Source: an uncultured Clostridia bacterium
GTDB lineage: Bacteria; Bacillota; Clostridia; Christensenellales; Borkfalkiaceae
NCBI GenBank assembly: GCA_947626105.1
Contig: CANQQY010000004.1
Location: 1 to 64,000 of the forward strand
DNA length: 64,000 bases
Reading direction: 5' to 3'
Every line of letters begins with the position of its first letter. The first letter of the stretch is position 1. The notes under the pieces were generated by a model. It made no database searches, was not told the origin of the DNA, and saw nothing but the letters and a program-made list of their open reading frames with translations. Below, one piece after another: positions 1 to 64,000 of this stretch. The position numbers and the translations under genes are program-made.

Positions 1-2916
1 GAATTCACCGTTTGGCAGCTCCAAGAAGGCGTTTGGACGAACCTCGGCGGCCTGACGGGCGCACAGGGCGCGGTCGGACCTGCGGGCCCTGCCGGTCCTG
101 CGGGTCCCACGGGCGCACAGGGCACAACGGGCGCTGCCGGAAAGGACGGCGTAGACGGCAAGTCGGCGTATGAGCTCTATGTCGAGCAGTACAAGGAAGC
201 CCATGGTGGCAGCGATGCAGACGTTTTGACCGAAGAGCAATGGCTCGCCAGCCTGAAAGGTGAACAAGGCGAACAGGGCAAACAGGGCGAAACGGGCAAA
301 ACGGGCGATCAAGGCCCCATAGGCCCTGACGGCAAGTCGGCGTATGAGCTCTATGTCGAGCAGTTCAGAGCGGACGAGGAAAACGCAGGGAAAGAGCCTC
401 TTTCTCTCGAACAATGGCTCGCGAGCCTCAAAGGCGACAAGGGCGACAAGGGCGATCCCGGCAAGGATTCCATCCACTTCTATAACGGCGACGGCGCGCC
501 CAGCGCGGAGATCACGGAGAAAGCCGTTGAGGGCGACCTCTATGTCGGCCAGTTCACAGGCACCGACGGCAAGGGTTCCGGTTCCATTCTCTATCGTTAC
601 GACGGCACAAAATGGGATATCCTCATGGAAAGCATGACGCAGCCCGGCACGGTTTCCATCTACACGCTCGAAAAACTCAACGAATTCAGTGCGCTCGTCG
701 CGGAGGGCAAGATATCCGATGGGTTGGAAGTTCACCTCAAGGCGGATATCAACTTTAACGAGGCGGAGGGATTCTCGCTGTTCGCTTTGGAAGCCGCAGT
801 AGAATGGACGCCCATCGGCACGACGGCGCATCCCTTCAACGGCATATTCGACGGCGAAGGCCACACCATCACCGGTCTCACGGTTTCCGGTGCGAACGCA
901 GGTCTCTTTGCCGTGACAGAGAATGCCACGATCAAGAACCTGACCATCGTCGACGCAAATGTTGAGGCGGAGGCAAACGGCAAGGCGGGTATTCTCGTCG
1001 CCGAGGCGAAGGGAACGCTCGAACTGAAAAACATCGAAATCGAAAACAGCACTGTAAAGGCGGCGGATGGAGCTTCGGGAACTACGGTCGGCGCCGTTGT
1101 CGGTTCCGCAGCGGAGGCGGAAAAGGTGACAGCCGGCGGCGTTACCGTCGAGCTGACCGCGGAAAGCAGTTCCGAAATCGCCCAAGATAGCAAAATTGTT
1201 GGCGACGGCGAAGTTACATACTCTAAGGAAGAGGGCGCGAGCGGCTTCAAGGCAGAGGTCGAAGAGGGATTCTCCAAGCTTGTCGATCTTGCGAACGACA
1301 ATCAAGAGACTTACGAGATCTCTTCCCTCGAAGGTTTCAAGAAGTTCCGCGATACTGTGAACACGGATCACGAAACATATCAGGAGAAGGTCGTCTCCCT
1401 TGTGGCTGGGATCGAGTTGGACGAGGAAAATTGGACACCGATCGGACAGGACGGTTACATCTTCGAGGGAACGTTCGACGGAAAGGGCAACACCATTTCC
1501 AATCTCACCATTACCGGCGAAGGGACCGACGTGGGGCTCTTCTCCAAATTGGGCAGTGGCGCCGAGATCAAGAACCTCACGCTCGATACCGTCAATATCA
1601 CGGGCGCCACAGCGATCGGCGGTTTTGCGGGTTCGAGCGAAGGCGCATGCACCTTCACGAACTGCACGGTCAAGAATGCAAATCTGACGGGTTACAATGA
1701 GATCGGCGCATTTATCGGCTCTTGCGTCAACGGCACCGTTACCAATTCCAAACTCGAGAAAGTCCACATTACCGTCGATTGGGAAAAAGAAACCCATGGC
1801 GATACGGTCGATGCCGGGGCTTACATCGGAAAGGACACGGAACCCACCGTCGACAAGGCAAGCAAATCGTATGAAAGCGAGGTCACGTTCGAGTACAAGG
1901 GCATTATGGCAAAGGTCGGCAGCAAGGTCTACGCGAACGTTCAGGACGCCTTCTACGCCGTCTACGACATGGGCGCCGACGCGGATAATGATGGCGATAT
2001 CGTGATCGAGTTGCTTACTGATGTCACTGTCGATAAAACAATGATTCAGAAGAACGCATTCAAATCGGGATCTTCTACGTACTATGCTTGGATCGACGCG
2101 TTTGGCAGGAGTGATGGGTATGGAGCCAACGGCAATCATACCGGATTAAACGAGAAAGATCTCAACAGTAAATGGCCTTCGTACACGTTCAATGGGAACA
2201 ACCATACCATTACGATCGCTGACAAAGCACTCACTTCCAATTATAATGAGTACCTTATTTACACCGGCGGTAACTCGGATTGGACCATCACGTTCGAGAA
2301 CCTGAACATCAAGGGGAATGCGGCTAAGTGCACAGCCTTTGAGATAGTAATGCCGAGTATAGAGGATAATTTTATGCCGGAAATCGTCTTTAAGAACGTG
2401 AATGTAACCGGAGAATGGAATACGATTCTTCATATGAACGCTAAAGCGATCGTTACCTTGGATGGATGTAACTTCACGAATACATTAAATGAAAAGCCGT
2501 ATTCAAATTCTGGTTCCAACAAAAATATTGCTTTTGCAGTCCTCATGAGCTATTCCGGGAACGGATCTTCCCTTTATTTGAAAAACGGTAGTTATATAAG
2601 TTCGGTTAGCTGTGGCTATTATAGTTCTTACTCGGGATATGCCAGGGTCTACGTTGACGCAACAAGTTCGATGAACTATGAATGGATTTTAGCTACGTTC
2701 GCGGTAAACAACTATGTTGTGCAAGGCGCCTTTATCTTTGATGGCGATGCGCCCGAAGCGCTTCAACTGACTGACGCCAACAAATTTGAATTCAGCTATG
2801 AACAGCAGAGCCAAGCCAATAAGTTGTTTAGCACTCGCATTCAGGGTGGCCAAAGCGAAACGCAATGGTTCCTTGATACTGAAGTTGTGACAACGCTGAA
2901 AGCTCTTCTTGGTTAA
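1..2916 (+). CDS. collagen-like and GLUG-repeat surface protein, 5' end missing
   Basis: The reading frame is open from the window edge to the TAA at 2914-2916, giving 971 visible residues. The first 160 or so residues are Gly-X-Y collagen-like stretches (GPAGPAGP, GDKGDKGDPG) broken by a repeated spacer with the motifs KSAYELYVEQ and EEQWLASLKG. Two beta-helix-type GLUG blocks follow, each opening with WTPIG and containing FDG-GHTI or FDGKGNTI and GLF. The last 300 residues are Asn/Tyr/Ser-rich and come from a visibly AT-richer stretch (about 2030-2900). No LPXTG or other anchor is visible at the C terminus, and the signal peptide must lie upstream. Collagen-like segments of this kind are known from bacterial cell-surface and exosporium proteins. 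A surface structural or adhesive role is inference. A strong terminator follows. Confidence 0.8.
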   Translation, partial: EFTVWQLQEGVWTNLGGLTGAQGAVGPAGPAGPAGPTGAQGTTGAAGKDGVDGKSAYELYVEQYKEAHGGSDADVLTEEQWLASLKGEQGEQGKQGETGKTGDQGPIGPDGKSAYELYVEQFRADEENAGKEPLSLEQWLASLKGDKGDKGDPGKDSIHFYNGDGAPSAEITEKAVEGDLYVGQFTGTDGKGSGSILYRYDGTKWDILMESMTQPGTVSIYTLEKLNEFSALVAEGKISDGLEVHLKADINFNEAEGFSLFALEAAVEWTPIGTTAHPFNGIFDGEGHTITGLTVSGANAGLFAVTENATIKNLTIVDANVEAEANGKAGILVAEAKGTLELKNIEIENSTVKAADGASGTTVGAVVGSAAEAEKVTAGGVTVELTAESSSEIAQDSKIVGDGEVTYSKEEGASGFKAEVEEGFSKLVDLANDNQETYEISSLEGFKKFRDTVNTDHETYQEKVVSLVAGIELDEENWTPIGQDGYIFEGTFDGKGNTISNLTITGEGTDVGLFSKLGSGAEIKNLTLDTVNITGATAIGGFAGSSEGACTFTNCTVKNANLTGYNEIGAFIGSCVNGTVTNSKLEKVHITVDWEKETHGDTVDAGAYIGKDTEPTVDKASKSYESEVTFEYKGIMAKVGSKVYANVQDAFYAVYDMGADADNDGDIVIELLTDVTVDKTMIQKNAFKSGSSTYYAWIDAFGRSDGYGANGNHTGLNEKDLNSKWPSYTFNGNNHTITIADKALTSNYNEYLIYTGGNSDWTITFENLNIKGNAAKCTAFEIVMPSIEDNFMPEIVFKNVNVTGEWNTILHMNAKAIVTLDGCNFTNTLNEKPYSNSGSNKNIAFAVLMSYSGNGSSLYLKNGSYISSVSCGYYSSYSGYARVYVDATSSMNYEWILATFAVNNYVVQGAFIFDGDAPEALQLTDANKFEFSYEQQSQANKLFSTRIQGGQSETQWFLDTEVVTTLKALLG
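154..363 (+). repeat. 174-bp-spaced direct repeat inside the collagen-like gene
   Basis: A 36-bp block (154-189 and 328-363, encoding DGKSAYELYVEQ) occurs twice in identical form at a spacing of 174 bp. The collagen-like segment and the EEQWLASLKG spacer lie between the copies. This is an in-frame internal duplication of one spacer-plus-collagen module and could change copy number by recombination. Confidence 0.75.
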
Positions 2917-2970
2917 AGGTAAGGTAAAAAAGCTCACAGACGGGTACTTCGGTACCTATAACCACACGAC

Positions 2971-3000
2971 AAAAAAGAGAGGTTCGCCTCTCTTTTTTGT
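2971..3000 (+). terminator. intrinsic terminator after the collagen-like gene
   Basis: A 12-bp perfect stem (2971-2982 with 2987-2998), loop TTCG, ends in a run of six T. The A-rich 5' arm makes it able to work in either direction. Confidence 0.85.
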
Positions 3001-3918
3001 TTCCCATTTTTGGGGAATGGGGGGCGTCGCCCGCCTGCCCTCATCCCGAGGCGAAGCCGAGCGGATCTTATAGACTCACGGGCGTCCGTACTTACGAGGG
3101 GATTCGCTCGTCCCGCGGGGCTCGGAATGAGGTACCCCCTCGAGGGGGGAGCCGAGGTAGCGGACTTCGTTCCTCGGGATTCTTCACATTCGTTCAGAAT
3201 GACGCGCGGGCGGTGGCGGACATGCCCCCTCCCGAGGAGGGGGGAGGGGGTGGGTAAAAACCTGCCCCCTTTGAAGGGGGCGGGTGGCGCGCCGTTCTCG
3301 GCGCGACAGGTGGGGGTTGCCTCGGCTCCCCTCATAGGGGAGATGTCACGAGCTTGCGAGTGACAGAGGATCTTGTCGCCCCTCATAGGGGAGATGTCAC
3401 GAGCTTGCGAGTGACAGAGGATCTTGTCGCCCCTTCCAGGGGAGATGTCACGAGCTTGCGAGTGACAGAGGATCTTGTCGCCCCTTTCAGGGGAGATGTC
3501 ACGAGCTTGCGAGTGACAGAGGGGTTTCCGAAACCCCTTTCCCCTAAGAGGGGCAGCGAGCCCCCCATCCTTCACGGCTTGCGCCGTGCCACCCGTCTCA
3601 TGCGGGTAGAGACCCGCGTAACTTCGCCCTTGCGGACTAGTGCCGCCCTTAGTGCACAAAAGAAATGCGGGCGGGGCGGTCACCGTTCGCGCGAGATAAT
3701 GCGCTACTTCGTCGCTGACGCTCCTCGTGCCGCGCTTAGAAAAATAAGAATGCGCGCGGGGCACTCATGTCGCAACGCGCCAAAAGTTATCAATTTTTGG
3801 CAGAATGCGTTGCTCCACCCCGGAGGGGGTAGGGCTTGGAGCGAGGAAACGGGCGTAGTCGGAGCATGCCCGCCTCGATCAGCGGCGACAGCTCTCCAAA
3901 GGGGCGGGCGAGAGAAAA
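3001..3918. repeat. gene-free 0.9-kb mosaic of dispersed palindromic repeats
   Basis: I see no gene here. Open frames exist on both strands, but they read repeat units (for example a recurring CHSQARDISP peptide) and lack Shine-Dalgarno sites. Modules, in order: a 92-bp palindromic element at 3041-3132; a covarying hairpin with stem ATTCT/AGAAT at 3179-3200; a 51-bp tandem array at 3341-3544; and two copies of a CTTCG...GTGCCGC-CTTAG element near 3621-3652 and 3706-3739. A block near 3590-3830 recurs inverted near 30720-30880. Confidence 0.75.
3341..3544 (+). repeat. tandem array, four units of 51 bp
   Basis: The AGATGTCACGAGCTTGCGAG block starts at 3341, 3392, 3443 and 3494, exactly 51 bp apart. 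Each unit holds a GTCAC/GTGAC hairpin and a CCCC-N-GGGG hairpin. The only differences are in the loop of the second hairpin (CTCATA, TTCCA, TTTCA). Single or double copies of the same unit recur at 8443-8480, 15712-15815, 21535-21630 (inverted), 30466-30520 and 30905-30950. Confidence 0.9.
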
Positions 3919-3966
3919 ATGCATAAAACTTTTTACCTTGCGCACATTGTGCGTAAGGAGGAATTT

Positions 3967-4734
3967 ATGAAGAAGTTTTTGGCAATCGGCGCGGTGGCGC
4001 TCGCACTCACTGCGGCAGTCACGGCGGGCGCGGTGGCATATACAGTCTCCGCTTCGCCTTCCGCCGATACGGCGCTTGAGCTTGCCGCGTCCGCCGCCGT
4101 TCTCCGTCAGGGGAGCAGGGGCGGCGAAGTAAAGGAAGTCCAGCGCAGATTGAAACAATGGGGCTATTATTCGGGCGCGGTGGACGGGATCTTCGGCGCG
4201 GGTACCCGGAAGGCGGTCATCGCCTTTCAGAAGAAGAACGGTCTTACGGCGGACGGCGTCGTCGGGAAAGCTACCTACCGTGCGCTCGGCATGAACGAGA
4301 GCTACAACGCCCTCGACGGAAATTCGGGCGGTTCGGGCAGCTCCTCGGGCGGCTCTTCTTCGTCGGGAAGCTCCTCTTACAACTCGTCCGATCTGTATGT
4401 GCTCGCAAAGTGCATCTATGCGGAGGGCAGGGGAGAGAGTTACACCGGGCAGGTTGCCATCGGCGCCGTCATCATGAACCGCGTCAAGAGCCCGTCCTTC
4501 CCCAATACGGTTGCGGGCGTCGTCTACCAGAGCGGCGCGTTTACGGCGGTCACGGACGGACAGATCAATCTGGAACCCGACCAGACGGCGTACAACGCCG
4601 CGCGCGACGCGATGAACGGCTGGGATCCGACGAACGGGTGCATTTATTACTATAATCCCGCCGTTGCGACCAGCTCGTGGATCTTCAACCGTCCCACTGT
4701 GACGGTCATCGGCAAGCATGTCTTTGCTAAATAA
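3967..4734 (+). CDS. sleB: spore cortex-lytic enzyme SleB
   Basis: 255 residues. It has an N-terminal signal peptide (about residues 1-30) and a peptidoglycan-binding domain (about 42-105, LRQGSRGGEVKEVQRRLKQWGYY). A Gly/Ser linker leads to a SleB/hydrolase-2 domain with the conserved YAEGRGES segment, whose Glu is the likely catalytic acid, and GAVIMNRV. In spores SleB hydrolyses muramic-delta-lactam cortex peptidoglycan during germination. ATG 3967 is chosen because AAGGAGG precedes it and the signal peptide starts there; an in-frame ATG at 3919 has neither. The next gene, 14 bp on, encodes its usual partner YpeB, so the two form an operon. Forespore expression is expected, but I could not fix a promoter. 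Confidence 0.93.
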   Translation: MKKFLAIGAVALALTAAVTAGAVAYTVSASPSADTALELAASAAVLRQGSRGGEVKEVQRRLKQWGYYSGAVDGIFGAGTRKAVIAFQKKNGLTADGVVGKATYRALGMNESYNALDGNSGGSGSSSGGSSSSGSSSYNSSDLYVLAKCIYAEGRGESYTGQVAIGAVIMNRVKSPSFPNTVAGVVYQSGAFTAVTDGQINLEPDQTAYNAARDAMNGWDPTNGCIYYYNPAVATSSWIFNRPTVTVIGKHVFAK

Positions 4735-4748
4735 AATAAGGAGAGATT

Positions 4749-6752
4749 ATGGAGAAGAAAATCGGTAAAAACGTATCGAGCGGCGCGGAAAAGGTAGAGC
4801 GCGTAGAGGAATATACGGCGGAATCCGTCAACGAACCGGTGAAGAAAACTTCCGCAAAGAAAAAGACGGCAGTCAAAAAGACGTCGGACGCGGCCGTGAA
4901 AAAGACGACGCCCAAGAAGTCGGCGCCCAAAAAGACTTCCGCAAAGCGCACCGCGCTCGAAAAGGCGGAGAAGAAGGAAAAGGCGGCAGCAAGCAAACGC
5001 CTCGAAAAGGCGAAGAAGAAGGAAGCCGCCAAGGAAGAGAAAAAAGCGGAGAAGATCGCCTTAAAGCAGAAGAAGCTCGAGAAAAAAGCGGAGCTCAAAC
5101 AGAAAAAACTCGACAAAAAGGCGGCTGCCGCCGAGAAAAAGGCAAACCGCAAGCAGAAGCGCCTCGACAAAAAGGCAGCGCTTCGTGAAAAGAGGGTCGA
5201 GAAAAAGGCGGAACGCGCAGCCCGCCGCGAACTTCTGAAAAACGAGACGAAAGCGGAAAAGCAGAAGCGCATCGAGCGGGAAAAGCGGGAACGCGTCGCG
5301 CTCAAACGGCAAAAGGCCGCCGCACGCGACAAGGCGCGCGAGGAAAAGATCAAATCGCGCAGAGCCGCGCATGCGAGAAAGGCGCAGGATAAAAAGCACA
5401 GGCGCGAACAAAAGACCGCGCGCAAGGAAAACCGCCGCGGGTTCGGCGGATGGCTCGCCGCCGTCATCTCTCTCGGCGTTGCGACGCTGGTTCTCGGCAC
5501 GATCGTCACGGCGGGCGCGTTCCGCATGAACGACATCACCCTTCAACAGGAGACAGGCGCGAGGGCGACCCTCTACGAGCTCGTTTCCGTCTCCGAGGAC
5601 ATGGACAACCAGCTCTCCAAGCTGCGCGTCTCCTCGGGCGTGGACGAACAGAGACAGCTTCTCACGAGCATTCTCGTAGACAGCGCGCTCCTCGAAAGCG
5701 GGCTCGAACGCATGCCCGTGGATCAAGCGACGAGCACGGACATTTCGGGATTTGTCAACAGAACGAACAGTTTTGCGAAGAGCATGCTCTCCCGCCTTGC
5801 GCAGGGCAAGACGCTGACGGCGGCGGAAAAGGAGAAGATCGCGACGCTCTATGCGATCAATTCCAAGCTAAGCAGCGAACTGAACAACCTTGCGACCCAT
5901 ATGACTTCGAACGACATCATGGACTTCATCGCAGGAAAAGAGGGTACCATGTCCGAAAGCTTCGGTTCGATCGGCGGCGGGATCCATGAAAAGGCGGAGG
6001 AAATCTCCGACGCGCCTTTCGCAAATGAGGGCAACATCGGCGAAAACAGGCTCACGTCGCTTCCCGAGATCACCCAAGCGGAGGCGGAAGAGCGGGTGAG
6101 AGAGTACTTTTCCGCATACCATGTCGCGGATGTGCGCTTCACGGGCGAGACTGCGTCGCAGGAAATGGCGTGCTACAATTTCGTCCTGGCCGATGAAAAC
6201 GGCACCGAGATCTTTGCGGAGATCACCAAAAACGGGGGGAAACTCGCCTTCTTCGACACCTACGAGCCCTGCACCGAGAAGAATTTCTCCCTGCCCGCCT
6301 GCGATAACCTCGCGAAGGAGTTTTTGGCGGGGCTCGGCGTTGAAAACGTCGAGGCGGTCTGGCTCTCCGACGCGGGCATGGTTGCCAATCTCACCTATGT
6401 GACGACGGAAAACGGCGTCCGCGTGTATCCCGAGATCATCCGCGTGCGCGTCTGCGAATCCAAGGGCAGAGTCATCGGCATCGACGCGAGGGGTTATCTC
6501 CTCAACAATGAGACGCATGCAAAGAAGGCGGCGCTTTCCGAGGAAGAGGCAAGGGGTCTCCTCTCCGGCGAGCTCGACGTTACCGCCGTGAATCTTGCGA
6601 TCATTCCCGTCGGCGGCGAAAACACGCTGTGCTATGAGTTCGCCTGCAACATGGGGGAGGAACAGTTCATCGTCTATCTCGACGCGAATACGGGCGCGGA
6701 AGTACAACTCTTCCGCGTGAGGAGAAGCGCAACGGGAAGCTATCTCGAATAA
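4749..6752 (+). CDS. ypeB: YpeB-family germination protein with a long Lys-rich N-terminal extension
   Basis: 667 residues; typical YpeB is about 450. Residues 1 to about 230 are almost wholly Lys, Ala, Glu and Arg (KKTSAKKKTAVKK, EKKAELKQKKLDKKA), low-complexity and strongly basic. One transmembrane helix (about 232-257, WLAAVISLGVATLVLGTIV) follows, then the extracytoplasmic YpeB region with repeated PepSY-like units (ITQAEAEERVREYF, LSEEEARGLLSG) to the C terminus. YpeB and SleB depend on each other for stability in the spore. The start has AAGGAGAG at good spacing and sits 14 bp after sleB. The assignment rests on domain pattern plus neighbour. The basic tail should lie on the forespore-core side of the inner membrane, which suggests nucleic-acid contact (inference). 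Confidence 0.88.
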   Translation: MEKKIGKNVSSGAEKVERVEEYTAESVNEPVKKTSAKKKTAVKKTSDAAVKKTTPKKSAPKKTSAKRTALEKAEKKEKAAASKRLEKAKKKEAAKEEKKAEKIALKQKKLEKKAELKQKKLDKKAAAAEKKANRKQKRLDKKAALREKRVEKKAERAARRELLKNETKAEKQKRIEREKRERVALKRQKAAARDKAREEKIKSRRAAHARKAQDKKHRREQKTARKENRRGFGGWLAAVISLGVATLVLGTIVTAGAFRMNDITLQQETGARATLYELVSVSEDMDNQLSKLRVSSGVDEQRQLLTSILVDSALLESGLERMPVDQATSTDISGFVNRTNSFAKSMLSRLAQGKTLTAAEKEKIATLYAINSKLSSELNNLATHMTSNDIMDFIAGKEGTMSESFGSIGGGIHEKAEEISDAPFANEGNIGENRLTSLPEITQAEAEERVREYFSAYHVADVRFTGETASQEMACYNFVLADENGTEIFAEITKNGGKLAFFDTYEPCTEKNFSLPACDNLAKEFLAGLGVENVEAVWLSDAGMVANLTYVTTENGVRVYPEIIRVRVCESKGRVIGIDARGYLLNNETHAKKAALSEEEARGLLSGELDVTAVNLAIIPVGGENTLCYEFACNMGEEQFIVYLDANTGAEVQLFRVRRSATGSYLE

Positions 6753-6765
6753 CTTCCGCGAAAGA

Positions 6766-6798
6766 AAAGCCGCACGGGCGATCCCGTGCGGCTTTTGC
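6766..6798. terminator. bidirectional terminator between ypeB and the phosphoribosyltransferase gene
   Basis: A 14-bp stem, 6766-6779 with 6784-6797, is flanked by A-run and T-run. The two genes converge on it, so it should serve both strands. Confidence 0.85.
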
Positions 6799-6806
6799 TA
6801 CCGCGC

Positions 6807-7439
6807 TTAAACGCGGCTGTAACCGTAAGAATTGACGAGCGCGTCGACCTTCCTCCCGCTGCGGCAGAGCGGACAGTCGCTCGCGCGGTAGGAGCTGTAA
6901 TCGGGCAGATCTTCCGCGCCGATGAGCCGCACGACGGGCACGCCGGGGATCTCGAACTTTCCGCCGAATACCGTCGCGACCCCCGCAACTTCCCCGCCGT
7001 AGTAGCGGATCCCGCGGACGGCGCTCATCGCGGTCATACCCGTCGTCGCCGTTGCAGTGAGAAGAAGCACGTGGCGGAAGCGCACATAGGGCAGCATGTT
7101 GTCGCGCAGGATGAGCTTTTCGTCGGCGGTGATCTCGGGGGAGATGACTGCGATCTCCTGATTCATGTTGAGGCCCGAGCCCGTCGCGAGTTCCTCCGCG
7201 ATGAACGCGCCGACCATTTTCGTGCGTTCCAGCGTGATGATCGTATCTACGGTGACATTCGTAAAGCTCTCCGCAAACAGCTTTGCGGCGGCTTTCGCGG
7301 CGTTCATCTCCGTCTTGACGCGGGTCATGTCGATGCAATAATTGACGTGGGAGTGCTGGGTCGCAAAATGCCCGGGAATGGCGCGGACGCTGATCTTCCC
7401 GTTGCGCTTTGCAAATAATTCGAATGCTCTTGATTCCAT
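6807..7439 (-). CDS. orotate-phosphoribosyltransferase-like protein with altered PRPP loop
   Basis: 210 residues with a type I phosphoribosyltransferase layout. The region HVLLLTATATTGMTAMSAV (about residues 122-140) aligns with the PRPP loop, normally V-hydrophobic-E/D-D-V-hydrophobic-T-T-G-G/M-S. The TTG is kept, but the acidic pair that contacts PRPP/Mg is replaced by Thr-Ala. A C-terminal DCPLCRSG gives a CxxC pair, unusual for OPRT. The start at 7439 has AAGGAG. The gene is alone, transcribed away from grpE, and not beside other pyrimidine genes, so real orotate transfer is doubtful. A regulatory or divergent PRTase role is possible. Family moderately sure, substrate unknown. Confidence 0.65.
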   Translation of the reverse strand: MESRAFELFAKRNGKISVRAIPGHFATQHSHVNYCIDMTRVKTEMNAAKAAAKLFAESFTNVTVDTIITLERTKMVGAFIAEELATGSGLNMNQEIAVISPEITADEKLILRDNMLPYVRFRHVLLLTATATTGMTAMSAVRGIRYYGGEVAGVATVFGGKFEIPGVPVVRLIGAEDLPDYSSYRASDCPLCRSGRKVDALVNSYGYSRV

Positions 7440-7469
7440 GGGAGAACTCCTTCTCTCGATCTTTCTCTT

Positions 7470-7498
7470 ATTTTAATACAATTTACTCCGATTGTAAA
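7470..7498 (-). promoter_or_regulatory. promoter of the phosphoribosyltransferase-like gene
   Basis: On the minus strand TTTACA (7493-7498) and TAAAAT (7470-7475) are separated by 17 bp. They lie about 30 bp upstream of the ATG, and an AAGGAG lies between. Confidence 0.6.
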
Positions 7499-7551
7499 TA
7501 CCGCCGAAAAAAATTTTTTCGGAAAAAACCCGCTTTTTTTGTAAAAAGCGT

Positions 7552-7580
7552 TTGATTTGACCAAAATCGCCTTATATATA
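7552..7580 (+). promoter_or_regulatory. putative grpE promoter
   Basis: TTGATT (7552-7557) and TATATA (7575-7580) are 17 bp apart, 22 bp before the grpE ATG. A 19-bp palindrome made of A and T runs (7504-7522) lies between the divergent genes. There is no CIRCE operator, and hrcA is not next door. Confidence 0.5.
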
Positions 7581-7602
7581 GGTGAAAATCAGGCGGTAGG
7601 AT

Positions 7603-8169
7603 ATGAAGAAAACACACGAGACACAGGAAAAGCGGGAACCCTCCGCACAGCCCGCGGAATGCAAGGAGCAGGCGGAACAGCCGGAACAGCCGGAGAGCGC
7701 AACGCCCGCGGAGGATAAAAATCCTCTTGCGGAGGAGCTCGAGAAGGCGCGCGCCGAGGCGGAGGATCTGAAACGGAAGTGGTATGCGGTGACTGCGGAA
7801 TATGAAAATTACCGCAAGCGCACCGCTTCCCAGAGCGCGCAGCGGTATCACGAGGGCAGGGCGGACGTTGTTTCGAAGCTCTTCCCCATTGCGGACAATC
7901 TCGAACGGGCGCTCGCGGCATGCACGGACGAGGGCACAAAGAAGGGGATCCAAATGGTGAAAGCGGCGTTCGATAAGATCTTGGAAGATGAAAAGATCGT
8001 CGTGATCGACCCCGTCGGGCAGCCCTTTGACGCCGAAAAACACGAGGCGATCATGGCGACCGAACCTGCCGAGGGGGAGGAGAGCGGCACCGTGAAGCAG
8101 GTCTATTTGAAGGGCTACGAAAAGGACGGCAAAGTTTTGCGGTACGCGCAGGTCGTCGTGGTGAAGTAG
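7603..8169 (+). CDS. grpE: GrpE nucleotide-exchange factor
   Basis: 188 residues, usual length. A Glu/Pro/Gln-rich disordered N terminus (about 1-45) is followed by the coiled coil with YENYRKRTA, then the beta-wing domain with QPFDAEKHEAI and YEKDGKVLRYAQVVV, all GrpE signatures. It releases ADP from DnaK and acts as a thermosensor in the cytoplasmic chaperone cycle. It heads the grpE-dnaK-dnaJ cluster. It is split from dnaK by 427 bp of repeats instead of the usual short gap, so dnaK may have its own promoter. The upstream hrcA common in Bacillota is missing here. Confidence 0.96.
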   Translation: MKKTHETQEKREPSAQPAECKEQAEQPEQPESATPAEDKNPLAEELEKARAEAEDLKRKWYAVTAEYENYRKRTASQSAQRYHEGRADVVSKLFPIADNLERALAACTDEGTKKGIQMVKAAFDKILEDEKIVVIDPVGQPFDAEKHEAIMATEPAEGEESGTVKQVYLKGYEKDGKVLRYAQVVVVK

Positions 8170-8596
8170 AATTTCGCTCGATTTGTTTTGCGCTCGATGA
8201 ACCGACTAAGCGTTCCAAATTGTCATGTCGAGCGTAGTCGAGACATCTCTGCCTTGCTCTTGCGCGCAAAACAAATACGAGCGAGGAAAGTTACTTTTTT
8301 GGGATATTGAGTCACTGTCTCGTTCGCTTGTTACGACATTAAGCCGAAGGGGTTCGGCAAATCGAGTCGCCCACGGCGGAAGTGAATTCCGCCTAAGGCA
8401 AGTGAGCGGGAACGAAAGGCTGACTCCTTGGCGCCCCTTTCAGGGGAGCTGTCACGAGCTTGCGAGTGACTGAGGGGTTTCCAAAACCCTATCCCCCGCT
8501 GCGCGGGTACTTCCCCTAAGAGGGGAAGCAAGGGTGCCCTCTCGCCCCCCTCCAATCAAAATAAAATTCAGAAAAAAATCAAGGAGAATATAAAAA
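8170..8596. repeat. repeat mosaic in the grpE-dnaK spacer
   Basis: No gene is seen. The spacer holds a 109-bp inverted-repeat element with 19-20-bp arms at 8175-8193 and 8264-8283 (one indel). Inside it is the covarying hairpin ATGTC-loop-GACAT at 8225-8246. Further on lie an AAGCCGAA-GGTTCGGCAAAT module shared with 15505-15530 and one GTCAC-type unit at 8443-8480. AAGGAG before dnaK lies at 8581-8586. Confidence 0.7.
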
Positions 8597-10390
8597 ATGG
8601 CAAAAGTCATCGGTATTGATTTGGGTACGACAAATTCATGTGTTGCAGTGATGGAAGGCGGCGAGCCCGTCGTCATCGCGAATGCGGAAGGGGCAAGGAC
8701 GACCCCCTCCGTCGTGGCGTTCCAGAAGGACGGTTCCCGTGTCGTCGGGCAGGTCGCGAAGCGTCAGGCTGTCGCCAACCCCGATAAGACGGTCATCTCC
8801 ATCAAGCGTAAGATGGGCTCCGACTATAAGGTCGCCATCGACGAAAAGAGCTACTCCCCGCAGGAGATCTCCGCAATGATCCTTTCCAAGCTCAAGGCGG
8901 ACGCCGAGGCGTATCTCGGCTCCAAGGTGACGGACGCCGTCATCACCTGCCCCGCTTACTTTACGGATTCGCAGCGGCAGGCGACCAAGGACGCGGGCAA
9001 GATCGCGGGGCTCAACGTGCTCCGTATCATCAACGAGCCCACGGCGGCGGCGCTCTCCTACGGGCTCGACAAGGAGAAGGAAAACAGCAAGGTCATGATC
9101 TACGACCTCGGCGGCGGCACCTTCGACGTTTCCATTTTGGAGATCTCGGACGGCGTGTTCGAAGTGCTCGCGACGAACGGCAACAATATGCTCGGCGGGG
9201 ACGACTTCGATAAGCGCCTCATGGACTATATGGTGGATGAATTCAAGAAGAGCCATGGGGTCGATCTTTCCAAGGATAAGATGGCGATGCAGCGGCTCAA
9301 AGAGGCGGCGGAGAAGGCGAAGATCGAGCTTTCGGGCATGACTTCAACTTCCGTCTCCCTTCCCTTCATCTCCATGACGGAAGCGGGCCCCGCCCACCTC
9401 GAGCTCGACATCACCCGCCAGAAGTTCGAAGCGCTCATCTCCGACCTCATCGAAAAGACGGCGGAGCCCATGCGCCTCGCGATGAAGGACGCGGGACTTT
9501 CTTACAGCGATATCGACAAGGTCATCCTCGTCGGCGGCTCCACCCGTGTACCCGCAGTCGTCGCAAAGGTCAAGGAGATCACGGGGAAGGAGCCCTTCAA
9601 GGGGATCAACCCCGACGAATGCGTCGCGATCGGCGCAGCCATCCAGGGCGGCGTGCTCACGGGCGAGGTCAAGGACGTCTTGCTCCTCGACGTTATGCCC
9701 CTGTCCCTCGGCATCGAGACCCTCGGCGGCGTGTTTACCCGCCTCATCGACAGAAACACGACGATCCCCGTCAAGAAGTCGCAGGTGTTCTCCACCGCGG
9801 CGGATAACCAGACGAGCGTCGAGATCCACATCTTGCAGGGCGAACGCGAGTTCTGCCGCGACAACAAGACGATGGGCCGCTTCACGCTCACGGGCATTGC
9901 GCCCGCGCCCCGCGGGATCCCGCAGATCGAAGTCACCTTCGACGTGGACGCGAACGGCATCGTGCACGTGGAGGCGAAGGATCTCGGCACGGGCAAGTCT
10001 ACCGACATCACGATCACCTCTTCGACCAATCTTTCGGAGGACGAGATCAACAAGGCGGTGAAGGAAGCCGAGCAGTACGCCGAAGAGGACAAGAAGAGAA
10101 AGCAGAAGGTCGACGCGAAGAACAAGCTCGATGGGCTCGTATTCTCCGTGGAGCAGACCCTGCGCGACGCGGGCGACAAGCTCTCCGAGGACGACAAGAA
10201 GGCGCTCGAGGACGCCGTTGCGGACGCGAAGAAAGCGCTTGAAAGCGACGACGAGGACACTTACAACAGCGCCGCGGAAGAGCTCCAGAAGCGCATTGCG
10301 CCCATCATTACCAAGATGTATCAGCAGGCGAACCCGCAGGGCGGCGCCCAAAACGGGACGCCCGGCGACGACACGGAATTTCAACAGTAA
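8597..10390 (+). CDS. dnaK: chaperone DnaK (Hsp70)
   Basis: 597 residues. It carries the Hsp70 signatures in order: [14 protein letters not shown] at the N terminus, [14 protein letters not shown] (about 175-188), [14 protein letters not shown] (about 313-326), then the substrate-binding domain and a C-terminal lid. It ends in a Gln/Gly-rich tail. It binds exposed hydrophobic segments in an ATP cycle set by DnaJ and GrpE. The start follows AAGGAG, 10 nt upstream. It lies between grpE and dnaJ on the same strand, 91 bp before dnaJ. Confidence 0.98.
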
Positions 10391-10440
10391 CGAAGAACTC
10401 TGAATCGAGTTCTTGAACGGATACGGCATAAGACGATGAG

Positions 10441-10461
10441 CACCCCTTCAGGGGTGTTTCA
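10441..10461 (+). other. small hairpin between dnaK and dnaJ
   Basis: CACCCC-TTCA-GGGGTG forms a 6-bp stem with a tetraloop in the 91-bp spacer. No T run follows, so it is not a strong terminator. It could be an mRNA processing or stability element. Confidence 0.4.
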
Positions 10462-10481
10462 TCTGTACAGACGGGGTATGT

Positions 10482-11627
10482 ATGGCAGAGAAGAAGAACT
10501 ATTACGAAGTCCTCGGCGTGAGCAAGGACGCGACGGAGGAGGAGATCAAGGCGGCTTATAAAAAGCTCGTCAAGCAGTACCATCCCGACCTTCATCCGGG
10601 GGACGCTTCCGCCGCGGAAAAATTCAAGGAGATCAACGAGGCGAACGAAGTGCTCTCCGATAAGCAGAAGCGCGCCGCCTACGACTATGAGCGGGAACAT
10701 CCCGGCATGGGCGGGATGGGCGGCATGGGAAGCGGCTTCGGCGGCTTTTCGGGCGCGGGCTTCTCGGGCTTCGGCGACATCTTCGATTCTATCTTTCAGG
10801 GCTTCGGCGGCGGCTCCGCCCAGCGGGATACGACGGGCGAGGATGTGCGCGTGCAGGTAAATCTTTCCTTTATGGACGCCGCCAAGGGGTGCCATAGAGA
10901 GATCGCCTATATGCGCAACGAACCCTGCCCCGCATGCAGGGGCACGGGCGCGAAGAACGGCACCGCTTACAAGACATGCGCCAAGTGCGGCGGAAAGGGA
11001 CAGGTCCGTCTGGTGCAGGAGACGATGTTCGGCAGGACCGTCCGCGTCGGCGCATGCCCGGACTGCGGCGGCAGAGGCAAGATCATCACCGAAAAATGCC
11101 CCGACTGCAAGGGGCGCGGGTATTTAAGAAAGGAGACGAAGGTCGCCGTCGACCTGCCCGCGGGCGTGGACAATTCCTCGATGATGCGAAAGCGCGGCTA
11201 TGGGCAGGCGAGCACGGAGGGAGGCCCCGCGGGGGATCTTATCATCACCTTCCGCATCGAGCCGCACAAGATCTTCCGGCGGGAAGGAATGGAGCTCTTT
11301 GTCGATCTGCCGATCCCGTTTCTGACGGCGGCGCTCGGCGGGACGGTGAAGGTGCCCGATCTCGACGACGCATTTGATTTCGCGATCCCCGAGGGAACGC
11401 AGTCGGGCACGGAGTTCACCGTCCGCGGCAAGGGGATCCGCGGGCGCACGGGGACGGGTTCCCTTCATATCCGCGCGCTGGTGGAAGTCCCCACAAAGCT
11501 CACGCGGGAGCAGAAATCTGCGCTTGCGGCGGCGGCGCAGGGCATCGACCTGAAAAATTACGACAGGGCGAAGAAGTATGCGGACAACGTTTCCGCGCTC
11601 TACGGAAAAGATCCTTATAAAAAATAA
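10482..11627 (+). CDS. dnaJ: co-chaperone DnaJ (Hsp40)
   Basis: 381 residues. The J domain (1-70) has the HPD motif in KQYHPDLHPGD. A Gly/Phe-rich linker (about 72-110, GMGGMGGMGSGFGGF) leads to the zinc domain with all four CxxCxGxG motifs (CPACRGTG, CAKCGGKG, CPDCGGRG, CPDCKGRG), so it is type I. Two C-terminal substrate-binding beta domains follow. It delivers substrate to DnaK and stimulates its ATPase. The Shine-Dalgarno is weak (GACGGGGT), so translation may depend on dnaK expression. A terminator follows. Confidence 0.97.
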   Translation: MAEKKNYYEVLGVSKDATEEEIKAAYKKLVKQYHPDLHPGDASAAEKFKEINEANEVLSDKQKRAAYDYEREHPGMGGMGGMGSGFGGFSGAGFSGFGDIFDSIFQGFGGGSAQRDTTGEDVRVQVNLSFMDAAKGCHREIAYMRNEPCPACRGTGAKNGTAYKTCAKCGGKGQVRLVQETMFGRTVRVGACPDCGGRGKIITEKCPDCKGRGYLRKETKVAVDLPAGVDNSSMMRKRGYGQASTEGGPAGDLIITFRIEPHKIFRREGMELFVDLPIPFLTAALGGTVKVPDLDDAFDFAIPEGTQSGTEFTVRGKGIRGRTGTGSLHIRALVEVPTKLTREQKSALAAAAQGIDLKNYDRAKKYADNVSALYGKDPYKK

Positions 11628-11634
11628 CTTTATG

Positions 11635-11661
11635 AAAAAGGCGGCAGATGCCGCCTTTTTC
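11635..11661 (+). terminator. terminator of the dnaK/dnaJ cluster
   Basis: The stem AAAAAGGCGGC/GCCGCCTTTTT, loop AGAT, carries a T run directly after the stem, 7 bp past the dnaJ stop. Confidence 0.85.
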
Positions 11662-11850
11662 TATGTAACGCGCGAGAACCCCATCAGTCGCGCAAGGACG
11701 GCGTTCTAAATCGTCATGGTGAGCGTAGTCGAACCATCACCTTATTACAATGTCTCCCCTGAAAGGTTCGCCAAGGGGGCGCCTGCGATGACAGCTCCCC
11801 TGCAAGGGGAGCCAAGGGAAGTCGTGCAAAAGCGGCGGGAGAGTTTTTTC
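11662..11850. repeat. short repeat mosaic before prmA
   Basis: It contains the covarying hairpin ATGGT-GAGCGTAGTCGA-ACCAT at 11716-11737 and fragments of the CCCCTGAAAGG / AGCTCCCCT repeat family. No gene is seen. Confidence 0.65.
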
Positions 11851-11885
11851 TTGACATTTTGTCCGACGTATTTTATAATGCTCTT
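11851..11885 (+). promoter_or_regulatory. consensus promoter giving a probably leaderless prmA mRNA
   Basis: TTGACA (11851-11856) and TATAAT (11874-11879) are separated by exactly 17 bp, a perfect consensus. The -10 box ends 6 nt before the ATG at 11886, so transcription should begin at or within 1-2 nt of the start codon. No Shine-Dalgarno is present. Confidence 0.85.
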
Positions 11886-12830
11886 ATGAAATACATCGAG
11901 CTTACCATTCATACGACGAGCGAGGCGAGCGAGCTCGTCGCCGATATTTTATGGAATTATACCGAGGGGGGCGTCGCCGTCTCCGACATTTCCGACGTGA
12001 TCGCCCTGCAATCGGGCAAGACGGGGGTGTTTTGGGACTATCTCGACGAAAGTTTGCAAGATACGAAGCAGACGGACGTGCTCGTGAAGGCGTTCCTTCT
12101 TCCCGAGCGTGCGGACGAGATCCCCGCGATCATGCAGGAGATCTGCGCCTGCCGCGAGAGGAGCGGAGGAGCGATCCCCTTCGGCACCCTCGAGGAGACC
12201 AAGCGCGAGATCGACGGCGACGACTGGATCGACATCTGGAAGAAGCACTTCCGCCCCATTCATTTGGGTCATATCGTCGTCGTGCCCGAGTGGATCGAAT
12301 ATGAAAGAGCCGCGGACGAGAAGGTCATTCTCCTCGATTCCAACATGGCGTTCGGCACGGGTGAGCATGAGACGACCGCCATGTGCGTCGAGCTCTTGCA
12401 GGAGTACCTCAAAGAGGGGGACGTCGTCCTCGATGTGGGCTGCGGGAGCGGCATTTTGGGCATTGCGGCGGCAAAGCTCGGCGCGCGGCTCTGCTATCTC
12501 ACCGACATCGACCCCGTCGCCGTCGCCAGCAGCAAGCACAATGCGGAGCGAAACGGCGTTTCGCAAAAGGTCGTTGTCGCCGAGAGCAACCTCGTCGACG
12601 ACACGTCAATGAAGGCGGACGTCATTCTCGCCAACATCACGGCGGAGATCCTCGTCTCCCTTGCGCCCGCCGTCCCCGCGCACCTTGAGGGGGGCGGCAC
12701 GGTGATCCTCTCGGGGATCATTCCGGATAGAGCCGAAAAGGTCAAATCGGCGTTTGCGGCGGCGGGACTTTGCTGCATGGAAGAGAGAAGGCGGGGCGAA
12801 TGGCTCGCCATGGTCTTACGGAGGGCATGA
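11886..12830 (+). CDS. prmA: ribosomal protein L11 methyltransferase PrmA
   Basis: 314 residues. An N-terminal L11-recognition domain is followed by a class I SAM methyltransferase core: DVGCGSGILGIAAAKLG (motif I) and ILANITAEILVSL (catalytic-loop motif). It trimethylates L11 on the ribosome. ATG 11886 is chosen because the protein begins MKYIELTIHTTSE, as PrmA should; frames starting further upstream would begin inside the promoter. First gene of prmA-rsmE-mtaB-HIT, whose members overlap or abut, so they are co-transcribed. In many Bacillota the dnaJ-prmA-rsmE-mtaB order is kept, as here. Confidence 0.95.
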   Translation: MKYIELTIHTTSEASELVADILWNYTEGGVAVSDISDVIALQSGKTGVFWDYLDESLQDTKQTDVLVKAFLLPERADEIPAIMQEICACRERSGGAIPFGTLEETKREIDGDDWIDIWKKHFRPIHLGHIVVVPEWIEYERAADEKVILLDSNMAFGTGEHETTAMCVELLQEYLKEGDVVLDVGCGSGILGIAAAKLGARLCYLTDIDPVAVASSKHNAERNGVSQKVVVAESNLVDDTSMKADVILANITAEILVSLAPAVPAHLEGGGTVILSGIIPDRAEKVKSAFAAAGLCCMEERRRGEWLAMVLRRA

Positions 12831-13546
12831 TGTCTGCGCCAAAGCGGTTTTTTGTGGAAGAGATCGGGGAAGAGGTCACGCTCACGGGCGACGAGTTCCG
12901 CCATGCCCGCAATGTTCTGCGCCTCGGCACGGGGGACGAAGTCACCCTTCTCGACGGCAGCGGAACGGAGTACGCGGCGATCGTCGCGCGCGCCGAAAAA
13001 AACGCCCTTCTTCTGCACGTCACGGGCGAAAAACCCGCCTCCCGCGAGCCGAAGGCGGACGTTATGCTCCTCGTCGGCGTGCTGAAAGGGGATAAGACGG
13101 AGCTCGTCGTGCAGAAGGCGACCGAGCTCGGTGTGAACCGCATCGGGGTGTTCTCCTCCCGCTACGCTTCCGCCTATATAAATGAAAACAAGCTCGAACG
13201 CCTCCGCCGCGTCGCCAAAGAGGCGGCCAAACAGTGTCTGCGCGCCCGCGTTCCGCAGGTGGAGTATTTCGACGATTTCGAGGGCGCCATGTCCGCTTCG
13301 CAGGGGTATGCCCAAAAAATCTTCGCTTGTGAATTTTTGGAGCAGAGCGAGGGGGAGATCGCGGACATGGGCGGGTCGTATTGCCTCGTCGTCGGCAGTG
13401 AGGGCGGTTTCTGCGAGGAAGAATTCGCGTATGCGAAGGAGATGGGCTTTTCGGGAATTTCGCTCGGGAAGCGGATCCTGCGGGCGGAGACGGCGGCGAT
13501 CGCGCTCCTCTCCGTCGTCATGTACCGCGCGGGGGAACTCAAATGA
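12830..13546 (+). CDS. rsmE: 16S rRNA m3U1498 methyltransferase RsmE
   Basis: 238 residues. The N-terminal PUA-like domain shows FRHARNVLRLGTGDEVTLLDG. The C-terminal SPOUT knot domain carries the conserved VVGSEGGFCEEEF and LGKRILRAETAAIALL. It methylates U1498 in the 30S decoding region. Two adjacent ATGs overlap the prmA stop (12827 and 12830). The second is chosen because GGAGG at 12820-12824 is better spaced for it. Its own stop overlaps the mtaB start (ATGA), indicating translational coupling. Confidence 0.93.
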   Translation: MSAPKRFFVEEIGEEVTLTGDEFRHARNVLRLGTGDEVTLLDGSGTEYAAIVARAEKNALLLHVTGEKPASREPKADVMLLVGVLKGDKTELVVQKATELGVNRIGVFSSRYASAYINENKLERLRRVAKEAAKQCLRARVPQVEYFDDFEGAMSASQGYAQKIFACEFLEQSEGEIADMGGSYCLVVGSEGGFCEEEFAYAKEMGFSGISLGKRILRAETAAIALLSVVMYRAGELK

Positions 13547-14766
13547 AAGCGTGCGTATTTACCCTGGGGTGCAAACAGAACGAGGCGGAGTCAGCCTCCC
13601 TCATGCGCGGACTCGAAGCGCGCGGCTATGAGGTGACGGACGAGCTCTGCTTCGCCGACCTGTACCTTCTCAACACCTGCGCCGTGACGGCGGAAGCGGA
13701 GAAGAAGTCCCGCCAGGCGGTCGCCCGCATGCGGAAATTCAATCCGTCCGCGCCCGTCATTGTGTGCGGGTGCGCTTCCGAACACAACGCCGAGGAATTT
13801 GCATCTCGCGAGGGGGTCGTCCTCGTCACGGGGGCGGCGCGGAAAGATAAAATTTTGGAACTTCTGAACGAGCGCGGCGTCTTTCGCGAGACGGAGGGCT
13901 GTTTTACGGAGCTTCCCCCGCCCAAGGCGACCAAGACCCGCGCGTATCTGCGCGTACAGGACGGCTGCAACCGCTTTTGCAGTTATTGCCTGATCCCCTA
14001 TCTGCGGGGGAGATCCCGTTCGAGAAAGGCGGAGAACGTCCTCGAAGAGGCGCGGGGCATGTCCGCCAAAGAGATCGTACTCACGGGCATTGATCTTTCG
14101 GACTACCGGGACGGCGAAACCGACCTCGGCGGGCTTCTGCTCCTTCTCGGGGAGCTCCCCGCACGGATCCGTCTGGGCTCGCTGGAAGTCGGCGTCGTGA
14201 CGGACGGATTTCTCGAAAAGATGAAGGCGGCGGGGAACGTCATGCCGCATTTTCATCTCTCTTTGCAGAGCGGCTCCACGCGGGTGCTCCGCGCCATGAA
14301 CAGAAAATATACGCGCGAAGAATTTCTCGAAGCGTGCGGGCGGATCTACCGGTATTTCCCCGCCGCGGCGATCACGACGGACATCATCGTCGGCTTTCCC
14401 ACCGAGGAAGAGGAAGATTTTTTATCTTCCCTTTCCATCGTGGAAGAAGCGGGATTTTCGCGGGTGCACGCCTTTCCGTTTTCCCCGCGCGAGGGGACGG
14501 CGGCGTATAAGATGAGAGATCTGCCCGCGGCGGTCAAAAAGGAGCGCATGGGGCGGATGCTCGCACAGGCAAAAGAGGCGGAAAACAGATATATTTCCCG
14601 TTTTTTGGGACGGGAAGCGGAAGCCCTCTTCGAGACGGACGGGGGCTATACCGAAAATTACCTTCGGGTGTACGCCGAGGGAGCGCAGGAGGGGGGACTC
14701 TACCGCGTCCGCCTCATAGAGCATGAAAAGGACGGCGTTCGCGCCGAGATTTTGGAGGAATTATAA
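13543..14766 (+). CDS. mtaB: tRNA t6A37 methylthiotransferase MtaB
   Basis: 407 residues. The N-terminal UPF0004 domain has the three cluster Cys in TLGCKQNE, LLNTCAVT and IVCGCAS. The radical SAM domain has CNRFCSYC (CxxxCxxC), and a C-terminal TRAM-like region follows. It inserts methylthio at C2 of t6A37 in ANN-decoding tRNAs. KQNEAES in the first motif and the overall length favour MtaB over MiaB. It overlaps rsmE by 4 nt and the HIT gene by 1 nt. Confidence 0.92.
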   Translation: MKACVFTLGCKQNEAESASLMRGLEARGYEVTDELCFADLYLLNTCAVTAEAEKKSRQAVARMRKFNPSAPVIVCGCASEHNAEEFASREGVVLVTGAARKDKILELLNERGVFRETEGCFTELPPPKATKTRAYLRVQDGCNRFCSYCLIPYLRGRSRSRKAENVLEEARGMSAKEIVLTGIDLSDYRDGETDLGGLLLLLGELPARIRLGSLEVGVVTDGFLEKMKAAGNVMPHFHLSLQSGSTRVLRAMNRKYTREEFLEACGRIYRYFPAAAITTDIIVGFPTEEEEDFLSSLSIVEEAGFSRVHAFPFSPREGTAAYKMRDLPAAVKKERMGRMLAQAKEAENRYISRFLGREAEALFETDGGYTENYLRVYAEGAQEGGLYRVRLIEHEKDGVRAEILEEL

Positions 14767-15101
14767 TGGAAAACTGCATTTTTTGTAAGATCATTGGGGG
14801 GGAGATCCCCTCGCAAAAGGTGTATGAGGACGGGGAGATCCTCATCTTCAAGGACATCAACCCGATCGCGAAGATCCACCTTCTCTGCGTGCCGAAGGAG
14901 CATTTTGCGTACCTTTCGGAGCTGAACGACAGCCGCGCCGCACTCCTCGGACGCACATTGCAAAAGATCGCATCGCTTGCACCATCGCTCGGGCTCGGGG
15001 ACGGATATCGGCTCGTGATCAATCAGGGCGAAAGCGCCGGGCAGACGGTGCATCATCTGCATATTCACATTCTCGGCGGCGAGCCGCTGGGATGGGAGTA
15101 A
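14766..15101 (+). CDS. HIT-family nucleotide hydrolase (HinT-like)
   Basis: 111 residues, typical HinT length. The N-terminal CIFCKIIGGEIPS and the C-terminal histidine triad VHHLHIHILGG define the family. The middle His of the triad is the nucleophile in hydrolysis of purine nucleoside phosphoramidates. The ATG overlaps the mtaB stop by 1 nt (TAATG). Last gene of the operon. No clear terminator follows; repeats begin directly after the stop. Confidence 0.93.
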   Translation: MENCIFCKIIGGEIPSQKVYEDGEILIFKDINPIAKIHLLCVPKEHFAYLSELNDSRAALLGRTLQKIASLAPSLGLGDGYRLVINQGESAGQTVHHLHIHILGGEPLGWE

Positions 15102-16187
15102 AGTTTCGCTCGATTTTTCGCAAATTTCTTTATGATTGGACTGCCCTGCGGGCGGCATATCAAGGTCAAAGAAATTTGCGAGGGGTTAGTTCTCTTGCCT
15201 TGTAATTACGATTCGGCCGTCCCTGTTCTGTTTCACAGGACAGTAAGGCTCCCGTGGGGTGCCAAATGGGGGCGTGCAGCGGCGGGAAACCCGCCACGCG
15301 CAGTAATTTGGAAGCATGCCCACCTCAGTCACCTACGGTGACAGCTCCTCCCAAGGAGGAGCCGAGGAAGGCCTACCCCTTCGGGGGGGAGGCTCCGCCG
15401 TAGGCGGTGGTGGGGGGAATCTCGCGGGGCTTCGAAAAGAAATGAACGAGCGAACCTTCCCTGTGCATCAATCAGGTCACTCCGAACATCGCTTTGCAAT
15501 TACATTAAGCCGAAAGGGTTCGGCAAATTGAGTGCGCTGCCGCAAAAGCGTGGTTTTGCTTCGCGCAGTAATTTGAGAACGAAGGGCGGGCGAGGTAATA
15601 ACCCTCATCCCGAGGCGAAGCCGAGCGGATCTCATAGACCCACTGACGTCCGTACTTATGAGGAGATTCACTTGCCCCCTTACGGGGCTCGGAATGAGGC
15701 ACCCCTTGTCGCCCCTTTCAGGGGAGATGTCACGAACGCAGTGAGTGACAGAGGATCTTGTCGCCCCTTTCAGGGGAGATGTCACGAACGCAGTGAGTGA
15801 CAGAGGGGTTTCAAAACCCCTTTCCCCTCACTACGTTCGGGGACTTCCCCTAAAAGGGGCAGCGAGAACCCTATCCCCCGCTGCGCGGGTACTTCCCCTA
15901 AGAGGGGAAGCAAGAGGGGACACCCTTAGCGCCCCTCATAGGGGAGCTGTCACGCTGCCCTTGCGTGACTGAGGGATTGTCATTTACCGCGTCATCCTGA
16001 GCCGAAACGGCTATACGGAGTCCGAAGCGCAATTTCCGAAGGATCCCGAAGAACGGAGTCCGAACTCTCATCTACGGGATTCTTCCCCCTCGACTACGCT
16101 CGGGGTCAGAATGACGCGCGGGGACATTATTCTTGCCTTCCCCTTGAGGGGAAGGTGGATCGCCGCTCTGCGGACTCCTCATCACAT
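15102..16187. repeat. gene-free 1.1-kb repeat mosaic
   Basis: No gene is seen. Contents, in order: a 62-bp inverted repeat with 13-bp perfect arms (15119-15131 and 15168-15180), opening a composite of about 240 bp that recurs at 18233-18477; a palindromic element at 15603-15699; two GTCAC-type units at 15712-15815; another near 15940-15975; and a large hairpin whose ends pair as ATCCT (15994-15998) with AGGAT (16040-16044). GTCAC loops here differ from those at 3341-3544 (GAACGCAGTGA and GCTGCCCTTGC). Confidence 0.75.
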
Positions 16188-16221
16188 CAAAAAAAGTCCG
16201 TCGGGAAACCCGACGGACTTT
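16188..16221 (-). terminator. terminator of the 622-residue lipoprotein gene
   Basis: The 11-bp stem 16195-16205 with 16209-16219, loop AAA, is followed on the minus strand by a run of T, 12 bp after the stop. Confidence 0.85.
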
Positions 16222-16233
16222 GTACTTAAAGCG

Positions 16234-18102
16234 TTACGCGATGGGCGCAAGTACGGATTGATAATAAACAGAGAGAGAATCCAAGTATTGTAAGCCGCCC
16301 GAGCCATAGCAAAGCTCGACATGGACGCCTTCATTAGAATCCCAAGCAAAGCCCCGCAAAGATATCGTGCAAACATACATTACGTTATTGTAGAAGATGA
16401 CGGTGTTTGACGACGAGCCGGAGATAAGAGTCGTGGCGGGTCTTTCCGAAGTTGCATTTTTAATCGCCGAAAGGGAAAGGGAGCCGGTCGCGTTCTCGAG
16501 AGGGAGGAAGTTATCTCCACTCTTGATCTTAAAGTCCGGAATGGAAATCGTGGCGGAGACTTTGTCTTCCGTTACGGTCAGCTCGTAAGTTACCGGAACC
16601 GTGATATCCACAAAATCTTTCATTGTTCCCGTGGCAAGGTGAAACGTGTAGGTATCATTATAGGTGAAATGAGATTCCTCAAACACGTTCGTATTTTGTT
16701 CGTCCGTCTTGTATTTGAGTCCGTTGAGAGAGGCGAGCGAAACATTGTTCACAAGTTTGACGGATGCGCTGCCGGACGCGGTGATCTCCGTGGTCGAGGT
16801 GGAAGTAACAACGTCCCCCGAGGTGCTCTCATGGTAGTGCTCTGTCGTGGCGGTCATGTTCAGACCGGCAACGGCGACGTCGATTCCCGTGAATTTCTTC
16901 GACGAATCGAAGAGAAGGGAGACCGCGACCTTATCGACCGAACCCGTTCCTTTGCCGCCTGCGATCAGACCTGTGATCGTGCCGACGAGATCGTTTTTAA
17001 GGCTTGTGACGATCGCCTTGACCATACCGATCGTGCCGTTGATATCGTCATCGGCGACCTCCGTCCCCGCCGCGAGTTTGACAATGTCTCTCACGGTGAG
17101 CTCGCCGAAGCACGTTGCAGTAGTGGGGAACTCCATATTCTCAACGAACATAGCATAGAACGTCTTATCGTTCACAACGTTCTTGAGATAATCGAAGAGG
17201 GACTGGCTCCCGGGAGCGGGAAGCATCTTCGTCATTGCCTGATAGACTTCCGCACCCGCCTGCGATTGAGCCACAGTGAAGAAATCCTGCGCCGAGATAC
17301 CTTTCAAAAGGGTGGACAGAACGCCGGAGATATAGGAATTTGCGATGACGTCGTTCACCTTCGTATCGGGGGACGCCTTTTCGAGTACGCTGTTGACGCC
17401 GTCCACAATGGCGTTTGCGGATTTGACGAGATCGAAATCAATGGAATACCCGCCCGAAACGCTCTTCAATTCGCAGCCGACCACCTCGGCAAGGTTGCCG
17501 ACGAGCTTGATCGCCGTGGAGAAGTAAGGAAGGCTGGCAAGTTGTCCGCCGGTCACGGCTTGCGCCGAAGTCGGTTGCGCATAGTCGTAATCGGATTGGG
17601 ATCCCACTCTGTTGCGTTCGAAGCCAAGCGTGTCGGACGAGCGGTAAACGTTGAGAAGTCCGTCGAGATCGCCGGCTTCCACGCCCACGGAATCCCAATC
17701 GCCATCCGTCGTGTAGGCATATCCGTCGCGCATGAGAACCACCGCGTACATGTTGCCTTCCAAGACGGAATCGACGCTCGCTACGAGATCGAGCGCGGGA
17801 TTTGTGAGATCGGAAAGATCCGCCTTTGCGCTCACGGTCTCCTTTCCGCCGAATTCCGTATCCCCGTCCGTCTTGATGGAAATGTCTACATTTGCGTCCA
17901 ACGTGAGATAGCTGATATCCGCGTTGGCGATGTTGGTGAGAAGTTCGGTTTTCGTGTCGGACCCGGCGGGGGGATTGTTGTTATTCCCGTTGTTGTTGCC
18001 GCTGTTGTCATCGTTGTTCTTGCCGGAATCGCAGCCCGCGAATCCGACGCAGGTGCCCACCGCCATGGCAGCGGCAAGGGCAAGGCTCAAAAATTTTTTC
18101 AT
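16234..18102 (-). CDS. secreted lipoprotein of unknown function, 622 residues
   Basis: The N terminus is a lipoprotein signal peptide with lipobox VGFAGC. An Asn/Gly/Asp-rich linker (SGNNNGNNNNPPAGSD) follows, then a long mixed domain rich in Thr, Ser and Val. The C-terminal third has beta-type repeats with YTFHLATGTMKDFVDI and VTYELTVTEDKVSATISI. I recognise no enzyme motif. It should sit on the outer face of the membrane. ATG 18102 is used because GGAGG lies 6 nt upstream and the signal peptide begins there. The gene stands alone with a strong promoter and its own terminator. Confidence 0.75.
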   Translation of the reverse strand: MKKFLSLALAAAMAVGTCVGFAGCDSGKNNDDNSGNNNGNNNNPPAGSDTKTELLTNIANADISYLTLDANVDISIKTDGDTEFGGKETVSAKADLSDLTNPALDLVASVDSVLEGNMYAVVLMRDGYAYTTDGDWDSVGVEAGDLDGLLNVYRSSDTLGFERNRVGSQSDYDYAQPTSAQAVTGGQLASLPYFSTAIKLVGNLAEVVGCELKSVSGGYSIDFDLVKSANAIVDGVNSVLEKASPDTKVNDVIANSYISGVLSTLLKGISAQDFFTVAQSQAGAEVYQAMTKMLPAPGSQSLFDYLKNVVNDKTFYAMFVENMEFPTTATCFGELTVRDIVKLAAGTEVADDDINGTIGMVKAIVTSLKNDLVGTITGLIAGGKGTGSVDKVAVSLLFDSSKKFTGIDVAVAGLNMTATTEHYHESTSGDVVTSTSTTEITASGSASVKLVNNVSLASLNGLKYKTDEQNTNVFEESHFTYNDTYTFHLATGTMKDFVDITVPVTYELTVTEDKVSATISIPDFKIKSGDNFLPLENATGSLSLSAIKNATSERPATTLISGSSSNTVIFYNNVMYVCTISLRGFAWDSNEGVHVELCYGSGGLQYLDSLSVYYQSVLAPIA

Positions 18103-18140
18103 AAATACCTCCAAATGTTTCCCCGTATTCAGGTGTAATT

Positions 18141-18170
18141 ATTATATACCTACAAATTATATCTTGTCAA
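18141..18170 (-). promoter_or_regulatory. promoter of the 622-residue lipoprotein gene
   Basis: Minus strand TTGACA (18165-18170) and TATAAT (18141-18146) are 18 bp apart, about 38 bp upstream of the ATG. Confidence 0.75.
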
Positions 18171-18594
18171 ATGAAAATTGATTTCGGTTCAAAATTTTTT
18201 TATTGGAAGATAATGTATGCTCGCGCGGTTTTCGCAAATTTCTTTATGTTTTAGTGCCCTGCGAGCGGCATATCAAGGTCAAAGAAATTTGCGAGGGGTT
18301 AAGATGTTTGCCTTGTAAAAGCGATTCGGCCGTCCCTGTTCTGTTTCACAGGAACATTAAGGCTCCCGTAGGGTGCCAAATAGGGGCGTGCCGCGGCGGG
18401 AAACCCGCCTCGCGCAGTAATTTGGAAGCATGCCCACCTCAGTCACCTACGGTGACAGCTCCTCCCAAGGAGGAGCCATGAAGTCCCCTCCGTGCGGGCG
18501 AGCCCTGCCCCCTCCTAAGGAGGGGGGTAGGGGGGTGGGCAAAGACCTGCCCCGTTTACGGGGTGGAACGCTCGACCTTATTTTGAAAAAACAT
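18171..18594. repeat. repeat mosaic before the ywmB-like gene
   Basis: The main element is a composite of about 245 bp (18233-18477), the second copy of the one at 15119-15360. It opens with the same 13-bp inverted arms (18233-18245 and 18281-18293) and ends with a GTCAC-CTACG-GTGAC hairpin. A GGAGGAGCC/GGAGGGGGG-type block follows to about 18540. No gene is seen. Confidence 0.7.
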
Positions 18595-18625
18595 GTATAA
18601 AGCGGCGGCGGGGCGTCAACAATTT
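18595..18625 (+). promoter_or_regulatory. sigma-F-like forespore promoter for the ywmB-like gene
   Basis: GTATA (18595-18599), 15 bp, then GTCAACAATTT (18615-18625). The forespore sigma-F consensus is about GYWTA, 15 bp, GGNNANANTNT. Five of the six fixed -10 positions match. The same arrangement precedes spoIIQ and spoIIR. Confidence 0.55.
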
Positions 18626-18644
18626 ACGCAAAAGGAGGCCGTCT

Positions 18645-19073
18645 ATGGGAGCGTTCGTACAGTCTGTCAAGACAATGTGCATTACTCTTCTCGCCGTGGC
18701 GTGCGGCGTATTTTCCCTGATCCTCGCGCATTCCCCCGTGTTCGGGATGGGGAAGTCTTACGAACTGTATCTCGCTCCCGCCTCCTCCCTTTCCCCCCTC
18801 CCCACGCAGGATCCTCTTACGGACAAGCTCCTCGCGGGGAAAACGGCGGGGGAAAGCGTCCGCTACGACGGGCAGTGCGCGGAGGAGCTCATCGCGCATT
18901 TCAGGGCGGAGCTGCTCTTCGAAGAAGAAGCGTGCGGGGTCGTCAATTACTATCTGTATTCCCCCATGCTCGGGAAAGGGGTGGAACTCTACGGGAAAGA
19001 AGTCAATCTTCATATCGCCGTGAGCGGCAATGAAACGGCGGCGGGGACTCCGCTCATCTTCGGCGGATATTGA
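18645..19073 (+). CDS. YwmB-like small exported protein
   Basis: 142 residues. An N-terminal hydrophobic segment (about 8-28, VKTMCITLLAVACGVFSLI) should act as signal or anchor. The rest has YDGQCAEELIAHF, VVNYYLYSPML, EVNLHIAVSGNETAAGTPLIFGGY. The pattern of a sugar-like YSP, NLQ/NLH-hydrophobic-A and a final GTP-L resembles YwmB-family proteins, which in Bacillota lie near spoIID and spoIIQ. The neighbour is spoIIQ, supporting a sporulation link, but the match is weak and function is unknown. AAAGGAGG precedes the start. It is shorter than usual YwmB (about 240), so it may be a reduced form. Confidence 0.55.
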   Translation: MGAFVQSVKTMCITLLAVACGVFSLILAHSPVFGMGKSYELYLAPASSLSPLPTQDPLTDKLLAGKTAGESVRYDGQCAEELIAHFRAELLFEEEACGVVNYYLYSPMLGKGVELYGKEVNLHIAVSGNETAAGTPLIFGGY

Positions 19074-19086
19074 TTTTCGATTCAAT

Positions 19087-19117
19087 GTATAAAGCCGCCG
19101 CGGGCGGGCAAAAATCA
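19087..19117 (+). promoter_or_regulatory. sigma-F-like forespore promoter for spoIIQ
   Basis: GTATA (19087-19091), 15 bp, then GGCAAAAATCA (19107-19117). It has the GG pair and five of six fixed positions of the forespore -10. spoIIQ is a known sigma-F target in Bacillus, which supports the reading. Confidence 0.6.
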
Positions 19118-19146
19118 ACATACATAAATTTGCGGAGGATCATATT

Positions 19147-19797
19147 ATGGAACAAGAAAATGCAAAACCGAAGAGAAAATGGCTCTACTATATCATCCTT
19201 GCCGTCTGCGTGCTTTTGCTTGTGGCGGCGACCGTGCTCACCGTCTATTTCGTAACGAACAACGGGAGCGAAACGCTTGAAGCTCCACCCGCGGACGACG
19301 GAAACGAGCCGAGCGGCAACCTTCCCTCTACGGGCGGCGAAGAGGAACCGGGCGAGCCCTCGGGCGGAGAGGACGCCGTGAGGTTCGTAAGTCCCGTCGA
19401 GAACGCAAGTTATACGGTGGAGTACAATGTTATCTACGTCAACGAGACGCTCGGCTGGATCTACCGTCACAAGGCGATCGACTTCGACGCAAAGGCGGGG
19501 ACGGAAGTCGTGTGCATGGCGGACGGCAAGATCGAGAGTATCTCCTATTGCGAAGAGACGGGCAATGTCGTCATCGTCGACCATGGGGACGACTTAAAGA
19601 CGGTGTACCGCTTTGTGGAGCCCGACAGCACGCTCAAAGAGGGAGCTTCGGTCAAGAAAGGACAGAGACTCGGCGAAGTGGCGGCGGCTTACGGCATCGA
19701 ACACAAGGACGGCGAGCATTTGCACCTCGAGATCCAGCTGCACGGCGACAATGTGGATCCCACTGCTTACCTCGACGGGGAATATAACGAAAAGTAA
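19147..19797 (+). CDS. spoIIQ: SpoIIQ-type M23-family forespore protein
   Basis: 216 residues. A cytosolic basic head and a transmembrane helix (about 14-36) are followed by an acidic Gly/Pro/Glu linker (about 40-78). A LytM/M23 domain spans about 80-210 with RHKAIDFDA, IVDHG and HLHLEIQL. Of the zinc-site motifs, the HxxxD-like and HxH pairs are visible, so the site may be intact as in clostridial SpoIIQ. Membrane-anchored M23 architecture, the forespore-type promoter and the ywmB-like neighbour favour SpoIIQ, which bridges forespore and mother cell with SpoIIIAH during engulfment. A vegetative M23 endopeptidase is the main alternative. GCGGAGG precedes the start. Confidence 0.78.
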   Translation: MEQENAKPKRKWLYYIILAVCVLLLVAATVLTVYFVTNNGSETLEAPPADDGNEPSGNLPSTGGEEEPGEPSGGEDAVRFVSPVENASYTVEYNVIYVNETLGWIYRHKAIDFDAKAGTEVVCMADGKIESISYCEETGNVVIVDHGDDLKTVYRFVEPDSTLKEGASVKKGQRLGEVAAAYGIEHKDGEHLHLEIQLHGDNVDPTAYLDGEYNEK

Positions 19798-19804
19798 GAA
19801 AATT

Positions 19805-19829
19805 CGGCGGCGCTCCACCGCCGTTTTTT
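19805..19829 (+). terminator. spoIIQ terminator
   Basis: Stem CGGCGG/CCGCCG with a 7-nt loop and six T, 7 bp after the stop. Confidence 0.8.
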
Positions 19830-20021
19830 CATGTTCGAAGGGGGAGCCGAGGGGTAGGCGCGTCATTCTGAACGAATGTGAAGAATCCCGAGGAACGGAG
19901 TCCGAACTTCCATCTTCGAGATCCTTCACCCCCTACGGGGGTTCAGGATGACGCGGTTCCTCCCAAGCCTTCCCCAAGAGCCAAAAACCGCCTGCCCCCT
20001 TCAAAGGGGGCAGCTGCATTT
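19830..20021. repeat. repeat mosaic between spoIIQ and the TasA-like gene
   Basis: It holds the covarying hairpin ATTCT-GAACGAATGTGA-AGAAT (19865-19886), nested in an element that runs to the matching GTTCAGGATGACGCG near 19940-19955. A CTGCCCCCTTCAAAGGGGGCAG hairpin lies near 19991-20013. Confidence 0.65.
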
Positions 20022-20056
20022 CAAAAAGCACGTCGGAGCAGGGCTCCGACGTGCCG
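20022..20056 (-). terminator. terminator of the SipW/TasA-like operon
   Basis: A 12-bp perfect stem (20028-20039 with 20043-20054), followed on the minus strand by TTTTT. Confidence 0.85.
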
Positions 20057-20062
20057 CAGAAA

Positions 20063-20686
20063 TTATTCCGCATTGATCTTTTGGACGGCATGGATGCGCA
20101 GGTCAAACTGGACAAACTTGCCCTCCGCTTTATTGTTGTTTCCGTTGTCGACAAATTCAAGTTTAACGGTGAAGGTCTCCGTGCCGCCCACTTCGACGGT
20201 ACCGAGCCCATACTCGTCCTCGCCCAGCGTGAGGCCGTCCTTGATGAACGTCTCGCGCTTGACATTCTTTTCTGTCTCTACCGTAAGTTTCAGCATGGAC
20301 GCAAAGGTCTCATCGCTCACGATCGAATTGAAATATACCTCTACATAGTAGTAGAAAGCTACATTTCCGTTGTTTTTGATGGCCATATCGACGGTGAAAC
20401 TGCTCCCGGGGGCCACCAATTCATCCGCACTGACGTCGAAGATATTATCGGAAGTATCCGCAGTAAAATCCTTGTCGGCGTCATCGACCGTGGTTTCGAG
20501 ATACCCACTGCTTCCGAGTGTTACCGTGGTCAATTTTTGCCGCACAAGAGCGGCTGTCAGCGTTCCTGCCGCGAGATGGTTTCGCGTGGAGATCGTTTCG
20601 TCGTAGAGGGCGTAAGTCCCGCCGACCGCAACCGCAAGGCAACAGAAAATGAGTGCGGTAACGAGTGCAAATATCTTTTTCTTCAT
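20063..20686 (-). CDS. TasA/camelysin-like protein with SipW-type signal peptide
   Basis: 207 residues. MKKKIFALVTALIFCCLAVA is a signal peptide whose cleavage region VGGTYALYDETIST resembles the SipW-dependent type (TYAYFTDT-like). The body is a beta-rich domain with FTVDMAIKNNGNVAFYYYVEVYF and ETFTVKLEFV, as expected for TasA/camelysin fibre or spore-coat proteins. The start is at 20686 because GGAGGG lies upstream and the signal peptide begins there. It starts 11 bp after the signal peptidase stop, so peptidase and substrate share an operon, the arrangement known for sipW-tasA. It is probably exported and assembled outside the cell. Confidence 0.72.
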   Translation of the reverse strand: MKKKIFALVTALIFCCLAVAVGGTYALYDETISTRNHLAAGTLTAALVRQKLTTVTLGSSGYLETTVDDADKDFTADTSDNIFDVSADELVAPGSSFTVDMAIKNNGNVAFYYYVEVYFNSIVSDETFASMLKLTVETEKNVKRETFIKDGLTLGEDEYGLGTVEVGGTETFTVKLEFVDNGNNNKAEGKFVQFDLRIHAVQKINAE

Positions 20687-20697
20687 GTTATCCCTCC

Positions 20698-21333
20698 TTA
20701 GAGGAGGGTTCTTTGTTTGATGAAAGATGCGCTTCCCTTTTTCCGTATATACAGCAATATGGCCGCCGCAGCGATGGCGCATACTGTGATGAAAAAGGGC
20801 GGTTCACGCAAAATACAGATGAGGACGCCGAGCGCGTGACTGCAATAGACGACTTTGCCGATGATACGGCTTTCGCTGTCCGCGTCGGCCGTGTCTATCA
20901 CCTGCGTGCCCGCAAGGTTTCCGCTGTCGCCGCGCAGAGTGATCCTGTAACCTTCGCCGCTATGCCCGATCTCCTGTACTCTGTGCGTAATGATGATACT
21001 TTCACCGGCGGAACGGTAGGAAAAGGTCAACACATCTCCGACTTGAAGCTGACGGTAGAACTCCTGTCTTTCATCCTCACGGTCGGGCATGAGTTCTATG
21101 ACGATCAGACTTTGTACGGGGATGTCTTTGATATCTTCTCCGTCTACGTTGACGTTCGGATCATGCTCCATCGACGAGGACATGACGATCCGTGCCCCGT
21201 AGCCGAACAGACTGTCGCCGATAAGAAGCTGCAATGCCAAAACAGCACCCGCCGCAGCAAGTGCCAAAGTGGCAAAAATGATCATGTGAATGACTTTTCG
21301 GACACCTGCGTGCCCGTCTTTTGTTTTTCCCAT
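20698..21333 (-). CDS. sipW: SipW-type signal peptidase I
   Basis: 211 residues. It has a transmembrane helix near 15-38 and the catalytic Ser box IVMSSSMEHD (about 49-58). The general base is His, in IIITHRVQEI (about 110-120), not the Lys of the ordinary bacterial enzyme; this Ser-His form is the ER/archaeal or SipW type. LRGDSGN is box E. A second hydrophobic segment lies at the C terminus with a basic end. It is likely to process the TasA-like protein encoded just downstream. The Shine-Dalgarno is modest (AGAGGA). Confidence 0.85.
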   Translation of the reverse strand: MGKTKDGHAGVRKVIHMIIFATLALAAAGAVLALQLLIGDSLFGYGARIVMSSSMEHDPNVNVDGEDIKDIPVQSLIVIELMPDREDERQEFYRQLQVGDVLTFSYRSAGESIIITHRVQEIGHSGEGYRITLRGDSGNLAGTQVIDTADADSESRIIGKVVYCSHALGVLICILREPPFFITVCAIAAAAILLYIRKKGSASFIKQRTLL

Positions 21334-21750
21334 TGTTTACGGATCCTCTTCTCGCTACCCCCCTCCAACATAATTCTATGCACCTTGCTTCCCGGAAGGA
21401 TACTCTTCGGAAACGCGGTAGCCCCGCTGTCCCTTTTAGCGGGCTTCCTTGCTGCCCCTTTCAGGGGAAGTACCCGCGTAGCACCCCCTTGCTTCCCCTC
21501 ATAGGGGAAGTACCCGCGTAGCGGGGGATAGGGTTTCGGAAACCCCTCTGTCACTCGCAAGCTCGTGACATCTCCCCTAAAAGGGGCGACAAGATCCTCT
21601 GTCACTCGCAAGCTCGTGACATCTCAGGCGGAAAAAGGCTTCAAAAATAGAATGGTCGCCTTTTCCCGCCATCCCCAAGGAAGGACCCTATAAGGGGCGA
21701 CAAGGTTTTCTCTCCGTTCCTTGCGGGACAGTCTCCCAGAGGGGCGCAAA
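21334..21750. repeat. repeat mosaic upstream of the SipW operon
   Basis: Two inverted GTCAC-type 51-bp units lie at about 21540-21627, with CCCCTTTCAGGGG and CCCCTCATAGGGG hairpins around 21450-21510. No gene is seen. The SipW promoter should lie near 21340-21380, but no good -35/-10 pair stands out. Confidence 0.65.
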
Positions 21751-22191
21751 CAATAGAAGTGCGCGCGGGGATCGAACCCGTGGGTTCGCTCCCCTTGCCG
21801 GGGCATAAAAAATCCCCTGACAGCTGTGCACCCGGCGGGGATACTTCGTCGCTGGCGCTCCTCGTGCCGCCCTTGGTAGCACAATAGAAGTGCGGGCGGG
21901 GCGAACCGTGGGTTCGCTCCCCTTGCCGGGGCATAAAAAATCCCCTGACAGCTGTGCACCCGGCGGGGATACTTCGTCGCTGGCGCTCCTCGTGCCGCCC
22001 TTGGTAGCACAATAGAAGTGCGGGCGGGGCGAACCGTGGGTTCGCTCCCCTTGCCGGGGCATAAAAAATCCCCTGACAGCTGTGCACCCGGCGGGGATAC
22101 TTCGTCGCTGACGCTCCTCGTGCCGAGCTTCGACAACAAAAAGAACGTGCGCGCGGGGCGAACCGTGGGTTCGCTCCCCTTGGGATTGATC
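21751..22191. repeat. 128-bp tandem array carrying pieces of the adjacent tRNA-Arg 3' end
   Basis: Units begin with CAATAGAAGTGCG at 21751, 21882 and 22010; a fourth, diverged unit starts near 22138 and runs into the tRNA gene. Spacing is 131 then 128 bp. Each unit contains GTGCACCCGGCGGGGAT, identical over 17 nt to 22231-22247, the acceptor/T-arm end of the tRNA. Each also has a TCCCC...GGGGA hairpin beside a run of six A/T, like a terminator. The first unit has an additional T-arm-like GGGGATCGAACCC. No gene is seen. Confidence 0.85.
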
Positions 22192-22229
22192 AAAAAGTCC
22201 CTCGGGGCAGTTTGCCCGAGGGACTTTTT
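22192..22229 (-). terminator. tRNA-Arg terminator
   Basis: AAAAAGTCCCTCGGG pairs with the matching arm ending in CTTTTT. It starts directly at the CCA end of the tRNA with no spacer. Confidence 0.85.
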
Positions 22230-22305
22230 GGTGCACCCGGCGGGGATCGAACCCACAACCTTCGGCGTCGGAGGCCGACACGCTATCCAATTGCGCTACG
22301 AGTGC
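22229..22305 (-). tRNA. tRNA-Arg (anticodon CCG), CCA encoded
   Basis: 77 nt on the minus strand. The acceptor stem is GCACTCG/CGGGTGC with discriminator A and encoded CCA. The anticodon stem TCGGC/GCCGA encloses the loop CTCCGAC, whose central CCG reads CGG codons. The T arm has GTGGGTTCGATCCCCGC. A minus-strand TATAAT-like box lies about 35 bp upstream. Confidence 0.93.
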
Positions 22306-22419
22306 ATGTTTTTGATATAAAACGCAACTTTTCTGTATTATAGCACATCTTTGAGAAAAATGCTTTATATTTTCGTCGGTTTGTGATAAAATAAGAAAAA
22401 AATTTCGGGGGAGGCGGAT

Positions 22420-23499
22420 ATGTCGCAAAAAACCGTCGTCATCGGAATGAGCGGAGGGGTAGACAGCTCTGTCGCCGCGCTCCTTCTCAAAGAACAGGGC
22501 TACCGCGTCGTGGGGCTCTTTATGCGGAATTGGGAAGAGACGGACGAGAACGGCGCCTGTTCCGCGGAAGAGGACTTCGAGGACGTCAAGCGCGTCTGCG
22601 CCCTTCTCGATATCCCGTACTATTCCGTGAATTTCGCAAAGGAGTACATGGAGAAGGTCTTTTCCTACTTTCTCGCCGAATACAGGGCGGGCAGGACGCC
22701 CAACCCCGATGTTCTATGCAACCGCGAGATCAAGTTCGGCCCCTTCAAGGAGTATGCCAAAGATCTCGGCGCGGATTTGATCGCCACGGGGCACTACTGC
22801 GGGATCTCCCATGAAAAGGGCGTGCACCGCCTTCTCAAAGCCGCCGACAGGAATAAGGATCAGACCTATTTTCTCAACCAACTGTCGCAGGAACAGCTCT
22901 GCGGCGTGCTCTTTCCGCTTGCCGCCCTCCAAAAGGAAGAGGTGCGCCGCATTGCGGAGGAAAACGGGCTTGCGACGGCGAAAAAGAAGGATTCTACGGG
23001 CATTTGCTTCATCGGCGAGCGCAACTTCCGCAAGTTTTTGCAGGAATATCTTCCCGCACAGCCGGGGAAGATCCTCTCTTTGGAGGGAGAGGAAGTCGGA
23101 ACGCACATCGGGCTCATGTACTACACCCTCGGGCAGCGGCGCGGGCTCGGGCTCGGCGGCAAAAGGGGAGAGGACGGCAGATGGTTCGTCGCAAAAAAGG
23201 ACCTTATCAACAATATCCTCTATGTCTCCCACGGTGACGAGAGCCCGCTGTTTTCAGACGGATGCCTTGTCTCGGGCTTCAATTTTATTCCCTATCCGCC
23301 GCAGGAAACCGCATTTTCGTGCAGGGCGAAGTTCCGCTACCGCCAGGAAGAGCAGGACGTCCGCGTGCTCCGAACGGGCGAAGATACCCTGAAAATTCTC
23401 TTTGCCGAGCCCCAGCGCGCCGTGACGGAAGGGCAGTACGCCGTTCTGTACGACGAGAAACAGTGCCTCGGCGGGGGCGTGATCGAGGGGACGTTCTGA
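22420..23499 (+). CDS. mnmA: tRNA-specific 2-thiouridylase MnmA
   Basis: 359 residues, usual length. The PP-loop [15 protein letters not shown] is at the N terminus. The two catalytic Cys lie in [10 protein letters not shown] (about 103) and [12 protein letters not shown] (about 193), and [11 protein letters not shown] marks the C-terminal region. It makes s2U34 in Glu, Gln and Lys tRNAs using persulfide sulfur. GGGGGAGG lies at good spacing. It is followed after 33 bp by the yjbR-like gene on the same strand. Confidence 0.97.
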
Positions 23500-23532
23500 C
23501 TTTTGCATAAAGCGCCCGCAGGAGAACAGAGC

Positions 23533-24207
23533 ATGACGCAGATCCAAACGATTTTCAGATATTTGAGACCCGTTCCCGAAAAACTTCTCGGGTACGGGTT
23601 TGAGGAGGCGGACGGCGTTTTCACCTTCCGCAAAGAGATCCTCGGGGGGCAGTTTCTTCTTGCCGTTTCCGTCGGGAAAGACGGCAGCGTGGAGACGGAG
23701 CTTTCGGACATGCTTACGGGGGATCCCTATACGCTGCACCTCGTCGAGGATGCGGCGGGCGCGTTCGTCGGGCAGGTGCGTGCGGAGTACGGGCAAGTAC
23801 TCGGTGAGATCGCCGACCGCTGCTTCGTGCGGCAAGTCTTTCGCTCCGGAGTTACCCATGCCCTTCTCGCCTACGCCCTTGAAAACTTCGGTGACGAGCC
23901 CGAATATCTTTGGGACAAGTTTCCCGATAACGCCGTTCTCCGCAGAAAGGACAACGGGAAGTGGTATGCGGCGATCCTCACCGTGGAGCGGAAAAAGATC
24001 GGGCTTGCGGGCGAGGGGAGCGTAGAAGTCGCCGACCTTCGCGCAGATCCCGCCGAGGTGCCGCTCCTTGTGGACAACGTGAAGATCTTCGGCGGCTGGC
24101 ACATGAACAAGAAGCACTGGATCTCACTTCCGCTCGACGGCTCCGTCCCCCTCGGAGAGATCGTGGAATTTCTCGAAGAGAGCAGGAAAATTGCCGCAAA
24201 GCGTTAG
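23533..24207 (+). CDS. MmcQ/YjbR-family protein
   Basis: 224 residues. The C-terminal half matches the YjbR fold: WDKFPDNAVLRRKDNGKWYA, VEVADLRADPAEVPLLVD and GWHMNKKHWISLPLDGSVP. The first 100 residues are an additional N-terminal region without a recognised motif. YjbR proteins have a CyaY-like fold and are annotated as DNA-binding, but function is open. ATG 23533 is used because CAGGAG lies 8 nt upstream. Encoded between mnmA and spoIIR. Confidence 0.8.
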   Translation: MTQIQTIFRYLRPVPEKLLGYGFEEADGVFTFRKEILGGQFLLAVSVGKDGSVETELSDMLTGDPYTLHLVEDAAGAFVGQVRAEYGQVLGEIADRCFVRQVFRSGVTHALLAYALENFGDEPEYLWDKFPDNAVLRRKDNGKWYAAILTVERKKIGLAGEGSVEVADLRADPAEVPLLVDNVKIFGGWHMNKKHWISLPLDGSVPLGEIVEFLEESRKIAAKR

Positions 24208-24208
24208 T

Positions 24209-24239
24209 GTATAAAATTTCTTTCACCCGTCAATAACTT
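24209..24239 (+). promoter_or_regulatory. sigma-F-like forespore promoter for spoIIR
   Basis: GTATA (24209-24213), 15 bp, then GTCAATAACTT (24229-24239), nearly the same -10 as at 18615-18625. spoIIR is a classic sigma-F target. It lies just after the yjbR stop and 24 bp before the spoIIR ATG. Confidence 0.6.
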
Positions 24240-24263
24240 CCGTGCAAACGGAGGTTATTTTTT

Positions 24264-24785
24264 ATGAAAAAGATCGTTGCCGTGCTGGTACTTATCATTG
24301 CGATCGGTTGTATCGCGCTTGCGGGATTGGGGGAGAAGGATACGGCGCAGACGGAATATCTGCGCATCCATATCCGCGCAAATTCAAATTCGGAGGAAGA
24401 TCAATCCGTCAAATACAAGGTGCGGGACGCCGTTGTGACCTACCTCACGCCCACGGTGGCGGAGTGCGGGGACAAACAGGCGGCATATGCTGCGGTGGAG
24501 AAAAAACTTTCGGCTATCGCGCAGGTCGCGGACGGTGTTCTGCGGGCGAACGGATACGGGTACGGCGTAAGGGCGAGCCTTCGGCAGGAGAAGTTCCCGA
24601 CCCGCGTCTACGAGGGCGCGACGCTCGAAGCGGGCGTGTACGACGCGCTCATTTTGGAGCTCGGCTCGGGCGAAGGGGATAATTGGTGGTGCGTCGTCTA
24701 TCCGCCCCTGTGCTTTACGGCGGGAAACGGGAACATCGTCTATAAGAGCAAGATCGTCGAGATCGTCAGAAAGTTTTTCGATTGA
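24264..24785 (+). CDS. spoIIR: stage II sporulation protein R (SpoIIR)
   Basis: 173 residues. An N-terminal signal/anchor helix (1-23) is followed by the SpoIIR hallmark LRIHIRANSNSEEDQSVKYK, then RVYEGATLEAGVYDALILELG and GDNWWCVVYPPLCF. SpoIIR is secreted from the forespore and triggers SpoIIGA to process pro-sigma-E in the mother cell. ACGGAGG precedes the ATG. A forespore-type promoter lies directly upstream. It converges with the GGEQ lipoprotein gene. Confidence 0.93.
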   Translation: MKKIVAVLVLIIAIGCIALAGLGEKDTAQTEYLRIHIRANSNSEEDQSVKYKVRDAVVTYLTPTVAECGDKQAAYAAVEKKLSAIAQVADGVLRANGYGYGVRASLRQEKFPTRVYEGATLEAGVYDALILELGSGEGDNWWCVVYPPLCFTAGNGNIVYKSKIVEIVRKFFD

Positions 24786-24824
24786 CGGATCTGCCCGCAC
24801 ATGGCGCAGCGCCTTTTGCGCCGT

Positions 24825-24852
24825 CAAAAAAATCCCCGCTTGCGCGGGGATC
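24825..24852 (-). terminator. terminator of the GGEQ lipoprotein gene
   Basis: Stem ATCCCCGC/GCGGGGAT with tetraloop, followed on the minus strand by a run of seven T. spoIIR converges on it, so it may be shared. Confidence 0.75.
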
Positions 24853-24863
24853 TTGTTTTACTT

Positions 24864-27800
24864 TCAAAGCGCGGGAGGCGGGGGAGGGGGAAGGGGAATA
24901 TCGGACGCCTTCCACTGCACCGTCAATTCTTCGCCCGTGAGGATGAGCTGCAACGTCTGACCGTTCAGAGAGATCTCGAGCGTGACCGTATCGCCGTCGC
25001 GGGAGAGCGTATACTGCGAACTCTCCGCGTCGCTGCCCTGCACAAAGTAGAGAGGAACTTTGCCGCCCTCCTTCGAAAGGCAGGTGACCGTGCTTCCGTC
25101 GTCGAGCGTCTTTTCGCCCTCGAACACAAAGCTGCCGTAATCCACTGCGCACGCCTCTTGTTCGGCGTTGTCGGAGCCGTTGGACAGAAGGATCTTTCCG
25201 CCGTCGAGGGTGAGCGTATAGACGACCGTATCGGGAACGGGGAAGCCAACGACGCTGAAAGAAAGCACTTGCTTGCCTTCCGCTACGGAAAGGGCCGCCT
25301 CTACATACATTCCGTTGAACGTTACGTCGAAAGAGGGCATGAGGTTGGCGCTGATCGCGGCGGTCTTGACGGCGATGACGTCCTCGCCGAGCGTGTACGT
25401 CCCCACAAAGGCGAGCGGGGTGAGGGCGAGTTTGGAGTATTCGGTCTCCCCGCCGTCTTTGGTGAGCGTGACGCCGCCGTCCGTGAAGAGAGCGGAGTAG
25501 CTCGTGTCGTTTACGGTAAAGGTTGCGGCGTTCCCGTCAAAGACTGCCGCGGCGGTCACGCCGTCCAGCGTAATATCTCCCGTCCGTTCGAGAACGAGCA
25601 CGCTCTCGCCCGCATAATATGTGCCGATCAGATCGGAGATGGCGGAATCGGTGTATACCATGTCCATGACCATACCGTAAGAATTGTCGTAAATGTAGGC
25701 GTAGAGATACAGTTCGCCGTACGGATTGAAGGCGATGACGAATGCGTCGCGGCCATTGAGGTCAACGAAGTGTTCGAGATAATAATCGTATTGTACTTCT
25801 TTGACCGCGCTGTCCGAATCCGAAACGTCCGTCGTCGAGATGGTGAATACGCCGTTCTCGTCGAGGGAGAAAGTCTCGTCATAGTATTCGCCGTGATAGG
25901 TGTAAGAGGAACCCTTTGCGCTCTCATAGGCTTCTTCGAGAACGTAGGACTCGTAGCTCTCCTCCTCCGTGACGTACGAATATATCGACGCGGCCAGACC
26001 GTAGCCGCTGGGCTCGATCATACAATAGAAGAGATCCTCATCCGTCTCCCCGAGAAAGCTGATCGCGGGAATGATATAATCGCCGAGATAATCGAAATCC
26101 CAGAAAAATTCATATTCTTCCCCGTTATAAATGATCTTTTTGATCTCCTGCGAAAAGTCGAAGGAAATGGTCTTTTCGGACGCGCCGCCCGTCGTATAGT
26201 TCCCCGAGAACGTCTCTTCCAATTCCGCGACGGCGGAAGTCGTATAATACGTCGAATAAATACCGTATTCGCCGTTATCCATATAGAGCGTGCAATATGT
26301 ATCGGGACCGAGATAGGCAAGGAACTGCTCCGTGGGCGTGTAACCGTCCTGGAACGGATAGGAGAAAAGGAGCGCGAGAGACTGTACATCCTCTTCGATG
26401 TAGACGAACCACGCCGTGACCGAATCCGTCAAACCGTCGTCGTAGCGCGAGATCGTCACCGTCTGGTCGGGATCGACGGTAAGAAGTTCGAAATTGTCCG
26501 TCATTTCCACGAAGAAATACTCGCGCGCGGAACCGAGGATGAGGTAATCCCCCTCGACTTTGCCGTTCAGATCGTATTCAAAATACATCGCAACATCGGT
26601 GCCGAGCTCCTCGAAGGTGACCGAGCCGAGCAGCGAGCAAGTAAAGCTGTATACGACGCCGCTCCCGTTCAGTCCGACGTTGAGAGGGACGGTCTCGGAA
26701 GCGCCGTCCTTTTCCACCGTGATCTCGCTGTCGTTTTCCGCGGAGAACTTGATCAACCCGTCCGAGCTGTACCAATCCTGCGCGATGAAATCGGGCGAAT
26801 AGGGAAGCAGCGCCGTCTTTCCTTCGCCGACGAGATAGACGTCCGCGCCGCAAAGCTGCACAAGATACTCCGTCTCTCCGTCCGTAAAGGCATATCCCGC
26901 GCCCTGCTCCGTCGCTTTCAGCTCGGAGGGGAAGGTCTCTCCCCCGAAGGTCACCGAACTGCCGTCCGACGACAGTTTTCCTTTCCCGGAAAGAAAATCT
27001 CCCGCAATGTCAAAGGAATAGGGAATGAGATCGTACACGCCGCCGTATCCGTCGTCCACGGTAAAGGACTCCGCCGTATATGTCAGAGTATAATAGGGGA
27101 AATCGTAGGCGTACGCGGAAAACGCGATCGTAACGGATCCGTCCGCCAAAGAGAAGGCGGTCGTGCCTTCGCCGACGGTCATTTCCTCGCCCGCCACATA
27201 AGTGCCCCAATCAAAACTGCCGTTTGCGTTCAGCGACGGATCGACAGTGTAATACATGTATGAATATTCGCTGTCCTCTTTCCATGCGCCCGCAAGCGGT
27301 TCGGGTACAACCTGGAAGCTCTCAACGGGCTCCGCGTCCTCTCCATAGAGGCCGAGCGTGCCGTCTGCGGTCAGCTTGAGGGTATATTGTGTGCCGTCCA
27401 TCTCAACGAAGATCTCCGTGTCCGCGCCTTCCCCCGTGATGCTCTTGACGGAGAACGCGTCCGCGCCGCTATAAGAGCCCGCCCCGAGATCGAGCACGCC
27501 GTTTTCATTCACCCATTTGCGGCCGAATGCGCCGACGTCCACGGGCTCCGCGGGTTTGCCGCCCTGTTCGCCGCCTTGTTCGCCGCCTTGCTCACCGCCC
27601 TGCCCGCCGCCTTGTTCGCCGCCCTGCTCGCCGCCTTGCTCACCGCCCTGCTCGCCGCCTTGCTCGCCGCCCTGCTCGCCGCCTTGCTCGCCGCCCTGCT
27701 CGCCGCCTTGTTCGCCGCCTTGCTCGCCGCCTTGCTCGCCGCCCTGCTCGCCGCCTTGCTCGCCGCCCTGTTCGCCGCCTTGCTCGCCGCCTTGCTCGCC

Positions 27801-27923
27801 GGAAGGCGTTTGTTGTCCGCTGCCTTCATCATCCGCAACGGGGGACTCGCTGCACGCCGCAACGCCCAGACTGAGGCTCCCGGCAAGAAGCAGCAACAGC
27901 AATGCTTTTCCGAATTTTTTCAT
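24864..27923 (-). CDS. large lipoprotein with about 20 GGEQ repeats
   Basis: 1019 residues. The signal peptide has lipobox LGVAAC. A short acidic linker is followed by about 20 units of Gly-Gly-Glu-Gln (about residues 39-122). The remaining 890 residues are acidic, Tyr/Thr/Ser-rich beta-repeat modules in which KLTADGTLGLYG-like, LDENGVFTIST-like and VTLTKDGGE-like strands recur. It ends in PPPPPPAL. There is no catalytic motif or sortase signal. Likely a membrane-anchored surface protein with the GGEQ segment as a flexible stalk (inference). The start at 27923 has AGGAGG. Confidence 0.78.
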   Translation of the reverse strand: MKKFGKALLLLLLAGSLSLGVAACSESPVADDEGSGQQTPSGEQGGEQGGEQGGEQGGEQGGEQGGEQGGEQGGEQGGEQGGEQGGEQGGEQGGEQGGEQGGEQGGGQGGEQGGEQGGEQGGKPAEPVDVGAFGRKWVNENGVLDLGAGSYSGADAFSVKSITGEGADTEIFVEMDGTQYTLKLTADGTLGLYGEDAEPVESFQVVPEPLAGAWKEDSEYSYMYYTVDPSLNANGSFDWGTYVAGEEMTVGEGTTAFSLADGSVTIAFSAYAYDFPYYTLTYTAESFTVDDGYGGVYDLIPYSFDIAGDFLSGKGKLSSDGSSVTFGGETFPSELKATEQGAGYAFTDGETEYLVQLCGADVYLVGEGKTALLPYSPDFIAQDWYSSDGLIKFSAENDSEITVEKDGASETVPLNVGLNGSGVVYSFTCSLLGSVTFEELGTDVAMYFEYDLNGKVEGDYLILGSAREYFFVEMTDNFELLTVDPDQTVTISRYDDGLTDSVTAWFVYIEEDVQSLALLFSYPFQDGYTPTEQFLAYLGPDTYCTLYMDNGEYGIYSTYYTTSAVAELEETFSGNYTTGGASEKTISFDFSQEIKKIIYNGEEYEFFWDFDYLGDYIIPAISFLGETDEDLFYCMIEPSGYGLAASIYSYVTEEESYESYVLEEAYESAKGSSYTYHGEYYDETFSLDENGVFTISTTDVSDSDSAVKEVQYDYYLEHFVDLNGRDAFVIAFNPYGELYLYAYIYDNSYGMVMDMVYTDSAISDLIGTYYAGESVLVLERTGDITLDGVTAAAVFDGNAATFTVNDTSYSALFTDGGVTLTKDGGETEYSKLALTPLAFVGTYTLGEDVIAVKTAAISANLMPSFDVTFNGMYVEAALSVAEGKQVLSFSVVGFPVPDTVVYTLTLDGGKILLSNGSDNAEQEACAVDYGSFVFEGEKTLDDGSTVTCLSKEGGKVPLYFVQGSDAESSQYTLSRDGDTVTLEISLNGQTLQLILTGEELTVQWKASDIPLPPPPPPAL
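27553..27806 (-). repeat. 12-bp minisatellite encoding GGEQ repeats
   Basis: About 20 tandem copies of a 12-bp unit (plus-strand TTGCTCGCCGCC or CTGCTCGCCGCC) with few changes, mainly TTC for CTC and one CCC. The period is a multiple of three, so gain or loss of units keeps the frame and only changes the stalk length. Confidence 0.92.
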
Positions 27924-27948
27924 ATGGTACCTCCTGTGAATGGGGTAT

Positions 27949-27977
27949 ATTATAATGATTTTATGCATATATGTCAA
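27949..27977 (-). promoter_or_regulatory. promoter of the GGEQ lipoprotein gene
   Basis: Minus strand TTGACA (27972-27977), 17 bp, TATAAT (27949-27954): full consensus, about 25 bp upstream of the start. Confidence 0.8.
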
Positions 27978-28090
27978 CAAAAAATGCGGTATTTTTCAAA
28001 AATAAACACGAAAAACTGATAAAAGTGTAAATTAAAATGATTTATAAAAATAATATTCACGGTTGATCCATTTTCGGAAGAAAAATGTTC

Positions 28091-28119
28091 TTGCCTTATC
28101 TTGCGGTTTATGATACAAT
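28091..28119 (+). promoter_or_regulatory. tex promoter
   Basis: TTGCCT (28091-28096), 17 bp, TACAAT (28114-28119), then GGGAGG before the ATG at 28144. Confidence 0.65.
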
Positions 28120-28143
28120 AAGAAACGTTTTTCGGGAGGCATT

Positions 28144-30309
28144 ATGGAAATCGCGGCAACGATTGCAAAGGAACTCAACGTCAACGAACAGCATGTCAAA
28201 AACGTGATAACGCTCTTGGACGAGGGGAATACCGTCCCCTTCATCGCCCGCTACCGCAAGGAAATGCACAATGCGATGGACGACCAGCTCATCCGCACCC
28301 TATCGGACAGGCTGGAATACTTGCGGGGGCTGGAACAGCGCAGGGCGGATATTAAAAAGATCGTCTCGGAGCGGGGACAGCTCACGGAAGAGCTCGCCGC
28401 ACAGATCGACGCCGCCGCGACGATGGCGGAGCTGGAAGATCTGTACCGTCCCTATAAACAGAAGCGGCGCACGCGCGCGACGGTCGCGCGGGAGAAGGGG
28501 CTCGCCCCCCTTGCCGAGCTCTTGTACGAGCAGGAGCCCGACTGTCCCGTTCCGCTCTCTGCGGCGGAGGGGTTTGTCGATCCCGAAAAGGGGGTAAATA
28601 CCCCCGAAGAGGCGCTCGCGGGGGCGGGCGACATCATCGCCGAATGGATCTCGGATGACGCCGCGATCCGCAAATTTCTGCGTGATTTCTATATGAAATA
28701 CGCCGCGATCGCGTCGGTTTCCGCCAAAAAGAACCCCGAGGATACCGTCTACCGAAATTATTACGATTTCAATTCTCCCGTCGCCAAGGTGGCGGGGCAC
28801 CAGATCCTTGCCATGAACCGCGGCGAAAAGGAAGAGATCCTCAAAGTCGGGATCGAGATCAACCGCGAAATGGTTGTGGAGCTCATCTCCCGCCGCACCG
28901 TCAAGAAGCCGCTCTGCGCCTCCTCCGCCTTTATCAGGGAGTGTACGGCGGACGCTTACGACCGTCTCATCGCCCCCGCGCTCGAAAGAGAAGTGCGCGG
29001 CGCGCTCACGGAGAGCGCCGCGGAGGGCGCCATCGGGCAGTTTGCGCTCAATCTCCGTCCTCTTCTCATGCAGCCGCCCGTCAAGGGGTTTGTGACGATG
29101 GGGCTCGACCCCGGATACCGCATGGGCTGTAAGGTCGCCGTCGTGGACGGCACGGGCAAGGTGCTCGATACGGCGGTCGTCTATCCCACATACGGGGAGA
29201 GGCAGAAGCAGGAGTGCATCCAAAAGCTCGCCGCCCTCATCAGAAAGGACAAAGTGTCGCACATCGCGATCGGAAACGGCACGGCGAGCCGCGAGACAGA
29301 GCAAATGACGGTGGAGCTCATCTCCTCCCTCGGTAGGGACGCGGGCGTGAGCTATGCGATCGTCAACGAGGCGGGGGCGTCCGTCTATTCCGCTTCCAAA
29401 CTCGCGGCGGAGGAGTTCCCCGAATATGACGTCAATCTTCGCTCGGCGGTCTCCATCGCAAGGCGGTTGCAGGATCCCCTCGCCGAACTCGTCAAAATCG
29501 ACCCCAAGTCCATCGGCGTGGGGCAGTATCAGCACGATATGCCCGAAAAACGGCTGTCGCAGGCGCTCGACGGCGTTGTCGAGGACTGCGTGAACGCGGT
29601 CGGCGTAGACGTCAACACGGCTTCCGCGCCCCTTCTTGCGCGCGTGGCGGGCTTGAACGCGGGCGTCGCGGGCAATATCGTCAAATATCGCGAGGAAAAC
29701 GGGGCGTTCAAGTCCCGCAAACAGCTCTTAAAGGTCAAGGGGCTCGGCGCGAAGGCATTTGAGCAGTGCGCGGGCTTTTTGCGCGTTCCCGAGAGCGGGG
29801 ACGTCCTCGACAATACGGCGGTCCACCCCGAGAGCTACGAGGCTGCCGAGCGGCTTCTGACGATCTGCGGCTATACCATGTCCGAGGTGAAGGCGCGGGA
29901 AATCGGCCGTCTGCGCGAAAGAGTGAAGGCGTACGGAGAGGAAAAGGCGGCGGCGGAATGCGGGATCGGCGTGCCGACGATGCGCGACGTCGTGACCGAG
30001 CTCATGAAGCCGGGGCGGGATCCCCGCGAAGAGCTCCCCGCGCCCGTTTTAAGGACGGACGTGCTCGGGATCAAGGATCTCAAAAAGGGCATGGAGCTCA
30101 AAGGGACGGTGCGCAACGTGATTGATTTCGGCGCGTTTGTGGACATCGGCGTGCATCAGGACGGGCTCATGCATATCTCGAAGATCTCCGATAAATTTAT
30201 CCGCCACCCGTCGGAAGTGCTTTCCGTCGGGGACGTCGTCACCGTCTGGGTGCTCGAGGCGGACGAACAAAAGGGGCGCATCTCCCTCACGATGCGCCGC
30301 CCGAAGTAA
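28144..30309 (+). CDS. tex: Tex-family RNA-binding transcription accessory protein
   Basis: 721 residues. Order: N-terminal Tex helical region with TVPFIARYRKEMH; YqgF/RNase H-like domain (about 325-450, FVTMGLDPGYRMGCKVAVVD); helix-hairpin-helix region (about 490-560, VNTASAPLLARVAGLNAGVA); C-terminal S1 domain (about 645-715, GTVRNVIDFGAFVDIGVHQDGLMHISKI). Tex binds nucleic acids and affects transcription and stress tolerance; its exact role is unsettled. GGGAGG precedes the start. Single-gene unit followed by repeats. Confidence 0.96.
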   Translation: MEIAATIAKELNVNEQHVKNVITLLDEGNTVPFIARYRKEMHNAMDDQLIRTLSDRLEYLRGLEQRRADIKKIVSERGQLTEELAAQIDAAATMAELEDLYRPYKQKRRTRATVAREKGLAPLAELLYEQEPDCPVPLSAAEGFVDPEKGVNTPEEALAGAGDIIAEWISDDAAIRKFLRDFYMKYAAIASVSAKKNPEDTVYRNYYDFNSPVAKVAGHQILAMNRGEKEEILKVGIEINREMVVELISRRTVKKPLCASSAFIRECTADAYDRLIAPALEREVRGALTESAAEGAIGQFALNLRPLLMQPPVKGFVTMGLDPGYRMGCKVAVVDGTGKVLDTAVVYPTYGERQKQECIQKLAALIRKDKVSHIAIGNGTASRETEQMTVELISSLGRDAGVSYAIVNEAGASVYSASKLAAEEFPEYDVNLRSAVSIARRLQDPLAELVKIDPKSIGVGQYQHDMPEKRLSQALDGVVEDCVNAVGVDVNTASAPLLARVAGLNAGVAGNIVKYREENGAFKSRKQLLKVKGLGAKAFEQCAGFLRVPESGDVLDNTAVHPESYEAAERLLTICGYTMSEVKAREIGRLRERVKAYGEEKAAAECGIGVPTMRDVVTELMKPGRDPREELPAPVLRTDVLGIKDLKKGMELKGTVRNVIDFGAFVDIGVHQDGLMHISKISDKFIRHPSEVLSVGDVVTVWVLEADEQKGRISLTMRRPK

Positions 30310-31140
30310 GGTAGTAGAAAATTTGAGTTCTTGCCCACCACTTGAGGGGTGGGTGGCACGGCGTAAGCCGTGACGGAAGGGGTGTCGTTCCCGGCGCGCC
30401 TGTCCCCTTGGCTCCTCCCAAGGAGGAGCTGTCACCGCAGGTGACTGAGGTGGGCATCTCGGCGCCCCTTCCAGGGGAGCTGTCACGAACGTAGTGAGTG
30501 ACTGAGGGGTTTCGAACCCCCTTTTCCCTAAAAGGGGCAGCGAGGGAGCAGCCCTCATCCCGAGGCGAAGCCGAGCGGATCTCATAGACCCACGGGCGTC
30601 CGTACTTACGAGGAGATTCACTCGCCCCTTGCGTGGCTCGGAATGAGGGACCCCAAGTCCTACCCCTTTGGGAGGCTCCGCCGTAGGCGGTGGTGGGGGG
30701 GATCTGCCCCCTTTGAAGGGGTGGAGCAACTCGTTCTGCCAAAGATTGATAATCTTTGGCGCGTTGCGACATGACCGCCCCGCCCGCACGTTCTTTTGTG
30801 CACTAAGGGCGGCACGAGCGGCTTTGCCGCGAAGTTAGGCGGGTCTCTATCCGCGTGAGAGAGGTGGCGCGCGAAGCGCGACAGGTGGGGGTTGCCTTGT
30901 CGCCCCTTCCAGGGGAGATGTCACGAGCTTGCGAGTGACAGAGGGGTTTCCAAAACCCCTTTGGCTCGCTTTGTTCGCCACTTCCCCTAAAAGGGGCAGC
31001 GAGAGGGTCGTCCGAGCCCTTGTAATAATCAGGTCTATGCCCGAAACTGAAAATCCACCTGCTGTCGGCAGGTGGATCATTATTTTATTGTGCAGCTCCC
31101 TTTTAATAAAACCCCTTCCCAAATGGCCGAAAAATTTTGC
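30310..31140. repeat. gene-free 0.8-kb repeat mosaic
   Basis: GTCAC-type units lie near 30420-30445, 30466-30520 and 30905-30950. A palindromic element lies at 30553-30648. An inverted copy of the 3590-3830 block occupies about 30720-30880 and includes the CTTCG element with a different loop (CGGCAAAGCCG). A hairpin CCACCTG-CTGTCGG-CAGGTGG lies near 31052-31072. Open frames here only read repeats. Confidence 0.7.
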
Positions 31141-31175
31141 TTGCCACTGTCGGCGGAATGTGCTATAATCCCCGT
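31141..31175 (+). promoter_or_regulatory. promoter giving a probably leaderless phosphoesterase mRNA
   Basis: TTGCCA (31141-31146), 17 bp, TATAAT (31164-31169), then 6 nt to the ATG at 31176. No Shine-Dalgarno. Confidence 0.8.
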
Positions 31176-31871
31176 ATGAAGGTCTGGGCGATCAGCGATC
31201 TGCATCTTTCGGGGCTCTCGAATAAGCCGATGGACGTATTCGGTCCCGATTGGGAGGGGCATTTCGAAAAAATTCAAGCCGATTGGCGGGAAAAGGTCGG
31301 CGGGGACGATATCGTTCTCATCGGCGGGGACACCTCGTGGGGCATGAAGCTTAACGAGGGCATGTACGATGTAAATTCTCTCGCCGCGCTCCCCGGTAGA
31401 AAGGTGTTCGTCCGCGGCAATCACGATTATTGGTGGAACGGCATCACAAAGCTCCGTGCGCTCCGCCCCGACCCCGATTTTTATTTCCTGCAAAACGACT
31501 GCGTGAAGTTCGAAAACGTCGTCATCGCGGGCTCCCGCGGCTGGACATGCCCCGGCAGCGCCGATTTTACCGAACACGACATGACGCTCTACAAGCGGGA
31601 AGCGGAGCGCTTCCGCCTCGCCTTCCAGGAAGTGAAGAAGGTGCGCGGGGAGGATGATATCCTCATCGTTCTCATTCACTTCCCGCCCATGGGGCTCAAA
31701 AAAGAGGATACGCTCTTTACGGAGCTGTTCAAAGAAAACGGCGTACAAAAAGTTGTGTTCGGGCATTTGCACGGAAGCGTGTATTTTCCGCTCAAGACGG
31801 AAAAGGACGGCGTCGAATACTTTTTGACCTCGTGCGACAAGACCCGTTTCTCCCTCACGCGGATTTTATGA
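31176..31871 (+). CDS. calcineurin-like metallophosphoesterase
   Basis: 231 residues. The metal-site motifs of the superfamily are in order: ISDLHLSG (DxH), LIGGDTSWG (GD), RGNHDYWWNG (GNHD), LIHFPPMG (H) and VFGHLHGS (GHxH). It is a cytosolic phosphoesterase; substrate unknown. The subfamily is common in Bacillota, with a characteristic long loop after the first motif. The start at 31176 is fixed by the promoter directly in front and by MKVWAISDLHL being the natural N terminus. A terminator follows within 13 bp. Confidence 0.9.
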   Translation: MKVWAISDLHLSGLSNKPMDVFGPDWEGHFEKIQADWREKVGGDDIVLIGGDTSWGMKLNEGMYDVNSLAALPGRKVFVRGNHDYWWNGITKLRALRPDPDFYFLQNDCVKFENVVIAGSRGWTCPGSADFTEHDMTLYKREAERFRLAFQEVKKVRGEDDILIVLIHFPPMGLKKEDTLFTELFKENGVQKVVFGHLHGSVYFPLKTEKDGVEYFLTSCDKTRFSLTRIL

Positions 31872-31883
31872 AAAAAGATCAGG

Positions 31884-31904
31884 CTCCCCCAAGGGGGAGT
31901 TTTT
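31884..31904 (+). terminator. terminator of the phosphoesterase gene
   Basis: Stem CTCCCCC/GGGGGAG, loop AA, then TTTTT. It separates this gene from the ATPase gene, which must have its own promoter. Confidence 0.8.
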
Positions 31905-31939
31905 GCATATTTGTCCCATGCGGCTCATACGCTATCCGT

Positions 31940-34549
31940 ATGGAACAGTACGCCCGTCCGCTTCAGGCGGTGCTCCGCGAGATCGGGAGCTCCGAAGAGG
32001 GTTTGCGCCTCGAAGAAGCGGCAAAGAGATTGCAGGAAAACGGAAAAAATGTCTTGAAAGAGGGGAAAAAGAAGAGCAAACTCGCCCTCTTTTTTGCACA
32101 ATTCAAAGATCTCATGACCCTGATCCTCATCGCCGCGGCGTGTCTTTCGGGGGCGCTCGCATATCTGACGGGGGATACGGGCGAGGTCGTCGATACGGCG
32201 ATTTTGCTCTTCATCATTCTGCTCAACGCCCTTGTGGGATTTTTGCAGCAATACCGCGCGGACGCGGCGATCGAGCATCTCAAAGCGCTGTCGGGAAGCG
32301 TCGCAAAGGTCGTGCGGGAGGGGAAACTCCTCATGATCGACGCGGAAGAGCTCGTCGTCGGGGACGTCATCGAACTTTCGGAGGGAGACCGCGTGCCCGC
32401 GGACTCTCGGATCCTCTCCTCGGACGACTTCCGCGTGGACGAATCCGCGCTGACGGGAGAGAGCCTTCCCGTCAAAAAATACGACTGCGTTGTGGGCTCT
32501 TCCGTCCTCTCCGCCCGCAAGAATACGGCGCATATGGGGACGTTTTGCGTGCGCGGCAACGCGCGCTGCGTCGTCGTCGCGACGGGCATGGACACGGAGA
32601 TGGGCAGGATCGCCGATCTGCTTGAAAACAGCGCTCCCGCGCCGACCCCGCTCGACAAGACGGTGACTAAGCTCGGGAAGATCGTCACCGCCTCGGTCTT
32701 TGCGGTGGCCGCCGTCCTCTTCCTTGCGGGTATGCTCGCGGGGAGGGTCTCCTTCTTGCAGAACGTGATGAACGCCGTGGCGATCGCCGTCGCCGCGATC
32801 CCCGAGGGCATGGGGGCGGTCGTGACCGTGATCCTCGCCATGGGAGTGAGGCGGATGGCTTCCGCCCGCGCCGTCGTGAGAAAGCTCTCCGCGGTGGAGA
32901 CGCTCGGGAGCTGTTCCGTCATCTGTTCGGACAAGACGGGAACGCTCACAAAGAATAAAATGACCGTCGAGGAGATCGCAACGGACTGCTCCTCGGCGGA
33001 TCGAGCGTATGCGGGGACGGAAGGGCAGAAGCGGCTTCTTGCCTGCATGCGCGCCTGCCATACCGTCAAGGGGACGGCGGGAAATTATACGGGAGACCCT
33101 ACCGAGATCGCGCTCGTGGAGTACGCCGACCGTTTCGGAACCCCCGACACGGGGGAGAGGATCGGCGTCACGCCCTTCACCTCCGAGCGCAGAATGATGA
33201 GCGTTCTCATAAAAAAAGAGGGCGAAACCCGTCTCTATGCCAAAGGCGGGGCGGAGACGATCCTGAAAAAATGCGATAAGATCCTGACGCCTCAGGGCGT
33301 TCGTCCGCTCACGGAAGAGGACGGAAAGCGGATCGCGTCGCGGGAGCGGGAATTTTCCTCCCGCGCCATGCGGGTTCTCGCCTTTGCGGAGGGCGAGCGC
33401 GAGGAGAACGGGCTCCTCTTTTTGGGACTTGCCGCCATGCTCGACCCGCCCAAGGAAGGGGCGAAGGAGGCGGTCGCGGCATGCAAGCGGGCGGGCGTTA
33501 AGACGGTGATGATCACGGGGGATTCCCCCGAAACGGCGTTTGCGATCGCTTCCCGCCTCGGGATCGCCGAACGAAGGAGCGAGGTCGTCACGGGAGAGGA
33601 AATGGACGCGCTCGGCGAGCGGTACGCCGCGCAGGCGGGCGGATATTCCGTCTATGCGCGCGTTTCCCCCCGCCACAAGTCGGAGATCGTCCGCGCGCTG
33701 CAAAAGCGCGGGGAGACGGTCGCCATGACGGGGGACGGGGTGAACGACGCGCCCGCCCTTCGGGCGGCGGATATCGGCGTCGCGATGGGCTCGGGAACGG
33801 ACGTCACCAAGAACGCCGCGGACATGGTTATCACGGACGACGATTTTTCCACCATGGTCAGGGCGGTCGGAGAGGGGCGCAACGTCTTTTTCAACATCAA
33901 AAAGACGATCTCCTTTTTCCTCTCGACCAACCTCGCCGAAGTCCTGTGCGTGCTCTTTGTCTCCCTTTTCCTGTGGAAATACGATTTCCTCACTTCCACG
34001 CAGCTCCTGTGGATCAACCTTATCACCGATTCCCTGCCCGTGCTTGCGCTCGGCGTGGAAAAAACGGAGGGCGCCATGTCCGGACCCCCCGTTTCAGATA
34101 AGCAAATATTCTCCGCGCCATCGCTGCTGCGCATGCTCTTTTTCGGCGTCGTGCAAGCGGGGATCGTCGTCGGGCTCTTTTCCTACGGCGTGCGGCATTG
34201 GGGAAACGGCGCGGCGAGTACCGCGGCATTCCTCACAATGTCCCTTCTGGAACTCTTGCACGCCTTCAACGTGCGGGGCGAGGATCTTCCGCTAAGGCTG
34301 AAAGATTATTTTTCGAACCGGACGCTCCTCGTTACAGCGGCGGTCGGGATCGTCCTCAACGTCGCGCTCGCGGCGATCCCTCCTCTTGCAAACCTCTTCT
34401 CCCTCGTCCCTTTGAGCGGCGTGCAGTGGGTCGCCGTGGTTCTCTGCTCATTCTCCATCCTTCCCGTCGGCGCGCTCTGCCGTCTCGCGGAGCGGGTGAG
34501 GATCAGTATGCCGAAAAGGTATAGCCCTCGGCGCGAAAGTGCGCGATGA
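31940..34549 (+). CDS. P-type (P2, Ca2+-type) ATPase
   Basis: 869 residues. Cation ATPase N-domain, then DESALTGESLPVK, the M4 helix AIPEGMGAVVTVILAMGV, the phosphorylation site CSDKTGTLTKNKMT, MTGDGVNDAPALRAADIGVAMG and M6 with LLWINLITDSLPVLALG. The M4 Glu and the M6 NLxxD of Ca2+ pumps are present, but the usual PEGLPA reads PEGMGA. It probably exports Ca2+ (or Mn2+). The start at 31940 is after the upstream terminator, matches the family N terminus and has the same CCGTATG context as neighbouring leaderless genes, but only a weak -10 (TACGCT) is seen. The 3' end overlaps the convergent deacetylase gene by 47 bp. Confidence 0.88.
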   Translation: MEQYARPLQAVLREIGSSEEGLRLEEAAKRLQENGKNVLKEGKKKSKLALFFAQFKDLMTLILIAAACLSGALAYLTGDTGEVVDTAILLFIILLNALVGFLQQYRADAAIEHLKALSGSVAKVVREGKLLMIDAEELVVGDVIELSEGDRVPADSRILSSDDFRVDESALTGESLPVKKYDCVVGSSVLSARKNTAHMGTFCVRGNARCVVVATGMDTEMGRIADLLENSAPAPTPLDKTVTKLGKIVTASVFAVAAVLFLAGMLAGRVSFLQNVMNAVAIAVAAIPEGMGAVVTVILAMGVRRMASARAVVRKLSAVETLGSCSVICSDKTGTLTKNKMTVEEIATDCSSADRAYAGTEGQKRLLACMRACHTVKGTAGNYTGDPTEIALVEYADRFGTPDTGERIGVTPFTSERRMMSVLIKKEGETRLYAKGGAETILKKCDKILTPQGVRPLTEEDGKRIASREREFSSRAMRVLAFAEGEREENGLLFLGLAAMLDPPKEGAKEAVAACKRAGVKTVMITGDSPETAFAIASRLGIAERRSEVVTGEEMDALGERYAAQAGGYSVYARVSPRHKSEIVRALQKRGETVAMTGDGVNDAPALRAADIGVAMGSGTDVTKNAADMVITDDDFSTMVRAVGEGRNVFFNIKKTISFFLSTNLAEVLCVLFVSLFLWKYDFLTSTQLLWINLITDSLPVLALGVEKTEGAMSGPPVSDKQIFSAPSLLRMLFFGVVQAGIVVGLFSYGVRHWGNGAASTAAFLTMSLLELLHAFNVRGEDLPLRLKDYFSNRTLLVTAAVGIVLNVALAAIPPLANLFSLVPLSGVQWVAVVLCSFSILPVGALCRLAERVRISMPKRYSPRRESAR

Positions 34550-35177
34550 TGCGGGGAAGCGCTTCCGCCGTCGCCGTATGGGGGGCGGAGTCGTGCAAGA
34601 GGAGCACGACGGGCGACTTGCCCTTTGCTGTCTGCACCGCGGCTGTAAGCAGCCCCTCCGCGTCTGCATTTTTGAGTTCCTCGTCCCCGCAGACGGCGTT
34701 CCAGCTCACGATGCGGTACCCCTTTTTCCGGAGAAGGAGCGCGGCGCTCTCGTGCTTTCCTCCCCCCGGGAAGCGGTAGACGCGGGGCGTGATCCCCGTG
34801 ACACTGCGGATGCGCTCGGCACAGGCGTCCGCGTCTTTGACGAGCGCCTCGGGCGAGCTGTAAATTTCGCTGTAAACGTGCGTCTCGGAGTGTACGCCGA
34901 CGGTGTGCCCTTCCCGCACGATGCGGCGCAGGATCTCCTCCCTGCCCGCGATCCGTTCCCCGACGACGAAAAAGGTCGCCTTGACCCTCTCGCGGGCGAG
35001 GATATCGAGGATGCGTCCCGTGACGACGGTGCTCGGACCGTCGTCGAAGGTGAGAAAGATCTGCTTTTCCGCCGCATAGGTGAAGGCGGGGACGGCGGTC
35101 ATGTGCGCGCCGAGACCCGCAAGAAGCATGATCAGCGCAAGAAAAAACACGATGACGGGAACATATCTTCTTTGCAT
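34503..35177 (-). CDS. polysaccharide deacetylase (NodB-type)
   Basis: 224 residues. N-terminal signal anchor (about 7-35), then NodB motifs: LTFDDGPST (metal Asp), VGVHSETHVYS (HSxxH metal His pair), RVYRFPGGGKH and VVLLLHDSAPH. It should deacetylate an extracellular GlcNAc or MurNAc polymer, for example peptidoglycan; PdaA/PdaB-like roles in spores are possible. The start lacks a clear Shine-Dalgarno. It diverges from galK (67 bp) and overlaps the ATPase 3' end by 47 bp. Confidence 0.88.
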   Translation of the reverse strand: MQRRYVPVIVFFLALIMLLAGLGAHMTAVPAFTYAAEKQIFLTFDDGPSTVVTGRILDILARERVKATFFVVGERIAGREEILRRIVREGHTVGVHSETHVYSEIYSSPEALVKDADACAERIRSVTGITPRVYRFPGGGKHESAALLLRKKGYRIVSWNAVCGDEELKNADAEGLLTAAVQTAKGKSPVVLLLHDSAPHTATAEALPRIIAHFRAEGYTFSAY

Positions 35178-35208
35178 ACTTTGAGTTTGCTTAAATTTCC
35201 ATAAAATA

Positions 35209-35243
35209 TTTACAATTCCGTATCTTTATGGTATAATGCCCGT
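35209..35243 (+). promoter_or_regulatory. promoter giving a probably leaderless galK mRNA
   Basis: TTTACA (35209-35214), 17 bp, TATAAT (35232-35237), 6 nt, ATG at 35244. No Shine-Dalgarno. It lies in the 66-bp gap to the divergent deacetylase gene. Confidence 0.8.
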
Positions 35244-36434
35244 ATGCGCAGGCTCACCGAAGTATACGGAGACCGTTACCATGAATTCTCCGTCCGCAAA
35301 GACGCCCTTTCGCGGCGGCTTACGGGGAAGGTGCATTATTTTTCGTCGCCGGGGCGTGCGGAGGTCATCGGCAACCATACCGACCACAATCACGGGAAAG
35401 CGATCGTATCCGCGCTTTCCTGCGATATCCTGTGCTGTGCGAAGGCGGGGCAGGACGTCGAGATCTTTTCCGAGGGGCACCGTCCCGTCCACGTCTCGCT
35501 CTCCGACCTCTCCCCCAAAAAAGAGGACGCGATGAAGTCCTCCGCGCTCGTAAGAGGGGTGCTCGAAGCGCTCTCAAAGACGGGGCGGATCGGAGGGTTT
35601 ACCGCCGTCACGACGAGCAATATCTTCCGCGGCGCGGGCGTTTCCTCGTCGGCGGCGTTTGCCGTGCTCGTCGCCGAGATCGAGAACGCATTCTACCGCG
35701 ACGGCACCCTTTCCCCGCTTGAAAAGGCGGCCGCGGCGCAGTATGCGGAAAACGTCCATTTCATGAAGCCGTGCGGGCTTCTCGACCAGTGCGGCGTCGC
35801 CTACGGCGGGCTCAATAAGATCGACTTTGCGTCGCCCGCGTCGCCCGCGGTGGAGCCGCTTCCCGCCCTCGGGGGGTACTGCGTCGTATTGACGAACACG
35901 GGCGGATCGCATGCGGGGCTCACATCCCATTATGCCGCGATCAGGCGGGAGATGGGGGACGTCGCGGCATTCTTCGGCAAACAATTTTTGCGCGAAGTTT
36001 CGAGCGGCGAACTCTATGACGCCCTTCCGCAGTTGAGAAAGCGGGTCAGCGAGCGGGCTGTTCTGCGCGCGATTCACTTCTTCGAGGAGAACGAGCGGGT
36101 GGACGCCGCGGCAAGGGCACTCCGGGACGGCGACGCCGCCGCATTCCTCGGGCAGATCGCCGCAAGCGGGGAGAGCAGTCTGAAACTTTTGCAGAACTGT
36201 TTCGTCCCCGGGAGCGTCTCCCAGCCCGTCGTCCTCGCGCTGAAACTTTCGGAAAAGATCCTGAAAAACGGCGCTTCCCGCATGATGGGCGGCGGATTTA
36301 CGGGCGCCGTGCTGTCCTTTGTGCCCCTCGGCGGGGGAAAGGAGTATATGGATCGCATGGCGGAAGTGTTCGGGCGGGAAAATGTTTTTCTTTCGGAAAC
36401 GCGTTCCGTCGGAGCGACGGAATTTACGCTATAA
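35244..36434 (+). CDS. galK: galactokinase-family GHMP kinase
   Basis: 396 residues. It has the galactokinase signature region GRAEVIGNHTDHNHGKAI, the GHMP ATP loop GAGVSSSAAFAVLV and the C-terminal MMGGGFTGAVLSFV. It phosphorylates galactose at C1 in the Leloir pathway. galM follows 23 bp downstream, so the two form an operon; galT and galE are not in the window. The typical GRVNLIGEHTDY reads GRAEVIGNHTDHNHG, a variant seen in a clostridial branch, so the exact sugar is less certain. Confidence 0.9.
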   Translation: MRRLTEVYGDRYHEFSVRKDALSRRLTGKVHYFSSPGRAEVIGNHTDHNHGKAIVSALSCDILCCAKAGQDVEIFSEGHRPVHVSLSDLSPKKEDAMKSSALVRGVLEALSKTGRIGGFTAVTTSNIFRGAGVSSSAAFAVLVAEIENAFYRDGTLSPLEKAAAAQYAENVHFMKPCGLLDQCGVAYGGLNKIDFASPASPAVEPLPALGGYCVVLTNTGGSHAGLTSHYAAIRREMGDVAAFFGKQFLREVSSGELYDALPQLRKRVSERAVLRAIHFFEENERVDAAARALRDGDAAAFLGQIAASGESSLKLLQNCFVPGSVSQPVVLALKLSEKILKNGASRMMGGGFTGAVLSFVPLGGGKEYMDRMAEVFGRENVFLSETRSVGATEFTL

Positions 36435-36457
36435 AAAATCAATTATCAGGAGAGAGT

Positions 36458-37498
36458 ATGATCAAACAAAGGATGTTCGGAAAGACGCTTGACGGCAGGG
36501 AGGTACTCGCCTTCACGCTCGAAAGCGGCGCATGCAAAGCGACGATCTTGAATTACGGCGGCATTTTGCAGAGCCTCATCGTACCCGACAGGAAGGGCAG
36601 AGAAGTCGATGTACTTCTCGGTTATCACGATGTTCAAAGTTACGAGCGCAACGGGGGATATCTCGGGGCGCTCATCGGCAGATTCGGCAACCGGATCGGC
36701 GGGGGCAGGCTCACCATCGACGGGAGGGAATATTCCCTCTTCTGCAACGACCGCGGCAACCATCTCCACGGCGGGAAGGTCGGCTTCAACCGGAAAATAT
36801 GGAAGCATGAGATCCTCGGCGACGCATTGAAGCTCACCCTCTTTTCGCCCGACGGGGAGGAAAACTACCCGGGGAATCTCTCCGTCGAGGTCGTCTATAC
36901 GCTGCAAGACGGGGAACTCAAAATCGTTTACCGCGCAACGTCGGATAAAAAGACGGCGGTCAATCTCACGAATCATGCCTATTTCAATCTCAACGGCGAG
37001 TCGGACGGGAGCATTCTCGACAACGTTCTTTTCATCGACAGCGACATGATCGCTCCCACCGATCCCGCAATGATCCCCGAGGGGGGATTCCGTGCGGTGA
37101 GGGGGACGCCCTTCGACTTCAATGAAAAGAAGGAGATCGGGCGGGACATCGACGCGGAGGATCTCGACCTCTTGCAGGGAAACGGCTACGACCATTGCTA
37201 TATCCTGAAAAAGAAGGCGGGAGAGTATGCGTGCTATGCGGAAGCGGAAAGCGCAAAGACGGGGATCCGTATGCGCTGTTATACGGACGCGCCCGCCGTG
37301 CAGTTTTATGCGGGGAACGGGCTTCACCAGGAAGGCAAACATTGCTACTACGGCAAGCGCGCGGGATTCTGCCTCGAAACGCAGGCGATCCCCAATAACG
37401 TCAATGTGCCCGAATATGCCGCTTTCGGAAGTTCGATCCTCGACGCAGGCCAGCTCTACACCTACACCGCGGCGTACCGCTTCGACTGCGGGGAATAA
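36458..37498 (+). CDS. galM: aldose 1-epimerase (galactose mutarotase)
   Basis: 346 residues. NRIGGGRLTIDGREY, NHLHGGKVGFNRKIW (first catalytic-site His), NLTNHAYFNLNG (second His) and CLETQAIPNNVN (catalytic Glu region) are the family motifs. It interconverts beta and alpha anomers, feeding galactokinase. GGAGAG precedes the start. Second gene of galKM, with a terminator right after. Confidence 0.95.
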   Translation: MIKQRMFGKTLDGREVLAFTLESGACKATILNYGGILQSLIVPDRKGREVDVLLGYHDVQSYERNGGYLGALIGRFGNRIGGGRLTIDGREYSLFCNDRGNHLHGGKVGFNRKIWKHEILGDALKLTLFSPDGEENYPGNLSVEVVYTLQDGELKIVYRATSDKKTAVNLTNHAYFNLNGESDGSILDNVLFIDSDMIAPTDPAMIPEGGFRAVRGTPFDFNEKKEIGRDIDAEDLDLLQGNGYDHCYILKKKAGEYACYAEAESAKTGIRMRCYTDAPAVQFYAGNGLHQEGKHCYYGKRAGFCLETQAIPNNVNVPEYAAFGSSILDAGQLYTYTAAYRFDCGE

Positions 37499-37513
37499 GA
37501 TATACGGAATTTG

Positions 37514-37542
37514 TCCGCACCTTTTCGGGTGCGGATTTTTTT
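37514..37542 (+). terminator. galKM terminator
   Basis: Stem TCCGCACC/GGTGCGGA with a 6-nt loop and seven T. Confidence 0.87.
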
Positions 37543-37861
37543 GCAATGCGGCCTTGCTTAGGGAGCCCAAGCCCTACCCCCTACGGGGGGAGGGTGGCAC
37601 GGCGTAAGCCGTGACGTATGGGGGGATAAGGTAAATGGGGGCAACCCCCACCTGCCGCGCTTCGCGCGGCACCCGCCCCCTTCAAAGGGGGCAGGTCTTG
37701 CCCTTGCTTCCCCTTTTAGGGGAAGTACCCGCGCAGCGGGGGATAGGGTTTTGGAAACCCCTCAGTCGCGCCAAGAGCGGCGCGCCAGCTCCCCTAAAAG
37801 GTGGCGACAAGGGAACCCCTCAGTCACCTGCGGTGACAGCTCCCCTACGAGGGGCGCCGAG
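37543..37861. repeat. repeat mosaic after galM
   Basis: No gene is seen. It has a GGCACGGCGTAAGCCGTGAC module shared with 30355-30375 and an AAGTACCCGCGCAGCGGGGGATAGGG module shared with 21490, 40680 and 15880. Two GTCAC-family hairpins with altered stems follow: GTCGCGCC-AAGAGC-GGCGCG near 37765 and GTCAC-CTGCG-GTGAC near 37823. Confidence 0.65.
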
Positions 37862-37890
37862 AAAAAACCCACGCGCAGTGCACGTGGGTA
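37862..37890 (-). terminator. terminator of the beta-helix lipoprotein gene
   Basis: Stem CCCACG/CGTGGG with a 9-nt loop, then TTTTTT on the minus strand. Confidence 0.7.
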
Positions 37891-37929
37891 ATTCTGTTAT
37901 AAAAAGTCGGTTTTTTCAAACTATGCGGT

Positions 37930-39678
37930 TTACCATCTTCCGCCGCCGCCGAATCCCCCGGGGCCGCCGTGTCCGCCTCCCGGAGGCATTCCGCCGGGAT
38001 TCCCCATGCCGCCCGAGGAGCCCACGGTCGTGATCGTTCCGCTCACCGTGAAGGAGCAGAGCTCCGTATCCCCGCCGTAGATCTTATATCCGCTCCCCGC
38101 GGTAAGCTCGGGACAGGAGATGATGACCGATTGGAATGCCTTGCGCGTCGTGATCGACGCGATCGTATTTCCTTCGGCGTCCGTGAGAGAGAGGTTCGTG
38201 CCCGAAGAAATGGATTGATTCTGCGCGAAGGAGACGACGTTTTGCGCCGAGTTGCTCGCGGGGGTCTCCACCATGCCGAGAGGCCCCACGGCGAAGAGGT
38301 ATCCGCCGTCTATGAGGATCCCGCCGTCCGCGTCGAGCGCGGCGTTGTCCGCGCGGGTGGGACCGTATACGACGAGCGTCCCGCCCGTCATGCGGATACT
38401 GCCGTTGGAATCCACGCCGTCGCCCTCGGCGTCGACGCAGATATTCCCGCCCGAGATGATGAGGTGGCAGTTTTGATTTGCCTGCCCCATGGGGAGCGTC
38501 GTCCCGTCCGCCGCATTGAGCCCGTCGTCTACGGAGACGACGTCGACCGTCCCGCCGCTGATTTCCAATTTTGCCGCTTCCAAGCCCTCGTAGCACTTCG
38601 TCACGGTGATCTCTCCGCCGCTCACGGTGAGAAGGGACTCCGCATGCACACCGTCGTCGCCCGAGGCAATGTCGAGCGTCCCGCCCGAGATCTCGATCTC
38701 GCCGTCCGAGTGGATCGCGTCGTCGTTTGCGTTGACTTTAACCGTCCCGCCTTCGATGCCGATGAAATAGAGGTCGGAGACGATCTCATTTCCATCCGCG
38801 CCCCAGTCGATCGCGCCCGCCTTGATCCCCTTGCCGTTTCCGTTGTCCGAGGACTGTTCGGTGATCGTCTGCGGTGCGCCGCCGTTCGTCGTGATATCGA
38901 TGGAACTATCATTCTTGACGAGGACGAACGTATCCGCCTGAATGCCGTCGTCGCCCGATTTCACCGTCACGGAAGCTCCGTCGATCACCACCCAGCCGCC
39001 GTCCTCATAGGAGGGGATGGGCGCGGCGGTGAGGTCGTCGTATGCGTCGATCTCGGCGTGGAGCCCGTCGCCGTCCGCTTCGATCGTAAGGGCCGCCGCG
39101 GCGACGGTGATCGCATTTCCCTTGACGGCGTTCTTTGTCGAGTTCACCGTGAGGCTTCCCGTGCCGTTGATCGTAAGATGCCCGTCGCAGGAGACGGCGT
39201 TCGTATTCTCTGCGGTCGTCGAGATGCTGTTTTCGCCCGAAAGGGTGATCGTGAGGTCGTAGTCGCTCGTGATGACCTTATCGTCCGCCGAGCTCAAAGT
39301 TGCGCCGTCCAGAAAGAGATGGACGCCCTCCGCCTTGATGCTGATCTTGCCCTCGATCGCGCCGCTGACAAGATAATCTCCGCCCTCGGTGATCTTCCCT
39401 GCGGCGGTAAGAGGGGTCGCGGCGGTTGAATCGCCGCCCTGCTCCGTCTCGCCCGCCGCGGCGTTTGCGTCCTCCATGGTCTGCGAATCGGAGGCGGTCG
39501 GCGGGTTTTCCGCAATGCCGCCTCCCCCGAGATTGTCGCCGGGGTTGGTGAAGGGGGGCGGTGTTTGCTCGCCCTCGGGGTCGGTCTTTCCGCTCGTTCC
39601 GCCCGTTCCGCCCGTGAACGTGCAGCCCGCAAGGGCGAGCGCGGCGAGAAGAAGGGGGACGGTCAACAGTTTTTTCAT
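37930..39678 (-). CDS. carbohydrate-binding-type beta-helix lipoprotein (Cthe_2159-like)
   Basis: 582 residues. Signal peptide with lipobox LALAGC and a Pro/Gly/Thr linker to about 60. Many right-handed beta-helix turns follow, such as VHLFLDGATLSS, LTINGTGSLTVNST, VVIDGASVTVKSGDDGIQAD and EIEISGGTLDIASGDDGVHAE. The repeated SGDDG and EGDGVDSNG turns are typical of the Cthe_2159 family of calcium- and polysaccharide-binding surface proteins. The C-terminal tail is Gly/Pro-rich (GGMPPGGGHGGPGGFGGGG). Likely surface-anchored. The start at 39678 has GGGAG 8 nt upstream; an ATG 15 nt earlier lacks one. Confidence 0.82.
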   Translation of the reverse strand: MKKLLTVPLLLAALALAGCTFTGGTGGTSGKTDPEGEQTPPPFTNPGDNLGGGGIAENPPTASDSQTMEDANAAAGETEQGGDSTAATPLTAAGKITEGGDYLVSGAIEGKISIKAEGVHLFLDGATLSSADDKVITSDYDLTITLSGENSISTTAENTNAVSCDGHLTINGTGSLTVNSTKNAVKGNAITVAAAALTIEADGDGLHAEIDAYDDLTAAPIPSYEDGGWVVIDGASVTVKSGDDGIQADTFVLVKNDSSIDITTNGGAPQTITEQSSDNGNGKGIKAGAIDWGADGNEIVSDLYFIGIEGGTVKVNANDDAIHSDGEIEISGGTLDIASGDDGVHAESLLTVSGGEITVTKCYEGLEAAKLEISGGTVDVVSVDDGLNAADGTTLPMGQANQNCHLIISGGNICVDAEGDGVDSNGSIRMTGGTLVVYGPTRADNAALDADGGILIDGGYLFAVGPLGMVETPASNSAQNVVSFAQNQSISSGTNLSLTDAEGNTIASITTRKAFQSVIISCPELTAGSGYKIYGGDTELCSFTVSGTITTVGSSGGMGNPGGMPPGGGHGGPGGFGGGGRW

Positions 39679-39708
39679 AAATTTTACTCCCATTTGAGGA
39701 TTTTCTTC

Positions 39709-39737
39709 ATCATACCTGATTTTTTGGAAAAAAACAA
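39709..39737 (-). promoter_or_regulatory. promoter of the beta-helix lipoprotein gene
   Basis: Minus strand TTGTTT (39732-39737), 17 bp, TATGAT (39709-39714). Confidence 0.6.
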
Positions 39738-39862
39738 GCGGAAATTTTTATTTTTCGGCGATTTCATCTTGATTTTTTCTCCCTCACAAAGCTGTCAAAT
39801 TTCCCGTGCGGGGCATAGGATAGAGTAACTGTACCCATGAAACACGCACGGAGGATGCACAA

Positions 39863-40633
39863 ATGCAGTGGTTTTTGTCTCTGCCCTCTTGGGAACAGGC
39901 GCTTTTTGCCTCTCTCATGCTCTTTTCGCTCACAACGCTCGGCGCGGCGTTCGTTTTCTTTTCCAAGGGAGTGAAGCCCGCCCTTCTCACTCTTCTCACG
40001 GGCGCGGCGGCGGGGATCATGATCGCCGCTTCCTTCTTTTCTCTCCTTCTTCCCGCCCTTTCCTACGAGAACGGGATCCCGCCCTATATCACCGTGACGG
40101 CGGGATTTTTGCTGGGGGGAGCCTTCATCATCGTGAGCGACGTGCTCCTCGGAAAACGGCAAAAAAAGGTTTCCCGCTTCGGAGACGAGAAGAACGCGCT
40201 CTTGTTCCTTGCCGTCACCATGCACAATATCCCCGAGGGCATGGCGGTGGGGGTGGCGTTTGCCGTCGCGGGCGGGGAGCATGCGGCTCTCTCTGCCCTG
40301 CTTCTGGCGCTCGGCATCGGGATCCAGAACTTCCCCGAGGGGCTGTGCGTCGCCTTTCCCCTGCGGGCGAAGGGGCTCTCGCGCGGGAAGAGCTTTTTCT
40401 TTTCGGCGGCGTCGGGATCGGTGGAGATCCCCGCTTGCGTGTTCGGCGCGCTCGCGGCGGGACTTGTCACGGGACTTCTCCCTTGGGCGCTCGCCTTCTC
40501 TGCGGGGGCGATGGTGGCGGTCGTCTGTTCGGAACTTGTACCGGAGTGTTTCGCCCAAAACAAGACGCTCGCGTCTGCGGGGCTCGTGCTCGGCTTTTGC
40601 CTCATGATGATCTTGGACGTCGCCCTCGGCTAA
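39863..40633 (+). CDS. zupT: ZIP-family metal transporter
   Basis: 256 residues with eight predicted membrane helices. The metal-site motifs are in helices IV and V: TMHNIPEGMAVGVAF and GIGIQNFPEGLCVAFPL, the HNxPEG/QNxPEG pair of the GufA/ZupT branch. A cytosolic Lys-rich loop (GKRQKKVSRFGDEKN) lies before helix IV. Likely imports Zn2+ or another divalent metal. GGAGG lies 8 nt upstream. Monocistronic. Confidence 0.92.
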   Translation: MQWFLSLPSWEQALFASLMLFSLTTLGAAFVFFSKGVKPALLTLLTGAAAGIMIAASFFSLLLPALSYENGIPPYITVTAGFLLGGAFIIVSDVLLGKRQKKVSRFGDEKNALLFLAVTMHNIPEGMAVGVAFAVAGGEHAALSALLLALGIGIQNFPEGLCVAFPLRAKGLSRGKSFFFSAASGSVEIPACVFGALAAGLVTGLLPWALAFSAGAMVAVVCSELVPECFAQNKTLASAGLVLGFCLMMILDVALG

Positions 40634-40860
40634 AAGGGGCGCCATGTAGTTTCCCTTGCTTCCCCTTGTAGGGGAAGTACCCGCGCAGCGGGGGATAGGG
40701 TTTTCGGGAACTAGGCGTTAGGAAACCCCTCAGTCGCGCCAAGGACGGCGCGCCAGCTCCCCTGAGAGGGGAGCCAAGGGTACGGGCTGCGGTGACAGCT
40801 CCCCTAAGAGGGGAGCCAAGACATTCTCCACGCAGGAAAAGATCGAAACCATGTAAAAAT
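40634..40860. repeat. repeat mosaic between zupT and the SDR gene
   Basis: AAGTACCCGCGCAGCGGGGG and AGTCGCGCCAAGGACGGCGCGCC modules. The latter is the altered-stem form of the GTCAC family, near 40730-40755. No gene is seen. Confidence 0.6.
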
Positions 40861-40906
40861 TTCCTTTTTTGCATAATGTTTTCTGCTTTCGGCCATACTT
40901 AAAAGT

Positions 40907-41740
40907 ATGGAACAAGAAATCAAACGGGAAAAAGAGCATTTGCCCGCGAGGAAGATCGGGATCGTCGTGGGGGGATCCTCGGGCATCGGCAGGGAGACCG
41001 CTCTGCGGCTTGCGGCGCGGGGATACCGCGTATACAACATCTCCCGCACTCCCTTCAAGGGCGATAGGGTGCAGACGTTTCCTGCGGACGCGGCGCAGGA
41101 GGGGGAGATCAAGAGCGCGATCGAGAAGATCGCCGCGGATACGGAAGGGATCGACCTTCTCGTTTACTCGGCGGGCTTCTCCATGGCGGCGCCCCTCGAA
41201 TATGCCAAGAGCGGAGATTACAGGTACCTCTTCGAGGTGAACTATTTCGGCGCCGTGGAAGCGCTCAAAGCGGCGGCGCCCCTCCTCAAAAAACGGGGCG
41301 GCAGGGCGATCCTTGTCGGCTCCCTCGGCGGAGATATGCCCATTCCGTACGACGGGTTCTACTCCTCCTCCAAGGCGGCGCTCGCGATGCTTGCGCGGGA
41401 GAGCGATCTGGAACTTAGAAAGCAGGGCGTGCGCGTGAGCGCGTTGCTCCCCGGCGGCACGGCGACGGATTTCACCTATGCAAGGCGTGTATACGGGGAA
41501 GAGGACGCCAAATCCTATACTCCCTCCGTGAAAAAGGCGTCGGCGGCGCTTGCGAATATGGAACAGGGGGGCATGAATCCATCCCTCGTCGCGGACGCGA
41601 TCGTCAAGCTCGCCGTAAAAAGGAATCCGCCCCCCGTCGCCGTTGCGGGCGGGAAAAATACCTTCGCGCGGTTCATGTATAAGCTCCTGCCCGAACGCGT
41701 CACCGATTGGTATGTGGCGAGAAGGTTCAACCAAAAGTAA
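40907..41740 (+). CDS. short-chain dehydrogenase/reductase
   Basis: 277 residues. Rossmann Gly motif VVGGSSGIGRETA, active-site Ser (VGSLGG) and YxxxK (FYSSSKAALAML). NAD(P)-dependent oxidoreductase of unknown substrate; the size and FARFMYKLLPERV near the end resemble membrane-associated SDRs acting on lipids or acyl chains. The start lacks a Shine-Dalgarno. A weak TTGCAT/CATACT pair 7 nt before the ATG hints at another leaderless start. Confidence 0.85.
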   Translation: MEQEIKREKEHLPARKIGIVVGGSSGIGRETALRLAARGYRVYNISRTPFKGDRVQTFPADAAQEGEIKSAIEKIAADTEGIDLLVYSAGFSMAAPLEYAKSGDYRYLFEVNYFGAVEALKAAAPLLKKRGGRAILVGSLGGDMPIPYDGFYSSSKAALAMLARESDLELRKQGVRVSALLPGGTATDFTYARRVYGEEDAKSYTPSVKKASAALANMEQGGMNPSLVADAIVKLAVKRNPPPVAVAGGKNTFARFMYKLLPERVTDWYVARRFNQK

Positions 41741-41783
41741 ACAGACCGTCTCATAATTTCAGGAATTTATCCCCCTCATAAAA

Positions 41784-41819
41784 TTGACAAGGAGAGGGGG
41801 AATTTGTTATACTTTTCGT
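41784..41819 (+). promoter_or_regulatory. promoter giving a probably leaderless fhs mRNA
   Basis: TTGACA (41784-41789), 18 bp, TATACT (41808-41813), 6 nt, ATG at 41820. AGGAGAGGGGG lies inside the promoter spacer and so is not in the transcript. Confidence 0.8.
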
Positions 41820-43484
41820 ATGAAAACAGACATTGAGATCGCACAGGAAGCAAAGCTCATGCATATCCGCGACGTCGCGGCAAAGGCGGGGCTCACAGAG
41901 GAAGAGATCGAGTACTACGGAAAGTTTAAGGCGAAGATCGGGCTCGGCGTCATGTCCCGCCCGAAAGAGGACGGTAAGCTGATCCTCGTCACCGCCATTA
42001 CGCCCACTCCCGCAGGCGAGGGAAAGACGACGACGACCATCGGGCTTGCGGACGGGCTCTCCCGCATCGGGAAAAGAGCCGTCGTCGCGCTCCGCGAACC
42101 CTCCCTCGGCCCCGTGTTCGGCATCAAGGGGGGCGCCGCGGGCGGCGGATACGCGCAGGTCGTTCCGATGGAAGAGATCAATCTCCATTTTACGGGGGAC
42201 TTTCACGCGATCGGCGCGGCAAACAATCTTCTCGCCGCCATGATCGACAATCATATCTTTCAGGGCAATGAGCTCAACATCGACCCCGAAAAAATCACAT
42301 GGCACCGCTGTGTGGACATGAACGACAGGCAGCTCCGCTGTATCGAGGACGGGCTCGGCGGCCCCAAATCGGGCGTGCCGAGGAAAGACGCCTACGACAT
42401 CACCGTCGCCAGCGAGATCATGGCAATCTTCTGCCTCGCGACCTCTCTTTCCGACCTCAAAGAGCGGCTCTCCCGCATCATCGTCGGGTACACCTACGAC
42501 GGGAAGCCCGTCACAGCGGGGGAATTGAAGGCGGCGGGCGCGATGACGGCGCTCCTCAAAGACGCTTTGAAGCCCAATCTCGTGCAGACGCTCGAGGGGA
42601 CGCCCGCCCTTGTCCACGGGGGCCCCTTTGCGAACATCGCGCACGGGTGCAACTCGGTCATCGCAACGAAAACCGCGTTGAAACTCGGCGATTACGTCGT
42701 GACGGAAGCGGGATTCGGCGCAGATCTCGGCGCGGAGAAGTTTCTCGACATCAAGTGCCGCTTTGCGGGGCTCAAACCCTCTGCCGCCGTCGTCGTGGCG
42801 ACGGTGCGCGCGCTCAAAATGCACGGCGGGCTTCCCAAGACGGAGCTTGGGAAAGAGGATCTCGGCGCGCTGGAACGGGGGATCCCCAATCTTTTGCGCC
42901 ATGTTTCGAATATGAAGAACGTCTACGGCCTCCCCACGGTGGTGGCGGTCAACCGCTTCCCCGCCGATACGGACGCGGAGATCGCGCTCGTCATCGAAAA
43001 GTGCAGGGCGCTCGGGGTCAATGTTGTGCTCTCCACCGTCTGGGCGGAGGGCGGCAAGGGCGGCGAGGCGCTCGCGAAAGAAGTCGTAAAGCTGTGCGAA
43101 GAGAAGAGCGCGCTTCGCTTCTGCTATGAGACCGATCGGGGTATCAAGGAAAAGATCCTTGCGCTTACCACAAAGATCTACGGGGGAGAGGGCGTCGATT
43201 ATACGCCCGAGGCGGAAGAGGAGATCGCGCGGCTCGAATCCCTCGGCTTCGGCAAGACGCCCGTCTGCATGGCAAAGACGCAATATTCTTTCTCGGACGA
43301 CGCGGCAAAACTCGGCGCGCCCGAACATTTCAGGATCACGGTGAGAAACGTCCGTATTTCCGCGGGGGCGGGGTTTGTCGTCGCGCTCACGGGAAATATC
43401 ATGACGATGCCGGGGCTCCCCAAAGATCCCGCCGCCGCCCATATCGACGTGGACGAGAACGGCAAGATCACGGGATTGTTTTAA
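41820..43484 (+). CDS. fhs: formate-tetrahydrofolate ligase
   Basis: 554 residues, full length. ATP loop [20 protein letters not shown], then [20 protein letters not shown] and NNHIFQG-type motifs of the family. It makes 10-formyl-THF from formate, THF and ATP, feeding purine and one-carbon metabolism (and acetogenesis where the other enzymes exist, which this window does not show). Start fixed at [11 protein letters not shown] by the promoter and family alignment. Confidence 0.97.
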
Positions 43485-43803
43485 TTTCAGGGAACCCTTG
43501 GCGCCCCTTTTAGGGGAGCCGAGAAGCCCCCTCCCAAGGAGGGGGTAGGGGGTGGGCAATAGTTCCAAATCACGTCACCCTGAGCTTGTCGAAGGGTCAC
43601 CGCATTATAATAAGGTGATGGTTCGACTACGCTACTTCGCGGGCGATGCCCGTTCGTGCCGCGCTTAGTACAATAGAATGCGCGCGGGGCACCATGACGT
43701 AATGAAAACGACACCCCCTCAGTCACCTGTGGTGACAGCTCCCCCTCAAGGGGGCGCCGAGAGTGGCGGAAAAGAGGGGGAGCCGAGAAGAGTATCAAGA
43801 TCT
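43485..43803. repeat. repeat mosaic between fhs and mutY
   Basis: It contains the covarying hairpin ACCCT-GAGCTTGTCGA-AGGGT (43577-43597), a CTTCG element with loop CGGGCGATGCCCG (43634-43668) and a GTCAC-CTGTG-GTGAC hairpin near 43721. No gene is seen. Confidence 0.7.
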
Positions 43804-44811
43804 ATGCAAACGGAAACGGAAATTTTACAAGCCGCGGCGCCGCTTCTTTTAAGTTGGTTCCGCGCCAATCAAAGGGATCTGCCGTGGCGGAAAAACAGGA
43901 CGTTTTACACCTCGCTCGTTGCCGAGATCATGCTCCAACAGACCCGCGTCGAGGCGGTCAAAGAGCGGTACGTCGCTTTTTTGGAGAAATTCCCGACCGA
44001 AAAAGAGCTCGCGCTTGCCTCCGAGGACGAGGTGATGAAGGCGTGGGAGCGTCTCGGGTATTACTCCCGCGCGCGGAACCTGCAAAAGGCGGCAAAGACG
44101 CTCTTTGAAGAGGGTACCCCTCGGACATGGGTAGGGGTAAGATCGCTTGCGGGAGTCGGAGACTATACCGCGGGCGCGCTCTCGTCCATCGCCTTGGGAC
44201 TCAAAGAACCCGCCGTGGACGGGAACGTTCTCCGCGTTCTCACCCGCCTTCTTGCGGACGGAAGCGTGATCGACGACGGCGTCAAAAGAAAATTTACACA
44301 GCTTCTCCGCGCCGTCTATCCCGACAGCACCGCCGATTTTTGCGAAGGGCTCATGGAGCTCGGCGCGATCGTCTGTGTGCCGAACGGCGCGCCCTTCTGC
44401 GAAAAGTGCCCGTGGGCGGGTCTCTGCCGCGCGCATCTTGCGGGCGAAGAGGAACGTTTTCCCGTCCGCGCCGAAAAAAAGGCGCGAAAGGTCGAATATC
44501 TCGACGTTTTCGTGCTCATGTGCGACGGAAGATATGCGCTTAAAAAGCGCGGGGCGGGGCTTTTGAGGGGGCTTTGGGAATTTCCGAACCGGGTTGCGGC
44601 CACGTCGGGCGGCGCTGACTTGCCTGTCGGCGTTCTCCTTGCGAAAAAGACGGCAAAGCATATCTTTACGCATGTCGAGTGGCGCATGACGGGGTATCTC
44701 ATCCAAGTGGAAGAAACCACTTCGGACTTCGTATGGGCGACGGCGGAGGAGATCGAAACGCTCTATGCCATTCCGTCGGCGTTTGGGGCGTTCACGGAAT
44801 GGGTGAAGTAG
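43804..44811 (+). CDS. mutY: A/G-specific adenine glycosylase MutY
   Basis: 335 residues. DLPWRKNRTFYTSLVAEIMLQQTRVE near the N terminus, a helix-hairpin-helix with SLAGVGDYTAGALSSIA and the catalytic Asp in VDGNVLRVLTR. The iron-sulfur Cys set is CVPNGAPFCEKCPWAGLC. A C-terminal NUDIX-like 8-oxoG-recognition domain follows with LLRGLWEFPNR. It removes A opposite 8-oxoG. ATG 43804 gives the expected N terminus; upstream in-frame codons lie in repeats. Weak Shine-Dalgarno. Confidence 0.93.
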   Translation: MQTETEILQAAAPLLLSWFRANQRDLPWRKNRTFYTSLVAEIMLQQTRVEAVKERYVAFLEKFPTEKELALASEDEVMKAWERLGYYSRARNLQKAAKTLFEEGTPRTWVGVRSLAGVGDYTAGALSSIALGLKEPAVDGNVLRVLTRLLADGSVIDDGVKRKFTQLLRAVYPDSTADFCEGLMELGAIVCVPNGAPFCEKCPWAGLCRAHLAGEEERFPVRAEKKARKVEYLDVFVLMCDGRYALKKRGAGLLRGLWEFPNRVAATSGGADLPVGVLLAKKTAKHIFTHVEWRMTGYLIQVEETTSDFVWATAEEIETLYAIPSAFGAFTEWVK

Positions 44812-44869
44812 AGTTCGGCTCCCGCGGACGTGCGGAGATCCAAGATGGCTTTTGCCGCAGTCTCAAATG

Positions 44870-44907
44870 TTGACAGCGGCGGTTTTTTTTGTTATAATGA
44901 GGACGCT
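44870..44907 (+). promoter_or_regulatory. tmk operon promoter with a 9-nt -10 to ATG gap
   Basis: TTGACA (44870-44875), 17 bp, TATAAT (44893-44898), 9 nt, ATG 44908. A GAGG lies at 44899-44902, but the expected start site falls after it, so the leader would be only about 2-3 nt. Confidence 0.75.
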
Positions 44908-45534
44908 ATGATCACAAAGGGTAAATTCATTGTTTTCGAGGGGACGGACGGAAGCGGAAAGTCCACGCAGATGCGGCTCCTTTCGAACTATCTTCAAGAG
45001 CGCGGCGTTTCATGCTCTCTGACGCACGAGCCCACGACTTCGCCGTTCGGCATGCTTCTCCGCGACTGCATGGGCGGGCGCACCGAAACGAGCGAATACG
45101 CGATCGCCGCCATGTTCGCCGCCGACCGCCTCGATCATATCGAAAATCCCGTGAGCGGAATGAAAAAACAGCTCTCGGAGGGCGTCACCGTCCTCTGCGA
45201 CAGATATTATTTCTCTTCCTTTGCGTATAACGGCGGGATCGTCCCGCTCGGGTGGGTGGAAGAGCTCAACCGTCCCGCGATGGAACTCTTGCGCCCGGAT
45301 CTTGTCGTCTATCTCGATCTGCCCCCCGAAGAGGGCATGAAGCGGATCGCCATGCGTAGCGAACGGGAGCGGTACGAGACGCTCGAACGCCAGCGCAAAA
45401 CGCGGGAGAAATACTTCGAAGTATTCGAAAAATATAAAAATCTCGAAAATATCGTGATCGTTGAAAGCGAAAAGGAATTGGAGCAGACGCAGGCGCAGAT
45501 CCGTGCGGCGGTGGACGCGCTCTTTGGTTTTTGA
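44908..45534 (+). CDS. tmk: thymidylate kinase
   Basis: 208 residues. P-loop FEGTDGSGKSTQMRLLS, LTHEPTTSPFG, DRYYFSSFAYNGG (DRY/DRF motif) and YLDLPPEEGMKRI. It phosphorylates dTMP to dTDP. The start is set by MITKGKFIVFEG right after a consensus promoter. First gene of tmk-rimM-ABC-ABC-trmD; the rimM ATG follows its stop after 1 nt. Confidence 0.95.
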   Translation: MITKGKFIVFEGTDGSGKSTQMRLLSNYLQERGVSCSLTHEPTTSPFGMLLRDCMGGRTETSEYAIAAMFAADRLDHIENPVSGMKKQLSEGVTVLCDRYYFSSFAYNGGIVPLGWVEELNRPAMELLRPDLVVYLDLPPEEGMKRIAMRSERERYETLERQRKTREKYFEVFEKYKNLENIVIVESEKELEQTQAQIRAAVDALFGF

Positions 45535-45535
45535 T

Positions 45536-46039
45536 ATGGAAAAAATGCTTATCGTCGGCGAAGTATTGAAGCCGCAGGGGATCCGCGGCGAGATCAAAGT
45601 GAAGCCGTTTACGGACAGCCCGGAGGATTTTTACGCCTTCAAACGCGTCTTTTTGGGCGGGGAGGAGTACCGCGTCCTCAAAGCGAGGATGGGCGGAGGG
45701 GCGGTCTTTCTCACCCTTCGCGGCGTGCCCGACCGCAACGCCGCAGAACTTCTCCGCGGGAAAGAGATCTCTGTTTTGCGCGAGGACGCGCCCGCGCTCG
45801 AAGAGGGCGTCTATTATATCGCGGATCTGCTCGGTTCGGCGGTCGAGACGGAAGCGGGGGAGCATTTGGGCGTCCTTACCGATATCCGCCCCGCGGCGAC
45901 CGATATTTATACGCTTGAAAAGGACGGCAAGGAGATCCTCTTCCCCGCCGTCGAGGGCGTCATTCTCGGGATCGAGCCCGGCGCAAAGCGCATCGTCGTC
46001 GATCCGAAGCGGTTTGGGGAAGTCGCAGTCAAGAATTAG
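45536..46039 (+). CDS. rimM: ribosome maturation factor RimM
   Basis: 167 residues. N-terminal RimM domain with VGEVLKPQGIRGEIKVKPFT, then the PRC-barrel domain with YYIADLLGSAVET and GIEPGAKRIVV. It assists 30S head assembly. The start at 45536 overlaps nothing and lies 1 nt after tmk. In most Bacillota rimM is followed by trmD; here two ABC genes intervene. Confidence 0.93.
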   Translation: MEKMLIVGEVLKPQGIRGEIKVKPFTDSPEDFYAFKRVFLGGEEYRVLKARMGGGAVFLTLRGVPDRNAAELLRGKEISVLREDAPALEEGVYYIADLLGSAVETEAGEHLGVLTDIRPAATDIYTLEKDGKEILFPAVEGVILGIEPGAKRIVVDPKRFGEVAVKN

Positions 46040-46050
46040 GGGGAGAGAAG

Positions 46051-46749
46051 ATGTCTGTCATTCTCGAATGCGGAAATTTAAGCAAGAGCTACGGCTCTTC
46101 CGTCGCGCTCTGCAACGTCAATCTGCGCGTGGAAGCGGGCGGGATCGTCGGGCTTCTCGGGCCGAACGGAAGCGGGAAGTCTACGCTCATCAAGCTCGCC
46201 ATGGGCATGCTGCAACCGACCGCGGGAGCCATTCTCATCGACGGAAAAGCGCCTTCTCCCGCGACGAAGGCGATCACGGCGTATCTGCCGGATACGAATT
46301 TTTTGGCGGAACGCATGAAGGTCAGACAGGCGATCGCATATGTAAAGGATTTCTTCCCCGATTTCCGCACCGAGCGCGCGGAGGCAATGTGCGAGCGGCT
46401 CGGGATCGGGCTCGACCAGCGCATCCGTGCGCTCTCCAAGGGAAATAAGGAGAAAGTCGGGCTCATCCTCACCATGTCGCGGGAGGCGAAACTCTACATT
46501 CTCGACGAGCCCATCGCGGGCGTCGATCCCGCCGCGCGGGATTTCATCCTCGATACGATCGTGCGGAATAAACCCGAGGGGGCGACGATCCTTCTCTGCA
46601 CCCATCTGATTGCGGATATCGAACCCGTTCTGACGCATGCGATCTTTTTGAACCGCGGGCAGGTCGTTCTCGACGAGGACGCCCAAGCGGTTAGGGCGCG
46701 GGAAGGGAAGAGCCTCGACGAGCTCTTCCGGGAGGTGTTCAGATGGTAA
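46051..46749 (+). CDS. ABC transporter ATP-binding protein
   Basis: 232 residues. Walker A LGPNGSGKSTLI; signature LSKGNKEKVGL in place of LSGGQ, as in the YtrB/antibiotic-peptide branch; Walker B KLYILDEPIAGVDP. GGGAGAG precedes the start. It overlaps the permease gene by 7 nt, so they form one exporter or signalling ABC system. Substrate unknown. It sits inside the rimM-trmD operon. Confidence 0.92.
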   Translation: MSVILECGNLSKSYGSSVALCNVNLRVEAGGIVGLLGPNGSGKSTLIKLAMGMLQPTAGAILIDGKAPSPATKAITAYLPDTNFLAERMKVRQAIAYVKDFFPDFRTERAEAMCERLGIGLDQRIRALSKGNKEKVGLILTMSREAKLYILDEPIAGVDPAARDFILDTIVRNKPEGATILLCTHLIADIEPVLTHAIFLNRGQVVLDEDAQAVRAREGKSLDELFREVFRW

Positions 46750-47510
46750 AGCTGTTGAAGCATGAACTTATTGCGCTCTTCCGCGTCCTTCTCTTCTTTG
46801 CGGCGGCGGTCGTCGTGTTTGCCGCGATCGGGCGGATCCTTCTCGCCTTCGATCCCGCATGGGAAAACGGGGCGTTGAGCATTTTGTTCGTCCTCTTCTA
46901 TGTCTTTGCGATCCTCGCGCTCGTCATTGCGGCGTGGGCGCTCGGGATCTCGAGATTCTATAAGACGCTCTTTACGGGCGAGGGGTATATGACGCTCTCC
47001 CTTCCCGTCTCGCCCGTGGGGATCATTTGGGCGAAACTCATCTCCTCGCTCCTCGCCATGCTGTTTGCGGCGGCGGTGAGCCTTTTATCCGTCTTTATCT
47101 TTTTCATCGGCGTAGACAGTCAGATCATTCCCATCCTCGGCGACGAGATCTCGATCTCCTTCCAAATGTGGTTTGAGGAGATCGCCGCGGCGCCCGGGCT
47201 GTTTGTGGAACAGCTCCTGCTCTTCATTCTCGCGATCCCCGCGGGGACGCTGGCGCTCTATGCCTGCATTTCGCTGGGGCAGCTCTTCACCTCGCACAGA
47301 AAGGCAATGACGTTTCTGATCGTCGTGGCGCTCTATATTGCCACAAACATCATTTCGACTCTATGCCTGATCCCCATTTACGAGGCGGCGGGAGAGGTCT
47401 CGGAGCACCTCGTGACGTGGATCTCCATTCTGCTCGTCGGGGCGCTCGACGCGGGCAGTTTCTTCCTCATCCGATATATTTTAAGGAATAAAGTCAATCT
47501 CATTGTATAA
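46743..47510 (+). CDS. ABC transporter permease
   Basis: 255 residues with six predicted membrane helices (the first about 15-37; others around 48-70, 95-125, 145-175, 185-205, 220-245). The sequence AKLISSLLAMLFAAAVSLLS fits an ABC-2-type permease. Partner of the preceding ATPase. trmD begins 3 bp after its stop, so the ABC pair is co-transcribed with RNA-modification genes. Confidence 0.87.
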   Translation: MVKLLKHELIALFRVLLFFAAAVVVFAAIGRILLAFDPAWENGALSILFVLFYVFAILALVIAAWALGISRFYKTLFTGEGYMTLSLPVSPVGIIWAKLISSLLAMLFAAAVSLLSVFIFFIGVDSQIIPILGDEISISFQMWFEEIAAAPGLFVEQLLLFILAIPAGTLALYACISLGQLFTSHRKAMTFLIVVALYIATNIISTLCLIPIYEAAGEVSEHLVTWISILLVGALDAGSFFLIRYILRNKVNLIV

Positions 47511-47513
47511 CCC

Positions 47514-48179
47514 ATGAAAATCACTGTTCTCACCCTTTTCCCCGAAATGTTTTCCGCGCTCTCGTCGAGCATCATCGGCAGGGCGACGAAGGAGGGGAAA
47601 TTTCAGCTCAATATTGTCGATATCCGCGCCTATACCGAGGACAAACACTTAAAATGCGACGATTATCCGTTCGGCGGCGGCGCGGGCATGGTCATGATGG
47701 CGCAGCCCATCGGAAGCGCGATCGAAGCGGTGGATCCCGGACATGGTGCGCGGAGAATCTATCTCTCCCCCAAGGGAAAGACGCTCACGCAGGAGAAAGT
47801 CATCCGTCTTTCGGAAGAGGAGGAACTTGTGCTCCTCTGCGGACACTACGAGGGGGTGGACCAGCGGGCGATCGACCTCTTCATCGACGAGGAGATCTCC
47901 ATCGGAGACTATGTTTTGACGGGCGGAGAGCTGCCCGCAATGGTGCTTGTGGACTGCGTGGCGCGCTATGTGGAAGGAGTGCTTGCGCCGTCCTCCCTTG
48001 TGGATGAGAGCTTTTCGGAGAATTTATTGGAGTATCCGCAATATACCCGCCCCGTGGAATACAGGGGGCTCACGGTGCCCGAGGTGCTCCGCGGCGGCAA
48101 TCACGCGGAGATCGACAAATGGCGCCGTGAAAAAGCGCTCGAACTCACGCGCAAACTCCGCCCCGATTTGTTGAAGTAG
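47514..48179 (+). CDS. trmD: tRNA m1G37 methyltransferase TrmD
   Basis: 221 residues. MKITVLTLFPEMFSALSSSI, the SPOUT-knot motifs LLCGHYEGVDQRAID and DEEISIGDYVLTGGELPAMV, and PQYTRPVEYRGLTVPEVLRGGNH. It methylates G37 next to the anticodon. Last gene of the tmk operon. rplS, its usual follower, is absent; repeats begin right after the stop. Confidence 0.97.
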   Translation: MKITVLTLFPEMFSALSSSIIGRATKEGKFQLNIVDIRAYTEDKHLKCDDYPFGGGAGMVMMAQPIGSAIEAVDPGHGARRIYLSPKGKTLTQEKVIRLSEEEELVLLCGHYEGVDQRAIDLFIDEEISIGDYVLTGGELPAMVLVDCVARYVEGVLAPSSLVDESFSENLLEYPQYTRPVEYRGLTVPEVLRGGNHAEIDKWRREKALELTRKLRPDLLK

Positions 48180-48562
48180 GGGGATGACGCGGTTGTCCCT
48201 GATTCCGAGCGGTTTCCCCCTCATTCCGAGCCCCGCAAGGGGCGAGCCCTCGTAAGTACGGACGCCCGTGGGTCTATGAGATCCGCTCGGCTTCGCCTCG
48301 GGATGAGGAACGGTCCCCTTGGCTCCCCTGGAAGGGGCGCCGAGATGCCCACCTCAGTCACCTATGGTGACAGCTCCTCCTAAGGAGGAGCCATGAAGCC
48401 CCTCCGTGGGAGGGAGACTAAGGGGGTGGGGCGACTTCTAAATCAACGGTGCGAGGCGGGTTTCCCGCCGCTGCACGCCCCCATTTGGCACCCTACGGGA
48501 GCCATAATGTCGTGACAAGCGATATCGAGTCGCAACTCAATATCCCAAAAACGTGACTTTCC
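48180..48562. repeat. repeat mosaic between trmD and rbgA
   Basis: An inverted palindromic element lies at 48219-48308 and a GTCAC-CTATG-GTGAC hairpin near 48357-48372. Inverted fragments of the 15119-15360 composite (GGCGGGTTTCCCGCC, ATTTGGCACCCTACGGGAGCC) lie near 48455-48510. No gene is seen. Confidence 0.7.
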
Positions 48563-48623
48563 TCGTTGAATTTGTTTTTGAGCATGCGCCCCTAAGGCGC
48601 AGACGAAAAAACAAATTCAACGA
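48563..48623 (+). repeat. 61-bp long hairpin just before rbgA
   Basis: A 17-bp perfect outer stem (48563-48579 with 48607-48623) encloses a second stem GCGCC/GGCGC. It ends 13 nt before the rbgA ATG, so the rbgA mRNA would carry it beside the ribosome-binding region (AAAGAGAAATTTT). Confidence 0.85.
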
Positions 48624-48636
48624 AAAGAGAAATTTT

Positions 48637-49488
48637 ATGAAAGTTATCCAATGGTACCCCGGGCACATGGCGAAAGCCATGCGCATGATGGCGGACAATT
48701 TAACGCTCTGCGACGCGGTCGTATTTGTCCTCGACGCGCGCTGCCCCGCAGCCTCTTTTAACAGGAGGCTTACGGACATGGTGTGCGGAAAACCCGTATT
48801 GTACGTTCTCAACAAGGCGGATCTCGCCCTTGCGGACGCATATGTAAATGCCCTCACGGAGAGCGGAAAGCGCGCGATTGCCGTAAATGCGGGAGACAAG
48901 CGCTCTGTCCGTCCCCTCACCCATGCAATGGAGGAGATAGCAAGCGAGCGGATCGCCCGCAACCGCGAAAAGGGCGTCGTCCGCCCCCTGCGCTTTCTCG
49001 TCGCGGGCGTCCCGAATACGGGGAAAAGCACGCTCATCAACCTTTTGGCGGGCGGGAGAAAGGCCGTGACGGGAGATAAAGCGGGCGTGACGAGGGCGAA
49101 GCAGTGGGTCAAATGCGGCGCGTTTGAGCTCATGGATACCCCCGGGACGATGCCCCCTTCCTGCGAAAACCAAATTCTGGCGCGGCGGCTTGCCTATGTG
49201 GGGAGCATCAACGACGATATTTTGGAGATCGACGAGATCGCGCTCGCCCTCCTTGGAGAACTCGCGGAGAGCTTCCCCGCAGGGTTCAAAGAGCGGTACG
49301 GGATCGAGGGGGGGACTCCCCTCGAGATGCTGGAAGCGGTCTGCAAGCGCATGGGATTCCTCTTGCGCGGCGGGGAGCCCGACTATGTGCGCGGCGAGAG
49401 GACGGTTCTCGACGATTTCCGCAAGGGCAGGCTCGGAAGGACGGCGCTCGACGCTCCCGACGACCTCAAAGACGCAGGTTTGATTTGA
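48637..49488 (+). CDS. rbgA: ribosome biogenesis GTPase RbgA (YlqF)
   Basis: 283 residues. Circularly permuted GTPase: G4 LNKADL precedes G1 GVPNTGKSTLIN and G3 DTPG. The N terminus MKVIQWYPGHMAKAMR is family-typical and fixes the start. It acts late in 50S assembly. Adjacent to rnhB (3 bp), the usual Bacillota order. Confidence 0.96.
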   Translation: MKVIQWYPGHMAKAMRMMADNLTLCDAVVFVLDARCPAASFNRRLTDMVCGKPVLYVLNKADLALADAYVNALTESGKRAIAVNAGDKRSVRPLTHAMEEIASERIARNREKGVVRPLRFLVAGVPNTGKSTLINLLAGGRKAVTGDKAGVTRAKQWVKCGAFELMDTPGTMPPSCENQILARRLAYVGSINDDILEIDEIALALLGELAESFPAGFKERYGIEGGTPLEMLEAVCKRMGFLLRGGEPDYVRGERTVLDDFRKGRLGRTALDAPDDLKDAGLI

Positions 49489-49491
49489 ATT

Positions 49492-50127
49492 ATGGACGAA
49501 TTGACTTACGAAAGAGAATATTTTTCGCGGGGATACGCCGCCGTTGCGGGCGTTGACGAGGTGGGGCGCGGTCCGCTTGCCGGCCCCGTCGTCTGCGCCG
49601 CCGTGATCCTGCCCCTCGAAGAGGAGAAGCGCATTCTGGGCGTGGACGACAGCAAGGCGCTTTCCGCCAAGAAACGGGAGGCGCTCTCCGAACAGATCAA
49701 AGACGCCGCCCGCGCCTTTTCGGTGATCGAAGTGGACGAGGGCACGATCGACGCGATCAATATCTTGCAGGCGACGAGGCTCGGCATGAAACGCGCCGTC
49801 GAGGCGCTTGCGCTCCCGCCCGATTTTGTGCTGACGGACGGCAATATGACCCTCGACATCTCCTGCCCGCAGAAGAGCGTCGTCAAGGGGGACGCTCTTG
49901 TGTATTCCATCGGCGCGGCGAGTATCGTTGCAAAAGTGTACCGCGACGCGCTCATGGCAAGGTATGCGGAAGAATTTCCGGAATACGGATTCGAGCATAA
50001 CGCGGGCTACGGCACGCCGCAGCACATACAGGCGATCAGGGAGGTTGGGATATGCAGAATTCACCGCAGGACCTTCATAAAAAAGTTTTGGGACGGGAGG
50101 GTGAGAACCTCACCTGCAAATACTTAA
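49492..50127 (+). CDS. rnhB: ribonuclease HII
   Basis: 211 residues. GVDEVGRGPLAGPVVCAAVIL holds the first two catalytic acids, followed by GVDDSKALSAKKRE and the later Asp in LTDGNMTLDI. It cleaves RNA in RNA-DNA hybrids and at single ribonucleotides. No clear Shine-Dalgarno; likely coupled to rbgA. Its 3' end overlaps yraN by 76 bp. Confidence 0.95.
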   Translation: MDELTYEREYFSRGYAAVAGVDEVGRGPLAGPVVCAAVILPLEEEKRILGVDDSKALSAKKREALSEQIKDAARAFSVIEVDEGTIDAINILQATRLGMKRAVEALALPPDFVLTDGNMTLDISCPQKSVVKGDALVYSIGAASIVAKVYRDALMARYAEEFPEYGFEHNAGYGTPQHIQAIREVGICRIHRRTFIKKFWDGRVRTSPANT

Positions 50128-50414
50128 AAAAACATAAATATAAGATCTTGAAGCGCAATTTCAAGACGCCCTTCGGAGAGGCGGACATCGTGGCGAAGAG
50201 CCCCGACGGCTATATCTGCCTCGTCGAAGTCAAGGCGCGGGAGAGCGACGCGTTCGGGCTCCCGAGCGAGGCGGTCGACCGCGAAAAACAGCGGCGGTAC
50301 CGCATGATGGCAAAATTTTACTGCGCCATGGTGCGGGAAGAAGTGCCCATCCGCTACGACGTCTCCTCGATCTACGAGGGAGAGATCGAATATTTCGAAA
50401 ACGCTTTTATCTGA
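50052..50414 (+). CDS. yraN: YraN/UPF0102 family protein
   Basis: 120 residues. LGREGENLTCKYLKKHKYKIL and the endonuclease-like core FGEADIVAKSPDGYICLVEVKAR (E..D..EVK) of the UPF0102 family, a predicted PD-(D/E)XK-like nuclease fold of unknown function. GGGAGG precedes the ATG, inside rnhB. Last gene of rbgA-rnhB-yraN. Confidence 0.92.
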   Translation: MQNSPQDLHKKVLGREGENLTCKYLKKHKYKILKRNFKTPFGEADIVAKSPDGYICLVEVKARESDAFGLPSEAVDREKQRRYRMMAKFYCAMVREEVPIRYDVSSIYEGEIEYFENAFI

Positions 50415-50439
50415 AAAATCCGCCCGAAGGCGGATTTTT
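50414..50439 (+). terminator. rbgA-rnhB-yraN terminator
   Basis: Stem AAAAATCCGCC/GGCGGATTTTT, loop CGAA, overlapping the yraN stop. Confidence 0.85.
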
Positions 50440-50465
50440 GTGCTTTTTCATTCGGAGGTATTTTT

Positions 50466-51155
50466 ATGAGGTTTTATGAGCTCAAAAGCGCGGAGGACAT
50501 TGTCCGTCTCGTGCAGGAGGCGGGTTTTCTTCCGTTTTTCGCAAATGAGATCGGCGGTTTCTCCGTTGAGGAATGCTGTCCTCCTGAGCTGTGGTTTGCG
50601 GACGGCGTCGACGGACCGTGGGAATGGAAGGGACCCGTGATAAGAGACGGAAAATGTCTGTACGGAAAATTTTTCAACGGCAAGGCGGGTTTTGTGAGCG
50701 CGGAGTGGTTTCCAGATTTCGCAAACTACCGAAGGGACGGTTACGACTTCGATTCCCGCTGTGACGAAGGACTCGCGCCGCGTAAAGATCAATATATCTA
50801 TGAAACGGTCGCGGAGCACACAGAACTTCTTTCAAAAGACCTGAAAATGCTCTGCAATTATCACAAGGGCGGAAATACGGGATTCGAGACCATCATCACC
50901 CGCCTGCAAATGCAGACCTATCTCTGCGTTGCCGATTTCGTCTATCAGCAAGATAAATACGGAAAGCCCTACGGTTGGGGCGTTGCAAAATACTGCACGC
51001 CCGAAAACCTGTTCGGCTATGAAATGGTATCTTCCGCATACAAAAGAGAGCCTGAAAAATCCCTTGAAAAGATTCTCGATCATCTTTCCCGCGTCCTTTC
51101 CGACGTGCCGGATCCGCAAATAGAACATTTGATCCGCTTGAGGAGAACGATTTGA
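50466..51155 (+). CDS. uncharacterised protein, possibly AlkZ-related
   Basis: 229 residues. No signal peptide or membrane helix. It shows conserved-looking ELWFADGVDGPWEWKGPVI, CLYGKFFNGKAGFVSAEWFPDFANYRRDGYDF and a C-terminal SLEKILDHLSRVLSDVPD. I recall similar clostridial proteins annotated as AlkZ-related, but I cannot confirm the fold. CGGAGG precedes the start. Base composition is more AT-rich than neighbours, and it lies at the edge of an accessory island. Confidence 0.6.
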   Translation: MRFYELKSAEDIVRLVQEAGFLPFFANEIGGFSVEECCPPELWFADGVDGPWEWKGPVIRDGKCLYGKFFNGKAGFVSAEWFPDFANYRRDGYDFDSRCDEGLAPRKDQYIYETVAEHTELLSKDLKMLCNYHKGGNTGFETIITRLQMQTYLCVADFVYQQDKYGKPYGWGVAKYCTPENLFGYEMVSSAYKREPEKSLEKILDHLSRVLSDVPDPQIEHLIRLRRTI

Positions 51156-51265
51156 GGCTCCCCGCAACGCCGCCGAGAAATTACATGCGCGAAAATGAAA
51201 TATTACCCGCTATGCGGGTGGATATTATTCAGTAAGATTTTGAAAAGCAAGACATATGGACAGGT

Positions 51266-51586
51266 TCACGGCTTGAATTTGCTAAGATCCATGCGCGTAT
51301 AGCGGAAACGCAAAATATTGACGCTCTTCTCGTCCTCTTTTATCTCATAGATCAAAACATAGTTTTCTACGGGGATATGGCGGATATTTTCGTCCGTCAC
51401 AAGGAACAGTTTGCAATCGGCAGCCGAATAAGGAAACTCGCAAATCGTTTCGATCGCGTGTTCTATCTTGTCCAACAGGTCGATCGCGGCTTTTTCGTTA
51501 CAGAGCGTTTCCGATATGTAGGCAAGCACCGAGTCAAGGTCCTGCTCGGCAAGAGGCGTCAGTCGAAAACAATACTTACTTGCCAT
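51266..51586 (-). CDS. RelE/ParE-family toxin
   Basis: 106 residues. YCFRLTPLAEQDLDSVLAYI at the N terminus and NILRFRYTRMDLSKF near the C terminus match the RelE/ParE superfamily. Such toxins cleave ribosome-bound mRNA or poison gyrase; which applies cannot be told. The ATG overlaps the antitoxin stop by 11 nt, standard coupling for antitoxin-first modules. Confidence 0.88.
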   Translation of the reverse strand: MASKYCFRLTPLAEQDLDSVLAYISETLCNEKAAIDLLDKIEHAIETICEFPYSAADCKLFLVTDENIRHIPVENYVLIYEIKEDEKSVNILRFRYTRMDLSKFKP

Positions 51587-51836
51587 GCTTTTTCCTCAAT
51601 TTCGCAAGCGCGGCGGGACCGTCGATAAGTTCTCCGCGGTCGGCCTGCGCCTTGCTTTCCATGATCTTAGCGTACATTTCGGCCTGCGCAAGCCGCTCCT
51701 CATAGGTGGCCATACTCATGACGACCATGTCGCCGTAGCCGTTCTTCGTGACGAAGATCGGCTCGTTCGTCGCATTGCACATCTCGGAAATTTTTGTCGT
51801 ATCCCTTAAATCCCGAATCGGAATGATCTGCGGCAT
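51576..51836 (-). CDS. Phd/YefM-family antitoxin
   Basis: 86 residues. MPQIIPIRDLRDTTKISEMC and EPIFVTKNGYGDMVVMSMATYEE are the Phd/YefM DNA-binding fold; the C-terminal Lys-rich tail should wrap the toxin. ATG 51836 has GGAGG 6 nt upstream. It likely represses its own operon through the palindrome just upstream. Confidence 0.9.
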   Translation of the reverse strand: MPQIIPIRDLRDTTKISEMCNATNEPIFVTKNGYGDMVVMSMATYEERLAQAEMYAKIMESKAQADRGELIDGPAALAKLRKKHGK

Positions 51837-51862
51837 CTTGCACCTCCATATCATTTTATGTT

Positions 51863-51902
51863 ATTGTGCTATAATTATAGCACAATTATGCGCCGCTGTC
51901 AA
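51863..51902 (-). promoter_or_regulatory. toxin-antitoxin promoter with a perfect 24-bp operator
   Basis: Minus strand TTGACA (51897-51902), 17 bp, TATAAT (51874-51879). The -10 box sits in the centre of a perfect palindrome, ATTGTGCTATAA and its complement (51863-51886), so bound antitoxin would block polymerase directly. Confidence 0.88.
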
Positions 51903-51996
51903 GCGTTTTACTTCAACCTCCACCACCCGTTGCGCGGAAGCCGCCCCCTTCAAAGGGGGCGGCGATTCTAAAAATGAGCGCCAAGGAAAGGCGGGA

Positions 51997-54900
51997 TCAA
52001 CTTAGACTTACGCGGTCGGAGACGGAGCAGACGAAGAGCCCCTGCGATTCGCCCCACAGGACGCAATCGCGGACAAACGCGGTCATGCGCTCGGTCATAC
52101 GGACTTTGAATACCTGCCCGACGATCTCGTTGATCTCATTGAGATAGAGCGAGATCCGCTCTTCGAGCGCCGCCTTCACAAGGGAGGCGATCTCATATAC
52201 GGTAAAGTCCTCGGGAACGCGGCGGAGCTGGCTGTCGTCCTCGGTGCGTACCTTGCCGAGCGCGGTCGCACGGGGGGACTTGAAGAGATATTCCACGCCC
52301 GCGGCGCGCTCTTTTTTGAACTTGCAGCCGTCGATGAGCGCATCGAGTCGGCTGTCCGCCCTTGCGCTGCTCTTTGCGATGCCGAAGCTTAAAAGGAGCC
52401 TTTTTTTGAGGAAGGCGCGGGAGATCGGCTCTTCCGTGGAGACGATCTCCGAAAGCCGTGCCGCGATCTCCGCGTCGTTGCCGTCCGTCAGGAAGGAGAG
52501 GGTTTCCGCAGCCGTCGTTTTCACATATTTATAGGTTTTTTTGACCTTTGCAAGCCATGTTCCCGCCCGTCTGGGCGCGCCCGTGAGGCGGTCGAGCATG
52601 TCTTTGACGCGCTTGATCTCCCGCTTGGGGTTATTGAAATAACCCACGCTGTTCATGCGGAGAATGTTCCAATTTCCGCGCTTTAAGATCTGCGGTTGGA
52701 GGATCGTCCTGTCTTTGACCGAGAAGCGGTCGTTTCCGTCGCAGAGAATGCCGAGGATGAACCTGTTTTTGTCCTTGGGATCAATGACGGCGACGTCGAT
52801 CTTGAAGTCGGACGCGCCCACGTCCACGCGGCACTCGTAGCCGAGCGCTTCGATCTCCCTTGCGATAAATTTGCCGATCCCCGTGCCCACGCGCACGTCG
52901 CTCGATTTTACGGCGAGCGTCGTTCTGCCCTTTTCAGCAAATTCGAGGAACGCTTTGAGATTCGCGACGCCGACCGAGGACGTCTTGCGGGGGTCGATCA
53001 TCGCGGCGGTCATCGAGGAGAACACGAGCATCTCTTCCCTCGCGCGCGAGACGGCGACGTTCAGCCGCCTCCAACCGCCCGACTGGTTGAGCGGGCCGAA
53101 GTTGAGGGAAAGTTTTCCCGTCTGGTCGGGACCGTAGCAGACGGAGAAGAGAATGACGTCCCGCTCGTCGCCCTGTACGTTTTCGAGATTCTTGATGAAG
53201 AGGGGTTCCTCCCGCTCATAGGCGGCTTCTTCCAGCTTATTTGCGGAGATCGCCTTGGAGAGAACTTTTTCGAGCTCCTCTTGCTGGGCGGAAGAGAAGG
53301 TGACGATGCCCATGCTCGAACGGGAGAGAAGGGGATCTTTGAGCCGCCGCACGACTTCGCTCACGAGCTCCTCCGCCTCTTTTTTGTTGCGCTTCGTGCC
53401 GCCCCTGTCGTACACGCCGTCCGTCTCGATCAGCCTGACCTTCTGTTCGAGCGCGTCGGGAGAGGGGAAGGTGCACAGCCTGTTTCCGTAATACATGCTG
53501 TTGGAAAAGGCGATGAGGCTCTCGTGCTTGCTGCGGTAATGCCACAGAAGATGCCGTTCGGGAAGCCCCAGCGCGAGGCAGTCGTCGAGCACGCTTTCGA
53601 GATCCTCGTCCTCGATCTCGTCCTCGTCCGTCGCGTCTGCGCGGAAGAAAGAGGTGGGGGGGAGCTGTTTGGGATCGCCGACGACGATCGCCGCCTTTCC
53701 CCTCGCGATGGAGCCCGCCGCTTCCGCCGTGCTCATCTGGGAAGCCTCGTCGAATACGACGAGATCGAAGAGATTCGCCCGCGGCCGCAGATATTGCGCC
53801 ACGGTAATGGGGCTCATCAGCATGCAGGGCGCGGCAACGCCGAGAAGGGTGGGGATCTCCTCGAAGAGGGCGCGGAGAGAGCTGCCCCGCAGATTTCCCT
53901 TGGAGAGACGGTAGAAAGTGGATTTTTCGGAGCCGAGCGCCTCGTCCGAAAGGCGGGAGATGAGGATCTCGCGGATATGCGCGCGGGTGAGCCTGCTGAA
54001 ATTTTCCTGCGCGATACGGAACTTTTCGGCCGTATCTTCGAGCGTCCCCGCCGTCATGCGGGAGAGCGCGGCGTCCGAGGGAATGGTCGTTTCGAGGAAA
54101 TTTTTATAGACGTTCTTTTCGAATCCCGCGAGCAGGTTTTCCACTTTGAGCTGTCCGCTTTCGAGCGCGTCGGCAAGGAAGTTGAGCCCGCTCTTTTTCA
54201 GCGTTTCCGCGGTCGCACGGTACATGCACCAGTTGGAGAGCATGTCGATATTGTCGATGAGCGCGCCCGCCTTCTGCGCGTAAAAGTCGGGAAGATCCTC
54301 GTCGCGGGTTTTCTGCCTGTCCGCGTTGGTCACGGTGAGGAAGCGTTCGAGGGCGGCAAAGAAGGAGTCCGCCGCCTTGACGTATCCCTCGAGCACGGGC
54401 GCGGTATACCCGCTTGCCGCGCGGCAGCACATGCTGTTGAACGCTTCGGCGTTGTAGTCGAGGAAGAGGGACGAAGCGCTCTCGTGGAGCTTATAGAGCT
54501 CGTCGAGATATTCCGCCCTCCGCTTGTAATTGATCCGTCCGCCGCGGTCGCAGAAGTTTTTGGAGAGCTCGCATTCGGCGACCTTGTCGGAAGCGTCCGC
54601 GATGTCCGCAAGCGTGATGAGGAATTTGGGGACGTCCTCGTCCGCAATGGGGGCAAGGGCGACGCGGCTTAGCTTTTTGAGCGTGCTCTTCGCGCTTTTA
54701 TACAGCTTCCAATCCCCCCCGTCCCTGACGGCGGAAAGCTCCGCCCTATCGTCGGGCTCCACGAGCGTTTTGAAATACTTGAAGTAATAGGAAAGACACC
54801 CGTCCAGCCGCCTGTTTGCGCCGTAAAAGCGGGAGAAACTCTCCGCGTCCGCCGTAAAATATTTATCGTATCTGCCCGCGAGGAGATCCTTCGCGAGCGT

Positions 54901-57534
54901 TGCAAGCCCCTTGATCTTGCGTTCCGTGAGCGCCGAGACCCGCTGGCGGTAGAATTCGAGGAAGAGGGACAAAAACGCCTTCAAATGGCGGCTCTCCGCG
55001 ATCACGACCTCGGACGCGCAGAATACTTTGTCCCTGAGCGTCTGGGAATAGGAAGTGAGATTGACGTTTTCGAAGGGCGAGCTCGATACGCCCCCGCACT
55101 CCTTTGCGGCAGCGGCGGCGGAGAGGATCATGTTTTTGTATTCGATGAGCTTTTGCTCGGTGAGAGAATCGTAGAAGGAGCTCTCGATATCGACGATATC
55201 GGGCGCGTTTTTATTTTCGAGATAGCCCACGATCGCGCGGTAGACGGACAGTCCCAGCCGACGTTTTTTGTGCAGGGCATGCATGGGGGCGAGCAGTTCG
55301 TGCCGCAGTTTTTCGGTTTCGGAAGCCCCCGCGGCGTACCCCGCGTCCTCGCCGCCCGTGAGGGAGAGCGTCCGTTCGATGCTCCCGAGCGCCTCCGCCT
55401 TATCCGCCTTGACCCCGTGAAGTTCCAGACAGAAATCGCCGATCCCCACGCCGTCGAGACGTTTTTTAACGACGTCGAGCGCGGCTTTCTTTTCTGCGAC
55501 GAAGAGCACCCGCCTGCCCTTTGCGACGGCGTTGGCGATGATGTTCGCGATGGTCTGGCTCTTGCCCGTGCCGGGCGGCCCGTGGAGCACGAAACTTTCG
55601 CCCGCGTCCGAGAGGGAGATCGCGGAAAACTGCGAGCTGTCGGAGGGGAGCGGGATAAAGAGATCGGCGGGACCCGCCGCGTCCTCTTCGGGCGCGTCCG
55701 CGCCCTTCCCCTCGTATTTTCCCTCCACCAGGGCGGAAAAGAGGGGATTCGAGCTAAATTCTTCGGCGGAGCGGCGCAGATCGTTCCAGAGGAGGAACCG
55801 TTCGAAGGAGAGCGCGGCGAGATAGACGTCCTCGACGACCTTCCAGCCCTTCATGCGGGCGGTCTCCGCGCGTACCATGGCGAGGATCTCGGCGGGTTTG
55901 AGGGAGGAGACGTTTCCGCCCAGCCCGCGGATGTCTATGCCGTATTCCTGTTTGAGAAATTCGAGAAGGGTCGCGTTAACGAAGTACTCCTTCCCCTCCG
56001 TGACGGAGAAGTCGTCCGTCCCGCGCGCCTTTTTCAGTCCGACGGGAGCGAGCACGAGCGGGGCGTACCGCTCCTCGTTCTCCCTGATATAGCACAAAAA
56101 CCCGATCGCAAGGTACAGGATCCGCGCGCCCGTCTCTTCGCTCGCCTCGCGGTTTTTACGGAAAAGCCTGTCTGCGGTCTCCGCCGTTTTCTCCTGCGAT
56201 TCGTAGACGCGAAAGACGCCCTTTTCCTGTTCAAGACGGATCAGTTCCCGTTTTTGCCCCTCCGTTCTGCCGCCGAAGGGGGGCGCGGTCTCTTCGCCGC
56301 CTTTGAGCCGCATATTCTTTTCGAGGGCGAGAACGGTCTCGTCCGTGCCGCTGCTCACGATGTGCAGAGCGTTTTTCCCCGTAAAATTGAGAAGGGCGTT
56401 TTTGCCCGTAAGATCGAGGAGCCTCCGCTCCCACCTGCGGTTTCTCGGCTGTTTGCCGTCGAGAGAGAGCTTGCGGTAGGCGGGAAGGGGGGCGGGCGCG
56501 CTGTCTCCCGTCACGTCCTCTTCCTTGTAGATCTCATACCCCGCAATGCCTTTGCCGCGCATGGGGCAGCTCTTCACGCCTCCCATGCGGCAGCGGCGGA
56601 TATCGACGAACGCCTCGTATCTTCCCTTGGAAAGTTTGGTCTTGAAATGCCCCTCGGAGACGGTGTAGGCGCCCTTTTTATCCGAAAAGAGATCTTCCGC
56701 GTCGAAGAAGGCGAGATTGTTCACGCCGTCCGAAAGATATTTCGAGACGGTCTCCCTGTCGTCCGTCACGCTGTCGAGAAAGCAGGTCTTGTGGAGCCAC
56801 ACGCCCACGCCCGCGTCCGTCTTTCCCACGGCGAGCACGGGATTGAGCCCCGCCGCTTCGAGGCAGGAACAGGCAAGGACCGCAAGTTCGAGCGCGCTCG
56901 CACGGCGTTCCTTCAAGAGATCCTCGTGCATGCAGGAGAGGGGCTTTGTACAGTCGATCTCCCCCGTGCTCTGGAACAGCTTCCCCTTGATGACGGCAAA
57001 GACGGCGGCAAAGAGACTGCGCACGGCATTTTTGTCGGCGTTTTCATAGCCGTTCAGGCGGTCGCTCCCCCAAACTTTGAGGCGGTTGCCCGCGTCGGAG
57101 AGGAGCACGGCGCTTTCGGGTATGCCGGGACGGACGTATGCCGCGAGCCGCTCGGTATTCCCCGAAAGCCCTTCCCACCAGTCGAAGGGAAGCGCGGTGA
57201 TCGGAAACTGCGCGCTTGCGATCTCCTTGCCCCCGATCAAAAGCGAGGCGTTCCCCGTGCAGGGGGTGAGCTCGTCGCACTCGGACAGATACAGGGGGGA
57301 CAGGATCGCGGCGGGGAGCTCCACCGTGCTCTCGAAGGGGATCTCGACCTCCTTTTCGAAGGCGGCGAAAAGCCCGTCCTTGTTTTCGATCTTTACGTCA
57401 AGGAGCAGATTTTCCGCCCCGTCGTTGCGGATGATGAGAGAGGCGGGCGTAGAGAAATAATAGTCCGCATATCCCACAAATGCGGGAAACTGCGGGGTCA
57501 GTGAAACATCGAATTTTGCCTTTTTTGCACCCAT
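51997..57534 (-). CDS. giant DUF4011/helicase/nuclease-like protein, candidate Hhe-type defence
   Basis: 1845 residues. Order: N-terminal beta-sandwich-like region; transglutaminase-like segment (about 200-300, LELAVLACSCLEAAGLNPVL); DUF4011 (about 400, RRWERRLLDLTGKNALLNF); superfamily I helicase with Walker A VLHGPPGTGKSQTIANI, Walker B VVFDEASQMSTAEA, VVGDPKQLPPTSFF, VQGDERDVILFS and LNVAVSRAREEM; an endonuclease-like domain (about 1570-1680, GASDFKIDVAVIDP, ILGILCDG); and a DUF3320-like C terminus. DUF4011-helicase-Vsr proteins (Hhe) have been shown to defend against phage. The N-terminal addition and island context support a defence role by inference. AAAGG lies 8 nt before the start. 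Confidence 0.82.
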   Translation of the reverse strand: MGAKKAKFDVSLTPQFPAFVGYADYYFSTPASLIIRNDGAENLLLDVKIENKDGLFAAFEKEVEIPFESTVELPAAILSPLYLSECDELTPCTGNASLLIGGKEIASAQFPITALPFDWWEGLSGNTERLAAYVRPGIPESAVLLSDAGNRLKVWGSDRLNGYENADKNAVRSLFAAVFAVIKGKLFQSTGEIDCTKPLSCMHEDLLKERRASALELAVLACSCLEAAGLNPVLAVGKTDAGVGVWLHKTCFLDSVTDDRETVSKYLSDGVNNLAFFDAEDLFSDKKGAYTVSEGHFKTKLSKGRYEAFVDIRRCRMGGVKSCPMRGKGIAGYEIYKEEDVTGDSAPAPLPAYRKLSLDGKQPRNRRWERRLLDLTGKNALLNFTGKNALHIVSSGTDETVLALEKNMRLKGGEETAPPFGGRTEGQKRELIRLEQEKGVFRVYESQEKTAETADRLFRKNREASEETGARILYLAIGFLCYIRENEERYAPLVLAPVGLKKARGTDDFSVTEGKEYFVNATLLEFLKQEYGIDIRGLGGNVSSLKPAEILAMVRAETARMKGWKVVEDVYLAALSFERFLLWNDLRRSAEEFSSNPLFSALVEGKYEGKGADAPEEDAAGPADLFIPLPSDSSQFSAISLSDAGESFVLHGPPGTGKSQTIANIIANAVAKGRRVLFVAEKKAALDVVKKRLDGVGIGDFCLELHGVKADKAEALGSIERTLSLTGGEDAGYAAGASETEKLRHELLAPMHALHKKRRLGLSVYRAIVGYLENKNAPDIVDIESSFYDSLTEQKLIEYKNMILSAAAAAKECGGVSSSPFENVNLTSYSQTLRDKVFCASEVVIAESRHLKAFLSLFLEFYRQRVSALTERKIKGLATLAKDLLAGRYDKYFTADAESFSRFYGANRRLDGCLSYYFKYFKTLVEPDDRAELSAVRDGGDWKLYKSAKSTLKKLSRVALAPIADEDVPKFLITLADIADASDKVAECELSKNFCDRGGRINYKRRAEYLDELYKLHESASSLFLDYNAEAFNSMCCRAASGYTAPVLEGYVKAADSFFAALERFLTVTNADRQKTRDEDLPDFYAQKAGALIDNIDMLSNWCMYRATAETLKKSGLNFLADALESGQLKVENLLAGFEKNVYKNFLETTIPSDAALSRMTAGTLEDTAEKFRIAQENFSRLTRAHIREILISRLSDEALGSEKSTFYRLSKGNLRGSSLRALFEEIPTLLGVAAPCMLMSPITVAQYLRPRANLFDLVVFDEASQMSTAEAAGSIARGKAAIVVGDPKQLPPTSFFRADATDEDEIEDEDLESVLDDCLALGLPERHLLWHYRSKHESLIAFSNSMYYGNRLCTFPSPDALEQKVRLIETDGVYDRGGTKRNKKEAEELVSEVVRRLKDPLLSRSSMGIVTFSSAQQEELEKVLSKAISANKLEEAAYEREEPLFIKNLENVQGDERDVILFSVCYGPDQTGKLSLNFGPLNQSGGWRRLNVAVSRAREEMLVFSSMTAAMIDPRKTSSVGVANLKAFLEFAEKGRTTLAVKSSDVRVGTGIGKFIAREIEALGYECRVDVGASDFKIDVAVIDPKDKNRFILGILCDGNDRFSVKDRTILQPQILKRGNWNILRMNSVGYFNNPKREIKRVKDMLDRLTGAPRRAGTWLAKVKKTYKYVKTTAAETLSFLTDGNDAEIAARLSEIVSTEEPISRAFLKKRLLLSFGIAKSSARADSRLDALIDGCKFKKERAAGVEYLFKSPRATALGKVRTEDDSQLRRVPEDFTVYEIASLVKAALEERISLYLNEINEIVGQVFKVRMTERMTAFVRDCVLWGESQGLFVCSVSDRVSLS

Positions 57535-57571
57535 ATGTTCAACCTTTCTTTTATGCTTTACTTTCTCGGGT

Positions 57572-57600
57572 ATTATACCATATTTTACCGCTTTGCGCAA
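57572..57600 (-). promoter_or_regulatory. promoter of the giant helicase gene
   Basis: Minus strand TTGCGC (57595-57600), 17 bp, TATAAT (57572-57577), about 38 bp before the start. Confidence 0.6.
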
Positions 57601-57660
57601 GGGCTCTCGTCATTTTTCGGGGTAAGATCCGTCAAGTTTACCGAAATCCGCCGCATTCGC

Positions 57661-57689
57661 TTGCAAGGCTTAAATTTTTTGTGTATAAT
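57661..57689 (+). promoter_or_regulatory. comEC promoter
   Basis: TTGCAA (57661-57666), 17 bp, TATAAT (57684-57689), with GGAG before the ATG at 57765. Confidence 0.65.
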
Positions 57690-57764
57690 AAGAAAAATAA
57701 TCCGAAATTATCGGAGAGCCCCCCCGATACGGGCAATTTCGGGGAGACACGACGGAGAAAGATC

Positions 57765-59783
57765 ATGGACGAGGAAATGAAAGGTGGGATCGCGGACATG
57801 GGTGCGGAGAAATCTGCCTTAGCGCCCAAAACGTCTCTTCCGCGCGTCAACTTTCGTCCATTCCTCGTTTGCGCCCTCGGTCTGGCGGCGGGAACCTTTT
57901 TCTATGCCGGGATCAGGTTCGGGGGGCTTGTTCCCTCCGATTTCCTCATCGTGGGGCTGCTATTGCCCCTGCTCTGCATGCCTTTTTCGAAGAAGCGCAT
58001 TCTCCTTGCGCTCTCCGCCTTTCTGATCTTTGCCTGCGCGGGAGCGGGCGGGCTGCATCTCTACACCGGGCGGTATCTCTCGGGCGCGCCCGGGGGAGAG
58101 TATGAGGTGGAGGGGACGGTCGTCTCGATCTGCGTGGGAAACGGGTATACCTCGGTCGAGATGGACGGGCTCCTCTTTGACGGCGTTTCCGTTTCGGGGA
58201 AGATGAATGCGTCCGTCTCTTCCGAACAGATCCGCCCCGGGGACAGGATCTGCTTTTCCGCAAACGTAACGCGGAATTCCCTTCCGCACGGGACGGAGGA
58301 TTCCTACTTTTTCGTCAACGATATCCGTTACAGCGCGTCGGCGGGGGAATATGCGCAAAAGGAGCGCGGGTTTCATCCCTTCCTCGCCCTGAACAGGCGG
58401 CTCTTCGACATGCTCCGCACGGACATGGGCGGAGAGGAGGCGGATATCTCCTATGCGCTCCTCACGGGCAACGCCCGCATGGTGGACGAAGGGTTTATGA
58501 CGGCGGTGCGCGCGGGCGGGATCGCGCATATCTTCGCCGTTTCGGGGCTGCATATCGGCATTCTCTACGGCGCAGTCCTGCTCCTCTGCCGTCCCATGAA
58601 AAAGTATGCCTTTCTGCCCGCACTCTTCGTTTCGCTCGCCTATTGCGCGCTCTGCGGGTTTTCGGTCTCCTCCGTCCGCGCCCTTCTCATGTGCGCCGCG
58701 TTGAGCTTGAACGCCTTTCTCGGCAGGAAGAACGATCTTCTGTCCTCCACGGCGTTTGCGGGGACGGTCGTGCTCCTCTTTCTGCCCGCGCAGTGGCTTT
58801 CGGTGGGGTTCCGCCTCTCCTTCGGGGCGTGTATCGGGCTGGCGCTCTTTTCGGGAAGCCTCTCCCGCCTCTTGAAGAAGCTCCGCGTGCCGCGCTTTCT
58901 CGCGCAATATCTCTCCGCAAGTCTTTCGGTCCAGCTCTTTACCTTCCCGATCCTTCTCGACGCGTTCGGATACTTTTCGGTCTGGGGACTTCTTCTCAAT
59001 CTCGTCCTCGTGCCGCTGCTCCCCGCGGCGTTTCTGACGCTGCTCGTCTGCGCTCTCTTCTCCCTCGTCATCCCGCCCGCCGCCGCTTTCTTTCTGATGT
59101 TTCCCAAGGGGCTGTTCTCCGCCCTTCTCTTTCTGTTCGCATTTGTGGATTTCGGCTATGTGCTCACGGGATTCGCGCTGGGAGCGGGCGGCGTCGTGTG
59201 GCTCACTTCCGCGATCTTTCTGAGCGAACGCTTCCGCCTTGCAAGGGCTGCGCGGTGCGTCCTCGCCTGTGCCTGCGCCCTGCTGTTTGCGCTCTCCGTG
59301 TTTGCGCAAAACAGCGTGTTCGGGGGCGTCGTGATCGACGCGATGCTGGAAGAGAACGGCGCAATGCTTCTCATCGAGACGCCGCATGAGACCGTTCTCG
59401 TGCTCGGCGGGGAGACCTCCCTTTCGGACTGCCGCGATTTTCTCGCCCGCCGCACTGCGCATGTGGACGCCGCCGTCATTCTGTCCGAGGACGCCGTCTC
59501 GGCGGTCAATGTCGCCGCGTTCACGGGCGCGGAACGCATTTATCTCAAAAATGAGACTGCGACGGGGCTGAAAGAGGAGGCGGTTTTCTTCGGGGAGAGC
59601 TTCTCGGTCGGCGAACTCACCTTCCGCTACGAGTCCGACCGCCGCATGACCCTTTTCGCGCGCGGCTTTGCGGCGGATCTGAATTTCGGCGGGGAAGAGG
59701 AGACCGGCGCGGATCTGTCTCTGAAAATCGGGGACGGAGCCTTGAAATATTATCTCGATTATGGTATAATGGTCGCACTATGA
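57765..59783 (+). CDS. comEC: ComEC/Rec2 DNA-uptake channel with degenerate C-terminal domain
   Basis: 672 residues. Two or three N-terminal helices (about 25-95), an OB-like DUF4131 segment (EVEGTVVSICVGNGYTSVEM), then the Competence domain with GGIAHIFAVSGLHIGILYGAVLL and many helices to about 515. The last 150 residues occupy the place of the metallo-beta-lactamase domain (MLLIETPHETVLVLGGETSLSDC), but its HxHxDH zinc motif is missing (VILSEDAVSAVN). ComEC brings single-stranded DNA across the membrane. GGAG precedes ATG 57765. The stop overlaps holA (ATGA). Confidence 0.9.
   Translation: MDEEMKGGIADMGAEKSALAPKTSLPRVNFRPFLVCALGLAAGTFFYAGIRFGGLVPSDFLIVGLLLPLLCMPFSKKRILLALSAFLIFACAGAGGLHLYTGRYLSGAPGGEYEVEGTVVSICVGNGYTSVEMDGLLFDGVSVSGKMNASVSSEQIRPGDRICFSANVTRNSLPHGTEDSYFFVNDIRYSASAGEYAQKERGFHPFLALNRRLFDMLRTDMGGEEADISYALLTGNARMVDEGFMTAVRAGGIAHIFAVSGLHIGILYGAVLLLCRPMKKYAFLPALFVSLAYCALCGFSVSSVRALLMCAALSLNAFLGRKNDLLSSTAFAGTVVLLFLPAQWLSVGFRLSFGACIGLALFSGSLSRLLKKLRVPRFLAQYLSASLSVQLFTFPILLDAFGYFSVWGLLLNLVLVPLLPAAFLTLLVCALFSLVIPPAAAFFLMFPKGLFSALLFLFAFVDFGYVLTGFALGAGGVVWLTSAIFLSERFRLARAARCVLACACALLFALSVFAQNSVFGGVVIDAMLEENGAMLLIETPHETVLVLGGETSLSDCRDFLARRTAHVDAAVILSEDAVSAVNVAAFTGAERIYLKNETATGLKEEAVFFGESFSVGELTFRYESDRRMTLFARGFAADLNFGGEEETGADLSLKIGDGALKYYLDYGIMVAL
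59742..59779 (+). promoter_or_regulatory. internal holA promoter inside comEC
   Basis: TTGAAA (59742-59747), 17 bp, TATAAT (59765-59770), 9 nt, ATG 59780. No Shine-Dalgarno. It would give a near-leaderless holA mRNA independent of comEC. Confidence 0.6.
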
Positions 59784-60760
59784 AATTTGTTCAGCTTGCA
59801 AAGAGTCTTACGGAGGAGCTTTCTCCCGTCTATCTCGTGGAGGGGGAAGAGGCGTATTTCCGCGATCATGCGCTTAAAAGTATCCGCGAAGCGTGCGCGA
59901 TCTCACAGCCCGCCCTCAACGATATCCGCTACGAGGGAGAAACGTTGAAGGGAGACAGGCTTTCTTCCTTCGCCGCAGATCTCAACACCCTTCCTTTTTT
60001 GGACGAAAGGCGGCTTGTGCGCGTCTATGAATTTTATCCCACCGAGCGGGAAGCGGAGCTCCTCCGACCGTATTTGGACAACCCATGTCCGAGTACCGTG
60101 CTCGTGATCGTCAACGGCGGCAAGAAGGCGGGAAGCGCCGATCTCAAACGCAGGAAGGGGATCGTCTATGTGGACTGTTCGCGCGAGAGCGAGGAGACGC
60201 TTGCGCGGTGGCTCTTCGGGCTCATGCGGCGGAAGGGACTCTCCGCGGACGGGGAAGCGCTCTCCCTCATGGTGCGCTATTGCGCCAGCGACGCGGCGCG
60301 CATGTCCCGCGAGACGGAGAAGCTCTCTCTTCTTCTCGGAGAGGGGGGAAGGGTGACGAGAAAGACCGTAGAGGAGCAGATCGCAAAGGATACCGACTAC
60401 AAGATCTACGAGCTCACGCAGGCGGCTTCCCGCAAAAACGGGAACGCGTTCTGCGAAATTCTGCACGATCTCATGGAGAAGGGCTTCGACGAATATTCCG
60501 TCCTCGCCGCGCTCACGGGGCATTACCGTACCCTGTACGAGATCTCTTCTATGCGCGGGAGCGACGCGGAGATCGCGAAAACGCTCTCCGTCAAGCCGTA
60601 TGCGGTGCAGAAAAACCGCGAGGCGGCGGCGCGGTTGGGGAAGGAGCGGGTGCAGGAGCTCTACGAGGCGCTCTATGCGCTCTCGGCGGGCGCGCGGAGC
60701 GGAGGGTACTCCCAATCGGGGGCGCTTTTTACCGCGATCGCGAAAATATTTTGCGGATAG
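59780..60760 (+). CDS. holA: DNA polymerase III delta subunit
   Basis: 326 residues. MKFVQLAKSLTEELSPVYLVEGEEAYFRDHAL, NTLPFLDERRLVRVYEF and the C-terminal helical domain with SVLAALTGHYRTLYEI and SVKPYAVQKNREAA are HolA family features. It loads the sliding clamp as part of the clamp loader. It overlaps comEC by 4 nt, a common Bacillota neighbour pair (comEC-holA). Confidence 0.94.
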   Translation: MKFVQLAKSLTEELSPVYLVEGEEAYFRDHALKSIREACAISQPALNDIRYEGETLKGDRLSSFAADLNTLPFLDERRLVRVYEFYPTEREAELLRPYLDNPCPSTVLVIVNGGKKAGSADLKRRKGIVYVDCSRESEETLARWLFGLMRRKGLSADGEALSLMVRYCASDAARMSRETEKLSLLLGEGGRVTRKTVEEQIAKDTDYKIYELTQAASRKNGNAFCEILHDLMEKGFDEYSVLAALTGHYRTLYEISSMRGSDAEIAKTLSVKPYAVQKNREAAARLGKERVQELYEALYALSAGARSGGYSQSGALFTAIAKIFCG

Positions 60761-60781
60761 CGCAAAATAAAAGCAAAACAC

Positions 60782-60811
60782 TTTGCTTTTTTTGACAAAA
60801 TCCGCTATAAT
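60782..60811 (+). promoter_or_regulatory. cdaA operon promoter
   Basis: TTTGCT (60782-60787), 18 bp, TATAAT (60806-60811), then GGGAGGAG before ATG 60848. Confidence 0.5.
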
Positions 60812-60847
60812 AATGGAGAAAGAGTCTTTCGGCAAGGGAGGAGACGC

Positions 60848-61678
60848 ATGAGATCCGTCTACGATATCTGGAACTCGATCAAGTCCGTAGCGCTGGATTT
60901 CCAGTGGATCACGGTCATCGAGCTCATCCTGTTTTTCTTTGTCATCTATTTTGTGATCCGCACGCTGTACGAAAACAATGCGAAGCGCTTCATCTTCGTC
61001 TATATCTTCCTCATGCTCTGCATGGGAGCGGTCACGCTGTTCTCCTTAAAGACGGACGTTCTTTGGTTCTTCCTCTTCGTCCTGATTTTGTCTCTGTTCT
61101 TCCTCATCCTGTTCACGGTGGAAATCAAGCGCGGGATCTGGAACGCGGGCAAGAGCGCACAGCACCGCGCTTCCGCCTCTCCCGTCAAGCAGACGGTGGC
61201 GAGCCAGCGCGCGGACGAATACGTCAACGGTATCGGCAAAGCGGTGCAGAATCTTTCGAAGAGCAATACGGGCGCGCTCATCGTGCTCTCCAACGGAAAT
61301 CTTCCTAAGGATATCCTCGAAAGCGGCGTTCTTCTGAACGCGAGCATTTCGAGCCAGCTCATCGAGGGGATCTTTATCCCCAAGGCGCCCCTGCACGACG
61401 GCGCGATGATCATCTACGGCGACAAGATCCAGGCGGCGGGGTGCTTCCTTCCCCTGACGCAGAAGGATTTCCCCAAGGATTACGGCACGAGGCACCGCGC
61501 GGGGATCGGCGTCACGGAGGTCGCGGACGTCGCCGCCATCATCGTCTCCGAAGAGACGGGCATCGTCTCCTATGTGAAGCGCGGGGAGATCACGCGGTAC
61601 GTCGATTCCGTCGGACTCAAACGCTTCCTCAAAGAGTATTACTGGAAAGAATTCAACGCGGAGGGTAAGAGATCATGA
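60848..61678 (+). CDS. cdaA: diadenylate cyclase CdaA
   Basis: 276 residues. Three N-terminal membrane helices (about 15-90), then the DAC domain with PLHDGAMIIYGDKI (DGA) and GTRHRAGIGVTEVAD (RHR), both intact. It makes c-di-AMP from two ATP and controls potassium and osmolyte homeostasis. GGGAGGAG precedes the start. Its stop overlaps the next ATG (ATGA). The usual next genes, cdaR and glmM, are replaced by a 35-codon remnant and DUF1015. Confidence 0.96.
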   Translation: MRSVYDIWNSIKSVALDFQWITVIELILFFFVIYFVIRTLYENNAKRFIFVYIFLMLCMGAVTLFSLKTDVLWFFLFVLILSLFFLILFTVEIKRGIWNAGKSAQHRASASPVKQTVASQRADEYVNGIGKAVQNLSKSNTGALIVLSNGNLPKDILESGVLLNASISSQLIEGIFIPKAPLHDGAMIIYGDKIQAAGCFLPLTQKDFPKDYGTRHRAGIGVTEVADVAAIIVSEETGIVSYVKRGEITRYVDSVGLKRFLKEYYWKEFNAEGKRS

Positions 61679-61782
61679 AATTTGCGGAATTTTTGAAGAA
61701 CGTCTTTATCAGCCACATTCCCCTGAAATTGCTCGCGATCGTGCTTGCCGCGGTCTGCGTCGTCATCATCAACGCCGTATGA
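61675..61782 (+). CDS. cdaR: 35-residue membrane peptide, likely reduced CdaR (YbbR) N terminus
   Basis: A 35-codon frame overlaps cdaA (ATGA) and the next gene (ATGA). It encodes a short amphipathic start (MKFAEFLKNVFISHIPLK) and one membrane helix (LLAIVLAAVCVVIINAV). CdaR, the regulator of CdaA, begins in just this way before its YbbR domains; here a stop follows the helix and no YbbR repeat is present. Overlaps on both sides argue that it is translated. Whether it still contacts CdaA is inference. Confidence 0.7.
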   Translation: MKFAEFLKNVFISHIPLKLLAIVLAAVCVVIINAV

Positions 61783-62903
61783 GATGTTTGAAAGTGCCGC
61801 GCCTGTTTTTGCCGCGCGGCGGGTTTGAAAAATGGGCGGTTCCTTCCGCCGACAGTCACATTTCCGATAAAGAGTTCTGGGAGCGCGTTGCAAAAACTGT
61901 CGGCAACGCGCCTTCCTGTCTTGATTTTTTGGGCGGAGAGGGCAAGAACGGCGGGGAGATCCGCGGGAAAATGTATGACGCGCTCGAAGAAGAGCAGCTC
62001 GAACGGCTCGGGCGGGGATTTGTCCTCGTCGCGCGCGAGAGGAAAGCGGGGACGCGCTACGGGATCCTTGCCGCGGTCGACCTCGAAAAATACTCCTGCG
62101 ATCCGTCGGAGCCCGCCGCCGTCCGCGCGACCGCGCCCCCCACCGAACGTGCGGAGGAACTCGCCGCAATCAGAAAGGAGGCGATCCTCGAATTTCCGCA
62201 TGTCGCGCTCTATTACCGCGACAAGAAGAACAGAGCCGTCCGCTGGCTTCTCGGGGAGGACTTTGAGAAAGTCTACGATTTCCGCCTCATGGAAAAGGGG
62301 GGCAGGATCAAGGGATACTATGTCCCCGAAGAGGACGCTTACGTCATCGTGGACGAGATCGCGCCCCGCGGGGAGCCCGCTTTCGCAGTTGCGGACGGCC
62401 ATGACGAGATCGCCGCGGCGAAAATGCACTGGGAAGCCTTGAAGCCGACCCTGAAAGGGAAGGAGTTAAAGGCACACCCCGCGCGCTTTTTGCTCGCGGA
62501 GCTCTGGAACCTCTGCGACGAAGCCGTCCCCTTCGAACCCGTGCACAGGGCGGCGGCGGGGGTGGACGGGGAGGACTTCTGCGCCTTCTTCTCCCGCCGC
62601 GTCAAGTGCAAGCGCGACGGGGATATTCTGAACGTTTCCGCCCCCGCGCATAAGTGCGCCGCGGAGGTCGACGCGGCGGTCCGCGAATATCTCGGGGAAC
62701 ACGGCGGGGAGCTTCTGTTCCTGCACGGCGAGAAGGCGTTCCGCGAAGCGAAGGGGACGCATACCGTCCGCCTCCGCATGAATATGGACAGGGAAGATCT
62801 CTTCCCCGCGCTCAAAGGCGGGCTTGCGAGAGAGACGTTCTGCCTCGGCGGAGAGGAAGAAGGGCGGTATTGCTTCGAGGGAAGGGAATTGAGCTATGAT
62901 TAA
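61779..62903 (+). CDS. DUF1015 family protein
   Basis: 374 residues. VPRLFLPRGGFEKWAVPSADS near the N terminus, GFVLVARERKAGTRYGILAAVDLEKY and VYDFRLMEKGGRIKGYYVPEEDAYVIVDE fit DUF1015, whose members accompany serine or amino-acid metabolism genes in clostridia; no reaction is established. YVIVDEIAPRGEPAFAVADGHDEIAAAKMHWE is the conserved D-GHxR-like segment (here ADGHDEIAAAK). It overlaps the 35-codon gene (ATGA) and the aspartate kinase start (8 nt), so all four genes are one operon. Confidence 0.83.
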   Translation: MRCLKVPRLFLPRGGFEKWAVPSADSHISDKEFWERVAKTVGNAPSCLDFLGGEGKNGGEIRGKMYDALEEEQLERLGRGFVLVARERKAGTRYGILAAVDLEKYSCDPSEPAAVRATAPPTERAEELAAIRKEAILEFPHVALYYRDKKNRAVRWLLGEDFEKVYDFRLMEKGGRIKGYYVPEEDAYVIVDEIAPRGEPAFAVADGHDEIAAAKMHWEALKPTLKGKELKAHPARFLLAELWNLCDEAVPFEPVHRAAAGVDGEDFCAFFSRRVKCKRDGDILNVSAPAHKCAAEVDAAVREYLGEHGGELLFLHGEKAFREAKGTHTVRLRMNMDREDLFPALKGGLARETFCLGGEEEGRYCFEGRELSYD

Positions 62904-64000
62904 GGTCTGCAAATTCGGCGGCACGTCCATGTCGGACGGGATCAACATGCGCCGCGTTGCCGACATCATCAACGCCGATCCTTCGCGGCGGTTCATCGTC
63001 GTCTCGGCGCCGGGCAAGCGGTTCGGCGGGGATACCAAGATCACCGATCTTCTGTATGAGACGCAGCGCGAAGTCGCGGACAGCGGCTATGTCGGGGAGT
63101 CCTACCGGAAGGTCGCGGCGCGGTTTCAAAGCATCGTGGACGAACTTGGGCTCTCTTTCGACGTCGGCGCCCTGCTCCTTGCGGCGGCAAAGGAGATCGA
63201 ACGGGAGCGAAGCGCCGATTTTACGGTCTCCCGCGGCGAATATTTTACGGGAAAGCTCATGGCGGAGCTTTTAGGCGTTCCCTTTGTGGACGCCCGCGAC
63301 GTCGTGAAGTTCAATGCGGAAGGCAAGGTGGACAGAAAGACCTTTCAGCTCCTGCGGGAAGCGCTCAAAGACAAGCGGCGCGCGGTCGTCGCGGGCTTTT
63401 ACGGCGAGGACGCAAACGGGCGGATCAAGACCTTTTCGCGCGGAGGAAGCGACGTTTCGGGCGCGATCGTCGCACGGGCGGTCGGCGCGGACGAATATGA
63501 AAATTGGACGGACGTAAGCGGTTTTCTCGTCTGCGACCCCTCGATCGTGCCGAGTCCTTGCGGGATCAAAGAGCTCAGCTATAAGGAACTCCGCGAGCTT
63601 AGTTATATGGGCGCACGCGTATTGCACAGCGAGTCCATCTTTCCCGTACGCGAGGCGGATATCCCCATCCACATCAAAAACACCTTCCGTCCCGAGGACG
63701 AAGGGACGCGCATTTTGCCCACCGCCGCTTACCTTGCGGGCGCAAGATCCATACGCACCGTCACCGGGATCGCGGGGAAGAAGAATTTTACGGTCATCCA
63801 TATCGAAAAATCGCTCATGAATACCGAGATCGGCTTTACCTACCGCGTCATGGAAGCGCTCGTAAAGCATAACGTCTCTTTCGAACACCTGCCCTCGGGC
63901 ATTGATACGATGTCCCTCGTCATCGACAGCGAGCAGGTCTCGGGCGGCGTTCTGGAATCGCTCGGCGAGGATATCGCGCGGGCGGTCTCGCCGGACAGAA
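62896..64000 (+). CDS. lysC: aspartate kinase, 3' end missing
   Basis: 368 codons are visible before the window ends. VCKFGGTSMSDG is the aspartokinase N-terminal motif; FTVSRGEYFTGKLMA and TFSRGGSDVSGAIVARAVGADEYENWTDVSGF carry the substrate and ATP site. An ACT domain begins near residue 290 (TGIAGKKNFTVIHIEKSLMN). It phosphorylates aspartate for lysine, threonine, methionine and diaminopimelate. It starts inside the DUF1015 gene. Whether it is feedback-regulated cannot be judged from the partial ACT region. Confidence 0.94.
   Translation, partial: MIKVCKFGGTSMSDGINMRRVADIINADPSRRFIVVSAPGKRFGGDTKITDLLYETQREVADSGYVGESYRKVAARFQSIVDELGLSFDVGALLLAAAKEIERERSADFTVSRGEYFTGKLMAELLGVPFVDARDVVKFNAEGKVDRKTFQLLREALKDKRRAVVAGFYGEDANGRIKTFSRGGSDVSGAIVARAVGADEYENWTDVSGFLVCDPSIVPSPCGIKELSYKELRELSYMGARVLHSESIFPVREADIPIHIKNTFRPEDEGTRILPTAAYLAGARSIRTVTGIAGKKNFTVIHIEKSLMNTEIGFTYRVMEALVKHNVSFEHLPSGIDTMSLVIDSEQVSGGVLESLGEDIARAVSPDR

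Follow-up and report, generated by a model that had tools for sequence, protein, structure and literature searches.

A dispersed DNA hairpin closely resembling CGTC-tagged REPs in a gut Clostridia relative

What kind of element do the six short hairpins represent that the initial annotation picked out of the window, the 64,000-nucleotide stretch analyzed here? All six stems were found where it had placed them, and the two loops it called exact are indeed identical (GAGCGTAGTCGA at 8230 and 11721); a third GAGCGTAGTCGA copy lies at 16101, nested inside a minus-strand hairpin. The hairpin at 3179-3200 is the 19865 hairpin copied on the minus strand. A short loop was common to the copies except 15994-16044, whose arms enclose 41 bases. 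Short hairpins dispersed through the window closely resemble the CGTC-tagged REP, a bacterial repeat type that is known but poorly understood, and their host is a gut Clostridia relative. Partner arms at 16078-16115, 19920-19952 and 43618-43698 and weaker CCTC-tagged relatives extend the original list:

3178 to 3203, minus strand: single hairpin, arms ATTCT/AGAAT, core GAACGAATGTGA, 38 bits.
8222 to 8247, plus strand: single TGTC-tagged hairpin, arms ATGTC/GACAT, 39 bits, in what we take to be the grpE-dnaK spacer.
11713 to 11738, plus strand: single CGTC-tagged hairpin, arms ATGGT/ACCAT, 40.4 bits, downstream of a gene that is presumably dnaJ.
15991 to 16045, plus strand: inverted doublet A, arm 1, ATCCT/AGGAT around a long inner region, 28.9 bits.
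16078 to 16115, minus strand: inverted doublet A, arm 2, ATTCT/AGAAT with a nested GAGCGTAGTCGA core, 23.1 bits.
19862 to 19887, plus strand: inverted doublet B, arm 1, ATTCT/AGAAT, 38 bits.
19920 to 19952, minus strand: inverted doublet B, arm 2, ATCCT/AGGAT, inner stem ACCCC/GGGGT, 27.7 bits.
43574 to 43598, plus strand: inverted doublet C, arm 1, ACCCT/AGGGT, core GAGCTTGTCGA, 36 bits.
43618 to 43698, minus strand: inverted doublet C, arm 2, ATGGT/ACCAT, inner region interrupted by another repeat; read by eye and missed by the model search.
3040 to 3131: related CCTC-tagged doublet, 3040-3067 on the plus strand (21.0 bits) and 3101-3131 on the minus strand (14.2 bits, E=0.19).
15604 to 15631, plus strand: related CCTC-tagged hairpin, 21 bits.
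30554 to 30647: related CCTC-tagged doublet, 30554-30581 on the plus strand (21.0 bits) and 30615-30647 on the minus strand (14.1 bits, E=0.21).
48280 to 48307, minus strand: related CCTC-tagged hairpin, 21 bits.

The full unit, of which the initial annotation had seen half, consists of a GTC or CTC tag, an outer stem of 5 bp, a GA...GA mismatch that is nearly fixed, a covarying inner stem and often a C(GNA)G loop. What had been described as a conserved loop proved to combine the GA...GA mismatch pair with an inner stem that covaries in its own right; the inner pair was Watson-Crick in 202 of 206 cases although the finder did not demand pairing there. A pyrimidine preceded the first GA in 203 of these 206, and 124 had a C-GNA-G turn. 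Tandem G.A steps can adopt a sheared geometry, and GNA turns can be hyperstable in DNA. Of 326 paired tagged stems, 170 had GA/GA and 6 had the second most frequent combination, and reversed sequence gave GA/GA in 2 of 103; fully Watson-Crick forms at the GA/GA places numbered 23, against 13 in reversed sequence. Among copies chosen by loop only with at least 4 of 5 pairs, the tags were CGTC in 30, TGTC in 3 and other in 19 of the genome's own 52 copies, and CGTC in 13, TGTC in 8, GCTC in 8 and others in 7 of 36 copies from relatives. The CGTC/TGTC tag marks most but not all palindromes with this core, and a GAAG flank was seen in 9 of the 19 untagged own copies. At the stem base, alignment A1, made of rows selected for pairing and A...T, showed A-T in 39/39, followed by T-A in 36/39 or C-G in 3/39; when rows were not chosen in this way, A-T was found in 35/80 own loops and 31/59 loops of relatives.

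The annotation had also claimed compensating changes in the stems, and these were borne out both in the host's own genome and in distant Bacillota families. Among own copies chosen by loop only, 47 of 80 were paired at 5/5 positions, far above the mean of 5.0 and the maximum of 14 reached in 1000 shuffles of the partners; relatives gave 28 of 59 (shuffled mean 3.0, maximum 8). In the own-genome sample of 453,285 bases, the pattern TCA-N4-GA-inner-GA-N4-T had all four N pairs complementary in 49 of 579 matches, compared with 0 of 107 in reversed sequence; a few among the 49, in ATCA or CTCA contexts, resemble chance matches. Across 2.39 Mb, tagged GA..GA candidates with one inner pair were paired 5/5 in 237 of 443 cases (reversed control 0/48). 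Hairpin densities in these samples are not unbiased, because model hits guided the choice of stretches in other genomes, and known hits that of some own stretches (C12, C14, C21, C23, C24).

Whether such coupled changes reveal selection on a fold, as the annotation argued, is a separate matter: the changes are real, but covariation alone is no proof, because template switching at quasi-palindromes also gives two-sided changes with few intermediates. The 237 perfect stems fall into just 12 outer-stem types that recur across genomes (a thirteenth, TCTT, was found separately), so whole-lineage copying, which the annotation had named as the observation that would tell against it, can explain much of the stem variation. 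Copying and template switching may be part of the source of the covariation, and perfect two-sided stem changes alone should not be taken to prove selection on a fold. Taken to its end, this argument makes the hairpins mere mutational bookkeeping, copied passively, with arms kept perfect by template switching and no factor or function involved. Stems are indeed mostly perfect or far from paired, with one mismatch in only 24 of the 443 candidates, and template switching homogenizes inverted-repeat arms elsewhere (PMC8604942, PMC7202029). However, template switching should turn GA/GA into a perfect pair, and yet GA/GA far outnumbers the fully Watson-Crick forms (170 of 326 vs. 23). Nor does it explain the unpaired tag or the lack of A at the four variable 5′ stem positions among the 237 perfect stems. 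We therefore consider passive copying distinctly unlikely as a full account, and regard the near-fixed GA/GA as better evidence than covariation, because correction of the arms should erase the mismatch.

Hairpins are often paired as inverted doublets of roughly 70-200 bp with the tags outward. Using a finder that demanded exact arm pairing, GA/GA and head-to-head order, we obtained 68 doublets, among which copies related by descent do not count as independent. Identical stems occurred in 4 of 68 against 15.7 expected (0 of 5000 shuffles as low), and none of the 68 shared both stem and core. The three bases after the first arm were mostly CAC, CTC, CCC or CTT, and the spacer ends paired 3/3 in 47, 2/3 in 20 and 1/3 in 1 doublet, a count made without a shuffle control; the bases just outside the tags paired 3/3 in only 19 of 68. 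Viral contigs, in a set chosen by one exact hairpin, had identical stems in 4 of 10 doublets and showed no avoidance. The host genome had 14 doublets among 51 hairpins; a tighter finder gave 11 doublets and 24 singles, some of the latter with degraded partners. No doublet was found in the stretches read of two other genomes, G215 (11 hairpins) and G290 (9 hairpins).

Folding energies count against a reading in which each arm forms its own hairpin: isolated hairpins folded as DNA reached -1.8 and -2.6 kcal/mol (z -0.39 and -0.53), no more stable than shuffles, and whole doublets folded into one long hairpin with the arms placed in internal loops. As RNA, full doublets were highly stable (-44.6 and -52.8 kcal/mol, z -8.6 and -7.3), which would suit an RNA element whose hairpins protect or end mRNAs or block read-through, with pairing kept by selection on RNA. 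The copies are scattered mainly in intergenic spacers (of 54 own elements, 7 lie inside predicted genes and 2 at edges). Spacer orientation is compatible with an RNA element, as the 36 distinct own spacers comprise 27 unidirectional, 6 convergent and 3 divergent ones, fewer divergent ones than the intergenic bases of that class would give (one-sided p=0.047, with home-made gene calls). Many REPs are transcribed and may work as RNA, according to Di Nocera et al. (PMC3733652). Short hairpins alone, however, showed no exceptional stability as RNA (z -0.43 and -0.49), and one-mismatch stems comprised 4 T.G against 7 C.A or A.C, a small sample in which RNA wobble would predict an excess of G.T. The frequent C-GNA-G turns also speak against RNA, where GNRA tetraloops are the turn expected to be favored. 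Searching the window against Rfam gave no family above the gathering threshold except tRNA. Overall, we judge an RNA element unlikely.

We compared the unit with known repeats. The annotation had noted that hairpins of this type lack a settled function; that is fair, but a closely matching family, the CGTC-tagged REPs, is already in print (Di Nocera, De Gregorio and Rocco 2013, PMC3733652). As described there, these share with our copies an unpaired CGTC/TGTC/CCTC tag, a stem base of A-T and then mostly T-A, inverted tag-outward (HH) doublets with unlike arms, a mostly intergenic location and no linked transposase. In that family, head-to-head doublets predominate and tail-to-tail ones are rare, and heterodimers predominate in CGTC-2 and CGTC-3. 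The fit rests on tag, stem base, doublets and missing linked transposase; stem and loop lengths do not agree. The published repeats have an 8-9 bp stem and a loop of 4-5, whereas ours have 5 bp, GA/GA, a variable inner stem and loops that are often 3-4 bases or long; their 3-base tail is mostly CCA, whereas the bases at that place in our doublets are mostly CCC, CAC, CTC or CTT and mostly pair across the doublet. The published stem count may include the GA as non-complementary positions, and GA/GA may already be drawn for that family, in lower case, in Figure 2 of that paper. Its text names five phyla for CGTC repeats, and Bacillota, to which our host belongs, is not among them; REP-like repeats in Bacillota are nevertheless not new in general, since a RepRanger table row lists Bacillota genomes (PMC12306157). 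Literature searches with the literal hairpin sequences found no paper, and searches on the peptides such repeats would encode and on Clostridia palindromes gave only unrelated or unrelated-looking matches.

Other systems match in part. E. coli REPs, which are served by TnpA-REP (RAYT), are likewise tagged imperfect hairpins with a conserved in-stem mismatch, arranged in doublets and intergenic, but they carry a GTAG tag and an AA-GC mismatch instead of CGTC and GA/GA, and our genome has no Y1 match. Pseudomonas REPINs combine a GTAG tag with a resident RAYT. Like a REPIN, our doublets consist of two inverted hairpins and a spacer that apparently spread as a unit; unlike REPINs and RAYT-mobilized REPs, they have GTC or CTC before the stem A in place of GTAG, and no resident RAYT (Y1_Tnp) was detected. 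The ends of IS200/IS605 resemble them as hairpins with a 5′ tetranucleotide serving as guide (PMC8266576), but no transposase gene lies between our ends.

The host genome (94% complete) gave 0 Y1_Tnp matches at E<=0.001. Hairpin copies and Y1 were also unrelated across 121 genomes of the family (8/24 vs. 37/97, p=0.81) and 299 of the phylum (18/27 vs. 147/272, p=0.23), where the per-genome hairpin counts are lower bounds, being capped at 63 or 25 scored candidates. The flanks of Y1 loci from 20 of the 45 positive family genomes contained no GA hairpin (0/20; several flanks end at contig ends). On these three results, from the host genome, the association tests and the 20 Y1 loci, a Y1 transposase was rejected as the mobilizer. 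Clustering 334 ORFs within 1 kb of hairpins gave 25 largest clusters that looked housekeeping-like by eye, with no transposase recognized. Neither the Y1 search nor this inspection found a mobilizing enzyme.

These results raise the possibility that the copies are relics, descended from elements moved by a transposase that has since been lost, and now going extinct. Di Nocera et al. suggested extinction for CGTC-tagged REPs (PMC3733652). The lack of Y1_Tnp in the host would agree with this, as would the finding that 24 of its 35 units are single or interrupted. On the other hand, some element segments were up to 92-94% identical between congeners (G423, G424 and G427) at sites with flanking genes 70-82% identical, which would fit recent spread; other copies were 74-88% identical, all in short alignments of which the best were picked. 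The hairpin-free Y1 loci also count against relics, since an enzyme now lost could have been of a kind other than Y1. At 43574, the spacer measures 322 bp here and 889, 29, 165, 0, 389, 8, 278, 11, 12 and 5 bp in the ten of 12 congeners that have both flanking genes in the locus (four values subtracted by hand); the spacer with its repeat DNA is thus nearly absent in 6 of the 10 and as long or of the same order in 4. Flank matching gave 38 hits for the 107 elements, most of them between one repeat and another, and established neither a target duplication nor an empty site that was clean at the nucleotide level. Relics, an account that overlaps with our preferred one, appear fairly unlikely.

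Our preferred explanation, to which we give somewhat better than an even chance, is that the copies are a CGTC-tagged, REP-type, non-autonomous palindromic element whose folded single-stranded DNA is read by a putative factor. We favor folded DNA because the near-fixed GA/GA lies between two covarying stems, and by analogy with the mismatch of the E. coli REP, whose correction impairs TnpA-REP activity (PMC8266576). The explanation also draws on the pairing found by loop-only selection, the complementary spacer ends and unlike stems of the doublets, the 43574 spacer that is nearly absent in 6 of 10 congeners, the missing Y1_Tnp match and the one-mismatch stems without an excess of G.T. Against it stand the folding energies, the palindromes with the same core but other flanks, the scarce pairing just outside the tags, the few stem types, the identical stems in the viral set, the long spacers in 4 of 10 congeners and the failure to find a mobilizing enzyme. 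In single-stranded DNA, exposed for example by replication, each arm would fold into its own hairpin, held by the tandem sheared G.A step and often by a C(GNA)G turn. The putative factor would bind tag and hairpin and promote copying or movement of the element; its use of the G.A step would parallel the dependence of E. coli TnpA-REP on the mismatch bulge in its REP. It would not be a Y1 enzyme detectable in the own genome; it might come in trans, belong to a different kind or have since disappeared. With unlike arms, a doublet would avoid forming a single long, perfect palindrome and the instability that this brings, as Di Nocera et al. also noted (PMC3733652).

Their 2013 paper left the mobilizer of CGTC-tagged REPs open (PMC3733652), and our literature search recognized no later paper naming it. 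As a tentative extension, which we think possible but doubtful, GA/GA CGTC-tagged REPs may be substrates of a single-stranded DNA processing system, other than a Y1 (RAYT) enzyme, that reads the unpaired CGTC/TGTC tag and the tandem sheared G.A step within a hairpin and favors unlike arms. If so, GA/GA would supply the recognition code that has been missing for a repeat superfamily without a known mobilizer. This code (tag, outer stem, GA/GA, inner stem and unlike arms) would offer both a bait for the binding factor and an annotation rule for such elements in Bacillota.

We extracted every copy of the loop, close variants included and with no stem required, from 453,285 bases of the genome assembly to which the window belongs (32 contigs, 1,644,984 bases, 94% complete). 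The initial annotation had claimed six dispersed hairpins whose stems differ and still pair. All six are present in the window, and the pairing is borne out: 47 of the 80 loop copies had all five flanking pairs Watson-Crick, whereas re-dealing the right flanks in 1000 shuffles left on average 5.0, and never more than 14, fully paired copies. In the best 80 of 589 titled relatives, mostly uncultured Clostridia genomes, 28 of 59 loop copies were fully paired (shuffles: mean 3.0, maximum 8). The closest of these 80 (DnaK identity 94%) came from samples named Lapin, which, by the name alone, may mean rabbit; another was titled Candidatus Gallimonas caecicola. The real unit, however, extends further than the initial annotation described.

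The complete unit has a GTC or CTC tag, followed by A and four variable bases. Next come a GA, the inner stem with its loop and a second GA, and the complements of the four variable bases and a T complete it. A scan of 2.07 Mb left both GA dinucleotides free and required the tag, complementarity at all four variable positions, A opposite T and pairing at the inner base; it returned 326 tagged stems. GA lay opposite GA in 170 of them, with the runner-up combination at 6, while reversed sequence gave 103 stems, two with GA/GA. Among 206 hairpins from a search that did not demand inner pairing, the inner base pair was G-C, A-T or C-G in 202, a pyrimidine preceded the first GA in 203, and C-GNA-G occurred in 124. 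The free-GA scan and the unforced inner pairing together indicate that two stems covary and flank a near-fixed mismatch pair. In DNA, sheared G.A pairs are favoured where both strands read Py-GA-Pu, and C(GNA)G forms a turn of unusual stability; the GCGAAGC mini-hairpin is reportedly extraordinarily stable. Palindromes with other tags carry an identical core (19 of 52 copies in the genome, at least four of five pairs). GAAG replaces the CGTC/TGTC tag before nine fully or nearly paired GA-core palindromes in this genome, which may constitute another repeat family.

Among 39 distinct hairpins, selected for pairing, five of six pairs varied in both partners, and no pair changed in just one partner. 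We also collected 443 candidates that had the tag, GA opposite GA and a single inner pair: all five outer pairs formed in 237, four in 24 and fewer in 182, compared with none and one, respectively, of 48 reversed-control candidates for five and four pairs. The 237 perfect stems comprised 137 distinct sequences and only 12 stem types, with A absent from all four variable 5' positions; a separate hairpin scan yielded a thirteenth type. The 24 one-mismatch stems, some surely chance matches, showed no wobble excess (4 T.G vs. 7 C.A or A.C, and 13 others).

Several other repeats also occur in the window.

Other repeats in the window
3037-3138, 15602-15705, 30551-30654, 48219-48308: CCTC-tagged relatives of the main element, 21 bits by covariance model
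3328-3545, 8426-8534, 15704-15914, 21486-21625, 30406-31004, 37700-37862, 40650-40820: second abundant repeat, whose hairpins are CCCCT..AGGGG and GTCAC..GTGAC
21750-22182: direct repeat in about three copies, period near 131 bases, close to a tRNA-Arg gene (22229-22305)
27554-27801: direct repeats, each about 124 bases long and 90% alike, overlapping predicted ORFs
43640-43690: palindromic repeat nested in the 43574 doublet (first arm 43574..43598, plus strand), inside its interrupted second arm (43618..43698, minus strand)

All four first arms of the CCTC-tagged repeats have an extra C in the 3' arm, and some copies of the second abundant repeat also hold a GA...GA core between paired bases. 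Inserts resembling the 43640-43690 repeat occupy a like spot in other copies of the element in this genome.

The hairpins are frequently arranged as inverted pairs with the tags outside. Two doublet forms recur in this genome. In the first, CAC-spacer-GTG separates the arms and a GTTCYAATYAC-like flank lies beyond the tag; the other has CCC-spacer-GGG, with CCGC beyond the tag. Across 68 doublets the spacer ends were complementary and co-varied (CAC/GTG 14, CTC/GAG 14, CCC/GGG 11, CTT/AAG 8), and pairing beyond the tags was inconsistent (3/3 bases in 19). Both arms had the same stem in 4 of the 68 doublets vs. 15.7 expected (21 sources), and the same stem plus the same core in none; with copies collapsed, the first doublet set gave 4 of 42 vs. 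9.8 expected (P 0.001). This avoidance is not universal, since 4 of 10 viral-contig doublets, selected by one exact hairpin, shared a stem. Energy folding turned each of four whole doublets into one long hairpin, with the arms of the CAC/GTG form at least partly inside internal loops; two isolated arms showed no special stability. Local arm pairing with unlike halves is the expected trace of constraint on small hairpins.

Under strict filters, covariance model matches occurred in at least 39 of 121 family genomes and at least 27 of 299 genomes of the phylum sample. The same hairpin was seen in stretches of distant families, doublets in 6 of 10 distant genomes read, and an exact 25-base copy in 33 stretches of viral contigs. 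The spacer with the 43574 doublet spans 322 bp in this genome, the next gene's start being chosen by eye. Of 12 congeners searched, 10 were comparable at this site: six had at most 29 bp and four had 165 to 889 bp, measured between alignment ends, four of the lengths being subtracted by hand. The grpE-dnaK spacer ranged from 40 to 430 bp across twelve hand-picked loci, and the hairpin was absent from the four shortest and also from some long ones (e.g., L031 and L032). Since the DNA added at such sites is a mosaic of several repeats, these differences show gain or loss of repeat DNA, not of one element with defined ends. One grpE-dnaK spacer (L027:9669-9850) contains four consecutive hairpins 49-52 bases apart. 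The distant genome G215 (L150, L151) has 11 single hairpins on one strand only; a short CCC..GGG hairpin comes after every one of them, and several are spaced near 400-500 bases. At L147:634-2706, the called ORF start crosses REP arms (peptide RYAQDDAVEAQDD) and is probably wrong.

A Y1 (RAYT-type) transposase was considered as a possible mobiliser. The PF01797 profile matched in 5 of 14 control genomes and had no match in the window's own genome (94% complete). Y1 occurred in 8 of 24 family genomes with at least five element copies vs. 37 of 97 others (p=0.81), and in 18 of 27 carriers vs. 147 of 272 non-carriers of the phylum sample (p=0.23); no GA hairpin was present in the flanking sequence fetched for 20 Y1 loci.

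The observation in the initial annotation holds up, and elements of this kind are already known in outline. CGTC-tagged REPs (Di Nocera et al. 2013, PMC3733652) resemble the present element in tag, stem base and the order of hairpins in doublets, and they too have no linked transposase, whereas their tail differs, as do their published stem and loop lengths unless GA is counted there as lower-case stem positions. The nearest functional parallel to GA/GA is the conserved stem mismatch required for E. coli REP processing (PMC8266576). New here are the negative test of Y1, identical-stem avoidance in a new host group, and the GA/GA grammar with its spread in Bacillota. From the grammar we infer a factor that would recognise the hairpin.
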